From NCBI RefSeq assembly GCF_005082145.1, contig NZ_CP034897.1, positions 434,001-498,000 of the forward strand: a stretch of DNA of 64,000 bases, given 5' to 3'. Positions 1 through 64,000 of this stretch are shown piece by piece (positions within the stretch are counted from its first letter, which is position 1; every line of letters begins with the position of its first letter). The stretch is from Buchnera aphidicola (Aphis craccivora). GTDB taxonomy: Bacteria; Pseudomonadota; Gammaproteobacteria; Enterobacterales; Enterobacteriaceae. The position numbers and the translations under genes were made by a program. The notes under the pieces were generated by a model that saw only the letters and a list, made by a program, of their open reading frames with translations, ran no database searches and was not told the DNA's origin.

Positions 1-388
1 AGATATATCGCTTGATAAAAATATTTTTTTCAAAATATTAACTATAAAAACTTATAAAAGCGATCCTGTTTATGCAAGAAAAGCTTTTTTTGAATTAAAA
101 AATTTTTTATATAGTTATCCTAAAAGTATTTATATTACAAATGTAAAAAAAGATTTATTTTATTTAAAACAACGTTTATCAAAATATGATTTTGAAATAT
201 TAAAATATTATTTTAATCATAAAAAATATATAGCAGTTATTAACCGGGGTGAGGAAATACTTCAAAAGTATCCAGAAACTTCATATGTAATAGAAACATT
301 AAATTATATGCAACAATCTTTTATTCAATTAAAAATATTTGATACTGCTAAAAAAATATCTAAAATTATTTCACTAAATAAATTTTAA
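1..388 (+). CDS. bamD: Outer-membrane assembly lipoprotein BamD, 3' part only
   Basis: The gene enters from the left edge in the frame starting at base 2 and stops with TAA at 386-388, so the N-terminal signal peptide and lipobox lie outside the window. The 128 visible residues align by eye with the C-terminal TPR-like half of E. coli BamD (YfiO): [20 protein letters not shown], then [19 protein letters not shown], then [18 protein letters not shown]. BamD is the essential lipoprotein of the BAM complex that inserts beta-barrel proteins into the outer membrane. Its presence implies working lipoprotein maturation, which matters because lgt in this same window is frameshifted. The following 103 bases up to alaS show nothing I can name. 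Confidence 0.9.
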
Positions 389-491
389 ATTTTTTAATTA
401 AATAGTTTTAATTCGTAACAAATTTAAATGTTAAATTATATTTTTAAACACTTTAATAGCATAAACGTTATTTTTAAAAAAATTAAAAAAT

Positions 492-3143
492 ATGAAAAAT
501 ACAACAAATGAAATACGAAAAAAATTTTTACAATTTTTTCAAAAAAAAGGACATACTATTCTTCCAAGCAGTTCTTTAATTCCAACAAATGACTCTACAC
601 TACTATTTACTAATGCAGGAATGAATCAGTTTAAAGATTTTTTTTTAAATCCGAAAAAAAAAAAATATTCTCGCATAACTACTGCACAACGTTGCTTAAG
701 AACAGGAGGAAAACATAATGATTTAGAAAACGTAGGATACACAGAAAGACATCATACATTATTTGAAATGCTTGGAAATTTTAGTTTTAATGATTATTTT
801 AAAAAAGATGCCATTTTATATGCATGGGAATTATTAACATCTAAACAATGGTTTAACATTAATAAAAATAAATTATGGATTTCAGTATATAAAAATGATG
901 AAGAAACATATAAAATATGGATTGATATTATTAAAATTCCTCCTGAACATATAATTAAAATAGGTGATAAAGATAATTGCAAATATCATTCTGAAAACTT
1001 TTGGCAAATGGGGGATACTGGACCATGCGGGCCATGTACTGAAATATTTTATAATTATGACGCAAAAAAAAATCATGATTTTTCTGAATTTTTAAAGAAT
1101 AAAAATGAATATTTTATCGAAATCTGGAATATTGTTTTTATAGAATATAATCGTATTTCTTCAAATAAAATAATTCCTTTAAAATATAAATCTATAGATA
1201 CAGGAATGGGTTTAGAAAGAATTGCTGCTGTTTTACAAAATGTAAAATCAAATTATAAAATCGATGTTTTTCAAAAATTAATTCACAACATTTCCCGCTT
1301 CAGTAATATAGAAAATTTAAATAATATATCTTTAAAAATAATTTCAGATCATATTAGATCTTGCATATTTCTTATTTATGAAAACATAATTCCATCGAAT
1401 GAACATCGAGGATATATTTTAAGAAGAATTATTAGAAGAATGTTAAGACACGCATATAAAATTGGAATAAAGAAAAATTGCTTTTATAAAATTATTCCTT
1501 ATTTTATTGAAAACATAAGTGAAAATTTTAATTTTTTAAAAGAAAAGGAAAAAAAAATTCAAGAAATATTAAAATTAGAAGAAATTCAATTTTCTGAAAC
1601 TCTTGAAAAAGGATTAAAAATATTAAATATAGAAATTAAAAAAACATACAATCAAAAAATTTCTGGAAAAACTGTTTTTTATCTTTATGATACATTTGGA
1701 TTCCCTGCTGATTTAACAATAGATATTTGTCGTGAACAAGGAATCGAAATAGATATTAGTAGTTATTATTTAGAAAAAGAAAAACAAAAAAAACTATCAA
1801 ATATAGGAAATAAATTTTCTTTAAATTACAATCAAATAATAAATATTAATGATCATTGCACTTTTGAAGGTTATAAAAAAAACACAATTAAAGCATTAAT
1901 AAAACATATTTATGTAAATAAGGAATCAGTTTCATTAATTTCTGAAGGCCAAAATGGAATTATTTTCCTTGATAAAACATGTTTTTATCCAGAATCTGGT
2001 GGTCAGATAGGTGATATAGGTGAATTGCATTATAAAAAGTCACGTTTCATAGTTGAAAATACAAAAAAATATGGAAATACAATCGGGCATATTGGAAAAG
2101 TAATTGTAGGAAAATTTGAAATCAATAATTTTTTATATACTAAAATTGATAAATTTTATAGAAAAAAAATTCAAATAAATCATTCTGCTACTCATTTGCT
2201 TCATGCCGCATTACGTAAAGTATTAGGAGATATGGTCACCCAAAAAGGATCTTTAGTAACGAATACACGTTTAAGATTTGACTTTTCTTCTCCTAAAATT
2301 ATAAGTTTATCTGATATACAAAAAATCGAAAGAATTGTAAACGAAGAAATATATAAAAATAATTTAATTAAAATTCAATATTGTAGTTTAGAAGAAGCAA
2401 AAAAGAAAAAAGCAATAGCACTATTTGAAAATAAATATGATTCGATTGTTCGCGTTGTATTTATTAAAAATTTTTCTATAGAACTTTGTGGCGGAACACA
2501 TACGACTAGAACTGGAAACATTGGGTTATTTAAGATAATAGAACAATCAAGCATTTCATCCGGTGTTAAAAGAATAGAAGCTATAACAGAATCCGAAGCA
2601 ATAAAATTTTTACATATTAAAGAAAATGAAATCGAAAATATATCCACTGCTTTAAAAACTAAAAGTATTAATTTTAAAGAAAAAGTAGAAAAACTAATAA
2701 TACAAATCAAAAATTTAGAAAAAAAAGTAAATATTTTGCAAAATAAAGAAAATATACATCAAATTAATAAAATATCTAAAAATATTGAAAACATAAAAGG
2801 AGTGAAATTATTAATTCACATATTTCACAATTATGATTATAAATCATTAAAGTTAATTATTGATCAATTAAAAAACGATTTTAAAAGCGCAATTATTATA
2901 TTTATAAATAAAAACAATAATCATTTTAAAATAATTGCAGGAATTACAAAAAATTTGACTAGTTATTTAACTGCATTGGAAATTATGAAAATTTTTATTA
3001 AAAATTCCAATGGAAAAGGAGGTGGAAAAGAAGAAATCGCTGAAGGCGCAAGTCTAAATACGACAAACTTATCTAAAATTTTAAAAATTATTAAATTATG
3101 GATTAATTTAAAACTAAAAAATAAAAAAGACGATTTTTTATAA
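492..3143 (+). CDS. alaS: Alanine--tRNA ligase
   Basis: Class II aminoacyl-tRNA synthetase that charges tRNA-Ala and edits mischarged Ser/Gly. At 883 aa it is full length (E. coli 876). The N-terminal catalytic core carries RHHTLFEMLGNFSF (about residues 76-89). The editing domain has the zinc ligands HSATH (about 564-568) and CGGTH (about 666-670), and the C-terminal glycine-rich GGGKEEIAEGA segment is present. The ATG at 492 begins the conserved helix MKNTTNEIRKKFLQFFQKKG. An uninterrupted A12 tract at 654-665 encodes four lysines; it is longer than the tracts that break five other genes here, yet the frame is intact. csrA follows, as in E. coli. Confidence 0.97.
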   Translation: MKNTTNEIRKKFLQFFQKKGHTILPSSSLIPTNDSTLLFTNAGMNQFKDFFLNPKKKKYSRITTAQRCLRTGGKHNDLENVGYTERHHTLFEMLGNFSFNDYFKKDAILYAWELLTSKQWFNINKNKLWISVYKNDEETYKIWIDIIKIPPEHIIKIGDKDNCKYHSENFWQMGDTGPCGPCTEIFYNYDAKKNHDFSEFLKNKNEYFIEIWNIVFIEYNRISSNKIIPLKYKSIDTGMGLERIAAVLQNVKSNYKIDVFQKLIHNISRFSNIENLNNISLKIISDHIRSCIFLIYENIIPSNEHRGYILRRIIRRMLRHAYKIGIKKNCFYKIIPYFIENISENFNFLKEKEKKIQEILKLEEIQFSETLEKGLKILNIEIKKTYNQKISGKTVFYLYDTFGFPADLTIDICREQGIEIDISSYYLEKEKQKKLSNIGNKFSLNYNQIININDHCTFEGYKKNTIKALIKHIYVNKESVSLISEGQNGIIFLDKTCFYPESGGQIGDIGELHYKKSRFIVENTKKYGNTIGHIGKVIVGKFEINNFLYTKIDKFYRKKIQINHSATHLLHAALRKVLGDMVTQKGSLVTNTRLRFDFSSPKIISLSDIQKIERIVNEEIYKNNLIKIQYCSLEEAKKKKAIALFENKYDSIVRVVFIKNFSIELCGGTHTTRTGNIGLFKIIEQSSISSGVKRIEAITESEAIKFLHIKENEIENISTALKTKSINFKEKVEKLIIQIKNLEKKVNILQNKENIHQINKISKNIENIKGVKLLIHIFHNYDYKSLKLIIDQLKNDFKSAIIIFINKNNNHFKIIAGITKNLTSYLTALEIMKIFIKNSNGKGGGKEEIAEGASLNTTNLSKILKIIKLWINLKLKNKKDDFL

Positions 3144-3177
3144 AAAACATATAAAATAAATATACTTAGTTTCAAAC

Positions 3178-3226
3178 TACATTAATTTATAATGTAATAT
3201 ATCAATATAGTATAATAATATACTAT
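3178..3226. other. Two tandem small hairpins in the alaS-csrA gap
   Basis: TACATTA (3178-3184) pairs with TAATGTA (3190-3196) across a 5-base loop. ATAGTAT (3207-3213) pairs with ATACTAT (3220-3226) across 6 bases. Both are short A/T stems without a U tract. They could contribute to ending alaS transcripts or to the csrA leader, but short A/T inverted repeats arise easily in this composition. Confidence 0.3.
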
Positions 3227-3285
3227 GTAAATAAATATTGAAATATTTTACAGTTTATAATTAGCACTGTATTATTTTAATTCCA

Positions 3286-3320
3286 GGAATCAGATTGGAT
3301 GAACTCTTTTATTTCAAGGA
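3286..3320 (+). promoter_or_regulatory. csrA leader with three GGA motifs (candidate CsrA autoregulation sites)
   Basis: GGA occurs at 3286-3288, 3297-3299 and 3318-3320; the last is inside the AAGGA Shine-Dalgarno sequence just before the csrA ATG at 3328. CsrA binds GGA in the loops of leader RNAs, and in E. coli csrA represses its own translation through several such sites. Three GGA triplets in 35 bases is notable in so A/T-rich an intergenic region. That they work as CsrA sites here is inference. Confidence 0.4.
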
Positions 3321-3327
3321 ACAAAGA

Positions 3328-3513
3328 ATGCTTATTCTAACTCGTCGAGTTGGCGAAACATTGATAATTGGCGATGAAATAACTGTAACAGTGCTAGGGG
3401 TAAAAGGAAATCAAGTTCGTATTGGTGTAAACGCTCCTAAAGAAGTTTCAGTGCATCGTGAAGAAATATATCAACGTATTCAAGCGGAAAAAAACAGTAA
3501 AAAAAATAAATAA
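3328..3513 (+). CDS. csrA: Carbon storage regulator CsrA
   Basis: RNA-binding post-transcriptional regulator of 61 aa, the same length as in E. coli and nearly identical to it through [20 protein letters not shown] and the [14 protein letters not shown] tail. The frame is open 11 codons further upstream to an ATG at 3295. The start at 3328 is chosen because the family begins MLILTRR and because AAGGA (3316-3320) sits at proper spacing before it. In E. coli csrA also lies between alaS and serV. It is one of very few regulators kept in so reduced a genome, and its targets in Buchnera are not evident from this window. Confidence 0.97.
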
Positions 3514-3520
3514 TAAGTAT

Positions 3521-3562
3521 TGCATCTTACTCTTCATAAGTAAGATGCATTTTATATTTTTA
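3521..3562 (+). terminator. Intrinsic terminator after csrA
   Basis: TGCATCTTAC (3521-3530) pairs perfectly with GTAAGATGCA (3540-3549) across a 9-base loop, followed by a T-rich tail. It begins 8 bases after the csrA stop codon. This is the most convincing rho-independent terminator in the window. Confidence 0.75.
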
Positions 3563-3605
3563 TTAAATAATTTGTTGTCGTTTATCATTTATTTTTAAAA
3601 AAAAA

Positions 3606-3633
3606 TTGACTTATATTTAAAAAAAAGTAAAAT
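3606..3633 (+). promoter_or_regulatory. Probable sigma-70 promoter for the tRNA-Ser/tRNA-Arg unit
   Basis: TTGACT (3606-3611) and TAAAAT (3628-3633) are separated by 16 bases and placed 17 bases before the tRNA-Ser gene, right after the csrA terminator. The -10 box is weakly distinctive in A/T-rich DNA; position and the good -35 box support it. Confidence 0.45.
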
Positions 3634-3650
3634 TAAAATAATAAAAAATC

Positions 3651-3740
3651 GGTGAAATGGCCGAGAGGCTTAAGGCGCTCCCCTGCTAAGGGAGTATGTA
3701 GAAAAACTCTGCATCGAGGGTTCGAATCCCTCTTTCACCG
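3651..3740 (+). tRNA. serV: tRNA-Ser (anticodon GCU)
   Basis: Class II tRNA with a long variable arm. The acceptor stem GGTGAAA (3651-3657) pairs with TTTCACC (3733-3739), with discriminator G at 3740. The T arm contains GGTTCGAATCC and the anticodon GCT is at 3685-3687. Sequence and neighbour (tRNA-Arg) match E. coli serV. The bases after the discriminator read GCA, so the CCA end is not encoded. Confidence 0.96.
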
Positions 3741-3750
3741 GCAAAAAATT

Positions 3751-3824
3751 GCATCCGTAGCTCAGTTGGATAGAGTACTCGGCTACGAACCGAGCGGTCG
3801 GAGGTTCGAATCCTTCCGGATGCA
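3751..3824 (+). tRNA. argV: tRNA-Arg (anticodon ACG)
   Basis: The acceptor stem GCATCCG (3751-3757) pairs with CGGATGC (3817-3823), discriminator A at 3824, anticodon ACG at 3785-3787. The wobble A is normally deaminated to inosine by TadA. Ten bases separate it from tRNA-Ser, so the two are probably one transcript. CCA is not encoded (the bases after the discriminator read CAA). Confidence 0.96.
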
Positions 3825-3908
3825 CAAATTCTAACCAAGAATTTATTATCCTATAATAAAAAAGTTTTTTAAAAATAATTAAAAATTTAACTTACTTGGG
3901 AGAAAAAG

Positions 3909-5432
3909 TTGATAGAGGATATCTCAGAAAAAATTACTTGGCTAGAAAAAAACTCATCAATATTAAAAAATATTTATCGAGGTATTGAAAGAGAAACTCT
4001 AAGAATTAAAAAAAATGGAGATTTTTCAAATACTCAACACCCATATAAAATTGGTTCTTCATTAACACATCGATGGATTACAACTGATTTTTCTGAAAAT
4101 TTATTAGAATTTATCACTCCAAAAACTAATAGTATAGATGATTTATTAAATTTTTTAAAAAATCTTCATTCTTTTGTCGCATATAAAAATCCAAAAGAGT
4201 TAATGTGGCCTTTTAGTATTCCATATATATATAAAAAATCAACAAAAATTCAAATTGCAAAATATGGCAGTTCTAATTATGGAGCGTTTAAAACTCTTTA
4301 CAGAAAAGGTTTAAAAATAAGATATGGTGATTTAAAAAATACTATTTCAGGAATACACTATAATTTTTCATTACCAACAGCATTTTGGAAAAAAAACAAA
4401 ATAGATAATGCATCTTCTGGTTATTTAAATTTAATTCGGAATTATTATCGATTTGGTTGGATCATTCCATATTTATTTGGATCATCACCTGCAATATTAG
4501 AAAACTTCTTAACAAATAAAAAGTATAAATTTCAAAAAAATAAAGAAGGTATACTATATTTACCATGGTCAACTTCATTAAGATTGAGTGATATGGGATA
4601 TACAAGCACTTCGATTCAAGATCTAAATATTACATTTAACAATCTAGGTTCATATGTTGATTCTTTAAAAAAAGCAATAAATACACCATCCAAAAAATTT
4701 TCTGATTTAGGATTAATAAATCAATTTGGAGAGTTTCAGCAATTAAATACTAACATATTACAATTAGAAAATGAATTATATACACAGATTAGACCTAAAA
4801 GAAACACTAATTTTGGAGAATCACTTTTAGATGCTATACAAAATAGAGGTATTGAATATGTAGAAATACGTTCTTTAGATATAAATCCATTTTCATCTAT
4901 TGGAATTAATAAAAATCAAATACTTTTTTTAGATTTATTTTTAATCTGGTGCTCTTTAATGCACTCTCCTAAAATAAACAAAACAGATTTTTTATTTATT
5001 ACTAAAAATTGGAATAAAATTATTTTTGAAGGACGAAAACCAAATCAAAAAATTTATATTAATGAAAACAAAAAGTATAAACTAAAAAAAATTGGTAAAC
5101 GAATATTCCAAGATTTAAAAAAAATAGCTATTATTCTTGATAATGAATTAAAAAATTCAGAATATCAAAAAGTATGCGATAAAAAAATACTTTTCTTTGA
5201 AGATCCAAAATTAACTTATTCAGCTAAATTTTTAAATATATTTATTGAAAATAGCAGCATAAAAAAAACAGGATTAAATTTAGCTAATACATATCATAAT
5301 CAATTTATTAAGCGATTTTATTATAATTCACATAAAAAAATTCTTGAAGATGAAACTATTCGCTCTCATAAAAAAGAAAAAGAAATAGAAAAAAACGAAA
5401 TATTATCTTTAAAAGATTATCTAAAAAAATAA
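3909..5432 (+). CDS. gshA: Glutamate--cysteine ligase
   Basis: Catalyses the first step of glutathione synthesis, ATP-dependent joining of glutamate and cysteine. It is 507 aa (E. coli 518) and collinear with the E. coli enzyme: [10 protein letters not shown] near residue 22, [15 protein letters not shown], then [22 protein letters not shown] and [14 protein letters not shown]. The start is TTG at 3909, preceded by GGGAG, and the E. coli gene also starts with TTG. It consumes cysteine, which the cys cluster at 18-27 kb can supply. Confidence 0.97.
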
Positions 5433-5440
5433 ATTATTCT

Positions 5441-5461
5441 CCCATGCTAAATTAACATGGG
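5441..5461. terminator. Hairpin between convergent gshA and metK
   Basis: CCCATG (5441-5446) pairs with CATGGG (5456-5461) across a 9-base loop. It is one of the few G/C-containing stems in the window and sits 8 bases past the gshA stop, upstream of the metK 3' end on the other strand. There is no immediate U tract on the plus strand. It may act as a bidirectional 3' end signal. Confidence 0.4.
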
Positions 5462-5560
5462 GAAATCATGAATAATTTGATATAATTATTCATATTAATG
5501 TAAGATATCTACATAAATTATTTTTTAAGAAATATATATATGCAATATTATAATTTTTTA

Positions 5561-6697
5561 TTAAGATAATTCATCTACTTTATCTATTTTTTCCCATGGA
5601 AATTCTTCTCTTCCAAAATGTCCATATACAGATGTTTTAAAATAAATAGGCTGTAGTAAATTAAGCATTTTAATTAATCCGTATGGACGTAAATCAAAAA
5701 TATCTCTAACTAAATCAATTAATGCTTTATTACTAAGTTTTCCAGTGCGAAAAGTTTCAATCATAATAGAAGTAGGTTCGGCTATTCCAATAGCGTATGA
5801 TAACTGAATTTCACAACGATCTGCTAAACCTGCTGCTACAATATTTTTTGCTACATACCTAGCAGCATATGCTGCAGATCTATCTACTTTAGATGGATCT
5901 TTTCCAGAAAAAGCTCCTCCACCATGTCTAGACATTCCTCCATAAGTATCCACAATAATTTTTCGACCCGTTAAACCGCAATCTCCCATTGGACCCCCAA
6001 TAACAAATCTTCCAGTAGGATTCACAAAAAATTTAGTATTTTTCGTTATCCATTTCTTTGGTAAAACTGGTTTTATAATTTCCTCCATAATAGCTTCTTT
6101 TAAAATACGTTGATTAATATTTTCTTTATGTTGAGTTGAAAAAACAACTGTATCAATTCCCACTATATTTCCATTTTTATATTTAAATGTTACTTGACTC
6201 TTAGCATCAGGTCTTAACCAAGATAAAATATTTTTTTTTCTTAATTCAGATTGTTTTTTTACTAATAAATGAGCGTAAGTAATAGGTGCAGGCATTAAAA
6301 CTTCTGTTTCGTTCGTAGCATAGCCAAAAATAATACCTTGATCACCAGCACCTTGTTCTAAAGGATCAGAACGATCAACTCCTTGAGTAATGTCAGGTGA
6401 TTGTTTTCCTATTGCACTTAATATAGCGCAAGAATTTGCATCAAAACCTGTTTCTGAATTAATATAACCAATATTTTTAATAGTATTTCGAGTAATTTCC
6501 TCAACATCAACCCAAGCAGTAGTAGTAATTTCACCGCCAATTAAAACCATTCCTGTTTTTACATAAGTTTCACAAGCAACTCGTGCTTTGATATCTTGTT
6601 TAATAATTTCATCTAATAAAGCATCAGAAATTTGATCAGCAATTTTATCTGGATGACCTTCTGAAACTGATTCTGATGTGAAAAGATATTCATTCAT
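5561..6697 (-). CDS. metK: S-adenosylmethionine synthetase
   Basis: Makes S-adenosylmethionine from ATP and methionine. It is 378 aa (E. coli 384) with the family signatures [12 protein letters not shown] and [19 protein letters not shown]. The substrate-binding N-terminus reads [19 protein letters not shown]. The ATG is at 6695-6697. The product feeds SAM users seen here: RsmE, MiaB and QueE (both radical SAM), and CysG. I see no SAM riboswitch in the 195 bases upstream. Confidence 0.98.
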
Positions 6698-6892
6698 TAT
6701 ATTGCATATTCCTTTTAATTAAATGATTTATTAAAACTAGAAAAATATACTTAATTTAATATTTTATTAAACAAAATATTTTTGCTAGAATATATGTTAA
6801 TATATATATCATATTAAATATTTTTATTTAAAAGAACATTTAAATAATTTTTTTTAAAATAAAAAAATAATAATAATTGTTTAGTATAAAAC

Positions 6893-7623
6893 ATGATTAA
6901 AAAAATATTTCTTATCTTAATTAGTGCATTTTTTTTTTAATTATTATAAAAAAAGATAATGTAAAAAAAAATCATATAAAAAGTTTTCAACAAGCTAAAA
7001 TTTTAGCGATTAAAATACATAAAAATGCGCCTGGAACATTTTATTGTGGATGTAAAATTACTTGGTATAATAAAAAAGGAATTCCTAATTTATCATCATG
7101 CGGATACAAAATCCGTAAAAATAAGAATCGAGCACAAAGAATTGAATGGGAACATGTTGTTCCAGCATGGCAATTTGGACATCAAAAAAAATGTTGGAAA
7201 AAAGGAGGAAGGAAAAAATGCATGAAAAATCGAAATTATCAAAATTTTGAATTTGATTTACATAATTTGCAACCTTCTATTGGAGAGATAAATGGAGATC
7301 GTTCTAATTTCATGTATAGCGAATTAAATAGCAATGTAAAACAATATGGTAAATGCAGCATGAAAATAGACTTTAAAAAAAAATTAGTAGAACCGCCTAA
7401 AATAGCTCGGGGAGCTATAGCTAGAACTTATTTTTATATGAATACAATATATAATCTTAAATTATCTATACGAGAAAAAAAATTATTTAACAAATGGAAT
7501 CTTAGTTTTCCAGTTACTAAATGGGAATGTATAAGAGAACATCTAATATTTAAAATTCAAGGTAATCATAATCATTATGTATATAAAGAATGTCTAAATA
7601 AAAATTACTTTTTTAAAAAATGA
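6893..7623 (+). pseudogene. endA: Endonuclease I, frameshifted at a T10 tract in the signal peptide (possibly rescued)
   Basis: A periplasmic or secreted beta-beta-alpha-metal nuclease. The ATG at 6893 opens a signal-like start ([15 protein letters not shown]) that hits TAA at 6938-6940, at the end of ten T's (6929-6938). One extra T joins it to the long frame that reads [12 protein letters not shown], then [15 protein letters not shown] (catalytic histidine region), then [20 protein letters not shown]. The restored product is 243 aa (E. coli 235). Beyond the T tract the frame has no stop or lost motif, so selection probably still acts. Typed as pseudogene only because the genomic frame is broken. 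It overlaps rsmE by 4 bases (ATGA). Confidence 0.85.
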
Positions 7624-8357
7624 AAAATCGTATTCCACGCATTTATATTGATAAAAATTTAAAAATCAATGAAAAAATAATTTTGAACTCATCTAATACA
7701 CATTATATAATCAAAGTATTACGTATGAATACTCAAAATAAATTAGAAATATTTAATGATACAAATTATATTTTTTTATCTAAAATCATTGAAATTAAAA
7801 AAAAAATAGTAACTATTTTAATTTTAGAACAAGAAAAAAAAAATATTGAATCCCCATTGCTAATTCATCTGGGATTAGTTATATCAAAAAATAAAAAAAT
7901 GAATTTTGCTATTCAAAAATCTATTGAATTAGGCGTACATACAATCACTCCAATATTTTCACAATATTGTAATTTTAATAAAAATAAAAAAAATATTTTA
8001 AAAAAAAACGTTGATTGGAAAAATATAATAATTGCTGCATGCCAACAATGTCGACGTAATATTATTCCAAAAATTAATCATATAGAAAATATTAATACAT
8101 GGTGTGAAATATCAAATAAAAATGAAACAAAAATTATTTTAGATCCAAAATCTATAATTAATATTAACCAATTACCAAAAAATATTAATTATATTCGATT
8201 ATTAGTTGGTTGTGAAGGTGGATTTTCACTATCAGAAGTACAAAAAGCAATCAAGCATGAATTTATTCCAGTTAAATTAGGACCAAGAATTTTAAGAACA
8301 GAAACAGCTGCAATTGCAGCAGTAACTGCTTTACAGATTAGATTTGGTGATTTATAA
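7620..8357 (+). CDS. rsmE: 16S rRNA m3U1498 methyltransferase RsmE
   Basis: SPOUT-class methyltransferase that uses SAM to methylate U1498 of 16S rRNA. It is 245 aa (E. coli 243). The C-terminal knot is clear: [16 protein letters not shown], then [20 protein letters not shown]. The N-terminal part is a PUA-like RNA-binding domain. Its ATG overlaps the endA stop (ATGA), which suggests translational coupling; endA then rsmE is also the E. coli order. Confidence 0.95.
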
Positions 8358-8369
8358 ATTTAATCATAT

Positions 8370-8419
8370 AAAAATAGATTTTAATAATAAATGATTTATA
8401 ATTTAAAAAATCTATTTTT
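8370..8419. terminator. Inverted repeat between convergent rsmE and rpiA
   Basis: AAAAATAGATTTT (8370-8382) and its exact complement AAAATCTATTTTT (8407-8419) form a 13-bp A/T stem with a 24-base loop. The right arm overlaps the last codons of rpiA. The runs of T at both ends suit a bidirectional terminator. Confidence 0.4.
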
Positions 8420-9074
8420 CTATAATTTTTACACTGTTTTTTGTACCCATTAGTATTATATCTGCACCTCTTAAAGCAAATAAACCAACAGTAACAACTC
8501 CTGGTAATAGACTAATTTTTTTTTCTATATAAATAGGATCATATATATATAAATTATGTATGTCTAAAATTATATTGCCATTATCCGTGATAACATTTTT
8601 TCTAACTTTTGGCTGCCCTCCTAATTTAATTATTTCATTTGAAATAAATGATTCAGCTATAGGAATAATTTCAATAGGTAGTGGAAAAGAACCTAATATA
8701 TTTACTTTTTTTGTTTGATCTATAATACAAATAAATTTTTTAGAAATAGCTGCAATAATTTTTTCCTTAGTTAACGCTGCACCTCCACCTTTAATCATCT
8801 GCATATTATTATTTATTTCATCAGCGCTATCAATATAAATTTCTAATGTATTAAAAGTATTCAAATTTAAAATATTATTAATCCCGTTTTTTTTTAACAA
8901 AATTGTTGAAGAATTTGAACTAGAAACCACTCCAGATATTAAATGTTTTACTGTACTTAAAGCTTCAATAAAATAAAAAACAGTACTTCCTGTCCCCACT
9001 CCAATGACGGTTCCAGGGGAAATATAATCTAGCGCAGCCCAAGCTGCTTTTTTTTTAAATTCATTTAAATTCAT
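8412..9074 (-). CDS. rpiA: Ribose-5-phosphate isomerase A
   Basis: Interconverts ribose 5-phosphate and ribulose 5-phosphate in the non-oxidative pentose phosphate pathway, feeding nucleotide and histidine synthesis. It is 220 aa (E. coli 219). Motifs seen are GVGTGST near residue 25, DSADEIN near 81 and KGGGAALTKEKIIA near 94, which carry the active-site Asp, Glu and Lys residues of the family. The ATG is at 9072-9074. Confidence 0.97.
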   Translation of the reverse strand: MNLNEFKKKAAWAALDYISPGTVIGVGTGSTVFYFIEALSTVKHLISGVVSSSNSSTILLKKNGINNILNLNTFNTLEIYIDSADEINNNMQMIKGGGAALTKEKIIAAISKKFICIIDQTKKVNILGSFPLPIEIIPIAESFISNEIIKLGGQPKVRKNVITDNGNIILDIHNLYIYDPIYIEKKISLLPGVVTVGLFALRGADIILMGTKNSVKIIEK

Positions 9075-9236
9075 AATATAAAAACCTATTTTATTTTATA
9101 TAAATATTCTAAAATAAAAATAGCAAAATTTTTAATGTAAAAATAAATACAATAATACTATATAAAATTAAAATAGTTTATATTTTATCTATAAAATATT
9201 ATTTTTATTAGAAAACTAGAAAAAGAATAAATTAGA

Positions 9237-9311
9237 TGGCTGGGGTACCTGGATTCGAACCAGGGATGCCGGTATCAAAAACCGGTGCCTTAACCGCTTG
9301 GCTATACCCCA
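9237..9311 (-). tRNA. tRNA-Gln (anticodon UUG)
   Basis: Read on the minus strand it begins TGGGGTATAGCC and ends TACCCCAGCCA. The acceptor stem pairs, the T arm contains GGTTCGAATCC, and anticodon TTG lies at 9276-9278 on the plus coordinates. CCA is encoded at 9237-9239. It closely matches E. coli tRNA-Gln(UUG) and belongs to the metT-leuW-gln cluster. Confidence 0.95.
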
Positions 9312-9335
9312 AAATAAAAAGTGAAAAAACACATA

Positions 9336-9417
9336 TACGGGAGGCGAGATTTGAACTCGCACACCTTACGGCGCCAGAACCTAAATCTGGTGCGTCTACC
9401 TATTTCGCCACTCCCGC
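9336..9417 (-). tRNA. leuW: tRNA-Leu (anticodon UAG)
   Basis: Class II tRNA with a long variable arm. The 5' acceptor strand GCGGGAG (9417-9411) pairs with CTCCCGT (9343-9337) with one G-U pair; discriminator A at 9336; anticodon TAG at 9381-9383. CCA is not encoded. The body nearly equals E. coli leuW. Confidence 0.95.
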
Positions 9418-9432
9418 AAAAAAACTTTTATT

Positions 9433-9509
9433 TGGTAGCTACGACGGGATTTGAACCCATGACCCCAGCGTTATGAGTGCTGTGCTCTAACCAACTGAGC
9501 TACGTAGCC
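9433..9509 (-). tRNA. metT: tRNA-Met, elongator (anticodon CAU)
   Basis: Minus-strand gene GGCTACG...CGTAGCT with discriminator A and an encoded CCA (9433-9435); anticodon CAT at 9473-9475. It matches E. coli metT (elongator) and heads a Met-Leu-Gln cluster transcribed away from glnS. The tRNA-Ile lysidine type is less likely because the body resembles metT throughout. Confidence 0.93.
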
Positions 9510-9681
9510 ATATTAACAATAAATAAATTATTTTATTCAACATTTTTGAATTAATTATTTTTTTTATTCTATAATAAATAAAATAGATTATCAATATAAT
9601 TATTAATTTAAAAAAATACTTTTTAATAAAAAATCTTTATGTTTTTGACATATTCTCAAATAAATTAAATTGAAGGAAAAA

Positions 9682-11382
9682 ATGAAAAATAAAATTGAAA
9701 AATATAGTAATAATTTTATTTATAATATTATTAAAGAAGATTTAAAAAACAATAAATTTTCGTTATTACATACTCGTTTCCCTCCAGAACCAAATGGCTA
9801 TCTACATATTGGTCATGCTAAATCAATATGCTTAAATTTTGAACTTGCAAATTTATACAATGGATATTGTAATCTTCGTTTTGATGACACCAATCCTCTT
9901 GAAGAAAATATTAAATATATTCATTCAATTAAAAATGATATTAAATGGCTCGGTTATAAATGGAATAAAAAAATTTATTATTCTTCAGATTACTTTCCAC
10001 AACTATATAAATATGCAAAAGAATTAATTAAAAAAGGTTTAGCATACGTAGATCAATTAACAAAAGAACAAATACGCGAATATAGAGGAACATTAATTAC
10101 TTCTGGAAAAAATAGTCCTTATAGAAATAGAAATATTGAAGAAAATTTAAAATTATTTAAAGATATGAAAAAAGGACGTTTTAATGAAGGAGAAGCTTGT
10201 TTACGTGCTAAAATTGATATGAGTTCTTCATATATTATAATGCGCGATCCTGTATTATATCGTATTATTTATACTGAACATCATCAAACAAAAGATCAAT
10301 GGTGTATCTATCCTATGTATGATTTTGCTCATTGCATTTCTGATTCAATAGAAGGTATTACGCATTCTTTTTGTACTTTAGAATTTCAAGATAACAAACG
10401 TTTATACGATTGGATTTTAAAAAATACTAGCGTTTTAAATCGCCCTAAACAATATGAATTTGCCAGATTAAATTTAAAATATTCAATTTTATCAAAAAGA
10501 AAAATAAAAACACTTATTGAAAAAAAAATAGTCAATAGTTGGGATGATCCTAGAATACAAACTATTTCTGGATTAAGAAGAAAAGGATATACAGCGTCTT
10601 CTATTCGAAAATTTTGTGAAAAAATTGGTGTCACTAAACAAAATAATTTAATAGAGTTTTCTATGTTAGAATATTGTATTAGAAACGAATTAAATGAAAA
10701 AGCTATACGTACTATGGCTATTTTAGAACCAATAAAATTGTATTTATATAACCTTGACGATAAATATGAAGAAGTACTTACTGTTCCAAATCATCCTAAA
10801 AAACCAGAATTAGGTACTCATGAAATTATTTTTACTAATACAATATATATTGAAAAAGAAGATTTTAAAGAAAAATATGAAAAAAATTATAAAAGATTAA
10901 AAATTGGCGAAGAAATACGTTTAAGATATTCATATATAATTAAAGCAGAAAAAATAGAAAAAGATAAAAATGGAAAAATTATACAAATAATATGCTTTTG
11001 TGATCTTAATACATTAGGAAAAAAATCGAATAATAAAAAAAACCCAGCAGTAATACATTGGATTTCAGTAAAAAATTCATTTTCATCAGAATTTAGATTA
11101 TATGAAAAGTTATTTAATATACATAATCCAGAACAAGAAAAAAATTTTTTATCTTTTTTAAATCCTAATTCAATGATTATTAAAAATGGTTTTATTGAAA
11201 AAAAAATAAGTCAAGAAATACAAAAAAAGATTAATGATATTAAAATAAAAAATATAAATTTATTTTTTCAATTTGAAAGAATTGGATATTTTTGTATAGA
11301 TTTAGTTGATTCAAAAAAAAATAAATTAATTTTTAATAGAACTGTTAGTTTACGAGATACATGGAATAAAAAAAATAATTAA
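9682..11382 (+). CDS. glnS: Glutamine--tRNA ligase
   Basis: Class I synthetase charging tRNA-Gln, whose gene lies just upstream on the other strand. It carries the HIGH-type motif in PPEPNGYLHIGHAKS, the tRNA-contacting EFQDNKRLYDW, and the second signature as ILSKRK (E. coli VMSKRK, so Met to Leu). From the ATG at 9682 it is 566 aa (E. coli 554). An in-frame TTG four codons earlier (9670) is possible, but the AAGGA at 9673-9677 then lies inside the gene, whereas it is well placed for 9682. Confidence 0.96.
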   Translation: MKNKIEKYSNNFIYNIIKEDLKNNKFSLLHTRFPPEPNGYLHIGHAKSICLNFELANLYNGYCNLRFDDTNPLEENIKYIHSIKNDIKWLGYKWNKKIYYSSDYFPQLYKYAKELIKKGLAYVDQLTKEQIREYRGTLITSGKNSPYRNRNIEENLKLFKDMKKGRFNEGEACLRAKIDMSSSYIIMRDPVLYRIIYTEHHQTKDQWCIYPMYDFAHCISDSIEGITHSFCTLEFQDNKRLYDWILKNTSVLNRPKQYEFARLNLKYSILSKRKIKTLIEKKIVNSWDDPRIQTISGLRRKGYTASSIRKFCEKIGVTKQNNLIEFSMLEYCIRNELNEKAIRTMAILEPIKLYLYNLDDKYEEVLTVPNHPKKPELGTHEIIFTNTIYIEKEDFKEKYEKNYKRLKIGEEIRLRYSYIIKAEKIEKDKNGKIIQIICFCDLNTLGKKSNNKKNPAVIHWISVKNSFSSEFRLYEKLFNIHNPEQEKNFLSFLNPNSMIIKNGFIEKKISQEIQKKINDIKIKNINLFFQFERIGYFCIDLVDSKKNKLIFNRTVSLRDTWNKKNN

Positions 11383-11448
11383 TATAATTTTTAAAATTAT
11401 ATATACAATTTAATTAACAAACTAATTTTGCTTATTAATACAATTCAA

Positions 11449-11468
11449 TTAAAGATTTTAATCTTTAA
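11449..11468. other. Perfect palindrome upstream of pyrG
   Basis: TTAAAGATT (11449-11457) and AATCTTTAA (11460-11468) are exact complements with two T's between them. It is 37 bases before the pyrG start and 66 after the glnS stop. It could be a weak 3' hairpin of glnS or a protein site; nothing else supports either. Confidence 0.3.
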
Positions 11469-11490
11469 ATTACTTATCTATTTTAACTAA

Positions 11491-14476
<2,986 letters not shown>

Positions 14477-14486
14477 AATTTTTAAA

Positions 14487-14524
14487 GAGAATCAGGTATT
14501 TTATAATCAATATACCTGTTTCTC
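14487..14524 (+). terminator. Hairpin after eno
   Basis: GAGAATCAGGTAT (14487-14499) pairs with ATACCTGTTTCTC (14512-14524) with a single T-T mismatch and a 12-base loop, 10 bases past the eno stop. There is no U tract after it. Likely the 3' end of the pyrG-eno message. Confidence 0.5.
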
Positions 14525-14566
14525 ATTAAATTCAACCTCAGTAATTAATTTACGGATATTAATATA

Positions 14567-15220
14567 ATGCATTATCCAATTAACGAAATTTTTCAAACCA
14601 TACAAGGTGAAGGTTATTATACTGGTACACCATCAATTTTTATTCGATTACAAGGATGTCCAGTGCACTGTCATTGGTGCGATACTAAATATACATGGGT
14701 TTGTTCTGATAAAGAAAACGTTTCTATAAAAGAAGTAATAAATAAAAACCAAGTTAGTAAGAAATGGAGCTATTTAACTATAAACGATATATTAGAAACA
14801 TTAAAAAAATGGACTGCTAAACATGTAGTTATTAGCGGAGGTGAACCATGTTTATATAATCTTTTATATATAACAAAAATATTAGAAAAAAAAGGTTATC
14901 AATGTCAAATAGAAACTAGTGGTATAAAAAATATTATATGTTCTTTAAATACTTGGGTGACTCTTTCTCCAAAAAAAAACATAAGACCATTAAATGAATC
15001 TATAATACGTTCTAATGAAATAAAATTCCCTATTTTAAAAAAAGAAGATTTATTATATGTATATGATATTTTATCAAACATAAAAGATAAAAAAAAACGT
15101 ATTATTTATTTGCAGCCTATTAGTCAAAATAAAAAAGCATTAAATATATGTATGAATATCTGTATGAAAAAGAATTGGAAATTATCAGTACAATTGCATA
15201 AATATATTAATATTCAATAA
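14567..15220 (+). CDS. queE: 7-carboxy-7-deazaguanine synthase QueE
   Basis: Radical SAM enzyme of queuosine synthesis. The atypical iron-sulfur motif CX3CX2C is seen as C31, C35, C38 within GCPVHCHWCDTKYTW, followed by the glycine-rich VVISGGEPCL. It is 217 aa (E. coli YgcF 223). It faces queD with only 14 bases between the stop codons. QueD makes its substrate, so two consecutive steps sit side by side although on opposite strands. queC, the next step, is not in the window. Confidence 0.93.
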   Translation: MHYPINEIFQTIQGEGYYTGTPSIFIRLQGCPVHCHWCDTKYTWVCSDKENVSIKEVINKNQVSKKWSYLTINDILETLKKWTAKHVVISGGEPCLYNLLYITKILEKKGYQCQIETSGIKNIICSLNTWVTLSPKKNIRPLNESIIRSNEIKFPILKKEDLLYVYDILSNIKDKKKRIIYLQPISQNKKALNICMNICMKKNWKLSVQLHKYINIQ

Positions 15221-15234
15221 AATTTTATTATTTT

Positions 15235-15600
15235 TTAAATTTCTTTATAAATACATCCAGAAGTGCATGTTTCTTTAATCATAACAGCACTTAATGCTAA
15301 TAAATTAGGTTTTAAACGATCCCAGATCCATTTTGCTAAAACTTCACTAGTAGGATTTTCTAATCCTGAAATGTCATTAAGTAAATAATGATCCAACTGA
15401 TCATAAATAGGTTGAAACAACAATTTTATATCATTGTAATCCATTATCCAACCTTTATCTTTTTTAACTTCTCCTTTAATCTCTAATCGAACAAAAAAAG
15501 AATGACCATGTAATCTATTACATTTGTGCTCTTTAGGAAGGTTTGGTAAATAATGTGCTGCTTCAAATTGAAAATCTTTAAATATAGTAGTATGAATCAT
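15235..15600 (-). CDS. queD: 6-carboxy-5,6,7,8-tetrahydropterin synthase QueD
   Basis: PTPS-family enzyme converting dihydroneopterin triphosphate to 6-carboxytetrahydropterin, the step before QueE. It is 121 aa, as in E. coli. Zinc ligands H16, H31 and H33 (RLHGHSF) and the catalytic Cys27 (HKCNRL) are present, as is [17 protein letters not shown]. It appears to be the last gene of the long minus-strand run that begins with cysJ; in E. coli queD likewise neighbours cysJIH. Confidence 0.95.
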
Positions 15601-15633
15601 TTTTTATATATCTTATAAAAATTAATTAAGTTT

Positions 15634-16622
15634 TTAATATTTTTTTAATCTTATATTAGGAAAAAGATTTAATAAGTTAATCGGATTTCCTTGAAACCTT
15701 ATTTCAAAATACAATTTTGCTAAATTATTATTAGAATATCCCATAGTAGATATTTTTTGATTTTCATATACCTGATCGTTTAATTTTACAAAAATATTTT
15801 TGTTAAATCCATATATACTTAAATAATTATTATCATGTTTAATAATAATTAATTTTCCATAAATTTTAAAAATATCACCAATATAAACCACTTTCCCCTT
15901 AGAAGATGCAAAAATAGATTGTCCTTGAGTACCTGATATTTCAATACCATCGTTTTTAATAGAATAATTATAAAAAAATTTCATATTTGAATTTTTTAAA
16001 GGCCAATACCAACGTTCAGAAAAAACATTTTTTTCTTCATTATAGTTTTTGTTATAAATAAAACATATTTCAGTTAATAGTTTGTTTTTATTAAAAATAT
16101 TTTCAATATTTAATTTTTTATTAAAAAAACTTGTATATAAAACATGTTTTTTATATTTATCACTATAAATAGTATAGTTTATTTTTTTAGTATCAATTAT
16201 TGAAATGTTATTTACTAATATTTTTTGACCGATAAATATTTTATCAGGCTTACGAAAATTATTATATTTTAATAATTGACTAAAATTATAATGAAGGCGT
16301 TTTGAGATAGAATATAAAGTATCGTTTTTTTTAACAACATAAAATATACTAAAAATATTATCTTTTAAAAAACCAATATAATTTTTATTTTTAATAATAA
16401 CTGAGTATTTTTTAGAAAATTTTTTATTTTTTTTTAAAAATGAAAAACATTCTGTTTTTATATTTTTTTTTTTAAATTATTTTTAATGTATAAAAACTTT
16501 TTGCAATTTAAAGAGATATTTTCTTGTTTTTTAAATAAATTGTTTGCAAATATATAGTTATTATAAAAAAATAATATAAATATTGATAAAAATAACTTTT
16601 TTCCAAAAAAATTAAATTGCAT
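15634..16622 (-). pseudogene. nlpD: NlpD-like LysM/LytM murein hydrolase activator, frameshifted at an A11 tract (possibly rescued)
   Basis: On the minus strand an ATG at 16620-16622 opens a hydrophobic signal-like start (MQFNFFGKKLFLSIFILFFY) and runs 54 codons to TAA at 16458-16460. The break is in eleven A's of the coding strand (T's at 16463-16473). One extra A joins it to a frame that stays open to 15634. The restored product is 329 aa (E. coli NlpD 379). It has a LysM repeat (VVKKNDTLYSISKRLHYNF, about 16347-16207) and a C-terminal LytM domain in which the metal-site histidines are replaced, as in the non-enzymatic NlpD/EnvC group. I see no good lipobox. In E. coli nlpD also follows ispF after truD-surE-pcm, which are missing here. 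Confidence 0.75.
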
Positions 16623-16680
16623 TAAATTACACCATTTATTAATATAATCAATATTACTAAAAATATTATATTTAATAAAA

Positions 16681-17175
16681 TTATTTTAAATAAATTTTAT
16701 TTTTATATTTTAATAACATTACAATAGATTGACACGCAATCCCTTCTTTTCTTCCAATACAACCTATTTCTTTTGAGCTTGTGGATTTAATACTAATATT
16801 ATCTATTTTAGTATTTAAATCAATTGCTAAATTCGATCTCATTAAAAAAATATAAGATAACATCTTAGGAGTTTCAGCAATAATAGTACTATCTATGTTA
16901 GATATATAATAATTTTTTAAGCAAATTTTTTTCCAAATGATTTTTAATAAAATTCTGCTATCAATATTTTTATATTTTTTTCTTGTACTTGGGAAAAAAG
17001 TTCCAATATCTCCTAATGCTAAAGCTCCTAATAATGCATCTATTAAAGAGTGTATTAATACATCACCATTAGAGTGAGCAATTAACCCTTGATGATTAGG
17101 GATATTTACTCCTCCAATAACTAATGGTTTTGAACTGCCAAACGCATGCAAATCAAAACCATATCCAATTCTCAT
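16681..17175 (-). CDS. ispF: 2-C-methyl-D-erythritol 2,4-cyclodiphosphate synthase
   Basis: Fifth step of the MEP isoprenoid pathway. It is 164 aa (E. coli 159). The zinc ligands appear as Asp8/His10 in GFDLHAFG and His42 in [17 protein letters not shown] and the C-terminal [14 protein letters not shown] match the family. The frame is open 19 codons further upstream into the end of ispD, but E. coli IspF begins MRIG and the start at 17173-17175 gives exactly that. ispD lies 19 bases upstream. Confidence 0.96.
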
Positions 17176-17194
17176 ATTGTTAATATACCTTATT

Positions 17195-17905
17195 TTAAGT
17201 ATTAAATAATTCTTTAAGATAAATTTTAGCAAAAATAAGATCTTCAGGAAAAGTAATTTTAATATTTTTATAGCTTCCTAAAACTATTAACGGACTATAT
17301 CCACAGTATTCTAAAGCTGAAGATTCATCTGTGATATCAATATCATCGCGAATAATTTTTTCTAAACAAAATCGTAGTAAATTTATTGGAAATAATTGAG
17401 GAGTTAAAGCATGCCATAATTTTTCACGAGAAATAGTGTGTGATATTCTTTTAGTTTTATGAACAATATATTTAATAGTATCAGATGTTGGTCGAGCTAA
17501 AATACCACCTATTTTACTTTTTTTAACAATAGCAATTAATTTTTCTAAATCTGTATAGCTTAAACAAGGCCGAACAGCATCATGAACTATGACCCAATTT
17601 GCATTTGTTGGTACAATTAATCCTGATAAAACTGAATGAATTCTTTTTTTACCACCAATTACAGATGTAACTCGTATATTAGATGCTATAGACAATTTAT
17701 GAAAATATTTATCTTTTTTATGTAAACTTACAATAATACGAACTATACTAGGATGTGATAACAATCTCATTAGAGTATATTCAAGAATAGTACGATTTTT
17801 AATTTTTATATATTGCTTTGGAATATCTAATAACATTCTTTTACCGATTCCTGCAGCCGGAACAACAGCTACAATTTTGGGTTGTAAACTATTCCGAAAT
17901 ATCAT
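17195..17905 (-). CDS. ispD: 2-C-methyl-D-erythritol 4-phosphate cytidylyltransferase
   Basis: Third step of the MEP pathway, adding CMP to methylerythritol phosphate. It is 236 aa, as in E. coli. The nucleotide-binding [11 protein letters not shown] (about residues 13-23), VHDAVRPC and the C-terminal [13 protein letters not shown] are all visible. It sits between ftsB and ispF in the E. coli order. Confidence 0.97.
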
Positions 17906-17939
17906 TTTATACCTAACATTATGTATTTAAAATATAATT

Positions 17940-18140
17940 TTAATCTTTAATTTTATTATTTAACTCTTGAATTTCTAGTAGTAATTTGTTATTTTTTATT
18001 TCAAGATCTTGATTTATTTTTTTTTGAATTATAATTTTTTTATAAATTTTTATATAATCTAAGATACCGTTTTTTCCAACCCAAAGAGAATATTGCAACC
18101 AAAAAAACAACAAAAATAAAAATACTTTCAATATTCCCAT
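17940..18140 (-). CDS. ftsB: Cell division protein FtsB, C-terminally shortened
   Basis: Small bitopic protein of the FtsQLB divisome subcomplex. The N-terminus is a clear match: a membrane segment at residues 4-20 followed by QYSLWVGKNGILDY (E. coli QYSLWFGKNGIHDY), then a coiled-coil-like stretch. It ends at residue 66 whereas E. coli FtsB has 103, so most of the periplasmic C-terminal region that contacts FtsQ in E. coli is gone. The 34 bases to ispD are too short to hold a frameshifted tail. Confidence 0.9.
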   Translation of the reverse strand: MGILKVFLFLLFFWLQYSLWVGKNGILDYIKIYKKIIIQKKINQDLEIKNNKLLLEIQELNNKIKD

Positions 18141-18180
18141 ATAATGACTCTAAATAATTTTATTTTAGTATTAAAATAAT

Positions 18181-18801
18181 TTATGAATATGTAGAAAAAA
18201 ATATAACATTATTTTCATATAATTTTTTTATTAATTTTTTAATATTTTCTTTTATAGAAATTGTACCATCTAAATGAATATCAGGTGTTTCTGGAGCTTC
18301 ATATAAAGAATCTACACCAGTAAAATCTGATATTTCATTACAACGAGATTTTTTATATAACCCTTTAGAATCACGTTTTTCACATATATTAAGAGGAGTA
18401 TCAACAAAAACTTCTAAAAAATTGTTTTTTCCTAAAATATTAGAAGCCATTAATCTTTGTTTTTTATACGGAGAAATAACAGAAACTAAAACCATAATAC
18501 CTGCATCTAACATTAATTTAGCAACTTCCGAAATACGTCGAATATTTTCATCGCGATCAACAGCGCAAAAAGTTAAATCTGAACATAATCCAGATCTAAT
18601 ATTATCCCCATCTAATACATAAGTATTAATATTATTTTTAAATAATATTTTTTCTAAAATATTAGAAATAGTGGATTTTCCTGATCCTGATAGTCCTGTA
18701 AACCATATCACTTTAGATTTATAATGATTTTTATTTTCTCGTTTTATACGAGTTACTTCATATTTTTGAAAAATAATATTTTTTTTAAAGTTACTGTTCA
18801 T
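18181..18801 (-). CDS. cysC: Adenylylsulfate kinase
   Basis: Phosphorylates APS to PAPS, the substrate of CysH. It is 206 aa (E. coli 201). It has the P-loop GLSGSGKST near residue 36, DGDNIRSGLCSDL, the SVISPY segment with the active-site Ser, and FTGVDSLYEAPE. It lies 19 bases downstream of cysN, as in the E. coli cysDNC operon. Confidence 0.97.
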   Translation of the reverse strand: MNSNFKKNIIFQKYEVTRIKRENKNHYKSKVIWFTGLSGSGKSTISNILEKILFKNNINTYVLDGDNIRSGLCSDLTFCAVDRDENIRRISEVAKLMLDAGIMVLVSVISPYKKQRLMASNILGKNNFLEVFVDTPLNICEKRDSKGLYKKSRCNEISDFTGVDSLYEAPETPDIHLDGTISIKENIKKLIKKLYENNVIFFSTYS

Positions 18802-18820
18802 TTTAATAAAAACCTACACT

Positions 18821-20239
18821 TTATTTTTTTATCTTCCAATGTGGAAAATGTTTTAGAATTAAATTATATAAATCTGATTCAAAATCTTTTACACTATTTT
18901 TAAAAATAATATTTTTATTTTTTAAAGATTTATTTATCATACCTGCTCCAACCGTGGTGTTTTTTAAAAAATCAATAAAAATTAAATTGCCTGTAAATTT
19001 ATTTTTTTTATAATCATCAAATAACATAGCTTCACTAAATATAACTTTAACTCTACCAATACTATTTAATTCTAATGAATTAGATTTATTTTCAACTAAA
19101 GTGTTAATATTCATTTTAAATAAAATTTCTTTAATATAAGCACGTGTTTTTTTACCTGATAGTTTTACATTGTATGATTTACCTATTTTTAAAGGATCAT
19201 CAGACATCCAAACAATATCAACAATAGCTTCTTGAGACGGTGCTAAATCAGAATTAACATTTACAAAAAAATCACCACGACTGATATCTATTTCATCTTT
19301 TAAAACTATTGTAATTGCTTGCCCAACATGTGCTATTTTTAAATCTTTATTAAATATTAAAATTCGAGAAACACATGAAGTAATATCAATAGGTAATATT
19401 TTTATTAATTGACCTACTTGAATTGTTCCAGAAAACAAAGTACCTGAATAACCACGAAAATTTGAATTTGGTCTATTTACATATTGAACTGGAAATCGCA
19501 TTTCTTTTGAATTGATATTATCTTCAATTTCAATTGTTTCTAAAAGATTTAATAATGTACTACTTTTATACCACGTCATTAATTGATTTGAGAAAACAAT
19601 ATTTTCACCTGTTAATGCAGATATAGGAACAAAAAAAATTTTTAAATTTTTAGGAAGTTTTTCGGAAAATAAAAGAAAATTTTTTTTTATATTTAAAAAA
19701 ATTGCTTCATTATAATCAACTAAATCCATTTTATTTACTGCAACTACTAAATATTTTATTCCAAGTAAAGCAGATATAAAACTATGTCGATAAGTTTGTT
19801 CTGACAATCCTTTTTTTGCATCAATTAAAATAATAGATAAATCACAAGTAGAAGCTCCTGTAACCATATTACGTGTATACTGTTCGTGACCTGGTGTATC
19901 TGCTATAATAAATTTTCGTTTATCAGTTGAAAAATAACGATATGCTACATCAATTGTAATACCCTGTTCGCGTTCTGATTGTAATCCGTCAACTATAAGA
20001 GCAAGATCAATATTTTCCCCTTGTGTTCCATGACGTTTACTATCTTTTTTTAAAGAAGACAATTGATCATCATAAATCTGCTTAGTATCATGCAATAAGC
20101 GCCCAATTAACGTGCTTTTTCCATCATCTACACTGCCACATGTTAAAAATTTTAATAAAGTCTTTTTTTCATTTAAATATATCCAATTTTGAAAATGATT
20201 ATAAAAATCGATGTTTTTTGTATTAACATTAGTATTCAT
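18821..20239 (-). CDS. cysN: Sulfate adenylyltransferase subunit 1 (GTPase)
   Basis: EF-Tu-like GTPase subunit of ATP sulfurylase; GTP hydrolysis drives formation of APS from ATP and sulfate together with CysD. It is 472 aa (E. coli 475). Motifs: G1 [18 protein letters not shown]3 [13 protein letters not shown]4 NKMD. It is not fused to cysC; the two are separate reading frames. Confidence 0.97.
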
Positions 20240-20271
20240 TTTTTTAGATTTAACCTATATTAAGCGTATTT

Positions 20272-21180
20272 TTAAAAATAACCTTGTCTTTTTTTAAATT
20301 CCATTGAATTTTTTTGATCATAATCAATGGATCGGCCTGTTCGCTCACTAGTTTTAGTTATTAGTGTTTCTTTAATAACATCTTCAAGAGTTTGAGCGGT
20401 TGATTCAATAGCGCTAGTTAAAGGCCAACAACCTAATGTTCTAAATCGAACCATTTTATAAGTAATTTTTTCATTTTTATTGATATTAATACGATCATCG
20501 TTAATGACTAAAAGAACACCATTTCTTTCTAAAACCGGGCGTATAGCAGCAAAATATAAAGGAACAATTTCAATTTGTTCTAAAAAAATATATTGCCAAA
20601 TATCTAGTTCAGTCCAATTTGATAATGGAAAAACACGAATATTTTCTCCTTTATTTATTTGACTATTATAATTCCACCATAATTCTGGGCGTTGTTTTTT
20701 TGGATCCCATTGATGAAAGGAATCACGAAATGAATAAATTCGTTCTTTAGAACGAGATTTTTCCTCATCTCTTCTAGCTCCGCCAAATGCTGCATCAAAC
20801 TTATATTTATTTATTGCTTCTTTTAATCCTTCCGTTTTCATTACATCAGTATATTTTGAATTATTATCTTTAAAAGGATCAAGACCTAATAATTTTCCTT
20901 GAATGTTGTAATGTACAATTAATTCTAATTTATCATTTTTAGCAACATGATCTCTAAAAGTATACATTTCTTTAAATTTCCAACCAGTATCTACATGCAA
21001 TAGTGGAAAGGGAACACGTCCAGGATAAAAAGATTTTTTTGCAAGATGCAACATAACAGAAGAATCTTTACCAATAGAATAAAGCATGACAGGATTTTCA
21101 AACTCCGCCATCACTTCTCTCATTATATAAATACTTTCTGATTCTAATTGACGTAGATGAGTAGTGTTCTTTTTAAACAT
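20272..21180 (-). CDS. cysD: Sulfate adenylyltransferase subunit 2
   Basis: PP-loop ATP pyrophosphatase subunit that adenylates sulfate with CysN. It is 302 aa, as in E. coli. The PP-loop reads [34 protein letters not shown] and [15 protein letters not shown] are diagnostic, and the RTGRSIDYD tail is intact. cysG ends 9 bases upstream, so both are on one message. Confidence 0.97.
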
Positions 21181-21189
21181 TATATTTCC

Positions 21190-22608
21190 TTATACGTTTA
21201 TTATTGAAGAGGCAGTCTCAATATTGTTAAAATTAGTAAGATTTTTAAACCATTCTAGTTTTTTATGCAACAGAACTACTTGCCCAATAATTAGTAAAGT
21301 TGGACCTACAGTAAGTTTAAATATTTTATCAATTTCATCTAAACGTCCTATAATTACTTTTTGATTTATAGTAGTACCTTGACTAATAATCGCTATTGGA
21401 GTAGATTTTAAACGACCGTGTAAAATCAGTTGTTGAGAAATTTCTAAAGCTTTTAAACTTCCCATATAAACCACTAAAGTATAAGAAGGATCAGATAAAA
21501 TAGACCAATTGTTTGAAATATTATTTATACATTTATGCCCCGTAATAAATATCACTCCTTGAGCGTAATCACGGTGTGTTAATGGTATACCAGCATAAGC
21601 AGAAACACCAATCCCAGCTGTAATACCAGGAATAACTTGAACATTAATATTTGCATTTTTTGCAGCTTCTAATTCTTCACCTCCTCGACCAAATATAAAA
21701 GCATCTCCTCCTTTTAAACGAACTACTCTTTTGCCTTGTTTAGCTAAAAAAATCAATAACTTGATAATTTTTTTTTGAGTAATACTTTTTAATCCAGCAC
21801 GTTTTCCAACATAAATACATTTTGCATCTCTACGAATAAGATTTAATACATCTTGAGAAACTAAATTATCATACAAAACCACATCCGCTTCTTGCAATAC
21901 TTGCAATGCTCTTAAAGTTAACAAATCACTATTTCCAGGACCGGCGCCAACTAAAATAACTTCTCCTATTAATATATTCGGTTTTTTAATCATTTTTTCT
22001 ATAGTAGAAATTGCTTGTTTCTCTCTACCATTAATAATATGTTGAACAAAAATACTACTAAATAACTTTTCCCAAAAACGTTTTCTTTCTAAAAAATTAA
22101 CAAATTTTTTTTTAACTATTTTTCTCCATTTTCCAGCAATATTAGCAATATCACCTAATCTTGTTGGCAATAGTGCTTCAATTTTTTCACGTAATAAACG
22201 AAGTAAAACTGGCGCTTTTCCGCTTGATGAAATAGCCACTACTATAGGAGAACGATCGATAATAGAAGGAAAAATAAAAGAGCATTTTGATTGATCATCT
22301 ACTACATTGACTAATATTTTTAATTTATTGCATTCTTCAAAAATTATTTGATTTAATTGAGTATTATTAGTAGCTGCTATCACTAAAAAAATATTTTCTA
22401 AATAAACTATTTTAAATTCCTGAGAAATCCAAAATACTTTGTTTTGAGCTAATAAACATTTAATTTCTGAACATATATTTTTTGCAATAATATTAATAAT
22501 GGCATTAGAACGTAATAATAATTTAATTTTATTTAAAGCAATATCGCCAGCGCCTACTACTAATACGTTTTTATGTTTTAAATCTAAAAAAATAGGTAGA
22601 TAATCCAC
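21190..22608 (-). CDS. cysG: Siroheme synthase (trifunctional)
   Basis: Makes siroheme, the cofactor of CysI, from uroporphyrinogen III. It is 472 aa (E. coli 457). The N-terminal dehydrogenase/ferrochelatase half has VLVVGAGDIALNKIKLLL, NVVDDQSKCSF with the catalytic Asp, and ISSSGKAPVL. The C-terminal SAM uroporphyrinogen methyltransferase half has VGAGPGNSDLLTLRA and RLKGGDAFIFGRGGEE. The start is GTG at 22606-22608, giving MDYLPIF like E. coli MDHLPIF. In E. coli cysG is in the nir operon, so here it has been placed among its functional partners. Confidence 0.96.
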   Translation of the reverse strand: MDYLPIFLDLKHKNVLVVGAGDIALNKIKLLLRSNAIINIIAKNICSEIKCLLAQNKVFWISQEFKIVYLENIFLVIAATNNTQLNQIIFEECNKLKILVNVVDDQSKCSFIFPSIIDRSPIVVAISSSGKAPVLLRLLREKIEALLPTRLGDIANIAGKWRKIVKKKFVNFLERKRFWEKLFSSIFVQHIINGREKQAISTIEKMIKKPNILIGEVILVGAGPGNSDLLTLRALQVLQEADVVLYDNLVSQDVLNLIRRDAKCIYVGKRAGLKSITQKKIIKLLIFLAKQGKRVVRLKGGDAFIFGRGGEELEAAKNANINVQVIPGITAGIGVSAYAGIPLTHRDYAQGVIFITGHKCINNISNNWSILSDPSYTLVVYMGSLKALEISQQLILHGRLKSTPIAIISQGTTINQKVIIGRLDEIDKIFKLTVGPTLLIIGQVVLLHKKLEWFKNLTNFNNIETASSIINV

Positions 22609-22685
22609 GTTAAACCCATAAAATATAATAAAAAATTTATATAAATTTTTAAAAACAAGAATTAACTGAATAATTTAAATTACTA

Positions 22686-22734
22686 ACATTAATATTTCAT
22701 AAATACTTATCAAAAGTAATTGAAATATTAATGT
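22686..22734. other. Long inverted repeat between cysH and cysG
   Basis: ACATTAATATTTC (22686-22698) is exactly complementary to GAAATATTAATGT (22722-22734), with an inner ACTT/AAGT pair in the loop. It fills the 149-base gap after cysH, the only sizeable gap inside the cys cluster. It could be a partial terminator or RNA-stabilising hairpin separating cysJIH from cysGDNC expression. There is no clear U tract. Confidence 0.4.
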
Positions 22735-22757
22735 GTAAAATTTAAATATTTTAAATT

Positions 22758-23498
22758 TTATTCTTTAGTATTATGTAGTCCGCATTCACGTTTTAAACCA
22801 AAAAAACGTGTTTCTTCTTCAAGCATGCCAGGTGTATGTTTCTTAGTAGTATGAACGTCTCCTACAGATATATAACCTTCTTTTATTAAAGGATGATTAT
22901 CTAAATTGTTATTTTTTATATATTGGTAAATTTCATGATTAGACCAATCTAAGATTGGAAGTATTTTAAATACTCCTTTTTGAATAGAAATATATGGTAA
23001 ATTACTTCTACTTTGAGATTGCTGATGACGTAGTCCGGCGAACCATGTTTGTACTGATAATGTTTTTAAAGCTAAATTCATTGGTTCTATTTTGTTTATT
23101 TTATTATATAAATCAATCCCTTTTAACCCTTGTTCCCATAATTTTCCATATCTTGCTTCTTGCCATGCTGGCGATATTTCTGATCGAAAAATTTTTAAAT
23201 TTAAATTTAATTTTTTTTTAATTGTATCAATAAAATGATATGTTTGAGGAAATAAATATCCGGTGTCAATTAATATAATTGGAATATTAGGTTCTTGTTT
23301 GACTATAAGATGCAATAATACAATTGATTGAACCCCAAAACTAGATGACATTACATGTATACCAGGTAGCTTCCTTAAAGCCCAAGATATACGCTCTTCA
23401 GCTGAATACTTTGATATTAGCATATTACATTCAGATAAAAGTTCTTTTTTTTTTGTCAAATCTAGAATATTTATATTTTTATAATCAAAATAAGACAT
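22758..23498 (-). CDS. cysH: Phosphoadenylylsulfate reductase
   Basis: Reduces PAPS to sulfite with thioredoxin. It is 246 aa (E. coli 244). The PP-loop-like [14 protein letters not shown], the TGYLFPQTY segment and the C-terminal catalytic cysteine motif RECGLH are present. A single such Cys and no extra Cys pairs indicate the 4Fe-4S-free, PAPS-using type, consistent with cysC being kept. It is 12 bases downstream of cysI. Confidence 0.97.
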
Positions 23499-23510
23499 TT
23501 TTTCTCACTG

Positions 23511-25214
23511 TTAATTCCAAAAGTCATGAATAGGATTGATTACTTCTTTCACAATTTTTTTTCTAATAATAAAGTCGCCAAAATGTTCATTTTCTTTCCG
23601 ATAAATAGACCAATCTTTTATTAAAAATTCTAAATGTACTAAAATTTCTTTTTCTGTAATATTTTCTTTGTATATTTTCGGAATTCTAGTACCTATTCTG
23701 TTACCACCTATATATAAATTATATCTACCTATAGATTTCCCAATTAAACCAACTTCAGATAATAAAGATCTTCCACAACCATTTGGACATCCTGAGACAC
23801 GTAAAATAATTATTTCTTTTTCCATGCTATATTTTAACATGATATTTTCTACTTTAGTAATAAAAACAGGCAACATACGTTCTGCTTCTGCCATTGCTAA
23901 AGGACAAGTTGGAAAAGAAACACAAGCCATAGAATTTTCACGTAATTTGCTATTTGTTTTAATTAATCCATAAGATATAGCAATATTTTCAATTTTATTT
24001 TTATTTTCATTTGATATTTCTGAAATAATTATATTTTGATTGGATGTTAATCTAAAATTACCTTTATGAACAGTTGCAATTTTAAGCAATCCTGATTTTA
24101 ATAATTGATTATTATTATCACATATACGTCCATTCTCTACAAATATCGTTAAACTCCAATTGTTATTAATATCTTTTTTCCATCCTATTGAATCTCCTCT
24201 AGTGGTAAATAAATAAGAACGAATCGGTTCAAAAGTTATATTTGCTCTTTTTTCAACTTCTTTTTTAAATATTTTTAAACCTACATTTTGTATAGTATAT
24301 CTAGTTTTTGCATTTTTACGATTAGTACGATTACCCCAATCTCGTTGTATTGTAACTATAGCTTGAGCAACGGATAAAGTTTTATCAAGAGTAATATAAC
24401 CTAATTCTAATGCAAGAAAAGGCCAAGTTTGTTTATTTCCATGAGTAATTGATAATCCTCCTCCTATTAATACATTAAAACCTATTACTTTCTTATTTTC
24501 TATAATAGCTATAAAATTCATGTCATTTGCATATAAATCTACATCATTATGAGGAGGTATAACCACTGTTGTTTTAAATTTTCTTGGTAGATACGTTTTC
24601 CCAAGAATAGGTTCATGATCAGTACTAAAAACTTTTTTTTGATCTAACCAAATTTCTGCGTATGCTTTCGTATGAGGTAATAAATGATTAGAAATTTTTT
24701 GAGCCCACTCATAACATTCTTGATGAATTTTAGACTCCATAGGATCAGATGTACAAAGCACATTTCTATTAACATCGTTTGCAGTGCCTAAAGAATCTAA
24801 ACCTATTTTATGCAATATTTGATGAATATTTTTTAAGTTTTTTTTTAAAATACCATGTATTTGAAAAGTTTGACGATTAGTTAATCGAATAGTTTTATAT
24901 AATGTATTTTTGCTAACAAATGAATCAATTTTTAACCATTGTTCAGACGATATAACTCCACCAGGTAATCTACAGCGTAGCATCATAGCATGACGAGGTT
25001 CTAACTTTTGTTCATTACGTTCTATACGAAGATCGCGATCATCTTGTTGATACATACCATGAAATCGAATTAGCGAAAAATTATCTCCAGTAAAACCATT
25101 AGTAATTTCATTTTTTAAATCATCAGAAATAGTTCCTCGAAGATAGTTGCTATTTTCTTTAATATGTTCTTCTTTAGTAAGAGTCAAAGACGATTTATTA
25201 AAATTTTTTGTCAT
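23511..25214 (-). CDS. cysI: Sulfite reductase hemoprotein subunit
   Basis: Reduces sulfite to sulfide using siroheme and a 4Fe-4S cluster. It is 567 aa (E. coli 570). The four cluster/heme cysteines appear in [17 protein letters not shown] and [17 protein letters not shown]. The N-terminal [14 protein letters not shown] and the siroheme-binding basic region [12 protein letters not shown] are intact. Its ATG shares one base with the cysJ stop (TAATG), which indicates translational coupling. Confidence 0.98.
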
Positions 25215-27028
25215 TAATATACATCCCTTTGATAACGTTTATTTAAACGTAAATTATTTAAAAATTCATTTGAATTTTCTATACTCATATTTCCATTTTT
25301 GCTTATAATACATAATAAAGCTTCTTCAACATCTTTTGCCATTTTAGAAGCATTTCCACATATATATATGTGTGCATTTTCTTCTATCCAATCCCATATT
25401 TCTTGTCCATTTTCTCTTATTTTATCTTGTATATATATTTTTTTTTCTTGATCTCTTGACCATGCTAAAGTCATTTTAGTAAGAAGCCCGTTTTTTAAAT
25501 AGTTTTGCCATTCTATTTGATATAAGAAGTCTTCAGTAAAATTAGGATTACCAAAAAAAATCCAATTTTTCCCAGTAGCACCATCATTGTCTCGTTGTTG
25601 CATAAATGATCGATATGGAGCTATACCAGTTCCTGATCCAATCATAATAATTGGTGTTTTTGTATTTTTCGGTAATCGAAAATTATTATTTTTCTCAATA
25701 AAAATTTTTACTGGATCATTAATATTTAATAACTCTGATAAATAACCTGATGCTCCGCCTAAATGTAAACAATTAGATATAATTTTTTTAACAACACCAA
25801 CTGTAATGTGAACTTCATCATTAGTTTCGGATTGAGATGAAGAGATAGAATATAATCTAGGAGTTAAAGGACGTAAAATATCAATAAATGCTTGAGAAGA
25901 AATTTTTTTAGGATAATCACTAATCATATTAACTAAAGGAGTATTTTTTACATAATTTGATAATTCTTCATCATTCAATATTATTTCTTTTAAAAATTTA
26001 TTTTTTGTAATATCAGCATATTTCTTTACAAGATTCTTAGTATTATTAGTTAACTCAAAATGATTTTTTAAAGCATCAGAAATATTTATATTTTTATTTT
26101 TAATTTTAATTATATCAGATGTATTTATAGATAATAATTTTAATATCTTTTTTACTAAATCTTCACTATTTTGATACCATACACCAAGTGCATCACCAGG
26201 TGTGTATTTAAGATTTAAATCACTAATATTTAACTCAATATGACGAACATCTTTAATTGAATTTCGACCAGTAATTTTTTGATTAGTTAATATAGTTGCT
26301 GTAGCAGGATTATATTTCGTATATATATTAATATTATCAGAAAAAAAATCTTTTTTTGAAAAGTTAGACGTAGAACAGGATATATCTATTTTATTAATTA
26401 ATACTAATAATTCTTTAGACCATTTAATATAATCATCTTCATATTCAATATCAACATCTAATCGATTAAGTAGTTTTTTGCCTCCTAATTCATTAAATCT
26501 TTTATCAAAATCTTTTCCAGCTTGACAAAATAAATCATAAGAACTATCTCCTAATGAAAAAACACTGTATTTAAGATCATTTAATTTAGGAGCTCTTTTT
26601 GACATAATAAATTTATATAAAGACAAAGCTTCTTCAGGAGGCTCGCCTTCACCTTGAGTAGAAATTATTAATATTAAAAATTTTTCATCTTTTATTTTTT
26701 TAAAATTATAATCAGAAGCACTAATTAAATAACTTTGTTTATTATTATCATTTAAATATTTGTTAAGACGTTCTGCAAGTGATCGCGCATTACCAGTTTG
26801 AGAAGCTGATATAATTGTAATAGTTGGGCTATCTATTTTTTTTTGCTCTGAAGATAAAATATTTTTATTTTTTTTAAAATTAGAATAATCTTGATTAGAT
26901 AAATGCCAAAAATAACCCGAAAGCCAAGCAAATTGAATATTAGAGCAATTTTTTTCAAATTTTTTTAAAAGATCTATTTGCTCTAAGCTTAATGGAAACA
27001 TAGAATCAAAAGGATTTTTATTATTCAT
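25214..27028 (-). CDS. cysJ: Sulfite reductase flavoprotein subunit
   Basis: NADPH-dependent FMN/FAD reductase that supplies electrons to CysI. It is 604 aa (E. coli 599). The flavodoxin-like domain (about residues 70-215) has [15 protein letters not shown] and [12 protein letters not shown]. The FAD domain has [11 protein letters not shown], the NADPH domain has [16 protein letters not shown], and the protein ends RYQRDVY exactly as in E. coli. It heads the minus-strand run cysJIH-G-DNC. The upstream side borders the mutS remnant; I cannot pick out a convincing promoter or CysB site. Confidence 0.98.
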
Positions 27029-27245
27029 TATACTAAATACCTAAATTTCATTAAATTAAAATTAAATATAACTAATTTAATATAATTTACAGAAATTATT
27101 AATTTTTAGCTACTAATAAAAAAATCAAAATTTGTATATAAAAAATAAAATTATATTATTTATTATTGTTTAATATATTAGAAAATATAAAATAATAATC
27201 TATTTACTTTTTTATTCAATTAATTTTATTTATGTTTTTATTACT

Positions 27246-29333
27246 TCATATTGGAATTCTAGATAATGAAGGTACTAACACAAATAGTTTGTTTGATATT
27301 CCATGTTCAATTTGATATAAAAACTATATTATTTTGATATTCGATGATATAAAAATAAATATTTTGTATATATTTATAAAATAATTCTAATTTTTTAAGT
27401 TCCACAAATAATTTAAAAATAACACCATAGATTTATTTTTAGAAATAAGGTAATTAGAACCTGTTTAAACTAAAATGAATTTGTTATTATTAGATGCATA
27501 AATTTATACCAGATCATCAATTAAAACTAAACTGAAAAAAATTAAATCATTATAAAATCTTATCAATTTGAGTTAATAAAAATATATTTCGAAAAAATAA
27601 AACTACCTATATATGACATTGTTGCGATAATAATCTACTTGTTTCATATAAGTTGCTTTTACCAATTATATTAATTCTAAAAATAAGTAAAATTCGTTTA
27701 TTTAGAAACAATAAAATATAGTTTTTATAAAACAGATTCATTAAATAATGTTTATAAAAAGAATACTAACTATCTAATAAAAAAATATTTTTATTTAAAA
27801 TAAAAAACAGTTTGATAATATTAAATAGTTTTAAATATAATCTTTTTGTAAAAGTGAATATTAAAATTTTAAATGAATAACTTTTTATTCATACTATTTT
27901 AGTAATAAAATATTATTAACGTTTATATTTTTTAAATTTTATATTTTAATATAATAATTTGAAATTAATACAGCACGACGTTTGAAAACTTAAATAGTAC
28001 TCAATAATAAATATTATTATAATCTACTTTGAATGATTCAATTATTAATTTTTATCTTCAATTTAAAAATTTTGTAAATAATTTTTCGAATTTTCTTTTG
28101 AAAAACTTAAATTATCAAATTCTTTATTATAAAAATATACTACTACATTTCACCCTTGAAGAGACATAGAAACTTTTATATTAATAGATTTTTTTAAAAA
28201 TATTTTTATTGTACTTAAATTTCCAATTTTTAAATGTAATTTTTCAATGTTTTTACAGTTTATTTTTAGTTTTATATGTAAATGAGAAATTATTTTTAAT
28301 TATTGAACGAAATTTTGTAAAATATCTAGGTAAATCAGCGTGTACAATTAATCTTAAACATATTTTTCTAATTCACTAATTTAGTATATAATACTTTGAT
28401 TTTCTTCATAAGATGACTTTTAAAAAATCTAATCATTTTTTAACTATTCTTAACTAATTTATAATTTTTAATGGATATATTAACCATCTATTTAGGAATC
28501 TTTTAACTATAAATGTTACTGCTTTATTTAATACATAAAATAAAGCATTATGATTTTCTCTAAAATATTTTAAATAATTTTAAAACTTTTACGAACACTG
28601 AATTTTATAAAAATATTATTTTTTATATAATTAAGTTTTATTTCTTAATGTAAGGAAAAAGATACACATGTATTAATTTAATGCGCTTTAATAAATATTC
28701 ATTAAGACCTATAATAAATAATTTTTAATACTAAATCTTAAAATAAACGTTTTAAATTATAAATTTAATAACTTATACGAACTATATAAATCAAAATTTG
28801 ATATCAAACAACCGCATAAGCAACGGTTTTTTGAAATTAATTAAGAACCCTTAAAATTATCTAGATACAATAATTTTTTTGGATTCATATGCTTAATCTT
28901 TTAAAGCAAATAGCTTACAATCTAACATTTAAAAAAATTAAAAAACCTAAAAAAATCCAAAATAGCATATTCAAATTTATTTTTTCTAAATTAATCTAAT
29001 AAAATTATCTTATTATCTTCAAAAACTTCATCTATAATAACGCAAAGATTGATAGTTCAAAGTAATAGATTCTCTTAATTTCATAGCTTAGAAAGATAAC
29101 ATTCTGCAATATAAAATAAAATTTTGACTATTTGGTATAATGTTTTTATTTAAATAGCGTTTTTATTAATGTGATTTTTAAAAATTTAAAAATACGTTGT
29201 GTATTATCATAAAATAATTCATAAAAACCACCTATTTGTTAAAAAAATCACATATTAGGATATTTTGATTTTAATAAAAACATTGTTTTATCATTAGAAT
29301 ATGAATATTATTTTTATAAAGTAATTTTTTCAT
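27246..29333 (-). pseudogene. mutS: Decayed mutS (DNA mismatch repair ATPase)
   Basis: No open frame of useful size exists here, but the minus strand read in shifting frames follows MutS in order. ATG at 29331-29333 gives MKKLLYKNNIHILMIK (E. coli AHTPMMQQ region). At 29238-29158, QIGGFYELFYDNTQRIFKFL matches MGDFYELFYDDAKRASQLL. Near 28560-28465, ENHNALFYVLNKAVTFIVKR and then FLNRWLIYPLK match AENTLASVLD...LKRWLHMPV. Near 28240-28120, IGNLSTIKIFLKKSINIKV matches the AELRDLLERAIIDTPPV part. At 27701-27609, NKRILLI...IGKSNLYETSR is the ruined Walker A (RMLIITGPNMGGKSTYMRQ). Near 27360-27246, FYIIEYQNNIVFISN and VPSLSRIPI match HLDALEHGDTIAFMHS and LAGVPKEVI. Many stops and frameshifts make it dead. 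The flanks 27029-27245 and 29334-29496 show nothing I can name. Confidence 0.88.
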
Positions 29334-29496
29334 TATTTGATATTTAATTAATCTTAAAATTATTTAAAATGCGTCTTGATTTAAAAAAAAATATTAAGTT
29401 AAACTATTTAATATTATATAAAAATATTGTTTTTAAATAAATTCTTTTAAATAATATTTATTTTTCTAAGAATTAAAAAATAAATTTGGATCAAAA

Positions 29497-30135
29497 ATGA
29501 AAAAAATATTAATTTTTTTATGTAGTATATTTTTTTCTTATACTACTTTGGCTTTAGAATTTACTAATACGAAAGAATACAACATAAGAAAAAAATATAT
29601 TTCTAATACTCCTAAAATAATGCAATTTTTTTCTTTTTTGTGCCCATATTGTTATGAACTTGAAAAAACATATGATATTAGAAATTTAGTACGAAAAAAA
29701 ATAAATAAAAATATAAGTATAAAAACATATCATGTTAATTTTATAGGAGGAGAACTCGGAAAAACATTAACAAAAATATGGATAATTGCAGAGCAAATGG
29801 GTGTTGAAGAAAAAATAATAATCCCTATTTTCAAAGGAATTCAAGAAACTCATACGCTAAAAAATATTGATAATATTAAAAGTATATTTTTAGAAAAAAC
29901 AGGAATAAGTCTAGAAAAATATAATCAATTTTGGAATAGCTTTGTTATAAAGATATTAATTCAAAAAAATAATAATGATGTAAAAAAAACACAATTAAGT
30001 TATGTTCCGGCTATATTAATAAATGGAAAATATACAATTGAATATTCTCAATTAGAAATGCTTTTTAAAAAAAATTTTTCAAAAAAATATATAGAATTAA
30101 TTAAATTTTTATTATTAATAAATAATAAAAATTAA
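29497..30135 (+). CDS. dsbA: Thiol:disulfide interchange protein DsbA
   Basis: Periplasmic oxidase that introduces disulfides into exported proteins. It is 212 aa (E. coli 208) with an N-terminal signal peptide of about 20 residues (MKKILIFLCSIFFSYTTLAL). The active site is C49-P50-Y51-C52 in FFSFLCPYCYELEK, and a cis-Pro segment SYVPAIL lies near residue 168. The usual DsbA motif is CPHC; Tyr in place of His is notable because that His helps make DsbA strongly oxidising in E. coli. DsbB is not in the window. Confidence 0.92.
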   Translation: MKKILIFLCSIFFSYTTLALEFTNTKEYNIRKKYISNTPKIMQFFSFLCPYCYELEKTYDIRNLVRKKINKNISIKTYHVNFIGGELGKTLTKIWIIAEQMGVEEKIIIPIFKGIQETHTLKNIDNIKSIFLEKTGISLEKYNQFWNSFVIKILIQKNNNDVKKTQLSYVPAILINGKYTIEYSQLEMLFKKNFSKKYIELIKFLLLINNKN

Positions 30136-30180
30136 AATTATATTTTTAATAAAATTCTTAAAAACTAATAAGATAAAAAA

Positions 30181-31056
30181 ATGTATTATATAAAAAAGAA
30201 ACCGGTAATTATAATAGATGGAACTTTGTATTTATATCGATCGTATTTTACTTTCCAATATTTTAAAAACGATCAAGAAAATCCATATGGAGCTATATAT
30301 GGTATGTTAAAAACAATAAAAAATATTTTAGTCAAATACTATAATTCTAAAAAAATTATTATTATATTTGATTCATCTAAAAAAACCTTTAGAAATAAAA
30401 TATTTACCGAATATAAAAACAATAGACCTAAAATGCCTAACGCACTTTATGTTCAAATACAACCTCTTTTTCATATATTAAAAGAAATTGGCATTAAAAC
30501 TTTAAGTATTCCTGGAATAGAAGCAGATGATATTATTGGCAGTTTTGCGCATAAAGTTGAGAAATCTGGAGAACAAGTATTAATAGTAAGTCATGATAAA
30601 GACATGATACAACTTGTAACAAATAATATTAATATATTAAATATAAGTAATAATGAAATTATCACCCCAAAAAAAATACAAGAAAAATATGGAATTTATC
30701 CTCAAGAATTTATTGATCTTTTAGCACTTATGGGAGACAAATCTGACAATATTCCAGGAGTTCCCAAAATAGGCATAAAAACTGCTTTATTTTTACTTCA
30801 AAAATTTTCAAATATTCAAAATATTTATAATAATCTTGAAAAAGTGCAACTTTTATCTTTAAGAAATGCTAAAAATGTTTCAAATCAATTAAAAACATAT
30901 AAAAATATTGCTTTTCTTTCATATAAATTAGCTCAAATAAAATTAGATATTCCTATATATGTAAATTCTAATGATATTATTTTAAAAAAAATATGTTTTG
31001 AAAAATTATCTAGCATGATTGAAAAATATAATATTAAACAAAAAAAATATTTATAA
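30181..31056 (+). CDS. polA: DNA polymerase I, 5'-3' exonuclease domain only
   Basis: 291 aa covering only the N-terminal 5'-nuclease of Pol I (E. coli PolA is 928 aa). Metal-binding and helix-hairpin-helix motifs are intact: IIDGTLYLYRSYF, GIEADDIIGSFAHKVE, VSHDKDMIQLV, then LMGDKSDNIPGVPKIGIKTA. No polymerase or proofreading domain follows; engB ends only 22 bases downstream on the other strand. It should still remove RNA primers and flaps. A short polA of this kind is the known state in Buchnera, so this is not a local truncation. Confidence 0.95.
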   Translation: MYYIKKKPVIIIDGTLYLYRSYFTFQYFKNDQENPYGAIYGMLKTIKNILVKYYNSKKIIIIFDSSKKTFRNKIFTEYKNNRPKMPNALYVQIQPLFHILKEIGIKTLSIPGIEADDIIGSFAHKVEKSGEQVLIVSHDKDMIQLVTNNINILNISNNEIITPKKIQEKYGIYPQEFIDLLALMGDKSDNIPGVPKIGIKTALFLLQKFSNIQNIYNNLEKVQLLSLRNAKNVSNQLKTYKNIAFLSYKLAQIKLDIPIYVNSNDIILKKICFEKLSSMIEKYNIKQKKYL

Positions 31057-31078
31057 AAAGTTATTTTTAATTTAAAAA

Positions 31079-31684
31079 TTATAGATTTTCTCTATACCAA
31101 ATGCTTAATTGAGATTGCAATTTTTTAACACCTATTTTCTTAAACGATGAAAATAATTCAACATGTATTTCTTCTAAAAAAACTTTTAACTTTTTATGCA
31201 CAATCTGAAATTGTGTTTTCTGTTGGCTTAATGTAAGCTTGTCACATTTAGTTAATAGTACAAAAATAGGTATGTTCTGGTCTAAGGCTATATTAATAAT
31301 ATATTGATCATAAACTTTTAAAGGATGTCTAATATCCATTAAAAACACTAAACCTTTTAAAGGTTTTCTTTTTCTTAAATAACTATATATTAATTTTTCC
31401 CATTTTAATTTAATTGATATTGGACATTTAGCGTAACCATAACCAGGAAGATCAACTATTCTAAAATTAGAAATAACTTGAAAAAAATTAATTAACTGAG
31501 TACAACCAGGTGTTTTACTACATCTAGCTAATTTTTTTTGATTTGTTAAAGAATTAATGGCGCTAGATTTTCCTGAATTAGAATATCCAATAAAAGCGAT
31601 TTCAATACCATATTCAATATTTATATCAGAAATTTTAGAAACACTTTTTAAAAAAAAAGTTCTATTATAATTTATAATACTCAA
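31079..31684 (-). CDS. engB: Ribosome biogenesis GTPase EngB (YihA/YsxC)
   Basis: Essential GTPase for large-subunit assembly. It is 201 aa (E. coli 210). G1 is GYSNSGKSSAINSL, G3 is VDLPGYGYA, G4 is TKCDK. The start appears to be TTG at 31682-31684 with AAGG upstream, giving MSIINYNRTFFLKS to match E. coli MTNLNYQQTHFVMS. It is convergent with polA. Confidence 0.95.
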   Translation of the reverse strand: MSIINYNRTFFLKSVSKISDINIEYGIEIAFIGYSNSGKSSAINSLTNQKKLARCSKTPGCTQLINFFQVISNFRIVDLPGYGYAKCPISIKLKWEKLIYSYLRKRKPLKGLVFLMDIRHPLKVYDQYIINIALDQNIPIFVLLTKCDKLTLSQQKTQFQIVHKKLKVFLEEIHVELFSSFKKIGVKKLQSQLSIWYRENL

Positions 31685-31858
31685 AATTTAACCTTAACTT
31701 TTAAAATTAAAATTTATTAAAAACATTATATTTATACACTAAAAAATATATTTTTAGTATTAAAAGTTATCCTCAAAATTTAATCTTTTCTAATACTTTA
31801 TTCAAAAAATCTAAATTATATGTAAATATTTTAAAAATAAAATTTTCAAGGAAAAAAA

Positions 31859-33688
31859 ATGCATCAAAAAATAAGAAATATTGCAATTATAGCACATGTT
31901 GACCACGGAAAAACCACATTAGTTGATCAGCTATTGCAGCAATCAGGTACTTTTAAAAAACATGAAGAAAAAACTGAACGTATTATGGATTCTAATGATT
32001 TAGAAAAAGAACGAGGCATTACAATATTATCTAAAAATACTTCAATAAAATGGAAAGAATATAAAATAAATATTGTAGACACACCTGGTCATGCGGATTT
32101 TGGAGGCGAAGTAGAACGAGTAATGTCTATGGTAGACTCAGTTCTATTAGTAGTAGATGCTTTAGATGGTCCAATGCCACAAACACGATTTGTTACTCAA
32201 AAAGCTTTTAAATATGGTCTTAATCCTATTGTGGTAATTAATAAAATTGATCGAAAGAATTCTCGTCCTAATTGGGTTGTAGATCAAGTATTTGATTTAT
32301 TTGTAAATCTTAATGCTAATGATTCGCAACTTGATTTTCCTATTATTTATACTTCTGCAATTTTAGGAACTTCAGGCGTTGATTATCTAAAATTAGAAAA
32401 AAATATGACACCTCTATATGAGGCGATTATTAAATATGTACCTGCTCCTAATGTAAATCCAAACGAAAAATTTCAAATGCAAATTTCACAACTTGATTAT
32501 GATAATTATTTAGGATTAATTGGAGTTGGTAAAGTCAAACAAGGACATATAAAAAATAATGAATTAGTAACTATCATTGATCACTTAGGCAATCATAAAA
32601 ACGGAAAAATTAGTAAGGTGCTAAATTATTTTGGAATAAAACGAATAGAAGTAGATAAAGGTGAAGCTGGCGATATCATTGCTATTACAGGTATCAATAA
32701 ATTAAATATTTCTGATACAATTTGTCATCCAGAAAATTTAAAACCTTTACCAATATTAAATATTGATCAACCTACAGTAAATATGTTTTTTTCAGTTAAT
32801 ACATCTCCTTTTTCTGGAAAAGAAGGAAAATATATTACATCTCGTCAAATATTAGAAAGATTAAAAAAAGAAACCATGCATAACGTTGCTTTACAAATAA
32901 AAGAAACAAAAGATGCTAATATTTTTTCCGTATCTGGACGAGGTGAGTTACATTTATCTATATTAATTGAAAATATGCGACGTGAAGGATTTGAATTACA
33001 AGTATCTCGTCCAAAAATTATTTTTAGGAAAATAAATGATATTATACAAGAACCTTTTGAATATTTAACATTAGATATTGAAGAGAAACATCAAGGAAAC
33101 ATTATGCGATTTATAGGAGAAAGAAAAGGTGAATTAAAAAATATGGTCATAGACCCAAATAAAAGAGTACGTCTTGAATATATTTTATCAAGTAGAGCAC
33201 TAATAGGGTTTCGTTCTGAATTTATGAGTATAACTTCAGGAACTGGAACATGTTGCGCATCTTTTAGTCATTATGAAAAAAACCAAAAAAATGAAATTGG
33301 ACAAAGAAAAAATGGTGTTTTAATTTCAAATGGACAAGGAATAGCTGTAGGATTTGCGTTATTTAATCTACAAGAAAGAGGAAAATTATTTTTAGGACAC
33401 GGTGCTGAAGTATACGAAGGTCAAATAATAGGGCTTCATAATCGCTCTAATGACTTGACTGTAAATTGCTTAACAGGAAAAAAACTAACTAATATGAGAG
33501 CTTCAGGAACTGATGAAGCTATAGTTTTAACAACTTATAAAAAATTTAGTTTAGAGGAAGCATTATCATTTATTAACGATGATGAATTAGTAGAAATTAC
33601 ACCGAGTTCAATACGTTTACGTAAACGATATTTAAAAGAAAGCGAACGAAAAAAATTTAATCGAAATAAAAACAATTTAATTAATTAA
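31859..33688 (+). CDS. typA: Translational GTPase TypA/BipA
   Basis: EF-G-like ribosome-binding GTPase involved in 50S assembly under stress. It is 609 aa (E. coli 607). G1 [15 protein letters not shown], switch [17 protein letters not shown] and G4 NKIDRKNSR are intact, as is the C-terminal [14 protein letters not shown]. An AAGGA-type ribosome binding site lies just before the ATG. Confidence 0.98.
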
Positions 33689-33716
33689 AATATTAAATTT
33701 TAAAAATTTTTATTAA

Positions 33717-33751
33717 TTATATAATTCTATTTTATCAATAGAATTATATAA
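33717..33751. terminator. Perfect 15-bp hairpin between convergent typA and gmk
   Basis: TTATATAATTCTATT (33717-33731) is exactly complementary to AATAGAATTATATAA (33737-33751) with a 5-base loop. It sits centrally in the 148-base convergent gap. Its symmetry suits a bidirectional 3' end signal; neither side has a long uninterrupted U tract. Confidence 0.5.
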
Positions 33752-33836
33752 ATAATTTTAAAATAAAATACATTTATATTATTAAAATGTAAAAATAATC
33801 TAAAAATTGTTTTTTAAATAAATCATTTTTATAAAA

Positions 33837-34460
33837 TTAATTATTTAATAATTGAGAAATCAATATATTATGTTTCTTTTTTTGATGAAATAAACATAAA
33901 TGTTCAGCAATAATAATAGTTTTTAAATCATTTATAGATTTCTCAAAATTATCATTAATAATTAAATAATCATACTCTGAATAATGATTCATTTCATCTA
34001 CAGCTTTTTCCATTCTTTTCGAAATAACTATATCACTATCTTGACCTCTATCTCGTAATCTTTTATATAAAACATCTTTAGATGGAGGCAGTAAAAAAAT
34101 ACTTTTTGTATTAGGTATTTTATAGCGAATTTGATTAGCTCCTTGCCAATCAATATCAAGAAAAACATCAATACCAGACATTAACATTTTTTCAATAAAT
34201 GCACGTGAAGTTCCATAGTAGTTATTAAATACTTTAGCATATTCTAAAAAAGATTCTTTTTGAATCATAATTCTGAATTCTTTTTTAGATATAAAATAAT
34301 AATGTTTGCCATGAGATTCACCAGGCCTCATGATTCTAGTAGTATGAGATATAGAAACTTGAATGTTGTATAAACATTTAGTTTTTAATAATCCTTTAAT
34401 TAAGCTAGATTTTCCTGTTCCACTTGGAGCTGAAATAATAAAAAGAATACCTTGTGACAT
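33837..34460 (-). CDS. gmk: Guanylate kinase
   Basis: Phosphorylates GMP/dGMP to the diphosphate. It is 207 aa, as in E. coli. P-loop [12 protein letters not shown] at residues 9-20; the GMP-binding segment [31 protein letters not shown] and the lid [17 protein letters not shown] are all present. Confidence 0.97.
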
Positions 34461-34563
34461 AATTTTTTAAAAGTATTTTCTAAATTTTTAACAAGTATTT
34501 TTATTAATATAAAATATTATATATATAATATAATTTTTATAAAATAAAAATATTTAAAAAATG

Positions 34564-35523
34564 TTAATTTTTAATTAAAAAAATAGTTTTAAACCCACTA
34601 ATTCTAAAAATATTTTTAATATTTACAGATTTATTTAATACCGCTTGTATCCAAATTTCATTGGAATAAAGATGAACTATTGCTAATAAATAACCAATTC
34701 TAAACCATTTTTTTAATATTTTTACTTTAATAATAGAGCCAATTTTAGGGTTTATTGACCCCTTACTTGACAATAAATACAATGAATGTTTATTTAAATT
34801 TTTATAAAAAACTTGAGCTATTATTTCTTGTCCATAATAACATCCTTTGTTCAAGCTTATAGCTTGAAGTTTATCTAAATTAATAGATTGTGGTAAAAAT
34901 TTTTGCGACATAGTTTTTCCAATAATTGGATAACCTGCTTCAATATCTAACAATATCCATTGTTTACTATTGTTTAATACAATTTTTTCATTTATTTTTT
35001 GTTTTAATAATAAAAAATCTTGCAAGGATAAAACTAGTAAAAATCGTTCGCATGGATTTGAAAACCAAAGTATAGTTGTTTTTTTGTGAGAAACAACAGG
35101 GGTGCTATTATTTGGTATATTTATAAATTGTTTTGATAAAAACAATCTAGCATCTTTTCCAGATAAACCTAATAAAAAAACATCATCTAATTGATGTATT
35201 TTAACTTTTAAAAAAATAATGTATTTTTTAAATTCTTTGATTTGTAAATCAAATAAACTTTTTTTTATAATACAAGCATATCCTTTTCTATAATGAAATA
35301 ACAACATAGTACTATAAACTTTTCCATTTAAATTACAATAAGCACATATTTTATGTTGTGTTTTTTCAAGATCATTTATATCAATTGTTAATTGATTTTG
35401 AAGAAATTTTTTACTATCAGAACCGTCTATATAAATAACAGACCATTTTTCAAGAGAAATTAACGCTAAAGGTAACTGAATAGATGAGTAAATAGCATTT
35501 TCTGAAAAATTAAATAACGACAT
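34564..35523 (-). CDS. ygfZ: Folate-binding iron-sulfur repair/assembly protein YgfZ
   Basis: Folate-dependent GcvT-like protein that helps assemble or repair 4Fe-4S clusters, relevant here for MiaB, QueE and CysI. It is 319 aa (E. coli 326) and carries the hallmark motif KGCYYGQEI with its conserved Cys near residue 224. The frame is open 11 codons further upstream, but the start at 35521-35523 has GGAG just before it and gives a length like E. coli's. Confidence 0.93.
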   Translation of the reverse strand: MSLFNFSENAIYSSIQLPLALISLEKWSVIYIDGSDSKKFLQNQLTIDINDLEKTQHKICAYCNLNGKVYSTMLLFHYRKGYACIIKKSLFDLQIKEFKKYIIFLKVKIHQLDDVFLLGLSGKDARLFLSKQFINIPNNSTPVVSHKKTTILWFSNPCERFLLVLSLQDFLLLKQKINEKIVLNNSKQWILLDIEAGYPIIGKTMSQKFLPQSINLDKLQAISLNKGCYYGQEIIAQVFYKNLNKHSLYLLSSKGSINPKIGSIIKVKILKKWFRIGYLLAIVHLYSNEIWIQAVLNKSVNIKNIFRISGFKTIFLIKN

Positions 35524-35635
35524 TATTTCTCCTATAATACAGATAAAATATATCAAGTAAAAAAATAAATTTATATAATTAAAAGAATCTTATAAATTAT
35601 TATTTATAATCAATTTTTAGAAGAATAACAAAATC

Positions 35636-36734
35636 ATGATAGATATTAATATAATAAGCAATAAAATTGAAACATTAAATCATCGGAAAAATGATTTGAA
35701 GAGGTATCTTTGACTATGATACAAAAAAATTAAGAATTTCAGAAATTAACTTAGAGTTATTAACACCTGAAACATGGAAAATAAAACAATCTATACACAA
35801 ATTAAACAAAGAAAAAAACTTATTAAATATAATTGTTGATAATATTAATAAAATTGAAAATGAATTGAAAGAAGCTTATATTTTTTTAGAGTTAGCTAAA
35901 GAAACAAAAGATAACACATTAATAAAAGATATTATTATAGAAATAAAAAAAATAGAAGAAAAAATCAAAAAACTTGAATTTTATCGTATGTTTTCAAAAA
36001 AAAATGACAATTGTAATTGTTATATTGATATACAATCTGGATCAGGTGGAACAGAGGCACAGGATTGGTCAAAAATGCTATTGAAGATGTACTTAAAATG
36101 GTCTGATAAAAAGGGATTTAAAACTGAAATTATTGAAGAATCTATCGGCGAAATAGTTGGTATTAAATCTGCTACAGTTCAGGTTTTTGGAGAATATGCT
36201 TTCGGATGGTTAAGAACTGAAACTGGTATTCACCGTCTGATTAGAAAAAGTCCATTTGACTCAGGAAATAGAAGACACACTTCATTTAGTTCAGTTTTTA
36301 TATATCCGGATATAGAAGAAAAAGTTAATATTGAAATTTGCTTATCTGACTTAAGAATAGATGTGTATAGAGCTTCTGGAGCAGGAGGTCAACATGTAAA
36401 CCGAACAGAATCTGCAGTTCGAATTACTCATATTCCTACAAACCTTGTTACTCAATGTCAAAGTAATAGATCTCAGCATAAAAATAAAGAACAAGCAATG
36501 AAACAAATGAAATCAAAATTATATGAATTGCAAGTACAAAAAAAAAGAAAAGCACAACAAAAAATAGAAAATAATAAATTAGATATTAGCTGGGGTAATC
36601 AAATACGTTCTTATATATTAGATCATTCAAAAATTAAAGATCTCAGAACTGGAATAGAAAAACATAATATACAATCCGTACTAAATGGTGATTTAGATGA
36701 TTTTATTGAGCAAAGTTTAATATCAGGATTATAG
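35636..36734 (+). CDS. prfB: Peptide chain release factor 2 (programmed +1 frameshift)
   Basis: RF2 terminates translation at UGA and UAA. The ATG at 35636 begins a 25-codon leader ending CTT TGA (35708-35713). Translation must shift +1 there and continue through [13 protein letters not shown] to 36734. The stop is at codon 26, exactly as in E. coli. Functional motifs are intact: SPF in [12 protein letters not shown] (stop-codon reading) and GGQ in [14 protein letters not shown] (peptidyl-tRNA hydrolysis). Unlike the homopolymer breaks elsewhere in this window, this shift is regulatory. lysS starts 8 bases downstream, the E. coli order. Confidence 0.97.
35699..35714 (+). promoter_or_regulatory. 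prfB autoregulatory +1 frameshift site
   Basis: The site reads AAGAGGTATCTTTGAC. It has the slippery CTT at 35708-35710, the in-frame TGA at 35711-35713 and the C that follows it, all as in E. coli. The internal Shine-Dalgarno element is AGAGG rather than the AGGGGG of E. coli, so stimulation may be weaker. Confidence 0.9.
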
Positions 36735-36742
36735 AGGCTAAA

Positions 36743-38251
36743 ATGTTTAAAGAAATAAATTTAACTAACAATATAAGTAATGAAAAAAAAATAAGAAAAG
36801 AAAAATTAATTGATATGAAAAAAAATGGATTTTCTTATCCAAACCACTTTAAAAAAACTATAAGTTCTATAAAAATACATAAATTATATGGAGAAAAAAC
36901 AAGTAATGAACTTGAAAAAATAAGTATTCAAGTTTCTATTGCCGGTCGTATGATGCAAAGAAGGGTTATGGGAAAAGCTTCTTTTTTTATATTACAAGAT
37001 ATAGAAGGACAAATACAAGTATACATAAAAGAAAAATCAATTACACCTAAATTTTATCATGAATGTTTTAAAAAATGGGATATTGGAGATATTTTAGGAG
37101 TTAATGGTTATTTATTTAAAACAAAAACAAAAGAATTATCTATTTATGCTGAAAATATTATAATACTTACAAAATCATTAAGATCTTTTCCTGATAAATT
37201 TCATGGATTATCAAACCAAGAAAAACGTTATAGACAAAGATATTTAGATTTAATTAGTAATAATCAATTATATAATATTTTTAAAAATCGTTCAAATATT
37301 ATTCAATTAATTCGAAAATTTATGATAGAAAATAAATTTTTAGAAGTGGAAACTCCTATGCTTCATAATATTCCTGGTGGGGCTTCTGCGCGTCCCTTTA
37401 AAACCTATCATAATGAAATTAATAAAACAATGTATTTAAGAATAGCTCCTGAATTATATTTAAAAAAATTAATTATTGGTGGATTTGAGCGTATTTTTGA
37501 ACTAAATAGAAGCTTTAGAAATGAGGGGGTTTCTACAAGACATAATCCTGAATTTACTATGATGGAAGCATATATTGCTTATGCTGATTATCAATATATG
37601 ATGAATTTTACAGAAAAATTATTAAAAACTATAATAAATTATCTATTTAATAGTAAAAAAATTAAATATAAAGAACATTATCTAAATTTTGAAACACCAT
37701 TTTCTCAACTAACCATGAAAGAAGCTATTTTAAAATTTAATTTAAATATTCATCTCTCTGATTTAAAGAATTTAAAAAAAATTAAAAAAGTTGCAAATAA
37801 TATTGGTATAAAAATACATGAAGAATGGCAAATAGGTAAAATAGAAAATGAAATTTTTGAAAAAACAGTAGAAAAACATTTAATTCAGCCAACTTTCATT
37901 ACTGAATATCCAGTGGAAGTATCTCCATTAGCTAGACGTAATAATACCGATCCGAATATTACCGATAGATTCGAATTATTTATTGCAGGTTACGAAATAG
38001 GTAATGGATTTTCAGAATTAAATGATGCAAAAGATCAAAAACTTAGATTTTTAAATCAAATCAAAACGACAGAAAAAGAAAACAATAAAAATATATTTTA
38101 TGATGCAGATTATATAGAAGCATTAAAATATGGATTACCTCCTACTGCAGGTTTAGGAATTGGAATTGATCGTTTAATCATGATTTTAACTAATCAAAAA
38201 AGTATTCGAGAAGTAATTTTATTTCCTACTTTACGTCCATCTTTAAAATAA
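36743..38251 (+). CDS. lysS: Lysine--tRNA ligase
   Basis: Class II synthetase for tRNA-Lys, an important enzyme in a proteome this rich in lysine. It is 502 aa (E. coli 505). The OB-fold N-terminal domain contains VSIAGRMMQRRVMGKASFF. Motif 2 is NRSFRNEGVSTRHNPEFTMM and motif 3 is GLPPTAGLGIGIDRLIM. It is probably co-transcribed with prfB (8-base gap). Confidence 0.98.
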   Translation: MFKEINLTNNISNEKKIRKEKLIDMKKNGFSYPNHFKKTISSIKIHKLYGEKTSNELEKISIQVSIAGRMMQRRVMGKASFFILQDIEGQIQVYIKEKSITPKFYHECFKKWDIGDILGVNGYLFKTKTKELSIYAENIIILTKSLRSFPDKFHGLSNQEKRYRQRYLDLISNNQLYNIFKNRSNIIQLIRKFMIENKFLEVETPMLHNIPGGASARPFKTYHNEINKTMYLRIAPELYLKKLIIGGFERIFELNRSFRNEGVSTRHNPEFTMMEAYIAYADYQYMMNFTEKLLKTIINYLFNSKKIKYKEHYLNFETPFSQLTMKEAILKFNLNIHLSDLKNLKKIKKVANNIGIKIHEEWQIGKIENEIFEKTVEKHLIQPTFITEYPVEVSPLARRNNTDPNITDRFELFIAGYEIGNGFSELNDAKDQKLRFLNQIKTTEKENNKNIFYDADYIEALKYGLPPTAGLGIGIDRLIMILTNQKSIREVILFPTLRPSLK

Positions 38252-38308
38252 AGATCATATTTTAAACAAAAATTTATATAGATTTTAAAAAAATAAATAG
38301 GAGTAAAA

Positions 38309-39556
38309 ATGCCTCAATTAATTGATACAACTACAAGTAATCTTAATATTAAAAATATTCAATTACTAATAAAAAAATATCAATCTCCATTTTGGGTTTA
38401 TGACGCCGACATAATCTATAATAAAATTCAACTTTTAAAAGAGTTTGATATTATTAGATTTGCTCAAAAAGCCTGTTCTAATACTCATATTTTAAACTTA
38501 ATGCGAAAAAAATATTTAAAAGTAGATGCTGTATCATTAGGAGAAATAGAACGAGCTATAGTAGCTGGATTTAAAAAAAATAGCGATGAAATTATTTTTA
38601 CTGCAGATTTATTTGATAATGAAACATTATCTAAAATTATTAAATATAATATTCCAGTAAATGCTGGATCATTAGATATGCTAAAACAATTAGGAGAAGT
38701 TTCTCCAGGTCATCATGTTTGGTTGCGAATTAATCCTAAATTTGGTTATGGGCATAGTAAAAAAACAAATACTGGAGGAGAAAATAGTAAACATGGAATT
38801 TGGGATCCAACTTTAGCAAAACCTATTATAAAAAAATATAAACTAAAACTAATAGGTTTGCATATGCATATCGGTTCGGGTGTAAATTACAAACATTTAA
38901 AACACGTTTGTCATGCAATGGTAGAAAGCGCAATACAAATAAATGAAAAAATAAGATTTATTTCTGCAGGAGGAGGATTGCCAATACCTTATAAATTTAA
39001 TGAAAAACCTATTAATATAAAAAAATATTTCGCTTTATGGGATCAAGCAAGAAAAAAAATTTCTCAATTTTTAAACAATCCAATTCAACTGGAAATTGAA
39101 CCAGGCAGATTTTTAGTTGCAGAATCAGGAATATTAATTTCTCAAATAAGAGCAATTAAAAAAATGGGAAATAAAAATTTTGTTTTAATTGACGCTGGAT
39201 TCAATGATTTAATGCGACCTACAATGTACGGAAGTTATCATCACATATCTGTTATCCCATCAGACAATAGAGAAATTGAAAAAAATAAAACAATCGATGT
39301 AGTTATAGGAGGGCCTTTATGTGAATCAGGAGATATATTTACACAAAAAGAAGGAGGAGATATACAAACTAGAAAATTACCATTAATTAAAATAGGCGAT
39401 TATTTAATTTTTCACGATACCGGTGCATATGGCGCGTCAATGTCATCAAATTATAATACTAGACCTCTTATTCAAGAAATATTAATAAAAAATAATACTT
39501 TTAAAACTATTAGGAGAAGACAAACGATTCAAGAACTATTAAGTTTAGAACAATAA
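38309..39556 (+). CDS. lysA: Diaminopimelate decarboxylase
   Basis: PLP enzyme converting meso-diaminopimelate to lysine, the last step of lysine synthesis, a nutrient for the aphid host. It is 415 aa (E. coli 420). The PLP lysine lies in RFAQKACSNTHIL, and the phosphate/substrate regions read AGGGLPIPY, EPGRFLVAESG and GPLCESGDIF. AGGAG lies just before the ATG. It directly follows lysS, so lysine production and charging are neighbours. I see no lysine riboswitch in the 57-base gap. asd at 49 kb is an earlier step of the same pathway. Confidence 0.97.
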   Translation: MPQLIDTTTSNLNIKNIQLLIKKYQSPFWVYDADIIYNKIQLLKEFDIIRFAQKACSNTHILNLMRKKYLKVDAVSLGEIERAIVAGFKKNSDEIIFTADLFDNETLSKIIKYNIPVNAGSLDMLKQLGEVSPGHHVWLRINPKFGYGHSKKTNTGGENSKHGIWDPTLAKPIIKKYKLKLIGLHMHIGSGVNYKHLKHVCHAMVESAIQINEKIRFISAGGGLPIPYKFNEKPINIKKYFALWDQARKKISQFLNNPIQLEIEPGRFLVAESGILISQIRAIKKMGNKNFVLIDAGFNDLMRPTMYGSYHHISVIPSDNREIEKNKTIDVVIGGPLCESGDIFTQKEGGDIQTRKLPLIKIGDYLIFHDTGAYGASMSSNYNTRPLIQEILIKNNTFKTIRRRQTIQELLSLEQ

Positions 39557-39602
39557 TAAATTTGTTTAATAACTATCAATAAAAAAGAGAACAAAAAAAA
39601 AT

Positions 39603-40444
39603 ATGTATATTAATTTTCCGCAATTCAATCCTATTATTTTTTCTATAGGTCCTTTTTCTGCGCATTGGTATGGTCTTATGTATGTTATTAGTTTTATTTT
39701 TGCGCTTTTTTATGGAAAAAAAATATTAAAAAAAAAAACATAAATAAAATTAGAATCGAATCATTTTTATATACTATTTTTTTAGGATCTTGCATTGGAG
39801 GAAGAATAGGATATATAATTTTTTACAATTTTTCATATTTTTCTCAACATATATTATGTTCATTTCATATTTGGGAAGGTGGCATGTCATTTCATGGAGG
39901 GTTAATAGGAGCTATTATTAGTATGTATTATATTTCTATAAAAAATAAAATTAAAATTTTAATTATTTCTGATTTTATTAGTCCTATAATACCTTTTGGT
40001 TTAGGTGCCGGAAGATTAGGAAATTTAATTAATGGAGAACTATGGGGACGAATCGCTCCTAATTTTCCATATGCAATGTTTTTTCCTAACGCAAAAAATC
40101 AAGATTTAGAGTTAATATTAAAATATCCTCAATTACAATCAATTTTAGAAAAATACGGAGCACTACCTCGTCATCCATCTCAAATTTATGAATTTATTTT
40201 AGAAGGTGTCTTGCTATTTTTAATAATCTATTTATTTGACAAAAAAAAAAGACCTATAGGCAGTACTAGTGGTATGTTTTTGTTTAGTTACGGAATATTA
40301 AGAATAATTGCTGAAATATTTCGAGAACCAGATTCTCAAATTGGATTAATTCAAAATTGTATTACAATGGGTCAAATATTATCAATTCCAATGGTTATAT
40401 TTGGGATCATTATTATATTTATATCTTATTATAAAAAATCATAG
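39603..40444 (+). pseudogene. lgt: Prolipoprotein diacylglyceryl transferase, frameshifted at an A11 tract (possibly rescued)
   Basis: Membrane enzyme that lipidates the lipobox Cys of prolipoproteins. The ATG at 39603 gives [19 protein letters not shown] and runs 46 codons to TAA at 39741-39743, just after eleven A's (39728-39738). One extra A continues into GSCIGGRIGYIIFYNF, GGMSFHGGL and the family signature GAGRLGNLINGELWGR, ending at 40444. The restored length is 280 aa (E. coli 291). No other defect is visible. Lgt is essential in E. coli, and BamD here is a lipoprotein, so the gene is probably needed. thyA follows 14 bases later, as in E. coli. Confidence 0.88.
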
Positions 40445-40458
40445 AATTTTGAGATATT

Positions 40459-41253
40459 ATGAAAGAATACTTGCAGTTAATAGAAAAAATAATTAAAAAT
40501 GGAAAACCAAAAAATGATAGAACTGGAACAGGAACATTGTCTATCTTTGGCCATCATATAAGATTTAATTTAAAAAAAGGGTTTCCTCTTCTTACTACAA
40601 AAAAATGTTATATACCCGCTATTATTCATGAGCTTCTATGGTTTCTTCAGGGAGGCACTAATATTAAATATCTTAATAAAAATAAAATATTTATTTGGGA
40701 TAACTGGGCTGATAAGTTTGGTAATCTAGGGCCAATTTATGGAAAACAATGGAGAAGTTGGAATACATCAGATGGTAAAAAAATTGATCAAATAAAAAAT
40801 GTAATAAAACAATTAAAACAAGACCCAGACTCTCGCAGAATATTAGTGTCTAGCTGGAACGTTGGTGAAATAAATAAAATGTCTTTACCTCCATGTCACG
40901 TATTGTTTCAATTTTATGTATTTAAAAACAAATTAAGTTGTCAATTATATCAACGTTCTTGTGATGTTTTTCTTGGATTACCATTTAATATAGCAAGTTA
41001 CGCGATGCTCATGCATATGATAGCGCAGCAATGTAATTTTGAGGTAGATGAATTTATATGGACAGGTGGTGATATTCATTTATATAATAATCATATTTCA
41101 CTGGTAAAACAACAACTTCTTCGAAATCCTAGAAAATTACCAACATTAATAATAGCAAATAAACCTCGTTCATTATTTGATTATGTTTTTGAAGATTTTA
41201 AAATTATTAATTATAATCCTTATCCTTCAATTCATGGCACAATATCTATATAA
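40459..41253 (+). CDS. thyA: Thymidylate synthase
   Basis: Makes dTMP from dUMP with methylene-tetrahydrofolate. It is 264 aa, the same as E. coli. The catalytic Cys is in [13 protein letters not shown], and the folate/dUMP site reads [20 protein letters not shown]. It forms the conserved lgt-thyA pair. Confidence 0.98.
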
Positions 41254-41323
41254 AATCTTAAAAAATAGTTTCTTTATTTAAATAAAATAATTTTAAGCAC
41301 AATAAGGTTTATATAACTAAAAA

Positions 41324-42643
41324 ATGAAATATATATACATTAAAACCTGGGGCTGTCAAATGAATGAATATGATTCATCTATGATAGTAAAATATTTAGA
41401 AAAAACAGGTCAATATTTAATTACTAAAAATTCTGAAAAAGCGGATGTTTTAGTTTTAAATACTTGTTCTATAAGAGAAAAAGCTCAAGAAAAAGTTTTT
41501 CATCAATTAGGAAGGTGGAAAAAATTAAAAAATAAAAACGCTAATATTATAATTGCTGTTGGAGGCTGTGTAGCAACACAAGAAGGTAAAGAAATTTTTA
41601 AAAGAGCTAAATATGTAGATATTATATTTGGTACTCAAAGTTTACATAAATTACCGAAAATGATTGATGAAGTAGAAAAAAACAGAAAATTTGTTATTGA
41701 TATTAGCTTCCCAAAATTAGATAAATTTAATAATTCTTTAACAATAACAAATAAAGGATACACAGCATCTATTTCGATAATGGAAGGATGTAATAAATAT
41801 TGCTCTTTTTGTGTTGTACCATATACAAGAGGTCAAGAAATTAGTCGACCATCTGATGACGTTTTATTTGAAATAGCAAGTTTAGCTGAAAATGGTATAA
41901 AAGAGATTAATTTATTAGGACAAAACGTCAATGCATATCAAGGACCAACTTTTGATGGAAAAATTTGTTATTTTTCAGAATTATTACGATTAATTTCAGA
42001 AATAGATGGTATCGAAAGAATTCGTTTTACCACAAGCAACCCACTTGAATTTAGCGACGATATTATTGAAGTGTATAAAGATACTCCTAAATTAGTTAGC
42101 TTTTTACATCTTCCTGTACAAAGTGGATCGAACAAAATATTACAACTTATGAAAAGATCATACACTACAGAAGAATATGAAAAAATTATTGAAAAACTAA
42201 TTAAAGCACGTCCAAATATTCAAATTAGTTCCGATTTTATTGTTGGTTTTCCGGGAGAATCTAAAAAAGATTTTAAAGAAACTATAAATTTTATAAAAAA
42301 AATTAATTTTGATATGAGTTATAGTTTTATATATTCAAGTCGACCAGGAACCCCAGCGTCAGAAATGAAAGATGAAATTAATATTAAAGAAAAAAAAGAA
42401 CGTTTATATATATTACAAGATTGCATTAATAAACAAACTATGTCTTGGAGCAGAAAAATGTTAGGAAGTAAACAATGTGTTTTAGTAGAAGGTACTTCAA
42501 AAAAAAATGCTATGGAGTTATATGGAAAAACAGAAAATAATAGAATTGTAAACTTTCATGGATCACCGAAAATGATTGGAAAATTTGTTAACGTACAAAT
42601 AAATGAAATACATACTCATGTTTTACATGGTAAATTATTATAA
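41324..42643 (+). CDS. miaB: tRNA-2-methylthio-N6-dimethylallyladenosine synthase MiaB
   Basis: Radical SAM methylthiotransferase acting on position 37 of tRNAs that read UNN codons. It is 439 aa (E. coli 474). The N-terminal cluster cysteines are in [20 protein letters not shown] and [10 protein letters not shown]; the radical SAM motif CX3CX2C is in [16 protein letters not shown]. The C-terminal TRAM domain is shortened but present. In E. coli miaB is followed by ybeZ-ybeY-ybeX-lnt; here ybeZ is missing and ybeY begins 7 bases later. Confidence 0.96.
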
Positions 42644-42650
42644 GAAATAT

Positions 42651-43114
42651 ATGAAAATAAAAGATTGTTTTATTTTAAATACACAAATAAATTGTAAAAA
42701 TAAAGAAAAAATACCAAAAAAAATAATATTTAAAAAATGGTTAAGAAAAACTTTATATAAAAAAAAAATATTAAAGTTATTACAATTAGAATTGTAGACG
42801 AAATAGAAATAAAAAATTTAAATTTAATATATAGAGGAAAAAATTATCCAACAAATATTTTATCTTTTCGAGCAAATATTTTTATACAAAAAAATATAAA
42901 ATTATTAGGAGATTTAGTAGTATGTAAAACAATTATAGAAAAAGAATCTATACAATATAATAAAACATTAGAATCTCGTTGGGCACATATGATTATACAT
43001 GGAACGCTTCATCTATTAGGATATGATCATCAAAATAAAAAAGAACAAAAAATTATGGAAAATATAGAAAATAAAATTATGTTATCTTTGAACTATAGCA
43101 AACCATATTTTTAA
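42651..43114 (+). pseudogene. ybeY: Endoribonuclease YbeY, frameshifted at an A10 tract (possibly rescued)
   Basis: YbeY is a zinc-dependent RNase of 16S rRNA 3' maturation and ribosome quality control. The ATG at 42651 gives MKIKDCFILNTQINCKNKEK and stops at TAG 42795-42797, after ten A's (42759-42768). One extra A restores reading into VIRIVDEIE-type sequence, then YRGKNYPTNILSFRA, LLGDLVV and the metal site HMIIHGTLHLLGYDH (HX3HX5H), ending at TAA 43112-43114. The restored length is 154 aa (E. coli 155). The catalytic part is perfectly conserved, which argues against a dead gene. Confidence 0.88.
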
Positions 43115-43205
43115 AAATTAATAATTCTTTATAAAAATTATTTGCAACCTAACATTTTATAACATAAAACAGTAAAATATATTTTAAAATAGATAACTAA
43201 ATATT

Positions 43206-44069
43206 ATGAGTGAAAAAGATGCAAAAAGTTCAGAAAAAATTAATAAAAAAGGTTTTTTTTCTATTTTACTAAATCATATTTTTCATGATGAACCTAAAAA
43301 TAGAGAAGAATTACTCAAATTAATTCGAGATTCAGAACAAAATGAACTGATTGATCAAGATACATGTGACATGTTGGAAGGCGTAATACATATTGCAAAG
43401 AAAAAAATTAAAGACATTATGATTCCCAGAACACAAATGATAATATTACAATTAAATTATAATTTAAACAAGTGCCTTGATATTATTCTAGAATCTGCAC
43501 ATTCACGTTTTCCAGTAATGAATAGTGATAAAAACTATGTAGAAGGATTTTTAATTGCTAAAGATTTATTACCATTTATGAGAAATTCAAATAAAAATTT
43601 TCATATAAAAAATATATTAAGACCTGCTTTTGTTGTTCCTGAAAGCAAATATGTAGACAGAATGCTAAAAGATTTTCGTTTAAAACGAACGCATATGGCA
43701 ATAGTCATAGATGAGTTTGGGGCAGTGTCTGGATTAGTCACTATAGAAGACATTCTTGAATTAATAGTTGGTGATATTGAAGATGAATATGACGAAGAAG
43801 AAAAAGTTAATATTCGAAAATTACAAGAACATATATTTTCGATTAAAGCATTAACAGAAATAAAAGAATTTAATGATTTTTTTAAAACTCATTTTAGCAA
43901 TGAAGAAGTAGATACTATTGGGGGATTAGTAATGAAAGCATTTGGACATTTGCCAAGTCGTGGAGAAAATATTAATATTAATGGATATAACTTTAAAATA
44001 TCCTCGGCAGATAGTAGAAAAATAATACAAATACATGTAACTATTCCAGAGAAAACATTCCAAAAATAA
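43206..44069 (+). CDS. corC: CBS-domain transporter-associated protein CorC (YbeX)
   Basis: 287 aa (E. coli YbeX 292) without membrane segments. A pair of CBS domains spans roughly residues 65-190 (KDIMIPRTQMI, then HSRFPVM, then HMAIVIDEFGAVSGLVTIEDILE), followed by a CorC/HlyC transporter-associated domain. It is linked to magnesium/cobalt efflux and ribosome-related phenotypes in E. coli. lnt, which follows ybeX in E. coli, is absent here; leuS comes next. Confidence 0.95.
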   Translation: MSEKDAKSSEKINKKGFFSILLNHIFHDEPKNREELLKLIRDSEQNELIDQDTCDMLEGVIHIAKKKIKDIMIPRTQMIILQLNYNLNKCLDIILESAHSRFPVMNSDKNYVEGFLIAKDLLPFMRNSNKNFHIKNILRPAFVVPESKYVDRMLKDFRLKRTHMAIVIDEFGAVSGLVTIEDILELIVGDIEDEYDEEEKVNIRKLQEHIFSIKALTEIKEFNDFFKTHFSNEEVDTIGGLVMKAFGHLPSRGENININGYNFKISSADSRKIIQIHVTIPEKTFQK

Positions 44070-44227
44070 TATAAAAATAAAACCTATTTTATATTTATTT
44101 TTTATATATTGATTATCTATAGAAATACTTTTTTGATATAAGTAAATCTAAAATTTTATAAAAAATATTTATATTTAAAAATTTTTATTTATTTTAAAAA
44201 ATATGAAAATTATTATAGAGAAACATT

Positions 44228-46816
44228 ATGGAACAAGAATATTGTCCAAAAAATATTGAAATATATGTACAAAAATATTGGAAAAACAAAAAAACTTTTC
44301 ACGTGTATGAAGATGAAACAAAAGAAAAATACTATTGCCTGCCAATGCTTCCATACCCTTCTGGGAAATTACATATGGGTCATGTGAGAAATTATACTAT
44401 TAGCGATGTAATTGCAAGATATCAAAGAATGTTAGGAAAAAATGTTTTACAACCTATTGGTTGGGATGCTTTTGGATTGCCTGCAGAAGAAGCTGCTATT
44501 AAAAACAACACAATTCCATCATCTTGGACATATAAAAATATTAAATATATGAAAAAACAGCTAGAATCATTAGGTTTTAGCTACGATTGGGATCGAGAAA
44601 TAACTACATGTAAACCAGACTATTATAAGTGGGAACAATGGTTTTTTATTCAATTATATAAAAAAAAATTAGTTTATAAAAAAAACAGTTTAGTAAATTG
44701 GTGCCCTTCCGATAAAACTGTATTAGCGAATGAACAAGTAATAAATGGTTGTTGTTGGAGATGTCAAAGTACTGTAATAACAAAAACAATCCCACAATGG
44801 TTTATAAAAATAAGAAATTACGCCGAACCTTTATATAATGATTTAAAAAAATTAAAAAATTGGCCTGAAAAAGTTAAAAATATGCAAAAAAACTGGATTG
44901 GAAGATCCGAAGGATTTGAAATTTCTTTTGATATTTACAATAGTAGTAAAAAAATTAAAATATTTACTACTAGAATAGATACGCTGATGGGAGTTACATA
45001 TCTTGCTATCTCTCCTTTTCATAAATTTTCTATATATCTTTCAAAAAAAAATCAAATTTTAAAAAAATTTATTGAAACACAAAATAATGAAAATTTTTCT
45101 AAAGAAGAAATAGAAGCAAAAAAATTTTATGGAATAAATACTAATATATTCGCGATTCATCCTATTATAAAAAAAAAAATACCTATTTGGATAGCAAATT
45201 ATGTGATTAATGATTATGGCACTGGGTCAATTATGTGTGTTCCAGGTCATAATGAAAATGATTGGAATTTTGCTATAAAAAATCATTTAAAAATTAAATA
45301 TGTTATTCAACAGTCTAATATAAAAAATATACAATTAAACCAAAATACATTTTTTCCTGAAAAAGGAATATTAATTAATTCTGGAGAATTTAATCAACTT
45401 GATTATAATAACGCTATAAAAAAAATAAAAAAAAAGTTATCAGAAGAAAAAAAAATAAAAACAAAAATTATTTATAAACTAAAAGATTGGTGTATATCTA
45501 GACAGCGCTATTGGGGAACTCCAATTCCTATGGCAACAATGAAAAATGGTAAAATTGTTCCAATACCAGAAAAAGATTTACCTGTATTATTACCTGAAAA
45601 AATAAAAAATTCCGATTTATTAAAAAACTATTCAAATACAAAATCAACTTACTACACTACCAAAATTAATAATCAAACTGCTGTTAGAGAAACAGATACT
45701 TTTGATACATTTATGGAGTCTTCTTGGTATTATGCAAGATATACTTGTCCTCATTTTAAAGAAGGAATCATTAACCCTACAGCATCGAAATATTGGTTAC
45801 CTGTTGATCAATACATTGGGGGAATAGAGCATGCTATTATGCATTTAATGTATTTTAGGTTTTATCATAAATTATTACGTGATTTTAAATTTGTTCAATT
45901 TGATGAGCCAGTAAAAAGTTTAATATGTCAAGGGATGGTGTTATCAGAAGCATTTTATCAGATTGGTCAAAATAATCAACGTCATTGGATTCATAAGTCT
46001 AACATATATATTGAAAAAAATATTAAAGGAGAAATCATTACGGCAAAAGATAAAAAAGGTAATAAAGTTATATATGCTGGAATGATTAAAATGTCTAAAT
46101 CTAAAAATAATGGAATTGAACCAGAATTAATGATTAAAAATTATGGAGCTGATACAATTCGATTGTTTATTATGTTTGCTGCTCCTATAGAATCATCATT
46201 AGAGTGGAATGAGTCTGGAGTAAAAGGAATTTATCGATTTTTAAAAAAATTATGGAAATTATCATTTAATTACATTCAAATTAAACATAAATATAAAAAT
46301 ATAGATTTTAATTTGTTAAATAAAAAACAAAAAAATATGTATTCTTTATTACATAAAACAATCGCTAAAGTTTCTGATGATATCAATCGTCGAAAATCAT
46401 TTAATACAGCTATCTCTCAAATTATGGAATTAGTTAATATACTTAGAAAATTTCAATTAGAAAACGAAGAAGATAAATGTATTATGAAAGATTCATTAAT
46501 ATCAGTTATAAAAATGTTATATCCATTTACACCTCATTTATGTTTTATCTTATGGAAACATTTAAATAAAAATTGCTTTATTGATAATGAAAGGTGGCCT
46601 GTTTTTCAAAAAAATTTTTTATTAGAAACAAATAATATATTAGTTGTTCAAATTAATGGAAAAAAACAATTCACTATAGAAATTCCGCATAATTTAACAA
46701 AAAAAGAAATTTTTATTTATGTTCAAAATCATTCATTTTTTCAAAAAAAAATAGAAAATAAAAATATAAAAAAAATAATTTATATTCCTAAAAAAATAAT
46801 TAATTTTGTAATATAA
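44228..46816 (+). CDS. leuS: Leucine--tRNA ligase
   Basis: Class I synthetase with a CP1 editing domain. It is 862 aa (E. coli 860). The HIGH motif is in PYPSGKLHMGHVRNY (about residue 42) and KMSKS in IKMSKSKNNGIEPE (about 620). The editing domain contains TRIDTLMGVTYLAISP. A run of eleven A's at 45169-45179 encodes lysines without breaking the frame. In E. coli lptE lies between leuS and holA; here it is missing. Confidence 0.98.
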   Translation: MEQEYCPKNIEIYVQKYWKNKKTFHVYEDETKEKYYCLPMLPYPSGKLHMGHVRNYTISDVIARYQRMLGKNVLQPIGWDAFGLPAEEAAIKNNTIPSSWTYKNIKYMKKQLESLGFSYDWDREITTCKPDYYKWEQWFFIQLYKKKLVYKKNSLVNWCPSDKTVLANEQVINGCCWRCQSTVITKTIPQWFIKIRNYAEPLYNDLKKLKNWPEKVKNMQKNWIGRSEGFEISFDIYNSSKKIKIFTTRIDTLMGVTYLAISPFHKFSIYLSKKNQILKKFIETQNNENFSKEEIEAKKFYGINTNIFAIHPIIKKKIPIWIANYVINDYGTGSIMCVPGHNENDWNFAIKNHLKIKYVIQQSNIKNIQLNQNTFFPEKGILINSGEFNQLDYNNAIKKIKKKLSEEKKIKTKIIYKLKDWCISRQRYWGTPIPMATMKNGKIVPIPEKDLPVLLPEKIKNSDLLKNYSNTKSTYYTTKINNQTAVRETDTFDTFMESSWYYARYTCPHFKEGIINPTASKYWLPVDQYIGGIEHAIMHLMYFRFYHKLLRDFKFVQFDEPVKSLICQGMVLSEAFYQIGQNNQRHWIHKSNIYIEKNIKGEIITAKDKKGNKVIYAGMIKMSKSKNNGIEPELMIKNYGADTIRLFIMFAAPIESSLEWNESGVKGIYRFLKKLWKLSFNYIQIKHKYKNIDFNLLNKKQKNMYSLLHKTIAKVSDDINRRKSFNTAISQIMELVNILRKFQLENEEDKCIMKDSLISVIKMLYPFTPHLCFILWKHLNKNCFIDNERWPVFQKNFLLETNNILVVQINGKKQFTIEIPHNLTKKEIFIYVQNHSFFQKKIENKNIKKIIYIPKKIINFVI

Positions 46817-46843
46817 AAACTTTTAATATGGTATGTTGTTTAT

Positions 46844-47854
46844 ATGAAATTTATATATTCAGAAGAATTAAAAAGAAAAATAATTAAAAATTTAAATTTA
46901 TTTTATATTTTCTTAGGAGAAGATTTAATATTCTTAAAAAAAAATGAAAAAATAATATTAGATTTTGCTAAAAAACAGGATTTTAAAGAAAATAATATTA
47001 TTAATGTAGAAAAAATTACAGATTGGAATAAAATAATAAGTTTTTATAGTTCAAATAATTTATTTTTTAAAAAAAAAGTTTTAATTATTAATTTAATTAT
47101 AAAAAATTTAAATTCTTTATTAATAAAAAATATAAATAAATTATTTTTTGTTAAAAATTTAGATATATTAACAATATTAAAATTTAATCATTTATCTAAT
47201 GATTTTAAAAATTATTTATTAAAACAAAAAAATATATTTAATGCTAATATTGTATGGTGTTTTACACCATATGGTTCAAATTTTAAAAAATGGCTATTAT
47301 ATGAACTAAAAGAAAAAAAAATAGAAATAACCGAAAATGCTTTTTTGTTATTATACAAATTTTATGAAGGAAATACTTTATTTATATATAATATCTTAAA
47401 TATAATGATTCTTACATGGAAAAATGAAAAAATTACATCAAAAAAACTAAAAAATATTATTAATAAATTTGCTATTTTTACTCCATCGGATTGGATAAAT
47501 TCGATTTTTGAAAATAAAATAAAACACGCTTTTTATATATTAGATACTTTTCGAAAACAAAAATATAATCCTCTTATTTTAGTAAGATCATTACAAAAAG
47601 ATTTATTAACATTGGTTAATATGAAACGTGAAAAAAAAACAAATATGAATTTATTTTTTAAACAAAACAATATTTTTTTCAATAGAATTAAATTTTTTAA
47701 TTTTGCAATTGAATCAATAAATTTTAATAATTTTTTAAAAGTAATTAGAATATTATTACAAACAGATATTAAAATTAAAGTAGAATATAATTACAATGTA
47801 TGGACAGAATTAAAAACATTGACATTATTATTATCTTCAAAAATAAAAAATTAA
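46844..47854 (+). CDS. holA: DNA polymerase III subunit delta
   Basis: Clamp-loader subunit that opens the beta sliding clamp. It is 336 aa (E. coli 343). Sequence is strongly A/T-drifted (very high Lys/Asn/Ile/Phe), but the order of segments matches: FYIFLGEDLIFLKKNEK at the N-terminus, VWCFTPYGSNFKKWL, then NPLILVRSLQKDLLTLVNMK. Assignment rests on these matches plus the leuS-holA-nadD context. Confidence 0.9.
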   Translation: MKFIYSEELKRKIIKNLNLFYIFLGEDLIFLKKNEKIILDFAKKQDFKENNIINVEKITDWNKIISFYSSNNLFFKKKVLIINLIIKNLNSLLIKNINKLFFVKNLDILTILKFNHLSNDFKNYLLKQKNIFNANIVWCFTPYGSNFKKWLLYELKEKKIEITENAFLLLYKFYEGNTLFIYNILNIMILTWKNEKITSKKLKNIINKFAIFTPSDWINSIFENKIKHAFYILDTFRKQKYNPLILVRSLQKDLLTLVNMKREKKTNMNLFFKQNNIFFNRIKFFNFAIESINFNNFLKVIRILLQTDIKIKVEYNYNVWTELKTLTLLLSSKIKN

Positions 47855-47868
47855 AAATATCATAAAAA

Positions 47869-48497
47869 ATGAAAGAAATATACGCAATCTTAGGGGGTAA
47901 TTTTGATCCTATTCATTATGGACATATTCTTTCTGCAGAAAAATTAGCAAAAGAAATTTCAATAAAAAAAATTATATTATTACCAAATCAAAACCCTCCT
48001 CATCGATCTAAAACTAAAACACCTTTAAAACATAAATTGAAAATGATGGAATATGCTATTAAAAATAATAATTTATTTGAAATAAGCTTATTAGAAACAA
48101 AAAAAAAATTTTTTATACTGTAGAAACATTAAAAAAAATAAGATCAAAAATTGGATTTGCTAAATCATTATGTTTTATAATAGGAGAAGATAATCTAAAT
48201 AATTTAAACTTTTGGAAAAATTGGAAAGAAATATTATTATATGTTCATTTATTAATTCTCCCGAGAAATGGTATAAAAAAATATGATAATGAATTAAAAA
48301 AATGGGTTTCTTTACATACTATTAAAAATAAAATTCATTTACATAAAAAATCATTTGGATATATTTTTTTTTCATCTATACCTTCTATAAAAATTTCTTC
48401 TACTCAAATAAGAAAAAATTTTGCTGATGGTAAAAGCTCACGTAAATTTATACCTATAGAAGTGGAAAAATATATTTTTTTAAAAAATTTATATTAA
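47869..48497 (+). pseudogene. nadD: Nicotinate-nucleotide adenylyltransferase, frameshifted at an A10 tract (possibly rescued)
   Basis: Essential step of NAD synthesis. The ATG at 47869 begins with the nucleotidyltransferase motif ILGGNFDPIHYGHI and continues to PNQNPPHRSK, then stops at TAG 48121-48123 just after ten A's and six T's (48099-48114). One extra A gives FYTVETLKKIRSK, then FIIGEDNLNNLNFW and the second signature SSIPSIKISSTQIRKNF, ending at 48497. The restored length is 209 aa (E. coli 213). All catalytic motifs survive on the two sides of the tract. No alternative NadD is visible in the window. Confidence 0.9.
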
Positions 48498-48544
48498 AAT
48501 CTAATTTATTTAATATAAATATTAAACATTTTAAATATATAAAA

Positions 48545-48781
48545 ATGAGAAAAATAAACGTTACATTAAATTTAATTGGACTTAAATGCCCAGAACCAAT
48601 TATGATAATTCGAAAAACAATTAGAAAAATAAAACAAAATGAAACTATATTAGTTTTAACAGATGATCCATCTACTAAAAGAGATATTCCATATTTTTGT
48701 GATTTTATGAAACATCAACTTATTGAATGTTTTACTCATGTAAAACCTTATCGTTATTTATTAAAAAAAGGAGTTTATTAA
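48545..48781 (+). CDS. tusA: Sulfur carrier protein TusA
   Basis: Small persulfide carrier that passes sulfur from IscS to TusBCD-E for 2-thiouridine in tRNA. It is 78 aa (E. coli 81). The acceptor cysteine is Cys15 in GLKCPEPIM, and the [16 protein letters not shown] segment is typical. It connects with MiaB and the cys cluster only through sulfur metabolism, not position. Confidence 0.95.
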
Positions 48782-48800
48782 AACATATGTTTAAAAAATT

Positions 48801-48827
48801 TAATATACACACATAGTGTGTATATTA
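48801..48827. terminator. Perfect 12-bp hairpin between convergent tusA and asd
   Basis: TAATATACACAC (48801-48812) is exactly complementary to GTGTGTATATTA (48816-48827), loop ATA. It lies 20 bases after the tusA stop and 33 bases from the asd stop on the other strand. Likely a shared 3' end structure; no U tract. Confidence 0.5.
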
Positions 48828-48859
48828 GTGAAATTTATCATAATATTTTTAAAAAATAA

Positions 48860-49975
48860 TTAAATATTAATTAATAATTTTAACATTCTTCTTAAAGGTT
48901 CTGCAGCACCCCACAACAACTGATCTCCAACAGTAAAAACTGAAAAATATTTATCACCAATATTTGATTTTCTCAATCTTCCAACTGGAATTGTTAACGT
49001 TCCAGTTACTGCGGACGGAGTTAATTTAAATATTGTTTCTTCAATATTATTTGGAACAAAATCAACCCATTTATTATGATTAATAATTATTTCTTCTATA
49101 TTTTTTAATGAAATATTTTTATTTAATTTAACTAAAATGGATTGACTATGACATCTTATCGAACTTATACGCACACATGTTTCATCTATTATTATTTGAT
49201 TTTTAGAATCTAGTATTTTATTCGTTTCAAACTGTCCTTTCCATTCTTCTCGGCTTTGACCAGTTTTCATGTCAATATCTATCCATGGTATTAAACTTCC
49301 AGCTAAAGGTACAGAAAAGTATTGTAATGGAAAGTTATCATCTTGAATTTTTTTAGTAACTTTTTTTATAATATCTAAAATTGAACAAACATTATTTGAT
49401 AAATCCTTAGATACAGCGTTATATAACGCACCCATTTGTTTTAATAATTCGATAACATGTTTAGCACCTGCACCTGACGCTGCCTGATAAGTAGATACAG
49501 AAATCCACTCTACTAATTTACTTGAAAATAATCCACCTAAAGCCATTAACATTAAACTTACAGTACAATTACTTCCTACAAAAGTTTTAATTCCACTATT
49601 CAAAGCTTTTTTGATAACTTTCAAATTAATCGGATCTAATACAATAATAGAATCATTTTTCATTCTTAAAGTAGAAGCTGCGTCTATCCAATAACCCTTC
49701 CAATTACTTTTACGCAATTTAGAATAAATAGTATCAGTATAAACACTTCCTTGACATGTTATAATAATATCCATTTCCTTTAACAAATCGATATTATAAG
49801 CATCTTTTAGATTTTTAAATACTATGTTATTTATAATAGGACCATCTTGGCCTAATTGAGAAGTTGAAAAAAAATGAGGATTAATTTTTAAAAAATCATT
49901 TTCTTCTCTCATTCTATTTAATAAAACTGATCCCACCATACCACGCCAACCAATGAATCCAACAGATTTCATCAT
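48860..49975 (-). CDS. asd: Aspartate-semialdehyde dehydrogenase
   Basis: Reduces aspartyl phosphate to the semialdehyde, the branch point to lysine/diaminopimelate, threonine and methionine. It is 371 aa (E. coli 367). NADP motif GFIGWRGMVGSVL, FFSTSQLG, the catalytic Cys137 in FVGSNCTVSLML, and RCHSQ are intact. Two adjacent ATGs exist; E. coli begins MKNVGFIGW, so the second (49970-49972) may be the real start. lysA at 38 kb finishes the lysine branch. Confidence 0.97.
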   Translation of the reverse strand: MMKSVGFIGWRGMVGSVLLNRMREENDFLKINPHFFSTSQLGQDGPIINNIVFKNLKDAYNIDLLKEMDIIITCQGSVYTDTIYSKLRKSNWKGYWIDAASTLRMKNDSIIVLDPINLKVIKKALNSGIKTFVGSNCTVSLMLMALGGLFSSKLVEWISVSTYQAASGAGAKHVIELLKQMGALYNAVSKDLSNNVCSILDIIKKVTKKIQDDNFPLQYFSVPLAGSLIPWIDIDMKTGQSREEWKGQFETNKILDSKNQIIIDETCVRISSIRCHSQSILVKLNKNISLKNIEEIIINHNKWVDFVPNNIEETIFKLTPSAVTGTLTIPVGRLRKSNIGDKYFSVFTVGDQLLWGAAEPLRRMLKLLINI

Positions 49976-49986
49976 TAATAAATATA

Positions 49987-50030
49987 CGGAGTTTTTACAA
50001 AAAATTTTAGTAAAAACTTTCCGACCTCCG
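49987..50030 (-). promoter_or_regulatory. Bulged hairpin in the asd leader
   Basis: On the minus strand CGGA-AA-GTTTTTAC (50023-50010) can pair with GTAAAAACTCCG (49998-49987) as a 12-bp stem with a 2-base bulge, about 12 bases before the asd start. An upstream CGGAG (50030-50026) could pair with the same CTCCG, so two alternative folds are possible. It is the most G/C-rich element in this gap. It may be an mRNA structure controlling asd, but it is not a riboswitch I recognise. The remaining 216 bases up to yhgN show nothing clear. Confidence 0.35.
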
Positions 50031-50246
50031 AAAATAAATATAGTTATTATGTAATTTTATAAGTAATAGTTATTTATGAAAATATTAAATTTTATTAAAA
50101 TTTTTAATATACTATAAAATTATAAATTTATCTCAAAAACAATATTGATATATATATATTAAAATATGTATATATAGTATGAAAAATTTCTATTACTTTA
50201 TATATAGTTAAAACTTTATATATTTACAAGGATATAATAAATTAAA

Positions 50247-50834
50247 ATGACTGAAATAATCTCTACAACTATATTATTAATTTTAATCATGGATCCTTTA
50301 GGAAATCTTCCCGTCTTTATGACAATTTTAAAAAATTTAAACGCAAAAAGAAGAAGAATAGTAGTTATAAGAGAAATGATTATAGCTTTAATTGTCATGT
50401 TAATATTTTTGTTTATTGGAGAAAAAATATTAAATATTCTTAGCTTAAAAACTGAAACAGTATCTATATCTGGTGGAATTATTCTGTTTTTAATTGCTAT
50501 TAAAATGATTTTTCCTTCGGAAGATAACAATGGGTCATCTTCGAACGAAGAACCTTTTTTAGTTCCACTAGCAATTCCATTAGTTGCAGGACCATCTTTA
50601 TTAGCTACATTAATGTTATTATCTCATCAATATTTGCATCATATGTCATATTTAGTAGGATCTTTATTAATAGCATGGTGTTTTACTATTATAGTGTTAT
50701 TACTATCAGGCTTTTTTTTAAAATTATTTGGTTCTAAAGGTGTAAATGCGTTAGAACGATTAATGGGTTTAATACTAATTATGCTTGCTACTCAAATGTT
50801 TCTTGATGGAATTAGAACATGGTTCCAAAATTAA
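50247..50834 (+). CDS. yhgN: MarC-family inner-membrane protein YhgN
   Basis: 195 aa integral membrane protein (E. coli YhgN 197) with about six hydrophobic segments. The N-terminal half contains LIMDPLGNLPVFM and the middle PLAIPLVAGPSLLATLM, both typical of the MarC/UPF0056 family. Biochemical function of the family is unsettled. In E. coli yhgN lies beside asd, and that neighbour pair is kept here in divergent orientation. Confidence 0.92.
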   Translation: MTEIISTTILLILIMDPLGNLPVFMTILKNLNAKRRRIVVIREMIIALIVMLIFLFIGEKILNILSLKTETVSISGGIILFLIAIKMIFPSEDNNGSSSNEEPFLVPLAIPLVAGPSLLATLMLLSHQYLHHMSYLVGSLLIAWCFTIIVLLLSGFFLKLFGSKGVNALERLMGLILIMLATQMFLDGIRTWFQN

Positions 50835-50895
50835 ATAAATTTTACTTTAAAAGCTAATTTTTTATTAAAAAATAAATTATTATATATTTTATATA

Positions 50896-50925
50896 ACCTG
50901 TTATTACAAATAATTGATAACAGGT
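50896..50925 (+). terminator. Hairpin between yhgN and pgk
   Basis: ACCTGTTAT (50896-50904) pairs exactly with ATAACAGGT (50917-50925) across a 12-base loop, 61 bases after the yhgN stop and 51 before pgk. No U tract; a 3' end structure of yhgN is the simplest reading. Confidence 0.4.
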
Positions 50926-50976
50926 ATAAATAACTTATTAAAAATTTTATAAAAAAATCAATAAAAAGGTACTTTT

Positions 50977-52152
50977 ATGAAAATAAGAAATATGAATGAA
51001 CTTGATATACAAAATAAAAGAGTTTTAATAAGATGTGATCTAAATGTTCCTATCCAAAATGGAATTATACAATCTGACGCTAGAATATTAGCTTCACTTC
51101 CTACAATTGAATTAGCACTTCAAAAAAAAGCAAAAGTTATTATTATGTCTCATTTAGGACGACCAAAAAATGAATGTTATGAAAAAAAATATTCATTATT
51201 TCCTGTGTTTAAATATTTAAAAAAAAAAATAAATTACACAAAAGTGTATTTTTCTGATAATTATTCAAATATCACTCCAATAAAACCTGGAGAAATGCTC
51301 ATTTTAGAAAATGTTCGTTTTAACTCAGGAGAATTAAAAAACGATGCTATTTTATCTAAAAGATACTCTAACTTATGTGATATTTTTGTTATGGATGCTT
51401 TTGGAAGTGCACATAGAAAGCAAGCATCAACATATGGAATTGGAAAATTTGTAAATATTGCATGCGCAGGGCCCCTTTTAATATCTGAAATAACTATGCT
51501 TAAAAAAGCATTAAAAAATCCTCAACGTCCTATGATCTCTATAGTAGGAGGATCTAAAGTTTCAACTAAATTTAATGTATTAAACAAACTATCTAGTATT
51601 TCAGATACTTTAATAGTTGGAGGTGGAATTGCAAATACTTTTTTAGCAATTGATTATAATGTTGGTAAATCATTACATGAGCCAGAATTTGTGCTAAAAG
51701 CTAAAAAATTACGTGATAACTATAAAAATATCGTAATACCAATTGATTCACGTGTAGGAAAAAATTTTTCTGATACTGAACCATGTATAATTAAATTACC
51801 ATCAAAAATAAAAGAAAATGAAGAAATTATGGATTTTGGTGATGAAACTATAAAAAAAGTTGTTAAAATAATTGAGAAAGCAAAAACAATTATTTGGAAT
51901 GGACCTGTAGGGGTATTTGAATTTTTTAATTTTAGAAAAGGAACGGAAAATATCGCCAAAGCAATAGCAAATAATTCTGGATTTTCAATAGCTGGAGGAG
52001 GCGATACATTATCTGTTATTGATATGTTTTCTATTAAAAATAAAATTTCTTATATTTCAACAGGAGGCGGTGCATTTCTAGAGTTTATTGAAGGTAAAAA
52101 ACTTCCTGCAATAAATATGTTAGAAAAAAATTTTTCAATAAATACTAAATAA
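50977..52152 (+). CDS. pgk: Phosphoglycerate kinase
   Basis: Transfers phosphate from 1,3-bisphosphoglycerate to ADP in glycolysis. It is 391 aa (E. coli 387). Substrate residues appear in IRCDLNVPIQNG and SHLGRPKN; the nucleotide side has IVGGSKVSTKF, WNGPVGVFEF and the glycine-rich SIAGGGDTLSVI. An A11 tract near 51219-51229 is in frame. fbaA follows, and in E. coli the order is epd-pgk-fbaA-mscS; epd is missing here. Confidence 0.98.
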   Translation: MKIRNMNELDIQNKRVLIRCDLNVPIQNGIIQSDARILASLPTIELALQKKAKVIIMSHLGRPKNECYEKKYSLFPVFKYLKKKINYTKVYFSDNYSNITPIKPGEMLILENVRFNSGELKNDAILSKRYSNLCDIFVMDAFGSAHRKQASTYGIGKFVNIACAGPLLISEITMLKKALKNPQRPMISIVGGSKVSTKFNVLNKLSSISDTLIVGGGIANTFLAIDYNVGKSLHEPEFVLKAKKLRDNYKNIVIPIDSRVGKNFSDTEPCIIKLPSKIKENEEIMDFGDETIKKVVKIIEKAKTIIWNGPVGVFEFFNFRKGTENIAKAIANNSGFSIAGGGDTLSVIDMFSIKNKISYISTGGGAFLEFIEGKKLPAINMLEKNFSINTK

Positions 52153-52189
52153 TGTTTTAATTAAAAAAATTTAAATAATAGGAAAGAAT

Positions 52190-53272
52190 TTGAATAATTT
52201 AAAATCTATTAAACCTGGCGTTATAACAGGTGATGAATGTCAAATAATATTTGAATTAGCTAAAGAAAAACAATTTGCAATACCAGCAGTTAATTGCATA
52301 GGTACTGATTCAATCAACGCTGTACTACAAACAGCTTCTAGAATAAAATCTCCTGTTATTATACAATTTTCATTTGGAGGAGCTTCTTTTATTGCGAGCT
52401 CTAAAAAAATATTTAAATCAGATCAAGAACAAGCTATAAAAGGAGCTATATCAGGAGCTAAACATGTACATTTAGTTGCAGAAAGCTATAATATTCCAGT
52501 AATACTTCATACCGATCATTGTTATAAAGAAATATTACCATGGATTGACGGTTTAATTAAAGAAGGGGAAAAACATTATAAAATTTATAAAAAACCTCTT
52601 TTTACTTCTCATATGATTGATTTATCCAAAGAATCATTAAAGGATAACATTTCAATTTGTAGTTCATATTTAAAAAAATTAAAAAAAATCAATATGATGT
52701 TAGAGATTGAACTGGGATGTACAGGAGGGGAAGAAGACGGAATAGATAATAGTAAAATTAGAAAAGAATTACTTTATACAGAACCTAAAGATGTTAGTTA
52801 CGCATATGAAAATTTAATTAAAATTAGTAAAAATTTTACTATAGCTGCCGCATTTGGAAATGTACATGGAGTTTATAAAATTGGAAATGTTCATTTAAAA
52901 CCTATGATTCTTAAAGAATCACAACACTATATTAGCACTAAATATAAGCTAGAAAAACTACCATTAAATTTTGTGTTTCACGGTGGATCAGGATCAGATC
53001 TAAACGCAATTAAAGAATCTATTAAATACGGTGTCGTTAAAATGAATATTGATACTGATATACAGTGGGCTGCTTGGAAAGGTGTATTAAATTTTTATAA
53101 AGAAAATAAAGATTTTTTACAAAATCAACTAGGTAATAAAACAGGAAAAAACCAACCAAATAAAAAATATTATGATCCAAGATCTTGGATAAGAAAATCT
53201 CAAGAATCAATATCTAAAAGATTAGAAAAAACATTTCAAGAACTAAATGCACTAAATATTCTGAAAGTATAA
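52190..53272 (+). CDS. fbaA: Class II fructose-bisphosphate aldolase
   Basis: Zinc-dependent aldolase of glycolysis/gluconeogenesis. It is 360 aa (E. coli 359). Zinc and substrate residues lie in VILHTDHCYKE, EIELGCTGGEEDG, AFGNVHGVYK and VFHGGSGSD. The start is TTG at 52190 with AGGA at 52180-52183; no ATG fits the conserved N-terminus KPGVITGDE. Confidence 0.98.
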   Translation: MNNLKSIKPGVITGDECQIIFELAKEKQFAIPAVNCIGTDSINAVLQTASRIKSPVIIQFSFGGASFIASSKKIFKSDQEQAIKGAISGAKHVHLVAESYNIPVILHTDHCYKEILPWIDGLIKEGEKHYKIYKKPLFTSHMIDLSKESLKDNISICSSYLKKLKKINMMLEIELGCTGGEEDGIDNSKIRKELLYTEPKDVSYAYENLIKISKNFTIAAAFGNVHGVYKIGNVHLKPMILKESQHYISTKYKLEKLPLNFVFHGGSGSDLNAIKESIKYGVVKMNIDTDIQWAAWKGVLNFYKENKDFLQNQLGNKTGKNQPNKKYYDPRSWIRKSQESISKRLEKTFQELNALNILKV

Positions 53273-53292
53273 TAAATATTTATGTTCAAATC

Positions 53293-53318
53293 CGGGGAAT
53301 AAATAAAAATATTCTCCG
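53293..53318 (+). terminator. G/C-rich hairpin after fbaA
   Basis: CGGGGAATA (53293-53301) pairs with TATTCTCCG (53310-53318) with one G-U pair and an 8-base loop, 20 bases past the fbaA stop. One of the strongest stems in the window; followed by A's rather than T's on the plus strand. Confidence 0.5.
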
Positions 53319-53406
53319 AAAATTTAAAAATAATAATTAATACAATAACAATTTAGATATTTTAAATAACATGCTTGTTTTTAAAGCTATATAAAAAGAG
53401 ATAAAA

Positions 53407-54252
53407 ATGGATGAACTTAATGTAGTAAGTGATATTAATCATGCAGGTAATTGGATAATACGAAATCAAGAATTATTATTTGGATATATAATTAATTTAA
53501 CCTCATCTATTGTAATTTTAGTTTCTGGTATGTTTGTGGCAAAAATAATATCTAACGGAGTTAATCAAATATTAATTACTCGTAATATTGATGCTACTAT
53601 TGCAGGTTTTCTTTCTGCTTTGATGAGATATATTATTATTACTTTTACATTGATTGCTGCATTAGGAAGAATAGGTGTTCAAACAACTTCTGTTATTGCT
53701 ATATTAGGTGCTGCTGGAATGGCTATCGGATTAGCATTACAAGGTTCTTTATCTAATTTTGCAGCAGGTGTTTTATTAGTAACATTAAGACCTTTAAAAA
53801 CAGGAGAATATGTAAATTTAGGAAGTGTAGCAGGAACAGTGTTAAATATTCATATTTTTTATACAACCTTACGTACTTTAGATGGTAAAATTGTAGTTGT
53901 TCCAAATAACAAAATAATTTCTGGAAATATTATTAATTATTCAAGAGAACCTGCTAGAAGAAATGAATTTTCTATAAGTGTTGCATATAATACAGATATT
54001 GATTTGGTTATAAAAGTACTTCGAAAAGTAATAGAAAATGAAAATAGAGTTATAAAAGATCGAGATATTATAATTGGTTTAAGTGAATTAGCACCATCTT
54101 CTTTAAATTTTATTGTCAGATGTTGGAGTAATACAGATGAATTAAATTCAGTATATTGGGATTTAATGGCTGAATTTAAAAAAGCATTAGATAAAAATAA
54201 TATTAATATTCCTTATCCACAAATAGATGTTCATCTATACAAAAAAAAATAA
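53407..54252 (+). CDS. mscS: Small-conductance mechanosensitive channel MscS
   Basis: Inner-membrane channel that releases solutes on osmotic downshock. It is 281 aa (E. coli 286) with three N-terminal membrane segments. The pore-lining third helix is ILGAAGMAIGLALQGSLSNF, with the Gly/Ala packing pattern of MscS, followed by the beta domain (PLKTGEYVNLGSVAGTV) and a shortened C-terminal tail. In E. coli it also follows fbaA. Confidence 0.96.
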   Translation: MDELNVVSDINHAGNWIIRNQELLFGYIINLTSSIVILVSGMFVAKIISNGVNQILITRNIDATIAGFLSALMRYIIITFTLIAALGRIGVQTTSVIAILGAAGMAIGLALQGSLSNFAAGVLLVTLRPLKTGEYVNLGSVAGTVLNIHIFYTTLRTLDGKIVVVPNNKIISGNIINYSREPARRNEFSISVAYNTDIDLVIKVLRKVIENENRVIKDRDIIIGLSELAPSSLNFIVRCWSNTDELNSVYWDLMAEFKKALDKNNINIPYPQIDVHLYKKK

Positions 54253-54310
54253 ATATTAAATTAAATATTTTATATTTATAAATTGTTAATTTAACAATAA
54301 AAAGGTTTTT

Positions 54311-57300
54311 ATGTTTTTTTTATATAAATTTAATCAATTAAATACACTATTTTTAAAAATATGCAAAATTATTAAACAAAAACCACTTCCATATATTTTT
54401 GAAAAAGAAATTATTATTCATGACAACGAGATATTATTTCAATATTTAAATATATTCACAGCTAATTATACAGGTATTTCATCAGATTTTAAACTAATTA
54501 ATCCACATATTTTTATTTGGAAGATATTTGAAAAAACAATACCTAAAAATGAAATAAAAAATATTTTACAGAAAACAACTAATGTTTGGAAAATTATGAA
54601 AATTATCGAAAAAAATAATTTTCTTGAAAATATTAAGAAAAATGATCATAAAATAAAAAAATTTGAATTTTCGTTTTTAATGGAAAATTTATTTCAAAAA
54701 TATATTTTATATAGACCGCAATGGATTCAAGACTGGAAAAATAAAGAAAACAAAATACTAAAAACTAATTCAGAAAAATCATGGCAAATAAAATTATGGA
54801 ATGAAATTATAAATGATAATAAAAGACTTAATCAATCTACTAATAATTTTTCAAGTGTATTTTATAAATTTGAAAATTTAATTAAAAAAAAAGTAAAATT
54901 GCCTAAACGTATTTTTGTTATCTGGTCACTTCCTATAAATCCATCATATATAGAAATATTTCATAAAATAAGTATACATACTAATGTATATTTTTTATAT
55001 TTAACTGCTTATAAAAATAATACAATTAGTTCTAAAGTAGTTATAAATGATCATTTATCTCATTTAAAATCAAAAAATAATTTTTATAATACATTAGAAG
55101 AGCTATGGGGCAAATATGAAAATTCTTATTTATTTTTTATAAAAAATTTAAAAAATATTAAAATTAAGAATTATTTTGAAAAATATTATACAGATAACTT
55201 ATTAAATAATATTAAAAACAATATTTTAAGCTTTCAAAAAAATAAAAAATCATCAAAAAAAATCATCAATCCTAAAGATAATTCAATTTCTGTAAATATT
55301 TGTTATAGCAAACAACATGAAATTGAAGTTTTATATAAAATAATAATAGAAATACTCAATACAAACAAAAATATAAAACCTCATGATATTGTTGTTACTT
55401 CTTTTTCGTTAAATAGTTATACGACAAATATTCATTCCGTGTTTAAATCAAATAACGAACAAGAAAAAATATCTTTTTATATTTCTGAAAAAAATTGTAA
55501 AAATACACAAAAAATATTTTATTTTTTTAACAAAATATTAAACTTATCTAACATTCGATTTAACAATGAAGAAATTTTAGAATTACTTGATATTCCAATA
55601 ATAGCAAAAAATTTTAATATTTCAGAAGAAGAAATAAAAACTCTACATAATTGGGTTGTAGCTACAAATATTAGATGGGGTATAAATAAACAACATAAAA
55701 ATGATTTATATTTCTTAGAAATTGATCAAAATACTTGGTTTTATGGAATTAAAAAATTATTACTAAGTTATGCAATAAATGAAAAAAATAAAATTTGGAA
55801 TAATATTTTATCATTTATTTCTATTGATTTTTCTAAATCAGAATTAATAGGAAAATTATCATATTTAATTAGCATATTAAATAAATGGCGTTTAAAATTA
55901 TCAAAATCAAAAAAAATCAAATATTGGCGTTTATTATTTAAATCTTTTATAAGTGATTTTTTTCATCAACCAACAGAATTCGATCACATACTTATAGCAA
56001 TTGATAAAAAATGGAAAACAATGATTGATGAAATTATATTATCTGAATATCAAAAAAAAATAACTATTGACATTTTAAAAAAAAATTTTTCATATATTAT
56101 AAACTATACAAGCAATAAAAAATATAAACTAGGAGTTATAAATTTTTGTCATCCTTCTATAGTATGTTATATACCATTTAAAATGGTATATATCATAGGA
56201 TTAAGTTCTGAAGAATTATGTAAAAAAAATAACATAGATCACATTAATCTTTTAAAGAAATATCCATTAATTACTGATATTAACATTGATGATGAAATAA
56301 ATTATTTTTTCCTAAAAAATTTTATAGCTGCTACAGAATATTTTTATATGAGTTATATTGGGTATTCATTAAAAAATGAAAATAAAATATATCCACCTTG
56401 TTTAATTGAGCAGTTAATTAATTACATTGCATTACATTTTTATTTTAAAGGAGATAAAAAATTACAAATAGAAGATAATATAAAAAAAATATCACAATAT
56501 CTTTGTAAAAAACATAAAAAAGAACATATTTATAATAAAATAAGTATAAAAAAAACAGAAAATACAAAAAAAAATAAAATTAAAAACATTCATGAAATAT
56601 TTTTTAAAAATATAATTGATTTAAAAAGTTTTGAAAAAAAAAGTTTTTTTATCAATTTAAAAGATTTAATATCTTTTTGGAAAAATCCAATACGATATTT
56701 TTTTAATTATACATTAAACACAAAATTTACAATAAAACAAAAATTATCGATAACTGAACCCTTTATTATCGATCAATTAGAAAGTTTTAAAATAAGTAAA
56801 CTTTTATTAGAAAAAATGATAAATAAGGAAGATTTAAAAACTATATTAGAACAAATAAAATTATCTGGAATATTGCCATATGGAAGCTTTGGGGAAATAG
56901 CTTTACAAAATAAATGTAAAGAAATTAAAGAAATAGTAGAAATAATTAATCAATTTAGAATACTGCCTCAAAAAAAAGATTTTAATCTTAAAATAGAAAA
57001 ATATTATATTAAAGGAACTTTAAAAGAAATACAAAGTACAGGTTTATTGCGATGGAAAACAAGTTTAATCAACTATTCTGATCGAGTCTCATTATGGTTA
57101 GAACATTTAGTTTATTGTATTTTAGGTGGTGTAGGAGAGAGTACAATTATAGGATGTAAAAAGCAAATATTTTCATTTCGTTCTCTATCATACAAGAAAG
57201 CATACAAATATCTTTTAACATATATTAAAGGGTATATAAAAGGCATTAATAGTCCTTTATTATTAACAAAATCAGGTATAGCTTGGTTTGATAAAGTTTA

Positions 57301-57547
57301 TGATATAAAAAATCAATGTATTCATAAAAATCCTAATATTAAAAAAGAAGCATATAAAAAATTATATAAAAAATGGATAGGAAATTCTTATATACAAGGA
57401 GAAAAACAAGATGTTTATATACAAAAAATAATTTCAAAATTAGATATAAAAAAAATCTGTCATATTTCTAAAAAATGGTTAACTCCATTATTAAAATACA
57501 AAAAAATTAATGAAAAAAAAATTAAATATATTCGAAATACCATTTAA
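54311..57547 (+). CDS. recC: Exodeoxyribonuclease V subunit RecC
   Basis: Structural and Chi-scanning subunit of RecBCD; an inactivated helicase-like protein. It is 1078 aa (E. coli 1122). Identification rests on matching segments such as LNIFTANYTGISSDFKL near the N-terminus, FMSYIGYS-like and IRYFFNYTL, SGILPYGSFGE and RVSLWLEHLVYCILGG, plus the recC-recB-recD-argA context. Its 3' end overlaps recB by 38 bases. In E. coli ptrA lies between recC and recB; it is absent here. Confidence 0.94.
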   Translation: MFFLYKFNQLNTLFLKICKIIKQKPLPYIFEKEIIIHDNEILFQYLNIFTANYTGISSDFKLINPHIFIWKIFEKTIPKNEIKNILQKTTNVWKIMKIIEKNNFLENIKKNDHKIKKFEFSFLMENLFQKYILYRPQWIQDWKNKENKILKTNSEKSWQIKLWNEIINDNKRLNQSTNNFSSVFYKFENLIKKKVKLPKRIFVIWSLPINPSYIEIFHKISIHTNVYFLYLTAYKNNTISSKVVINDHLSHLKSKNNFYNTLEELWGKYENSYLFFIKNLKNIKIKNYFEKYYTDNLLNNIKNNILSFQKNKKSSKKIINPKDNSISVNICYSKQHEIEVLYKIIIEILNTNKNIKPHDIVVTSFSLNSYTTNIHSVFKSNNEQEKISFYISEKNCKNTQKIFYFFNKILNLSNIRFNNEEILELLDIPIIAKNFNISEEEIKTLHNWVVATNIRWGINKQHKNDLYFLEIDQNTWFYGIKKLLLSYAINEKNKIWNNILSFISIDFSKSELIGKLSYLISILNKWRLKLSKSKKIKYWRLLFKSFISDFFHQPTEFDHILIAIDKKWKTMIDEIILSEYQKKITIDILKKNFSYIINYTSNKKYKLGVINFCHPSIVCYIPFKMVYIIGLSSEELCKKNNIDHINLLKKYPLITDINIDDEINYFFLKNFIAATEYFYMSYIGYSLKNENKIYPPCLIEQLINYIALHFYFKGDKKLQIEDNIKKISQYLCKKHKKEHIYNKISIKKTENTKKNKIKNIHEIFFKNIIDLKSFEKKSFFINLKDLISFWKNPIRYFFNYTLNTKFTIKQKLSITEPFIIDQLESFKISKLLLEKMINKEDLKTILEQIKLSGILPYGSFGEIALQNKCKEIKEIVEIINQFRILPQKKDFNLKIEKYYIKGTLKEIQSTGLLRWKTSLINYSDRVSLWLEHLVYCILGGVGESTIIGCKKQIFSFRSLSYKKAYKYLLTYIKGYIKGINSPLLLTKSGIAWFDKVYDIKNQCIHKNPNIKKEAYKKLYKKWIGNSYIQGEKQDVYIQKIISKLDIKKICHISKKWLTPLLKYKKINEKKIKYIRNTI

Positions 57548-60500
57548 TGGTGTGAATTTAATTGAAGCTTCTGCTGGAACAGGTAAAACTACAGCAATCG
57601 TATTAATGTATTTACGATTATTGCTTGGGATAGATAATAAAAAAAACATTAAACCATTATTAATACAAGAAATATTAATAGTCACTTTTACTAATTTTGC
57701 TAAAGATGAAATACATAAAAGAATCAAAAAAAACATTGAAAAACTACATTTATATTGCATTACTCAAAATACTAATAATTCTATTTTAAAGCCATTTTTA
57801 GAAAAAATAAAAAATTTAGAAGAAGCAATATATATTTTAGAACGAGCGAAACAAAATATAAATTATATAGCTATTTATACTATACATGGATTTTGCAAAG
57901 ATATTTTGCAATTAAATTTTTACAATATTAATGAAAAAATAATTGAAAATGAAGAATTATTATATTTACAAGCTACAGAAGATTTCTGGAGATCTTATTT
58001 TTATCAACTGCCAAAAAATATTATTAATATAATCTCGAAAGATTATAAAAATCCAGAAGCTCTTTTATCTGAATTAAAACCAATATTTAATTTTAATACA
58101 ATAAATTTTAATAAAAAATTTACTAAAAATCAAAATCCTATAACTTGCCATGAAGATAATATTAAAATAATAAACACTTTTAAAAAAAAATGGTTAGATT
58201 TTAATCTAATTATATTGGATATAATTCGAAAATCAAAGCCTAATAAAAAAATATATAATGAACGGAATATATCTAGATGGAGAAAAAATATTACAACATG
58301 GGCTGAGTCTACAACTGAAAATTATCAAATACCAATTGAATTAAAGTATTTTTCACAAGCAACAATAACAAAAAATATAAAAAGTAATTACATTCCATGT
58401 CATATCTTTTTCAAAGATATTGAAGAAATATTAAAAAAAAAATTTTCCTTAAAAAATATCATTTTATTTCAAGCTATAAAAAAAATATCTAAACTTGTAA
58501 AAAAAGAAAAAAATAAAAAATTTTTATTAGGGTTTAATGATTTATTAAATAATCTTCTAAAATATATTAAAAAAGATAAAAAATTAAAACAATTAATCAT
58601 TAAAAAATATCCAGTAGCATTTATTGATGAATTCCAAGATACTGATATTCAACAATATGAAATTTTTAATATTTTATATAATATAAATAATGAAAAAACA
58701 GCATTATTTCTTATAGGAGATCCAAAACAATCAATATATAGTTTTAGAGGAGCAGATATTTTTTCTTATTTACATGCTAAATCTAAAATTAAACAATATT
58801 ATTATCTTGATACAAACTGGAGGTCTTCAAAAAATATATGTGAAGCTACAAATGATTTATTTTCACGCAATAAAAAACCATTTTTTTTCAAGAATATTCC
58901 ATTTGAAAAAATTTCTCCTTCATTTGAAAATCAAAATATGCAATTTAAAATACAAGGAAAAATTCAAAATGCTATAAGTTTATTTTTTAAAAAAAAAGAG
59001 AAAATATATATTGAAGATTATCAAGAATGGATCGCAAAACAATGCGCAAATGAAATTTATTATTGGTTAATTTGTGCCAAAAAAGGTCAAGCAACACTAA
59101 TTAATAAAGATGAAAAAAAAATTTTAAAAGAAAGTGACATTGTTATATTAGTAAAAAATAAAAATGAAGCAAATATTATTAAAAATTCACTAGAAAAAGT
59201 AAACATTAAATCTATTTATTCATCTTCTAGTACAAGTGTATTTAAAACAAGCGATGCTTGTGAACTTCTTGTAATACTTAAAACTATTTTACAACCAACT
59301 AATATAAAATTATTAAAACAATCTATTTTTACACATATTTTTTATGAAATTTTATTAAAATCAGAAAAACAAAAAAATACAGATAAATCATATTTTATAA
59401 TCAAAAAATTATATAAATATCGTAATATATGGAAAAATACAGGAATTTTTTATACCATTAAAACTATAATATTAGACTATCAAAAATATTCTAATAATTT
59501 AGATAAATATAAATACTCTCAAAAAAATATAAATTTTTTACATATAGCAGAATTATTAGAAGAACAATCCGAAAATTTTCATCAAGAGTCATCTTTAATA
59601 AGATGGTTTGAAAAAAAAATATTGGAAAAACAAAACATATTAGAAAATGAAAATATTCGACATTTTAAACAATCTAACGAAATACAAATTATTACAATAC
59701 ATAAATCTAAAGGATTAGAATATCCTATAGTTTGGATTCCTTTTGCAGCAACTTATAAAAAATCGAAATTACATTTATATCATGATAAAAAAAAGTTAAA
59801 AATATTTTTTGATTTAGATCAAAGCAAAGCAACTGAAAAAATAGCAGAAGAAGAAAGATTAGCAGAAGATTTACGTCTTTTATATGTTGCTATAACACGA
59901 GCTGTTTATCATTGTAGCTTAGGAATGGGAGACATTATCAATAAAAAAAATCAAAAAAAAAGTAATAACTATAAAAGTGCATTAGGATATATTATACAAC
60001 GTGGATGTCATATGGACTATAACAGTTTGTTATACGAAGTAAACACATTAAATGTGAAATCATACATAACAATCAAACATGATACGGTAAATATTAAAAT
60101 TTCTTCTATTAAAGAAGATGTATATTTTCTATCTCAACCTAAATATCTAATTAACAAAATACAAAATTATCTTCAAACAACAAGTTTTACAAAATTAAAA
60201 AAAGAAAATATCTCTATCAATCAAAATAATTGTAATATCAACTATACTTTCAATCATCACAACATACATCAAGAAAAAATAATATTTGAAAATTTTCCAA
60301 TAGGAGAAAAAACTGGAATTCTTATACACTATATATTAAATAAAATTAATTTTTCGGAAAAATTAAATATTGATTTTTTTTATAAATCTTTAAAAGAACA
60401 TGGATTTTCAGAAAAATGGGCTCCCGTATTAATATCTTGGATAAATAAAATTATTCATATAAATTTAAAAAATTTAAATTTTAATTTATCTATGTTAAAA

Positions 60501-60992
60501 TCAAATCAATATATAAAAGAAATGAAATTTTTTTTGCCTATACAAAAAGCATTATATAGTATAGATTTTAATCACATTGTTAAATCTTTTGATCCAATTT
60601 CTTCTCTTTCACCCAAAATATCTTTTAATCCAGTTACTGGAATTTTAAAAGGATCTATTGATTTAGTTTTTTTTTGGAAGAAAAAATATTATATAATAGA
60701 TTATAAATCTAATTATCTAGGTAATTGTAAAAATTCATATTCTTTAAAAAATATTAAAAAAGAAATAATTAAAAATCGATATGATTTACAATATCAAATA
60801 TATACAGTTGCATTACATCAATATTTAAATAAAAAAGTAAAAAAATATGAGTATAAAAATAATTTTGGCGGAATATTTTATATGTTTTTAAGAGGAATAG
60901 ATAAAACAGATAAAAACAATGGCATTTTCTATATAATGCCAAATTATTTATTAGTTAAAAATTTAATTAATTTATTTTTAGTTAACAATTAA
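57510..60992 (+). CDS. recB: Exodeoxyribonuclease V subunit RecB
   Basis: Helicase-nuclease subunit of RecBCD. It is 1160 aa (E. coli 1180). Walker A is IEASAGTGKTTAIVLMYL (about residue 18); helicase motifs include AFIDEFQDTDIQQYEIF, GDPKQSIYSFRGAD and TIHKSKGLEYPIVWIPF. The C-terminal nuclease motif is GSIDLVFFWKKKYYIIDYKS, with the catalytic Asp and Lys present. The ATG at 57510 lies inside the end of recC, so the pair is probably translationally coupled. Confidence 0.97.
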   Translation: MKKKLNIFEIPFNGVNLIEASAGTGKTTAIVLMYLRLLLGIDNKKNIKPLLIQEILIVTFTNFAKDEIHKRIKKNIEKLHLYCITQNTNNSILKPFLEKIKNLEEAIYILERAKQNINYIAIYTIHGFCKDILQLNFYNINEKIIENEELLYLQATEDFWRSYFYQLPKNIINIISKDYKNPEALLSELKPIFNFNTINFNKKFTKNQNPITCHEDNIKIINTFKKKWLDFNLIILDIIRKSKPNKKIYNERNISRWRKNITTWAESTTENYQIPIELKYFSQATITKNIKSNYIPCHIFFKDIEEILKKKFSLKNIILFQAIKKISKLVKKEKNKKFLLGFNDLLNNLLKYIKKDKKLKQLIIKKYPVAFIDEFQDTDIQQYEIFNILYNINNEKTALFLIGDPKQSIYSFRGADIFSYLHAKSKIKQYYYLDTNWRSSKNICEATNDLFSRNKKPFFFKNIPFEKISPSFENQNMQFKIQGKIQNAISLFFKKKEKIYIEDYQEWIAKQCANEIYYWLICAKKGQATLINKDEKKILKESDIVILVKNKNEANIIKNSLEKVNIKSIYSSSSTSVFKTSDACELLVILKTILQPTNIKLLKQSIFTHIFYEILLKSEKQKNTDKSYFIIKKLYKYRNIWKNTGIFYTIKTIILDYQKYSNNLDKYKYSQKNINFLHIAELLEEQSENFHQESSLIRWFEKKILEKQNILENENIRHFKQSNEIQIITIHKSKGLEYPIVWIPFAATYKKSKLHLYHDKKKLKIFFDLDQSKATEKIAEEERLAEDLRLLYVAITRAVYHCSLGMGDIINKKNQKKSNNYKSALGYIIQRGCHMDYNSLLYEVNTLNVKSYITIKHDTVNIKISSIKEDVYFLSQPKYLINKIQNYLQTTSFTKLKKENISINQNNCNINYTFNHHNIHQEKIIFENFPIGEKTGILIHYILNKINFSEKLNIDFFYKSLKEHGFSEKWAPVLISWINKIIHINLKNLNFNLSMLKSNQYIKEMKFFLPIQKALYSIDFNHIVKSFDPISSLSPKISFNPVTGILKGSIDLVFFWKKKYYIIDYKSNYLGNCKNSYSLKNIKKEIIKNRYDLQYQIYTVALHQYLNKKVKKYEYKNNFGGIFYMFLRGIDKTDKNNGIFYIMPNYLLVKNLINLFLVNN

Positions 60993-61006
60993 AAAATGTT
61001 ACTTAT

Positions 61007-62818
61007 ATGAAAAATTTATTAAAAAATTTAGTAAAAAATCAAACTATACGTATGATTGATTTTATTTTTTCACAATTTATTTCTAAAACAAATAATATTA
61101 TTATGTTAGTAGCAGCTTGTACAAGTTTTGAAAGCAATAATGGTCATCTTTTTTTATCGATTGAATATTTTCAAAAAAATAATTTTTTTTCTGTTAACAA
61201 TAAAAAAATTATTAAAAAAATATTATTTATTTTAAATACAAACCAAATAAACTGGTTTTTTGAGTTATCTAAACATCATGCTGTTAGTAATGGAGATATT
61301 ACAACTCCCTTGGTGTTGTTTCAAAAAAAAATTTATCTCTATAAAATATGGAAATCTGAAAAAAATATTTTAAAATATTTATATCAAAAAAAAATATATT
61401 TCGAATTTGATTTAATGACAACTTGCGAAATTTTAAAAAAATTATTTCCTAGTAAAGAATATAATGCTCAAAAAACAGCGGTAGCACTAAGTTTAATAAA
61501 TCAAATATTTTTTATATTAGGAGGCCCTGGAACCGGAAAAACTACTGTAATAATAAAAATTATTATTGCATTAATAAAAAATACAAAAAAAAATATTAAA
61601 ATACAATTATCAGCACCTACAGGAAAAGCTACAACACGTCTAATTGAAATACTAAATAATCATAAAATATTTGATTTGTATATATCCTCAGAAGAAAAAA
61701 AACTATTTATTTTACCACCTGTAACTATACATCAACTATTAGGCATTTCAAAAACATCTGATAAAATTTTTTTTAATAAGAAAAATCCTTTAAATATAGA
61801 TATTTTAATTATTGACGAAGTATCTATGATAGATATTTTTATGATGCATAATATTTTTTCTGCTCTACAAAAAAATACTAAAATTATTTTTATTGGAGAT
61901 CATAATCAATTATCACCAATAGGAGCAGGTTCTATTTTAAAAAAAATTTATAATTATTCACATGATGGTTATAGTTTAGAAACTATATCTTATTTAAAAA
62001 AAATTACACAATATTCAAATTTATTTAATAAAGAAAACAAAAATAATACTTTTTTAATAAGTGATAAAATATGCATTTTAAAAAAAAATTATAGATTTAA
62101 AACAAATTCGGGAATTGATATATTGTCAAATTCAATTAATCAAAATAAAAAAGAAATTTTTATTAAATTATTTAATAATTTAATAAAAAATGTTTTCTTT
62201 TATGAAACTAATTGTGAAAATCAATATGAAAAAATGATAAATAAAATTATTTTTTATAATAAAGAATATTGGGATAAAATAGAAAGAAAAGAAAATATAA
62301 AAGAAATTATAAAAAGGTTTAAAGCACATCAAACATTGTGCGTTATAAAAGATGGTCCATTTGGAATAAAACACATAAACAAAACTTTAGAAAATATAAT
62401 GTATAAAAAAAATATTATTAAAAAATATTTTTATATTAACAATCAAATATGGTATTTAGGAAAACCCATTATTATCACAAAAAATAATAAATATTTAAAT
62501 TTATCTAATGGTGATATAGGAATTACTAATTTTGATCAGCAACAAAAACTACAAGTATGTTTTTTAAAAGATAATAATAGTACGAAATGTATTCCGGTTG
62601 ATTTACTAGAAAACTATGAAACTGCTTGGTGTATTACTGTTCATAAAGCGCAAGGTTCTGAATTTAATCAAACAACATTAATACTACCAAATACAGATTT
62701 AAAAATTTTAAATAAAGAAATTTTATATACAGCAGTTACAAGATCTCGAAAAATATTAAGTATTTTTTCAAATAAAAAAATATTTATTAAAACAGCAAAA
62801 AAAAATAAAATTTTTTAA
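61007..62818 (+). CDS. recD: Exodeoxyribonuclease V subunit RecD
   Basis: The 5'-3' helicase of RecBCD. It is 603 aa (E. coli 608). Walker A LGGPGTGKTTVIIK (about residue 171), Walker B LIIDEVSMIDIFM, FIGDHNQLSPIGAG, and the C-terminal TVHKAQGSEFNQT and YTAVTRSRK motifs are intact. It starts 14 bases after recB. The whole nuclease-helicase complex is thus intact although mutS next door in the genome map has decayed. Confidence 0.97.
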   Translation: MKNLLKNLVKNQTIRMIDFIFSQFISKTNNIIMLVAACTSFESNNGHLFLSIEYFQKNNFFSVNNKKIIKKILFILNTNQINWFFELSKHHAVSNGDITTPLVLFQKKIYLYKIWKSEKNILKYLYQKKIYFEFDLMTTCEILKKLFPSKEYNAQKTAVALSLINQIFFILGGPGTGKTTVIIKIIIALIKNTKKNIKIQLSAPTGKATTRLIEILNNHKIFDLYISSEEKKLFILPPVTIHQLLGISKTSDKIFFNKKNPLNIDILIIDEVSMIDIFMMHNIFSALQKNTKIIFIGDHNQLSPIGAGSILKKIYNYSHDGYSLETISYLKKITQYSNLFNKENKNNTFLISDKICILKKNYRFKTNSGIDILSNSINQNKKEIFIKLFNNLIKNVFFYETNCENQYEKMINKIIFYNKEYWDKIERKENIKEIIKRFKAHQTLCVIKDGPFGIKHINKTLENIMYKKNIIKKYFYINNQIWYLGKPIIITKNNKYLNLSNGDIGITNFDQQQKLQVCFLKDNNSTKCIPVDLLENYETAWCITVHKAQGSEFNQTTLILPNTDLKILNKEILYTAVTRSRKILSIFSNKKIFIKTAKKNKIF

Positions 62819-62822
62819 TATA

Positions 62823-64000
62823 TTAAAATAAATCCATCATTAAAATTTTAGAACAACGTTGATAATTATACATTTTTTTCTTACTTTCAGGCAGTTTGTC
62901 AACACTTACAACAACAAATCCTCTTTCTTGAAACCAATGAATACTATGTGTAGTAAGTACAAATATTTTTTTTAAATTTATTTTTTTTGCATTTAATTTA
63001 ATTTTTTTAAGTAACCAGTCACCTCTAGAAGAATTACGATAATCAGGATGCACCGCAACACATGCCATTTCTCCCAAATTTTCTTTAAAAAAAGGATACA
63101 GTGCAGCGCATGCAATAGTTAAGTTATCACGCTCAATAATTGTAAATTTATCTACTTCCATTTCTAATTGCTCTCTTGATCTGCGAACTAAAATTCCTTT
63201 TTTTTCTAAAGGTCGAATTAATTCTAAAATTCCCCCAATGTCATTAATATTAGCTTGCCTAATTTTTTCTGCAGACTCCATAACCATTTGTGTTCCAATA
63301 CCATCACGAGAAAATAATTCCTGTAATAAAGCTCCATTTTTATGATAGCTAATTAAATGACTTCTATTTACACCATTTTTGCAAGCTTTTATAGATCCCC
63401 TTAAAAATCGAATTGTTGAAGAAATATAATCTCCATTTTTTTCTAATTTTACAATCTTATTATTTATATCATCAGGTAGTAATTCTGAAATAGTTTTTCC
63501 CTGATCATCAAGAACTCCTTGATTACTACAAAAACCTATCATTTTTTCTGCTTTTAACTTAATACTAACTTGCGTAGCAATTTCTTCAGAAGTTAAATTA
63601 AAACTTTCTCCTGTAACAGAAACTGCAACAGGACCAATTAAAACTATAGCACCATTTGTTAATTGACAATCAATAGCTTTTTTATCAATTCTTCTGATTC
63701 GACCAGTATGTATATAATCTATCCCATCATCTATACCTAACGGTTGTGCAATAATAAAGTTACCGCTTACAACATTAATATTTGCTCCTTGTAGAGGAGT
63801 ATTACTTAAACTCATTGAAAGACGAGCAGTAATATCAAGTTGTAATCTTCCTGCTGCTTGTTTAACTTGTTCTAAGCATAGCAAATTAGTAACACGTACA
63901 TATTTATGATATATTATTTCAATTTTATTTTCATTTAAATTTGAATTAATTTGAGGACAAGCTCCATATACTACTACTAATCGAATACCTAAACTATGTA
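62823..64000 (-). CDS. argA: N-acetylglutamate synthase, missing its N-terminus (off the window edge)
   Basis: First step of arginine synthesis, acetylating glutamate with acetyl-CoA. The frame is open from the stop at 62823 to the right edge; an internal TTG at 63884 is not the start, since family sequence continues upstream ([16 protein letters not shown]). About 392 residues are visible of an expected ~440. Amino-acid-kinase-like part: [20 protein letters not shown] and [17 protein letters not shown]-terminal GNAT acetyltransferase part: [20 protein letters not shown] and [11 protein letters not shown]. The YGARPQ motif of E. coli reads YGACPQ here (Arg66 to Cys). Convergent with recD, 4 bases apart. 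Confidence 0.96.

Follow-up and report, generated by a model that had tools for sequence, protein, structure and literature searches.

Single-base frameshifts at long A/T runs in five probably functional Buchnera genes, two of them apparently inherited from a common ancestor

Five genes of Buchnera aphidicola (Aphis craccivora), endA, nlpD, lgt, ybeY and nadD, were each found to be out of frame once, at or near a long A or T run. They are probably functional genes in which frameshifts have arisen by replication slippage and are tolerated through transcriptional slippage that restores the frame. By parsimony, the endA and ybeY breaks appear to go back to the common ancestor of all 36 genomes compared; those of lgt, nadD and nlpD are, on the same sequence comparison, younger or unstable. 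Confidence was assigned to each reading separately, and the readings overlap. The window, i.e. the whole stretch of DNA that was analysed, comprises 64 000 nucleotides (contig NZ_CP034897.1, positions 434 001 to 498 000), and positions are counted from its first letter (Table 1).

Table 1. Positions of the five frameshifted genes and of the mutS remains in the window
Feature	Positions	Strand	Remarks
endA (endonuclease I)	6893..7623	+	Off-frame at T10 6929-6938, close to N-terminus
nlpD (LysM + M23 peptidase)	15634..16622	-	Off-frame at A11 (T11 on + strand, 16463-16473)
mutS remains	27802..29259 (contig 461802-463259)	-	15 stops, 10 frameshifts in aligned part
lgt	39603..40444	+	Frame change within 39692-39743 (A8, A11 runs; A11 = 39728-39738)
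ybeY	42603..43114	+	Off-frame at A10 42759-42768
nadD	47869..48497	+	Out of frame at A10 48099-48108

Frame changes were located by three-frame translation and interval mapping, and the single break per gene proposed in an earlier sequence-only reading was borne out in all five genes. The change was confined to 6925-6940 in endA, to 16458-16476 on the minus strand in nlpD and to 48081-48123 in nadD, each interval containing the run listed in Table 1. The ybeY interval (42761-42797) comprises the last eight bases of the A10 run and 29 bases beyond it, and the change was placed at A10 by comparison with in-frame relatives; in lgt the culprit run can only be inferred, because the interval contains both the A8 and the A11 run. 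All intervals overlap a homopolymer of 10-11 bases, as had been claimed, but for these last two genes the breaks cannot be set inside one from the intervals themselves. One added base rejoins the two frames of each gene, also as claimed, although the loss of two serves equally. By arithmetic from the coordinates, the restored products would have 243 (endA), 329 (nlpD), 280 (lgt) and 209 (nadD) residues, in agreement with the earlier figures; restored ybeY would have 170 residues from its first ATG, and the 154 previously given only from a later ATG. Pfam matches were obtained to Endonuclease_1 on 6979-7620 in the downstream piece of endA, to LysM and Peptidase_M23 on that of nlpD, to YbeY on that of ybeY, to LGT on both lgt pieces and to CTP_transf_like on both nadD pieces; upstream of the break, nlpD and ybeY gave no Pfam match. 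Runs of at least ten bases account for 62 of the 3703 bases of the five genes, and the whole window holds 13 A/T runs of at least this length.

The sites were compared across 27 genes in 36 genomes of the genus, including that of the window (972 gene-genome pairs). There was no lesion in 816 pairs, one in 107, two in seven and at least five in six; the gene was absent in 36. The six pairs with at least five lesions, endA of genome G024 among them, were excluded from the phase counts. endA was located in 35 of the 36 genomes using an overlapping wrong frame as the query, so that the identities carry no meaning, and nlpD was located through surE. Three of the 30 ybeY alignments (genomes G048, G087 and G134) start at residue 20 or later and would miss a break before that point; the ybeY alignment of G150 contains one stop. 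An A/T run of at least nine bases lay beside 104 of the 108 single frameshifts (expected 16.5 ± 3.7), many more than chance would give, and the off-frame share was 16/707 at run length nine, 73/234 at ten (much of it due to endA and ybeY), 10/42 at 11 and 5/11 at 12 or more.

endA was off-frame at the T10 site in 28 of the 35 genomes keeping the gene, that of the window included, and ybeY at the A10 site in 26 of 36, 24 of these with the same sign. lgt was off-frame in 16 of 36 genomes (eight of each sign), nlpD in 11 of the 32 with the gene and nadD, at its A10 site, in nine of 35 (five of +1 and four of -1). Over the 36 genomes, single frameshifts of +1 and -1 numbered 28:0 in endA, 24:2 in ybeY, 8:8 in lgt, 11:4 in nadD and 8:2 in nlpD. 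This comparison of the same tracts in relatives had been recommended in the sequence-only reading, which treated the five genes as one class. They do not form one: the endA and ybeY breaks are common to most relatives and seem inherited, and those of lgt, nadD and nlpD vary in sign and are recurrent. The uniform +1 sign stressed in that reading holds within the window but not among relatives; it is partly coincidence, because lgt, nadD and nlpD have mixed signs there.

Undercalling of homopolymers in the assembly had also been offered as an explanation. The uniform sign within the window and the position of all breaks at long runs would suit such an error, but A11 and A12 runs are called in the same window, and alaS (A12), leuS (A11) and pgk (A11) keep their reading frame across such runs, as had been pointed out. 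Off-frame lgt, nadD and nlpD likewise occur among relatives, the counts and signs being different there. As an account of all five genes undercalling is hardly credible; for endA and ybeY it is not borne out, and assembly error can be regarded as excluded by the genome comparison because the two breaks are found again in most relatives.

Parsimony places the breaks of endA and ybeY before the Aphidini-Macrosiphini split, a depth that is new here, and their apparent age is tens of millions of years. From the ancestral state, 12 lineages passed into frame and two into the other wrong frame (parsimony). Among the sites compared, these two runs are conserved most widely (at least nine bases in 31 and 30 genomes, respectively; ten bases in 27 and 24), and none of the 36 genomes has a run of 11 at either site. 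A return to frame through a run longer by one base was accordingly rejected. It is also untrue that all returns lose the run: at least nine bases are kept in four of the ten in-frame ybeY genomes and in three of the seven in-frame endA genomes. In one clade all 14 genomes have an off-frame lgt, and the sign of the lgt break changes at least six times (parsimony, with ties in direction). A hand tally of the parsimony events gave 19 gains of +1 frameshifts to four of -1 (two-sided p = 0.003); five -1 calls were omitted from it, one in pgk and four towards the end of pyrG, of which one adjoins an A10 run. Outgroups for three of the ten genes in the tree were L007, L020 and L029, which are among the best 80 loci related to leuS; none of them has all three genes.

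Selection beyond the breaks was estimated from sister pairs in which both members are off-frame. The dN/dS values were 0.197 for endA (eight pairs), 0.245 for ybeY (seven), 0.141 for lgt (three) and 0.324 for nlpD (four), and the 22 other genes gave 0.067-0.332; nadD gave 0.400 from one pair only, with no significant position bias. The downstream parts of endA and ybeY have a third-position excess. Upstream of the break, values of 0.425 (endA), 0.355 (ybeY) and 0.385 (nlpD) were obtained, with position bias not significant; in nlpD this part is loosely constrained (0.89) even where both members of a pair are in frame. Values of 0.24, 0.52 and 0.56, at synonymous differences of 0.53-0.63, came from three of the five decayed controls; the dN/dS method therefore misses some decay. 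Part of the divergence of lgt, nadD and nlpD may be older than the break. Purifying selection is nevertheless indicated by these sequence comparisons beyond the breaks of endA, ybeY, lgt and nlpD, where the neutral ratios previously named as the mark of true pseudogenes are absent; nadD is represented by its single pair.

It is quite improbable that the five are early pseudogenes, inactivated by their frameshifts and only beginning to decay. Buchnera does lose genes, mutS and others having decayed in these genomes; lgt, nadD and nlpD switch phase between close relatives, and the tested nadD pair would also suit this view. However, clearly decayed genes in these genomes carry at least five lesions, mutS providing the contrast within the window itself (Table 1), and over most of the genus endA and ybeY have by parsimony been out of frame, yet their downstream parts keep the low ratios and third-position excess given above. 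The earlier claim that the breaks are unlike ordinary decay is upheld by the lesion counts and by selection beyond four of the five.

Shared breaks that seem old lie in genes that evolve much like working genes, and the cell therefore probably compensates when RNA is copied. In the explanation preferred here, replication slippage in long A/T runs would fix one-base frameshifts in functional genes, the same runs would probably make RNA polymerase slip so that some of the mRNAs are back in frame and yield full-length protein, which would keep selection on the gene and let the frameshift persist. Lineages with mutS would mostly have retained the frameshifts of endA and ybeY; where mutS is lacking, the two sites would have changed more often, and most of the lineages that left the ancestral state would have returned to frame. 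In lgt, nadD and nlpD the breaks would be later in origin or still changing. Slippage on the mRNA and full-length protein are inferred for these genes; the rescue proposed in the sequence-only reading fits, and the available text of PMC5009743 and PMC3890641 documents slippage rescue of frameshifted genes in Buchnera.

The frame might instead be restored by -1 ribosomal frameshifting at the A or U runs, which is unlikely. A shift of the ribosome by -1 is equivalent to the one base needed, the sign is suitable in endA (28:0) and ybeY (24:2), and the runs offer a slippery heptamer in the right phase, as any long A or T run does. No structure was found downstream in the ybeY (n = 33) and endA (n = 31) sequences whose run has at least nine bases (mean z about 0), however, and upstream SD-like 4-mers occur in only two of the 33 and none of the 31. 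Nor can such a shift mend the opposite sign, seen in eight of 16 off-frame lgt and four of 15 off-frame nadD genes. For endA and ybeY it keeps some plausibility, because simple runs may need no stimulators.

The decay of mutS may have made the runs less stable. Eleven of the 12 returns to frame fall on mutS-lacking branches, which make up 44% of the tree length (parsimony, one tree), a result that is new here; endA is in frame in seven of 14 genomes without mutS versus none of 21 with it. Loss of mismatch repair would have preceded these returns. The mutS orthologue in G030 scores as MutS, and mutL is not always in step with mutS: in G030 and G014 mutS is open and mutL falls below the cut-off, and in G028 the reverse applies. 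lgt, nadD and nlpD showed no significant association with mutS, and run density in 19 common genes did not differ significantly by mutS status. A general excess of frameshifts without mutS was not found (1.79 versus 1.23 per genome with endA and ybeY left out, p = 0.21).

Selection of the off-frame endA and ybeY runs as regulatory devices, for low expression or for two products, overlaps with the preferred explanation and is in itself improbable. The wide conservation of the two runs, never at length 11, and the off-frame lgt of an entire clade despite its sign changes would speak for it, but lineages without mutS return to frame more often, so that the off-frame state seems to be maintained by a low mutation rate and not by selection. 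It is likewise rather unlikely that T10 of endA and A10 of ybeY are programmed slippage sites, selected for low output of an endonuclease and an RNA-processing enzyme, already in place before the Aphidini-Macrosiphini split, held at their exact length by mismatch repair and abandoned where repair was lost.

Tamas et al. in 2008 reportedly described frameshifts in poly(A) tracts of Buchnera and Blochmannia that are rescued by transcriptional slippage. The present cases share with these a lone frameshift in a long A run, an otherwise intact gene under selection and the same genus; they differ in that the endA and ybeY breaks are common to most of 36 genomes, that the endA run is T and that RNA correction, said to have been measured there, is proposed here from DNA comparisons. 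Ancient frameshifts retained in homopolymers of Blochmannia were reportedly described by Wernegreen et al. in 2010; these too are old and kept in genes under selection, but in a different symbiont. Thermus dnaX uses programmed transcriptional slippage on about 9-10 A, a run similar to those considered here, where there is no evidence of a role for the truncated product.

The accessible portion of a review (PMC5009743) places dnaX slippage on runs of nine and gives 12-50% of transcripts of frameshifted symbiont genes as corrected. A partly available source places 151 of 157 Buchnera transcription insertions in homopolymers, and no restored frame is reported in the accessible part of PMC5574713. 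A ybeY frameshift is reported, in a source likewise available in part, from Blochmannia turneri (PMC4389277). Homopolymeric frameshifts of the same class number eight (Ua), ten (Ak), 11 (APS Tokyo) and 18 (Sg) per genome in PMC3164680, the available text of which stresses lineage-specific, independent inactivations, whereas two breaks here trace to a common ancestor. A 2006 array paper (PMC1440324) lists endA, lgt and nlpD with murE, murF and mraY without, in its accessible text, calling them frameshifted, a hint that some breaks had been noticed earlier. The matches listed by a search that did not reach supplements or most journals include no report of the shared endA and ybeY breaks in Buchnera.

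For at least endA and ybeY, Buchnera gene lists can be in error where genes of this kind are counted as pseudogenes or as losses that were recent and independent. The 36 genomes, with and without mutS, constitute a natural experiment on how long frameshift correction by RNA alone is survivable, and the endA and ybeY runs are two sites at which RNA reads would be decisive.

Three-frame translation combined with interval analysis was applied to the window, which lies in a Buchnera-type genome of 641,853 bases, and bore out the five breaks that the sequence-only reading had claimed in endA, nlpD, lgt, ybeY and nadD; each frame change was confined to an interval holding all or part of a long A/T run (see table). 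The ybeY change was assigned to its A10 run by comparison with in-frame relatives. All five genes are rejoined by +1 (equivalent to −2) and their downstream pieces match Pfam models of the respective families. The window contains 13 A/T runs of at least 10 bases, and those said to be long and intact (A12 in alaS, A11 in leuS and A11 in pgk) do read in frame.

Frame changes and other features of the window. G000 is the genome holding the window; other G numbers denote genomes of relatives and L numbers loci fetched from them.
Feature	Position	Strand	Observation
endA frame change			16 bases including T10
nlpD frame change			19 bases including A11
lgt frame change			52 bases including both A8 and A11
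ybeY frame change			37 bases including the last 8 of A10
nadD frame change			43 bases including A10
Region around mutS	27041–29469		No ORF of at least 60 aa
mutS remains	27802–29259	−	Decayed, scattered stops and frameshifts; identity from the G030 orthologue
holA	46844–47854		In frame in the window
lgt off-frame clade			G000, G001, G008, G010, G013, G015, G016, G018, G022, G024, G026, G029, G031, G032

The endA–nlpD and lgt–nadD regions were fetched from 35 same-genus genomes, located via lgt, endA and surE, and a frameshift-aware aligner was applied to 27 genes in 36 genomes (972 gene–genome pairs). No lesion was found in 816 pairs, one in 107, two in seven and at least five in six; the gene was absent in 36. 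Among 108 pairs that carry a single frameshift and no more than one additional stop, the frameshift adjoins an A/T run of at least 9 bases in 104; the expectation for random positions is 16.5 ± 3.7. With endA and ybeY included, 16/707 runs were off-frame at length 9, 73/234 at 10, 10/42 at 11 and 5/11 at 12 or more. Four relatives (G013, G016, G029 and G032) have holA off-frame, at an A10 close to the start of the gene. metK is decayed in G017 (L162; 16 stops) and gave no match in the fetched stretch of G020 (L165).

Two of the breaks (endA and ybeY) look old and three (lgt, nadD and nlpD) younger. Of the 35 genomes with a recognisable endA, 28 have it off-frame, always by +1; ybeY is off-frame in 26 of 36, by +1 in 24 of these. 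A tree was built from 4828 positions in ten genes. Parsimony on this tree, with an in-frame start, traces both breaks to the common ancestor of the 36 genomes, and they would therefore be older than the Aphidini–Macrosiphini split. The APS and Sg Buchnera genomes were Sanger-sequenced, and the breaks were set against this split using the tribes of their aphid hosts. One study fixed the split at 65 million years and also tried dates between 50 and 70 million years (PMC3164680). Outside the genus, endA gave a match in 5 of 22 genomes and was open across the site in all five (G053, G068, G079, G101 and G126), and ybeY carried a frameshift in 4 of the 30 same-family genomes read (G053, G119, G135 and G144), in its N-terminal part and at sites other than the genus break; the shared break thus looks derived. 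The four ybeY frameshifts (L186, L199, L205 and L206) are independent and occur in small genomes, and another has been reported for Blochmannia turneri (PMC4389277). The N-terminus of ybeY is repeatedly struck by frameshifts.

Off-frame copies of lgt occur in 16 of 36 genomes (+1:−1 = 8:8), of nadD in 15 of 35 (11:4, across two sites) and of nlpD in 11 of 32. The second nadD run, at codon ∼137, is off-frame by +1 in six genomes (G003, G009, G012, G023, G027 and G034). All 14 genomes of the window's clade have lgt off-frame, with at least six sign changes and no return to frame by parsimony. The uniform +1 claimed for the five breaks holds within the window but not in the relatives; since two breaks are by parsimony ancestral and the others have mixed signs, it is part inheritance and part chance. 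New breaks nonetheless favour +1 (19 of 23 gains in a hand tally of parsimony events, p = 0.003).

No match to mutL was found in the window's genome. Of the 36 genomes, 21 have an open mutS, one a split copy (G003, scored as present) and 14 a decayed copy or no match; mutS is open with mutL below the family cut-off in G030 (no match) and G014 (remnants), and G028 has mutL and a decayed mutS. Loss of MutS and MutL has been described in 11 of 14 Aphis Buchnera (PMC11813355). endA is off-frame in 21/21 genomes with mutS versus 7/14 without (Fisher p = 0.0005, uncorrected for kinship) and ybeY in 19/22 versus 7/14 (p = 0.026); lgt, nadD and nlpD showed no significant difference in the 36-genome set. 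On the tree, 11 of the 12 returns to frame in endA and ybeY, which may have come before or after the loss of mutS, fell on mutS-lacking branches (44% of tree length; p = 0.0009). Selection could keep these two genes off-frame, as a run length of 10 is widespread (27 genomes for endA, 24 for ybeY) and 11 occurs at neither in any genome; the mutS association favours a low mutation rate instead. Poly(A)-tract frameshifts as a class are already known in Buchnera. Curators merged genes split by such indels in the Myzus symbiont (PMC3890641), and homopolymer frameshifts have been tallied per genome (PMC3164680). A literature search of listings and selected passages found no earlier account of breaks shared across the genus in endA and ybeY, nor of an association of such breaks with mutS.

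dN/dS was computed in sister pairs with both members off-frame. Beyond the break it was 0.197 for endA (eight pairs), 0.245 for ybeY (seven), 0.141 for lgt (three; 0.156 in in-frame pairs), 0.324 for nlpD (four; 0.410) and 0.400 for nadD (one; 0.307). The 22 other genes gave 0.067–0.332 (median 0.167) and five decayed comparisons 0.94, 0.24, 0.52, 1.02 and 0.56, the three low values having synonymous differences of 0.53–0.63, close to saturation. Before the break, in small samples, the values were 0.425 (endA), 0.355 (ybeY) and 0.385 (nlpD; 0.89 in in-frame pairs), with no significant position bias, and 0.159 (lgt) and 0.165 (nadD), with significant bias. For endA and ybeY the divergence compared arose, according to parsimony, while the genes were off-frame; for lgt, nadD and nlpD part of it may be older than the break.

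Ribosomal −1 frameshifting would restore the frame at endA and ybeY, the sign of whose breaks it suits, but it is useless for breaks of opposite sign, and a search for stimulators at these two genes found none. In frameshifted symbiont genes 12–50% of transcripts are corrected, according to a review (PMC5009743), and 151 of 157 Buchnera transcription insertions lay in homopolymers (PMC5574713); frame restoration was not seen in the Buchnera data of the latter source, which counts against transcriptional rescue. The best reading in our analysis is nevertheless that replication slippage at the runs would have created the breaks and that RNA polymerase slippage at the same runs would yield sufficient correct mRNA.
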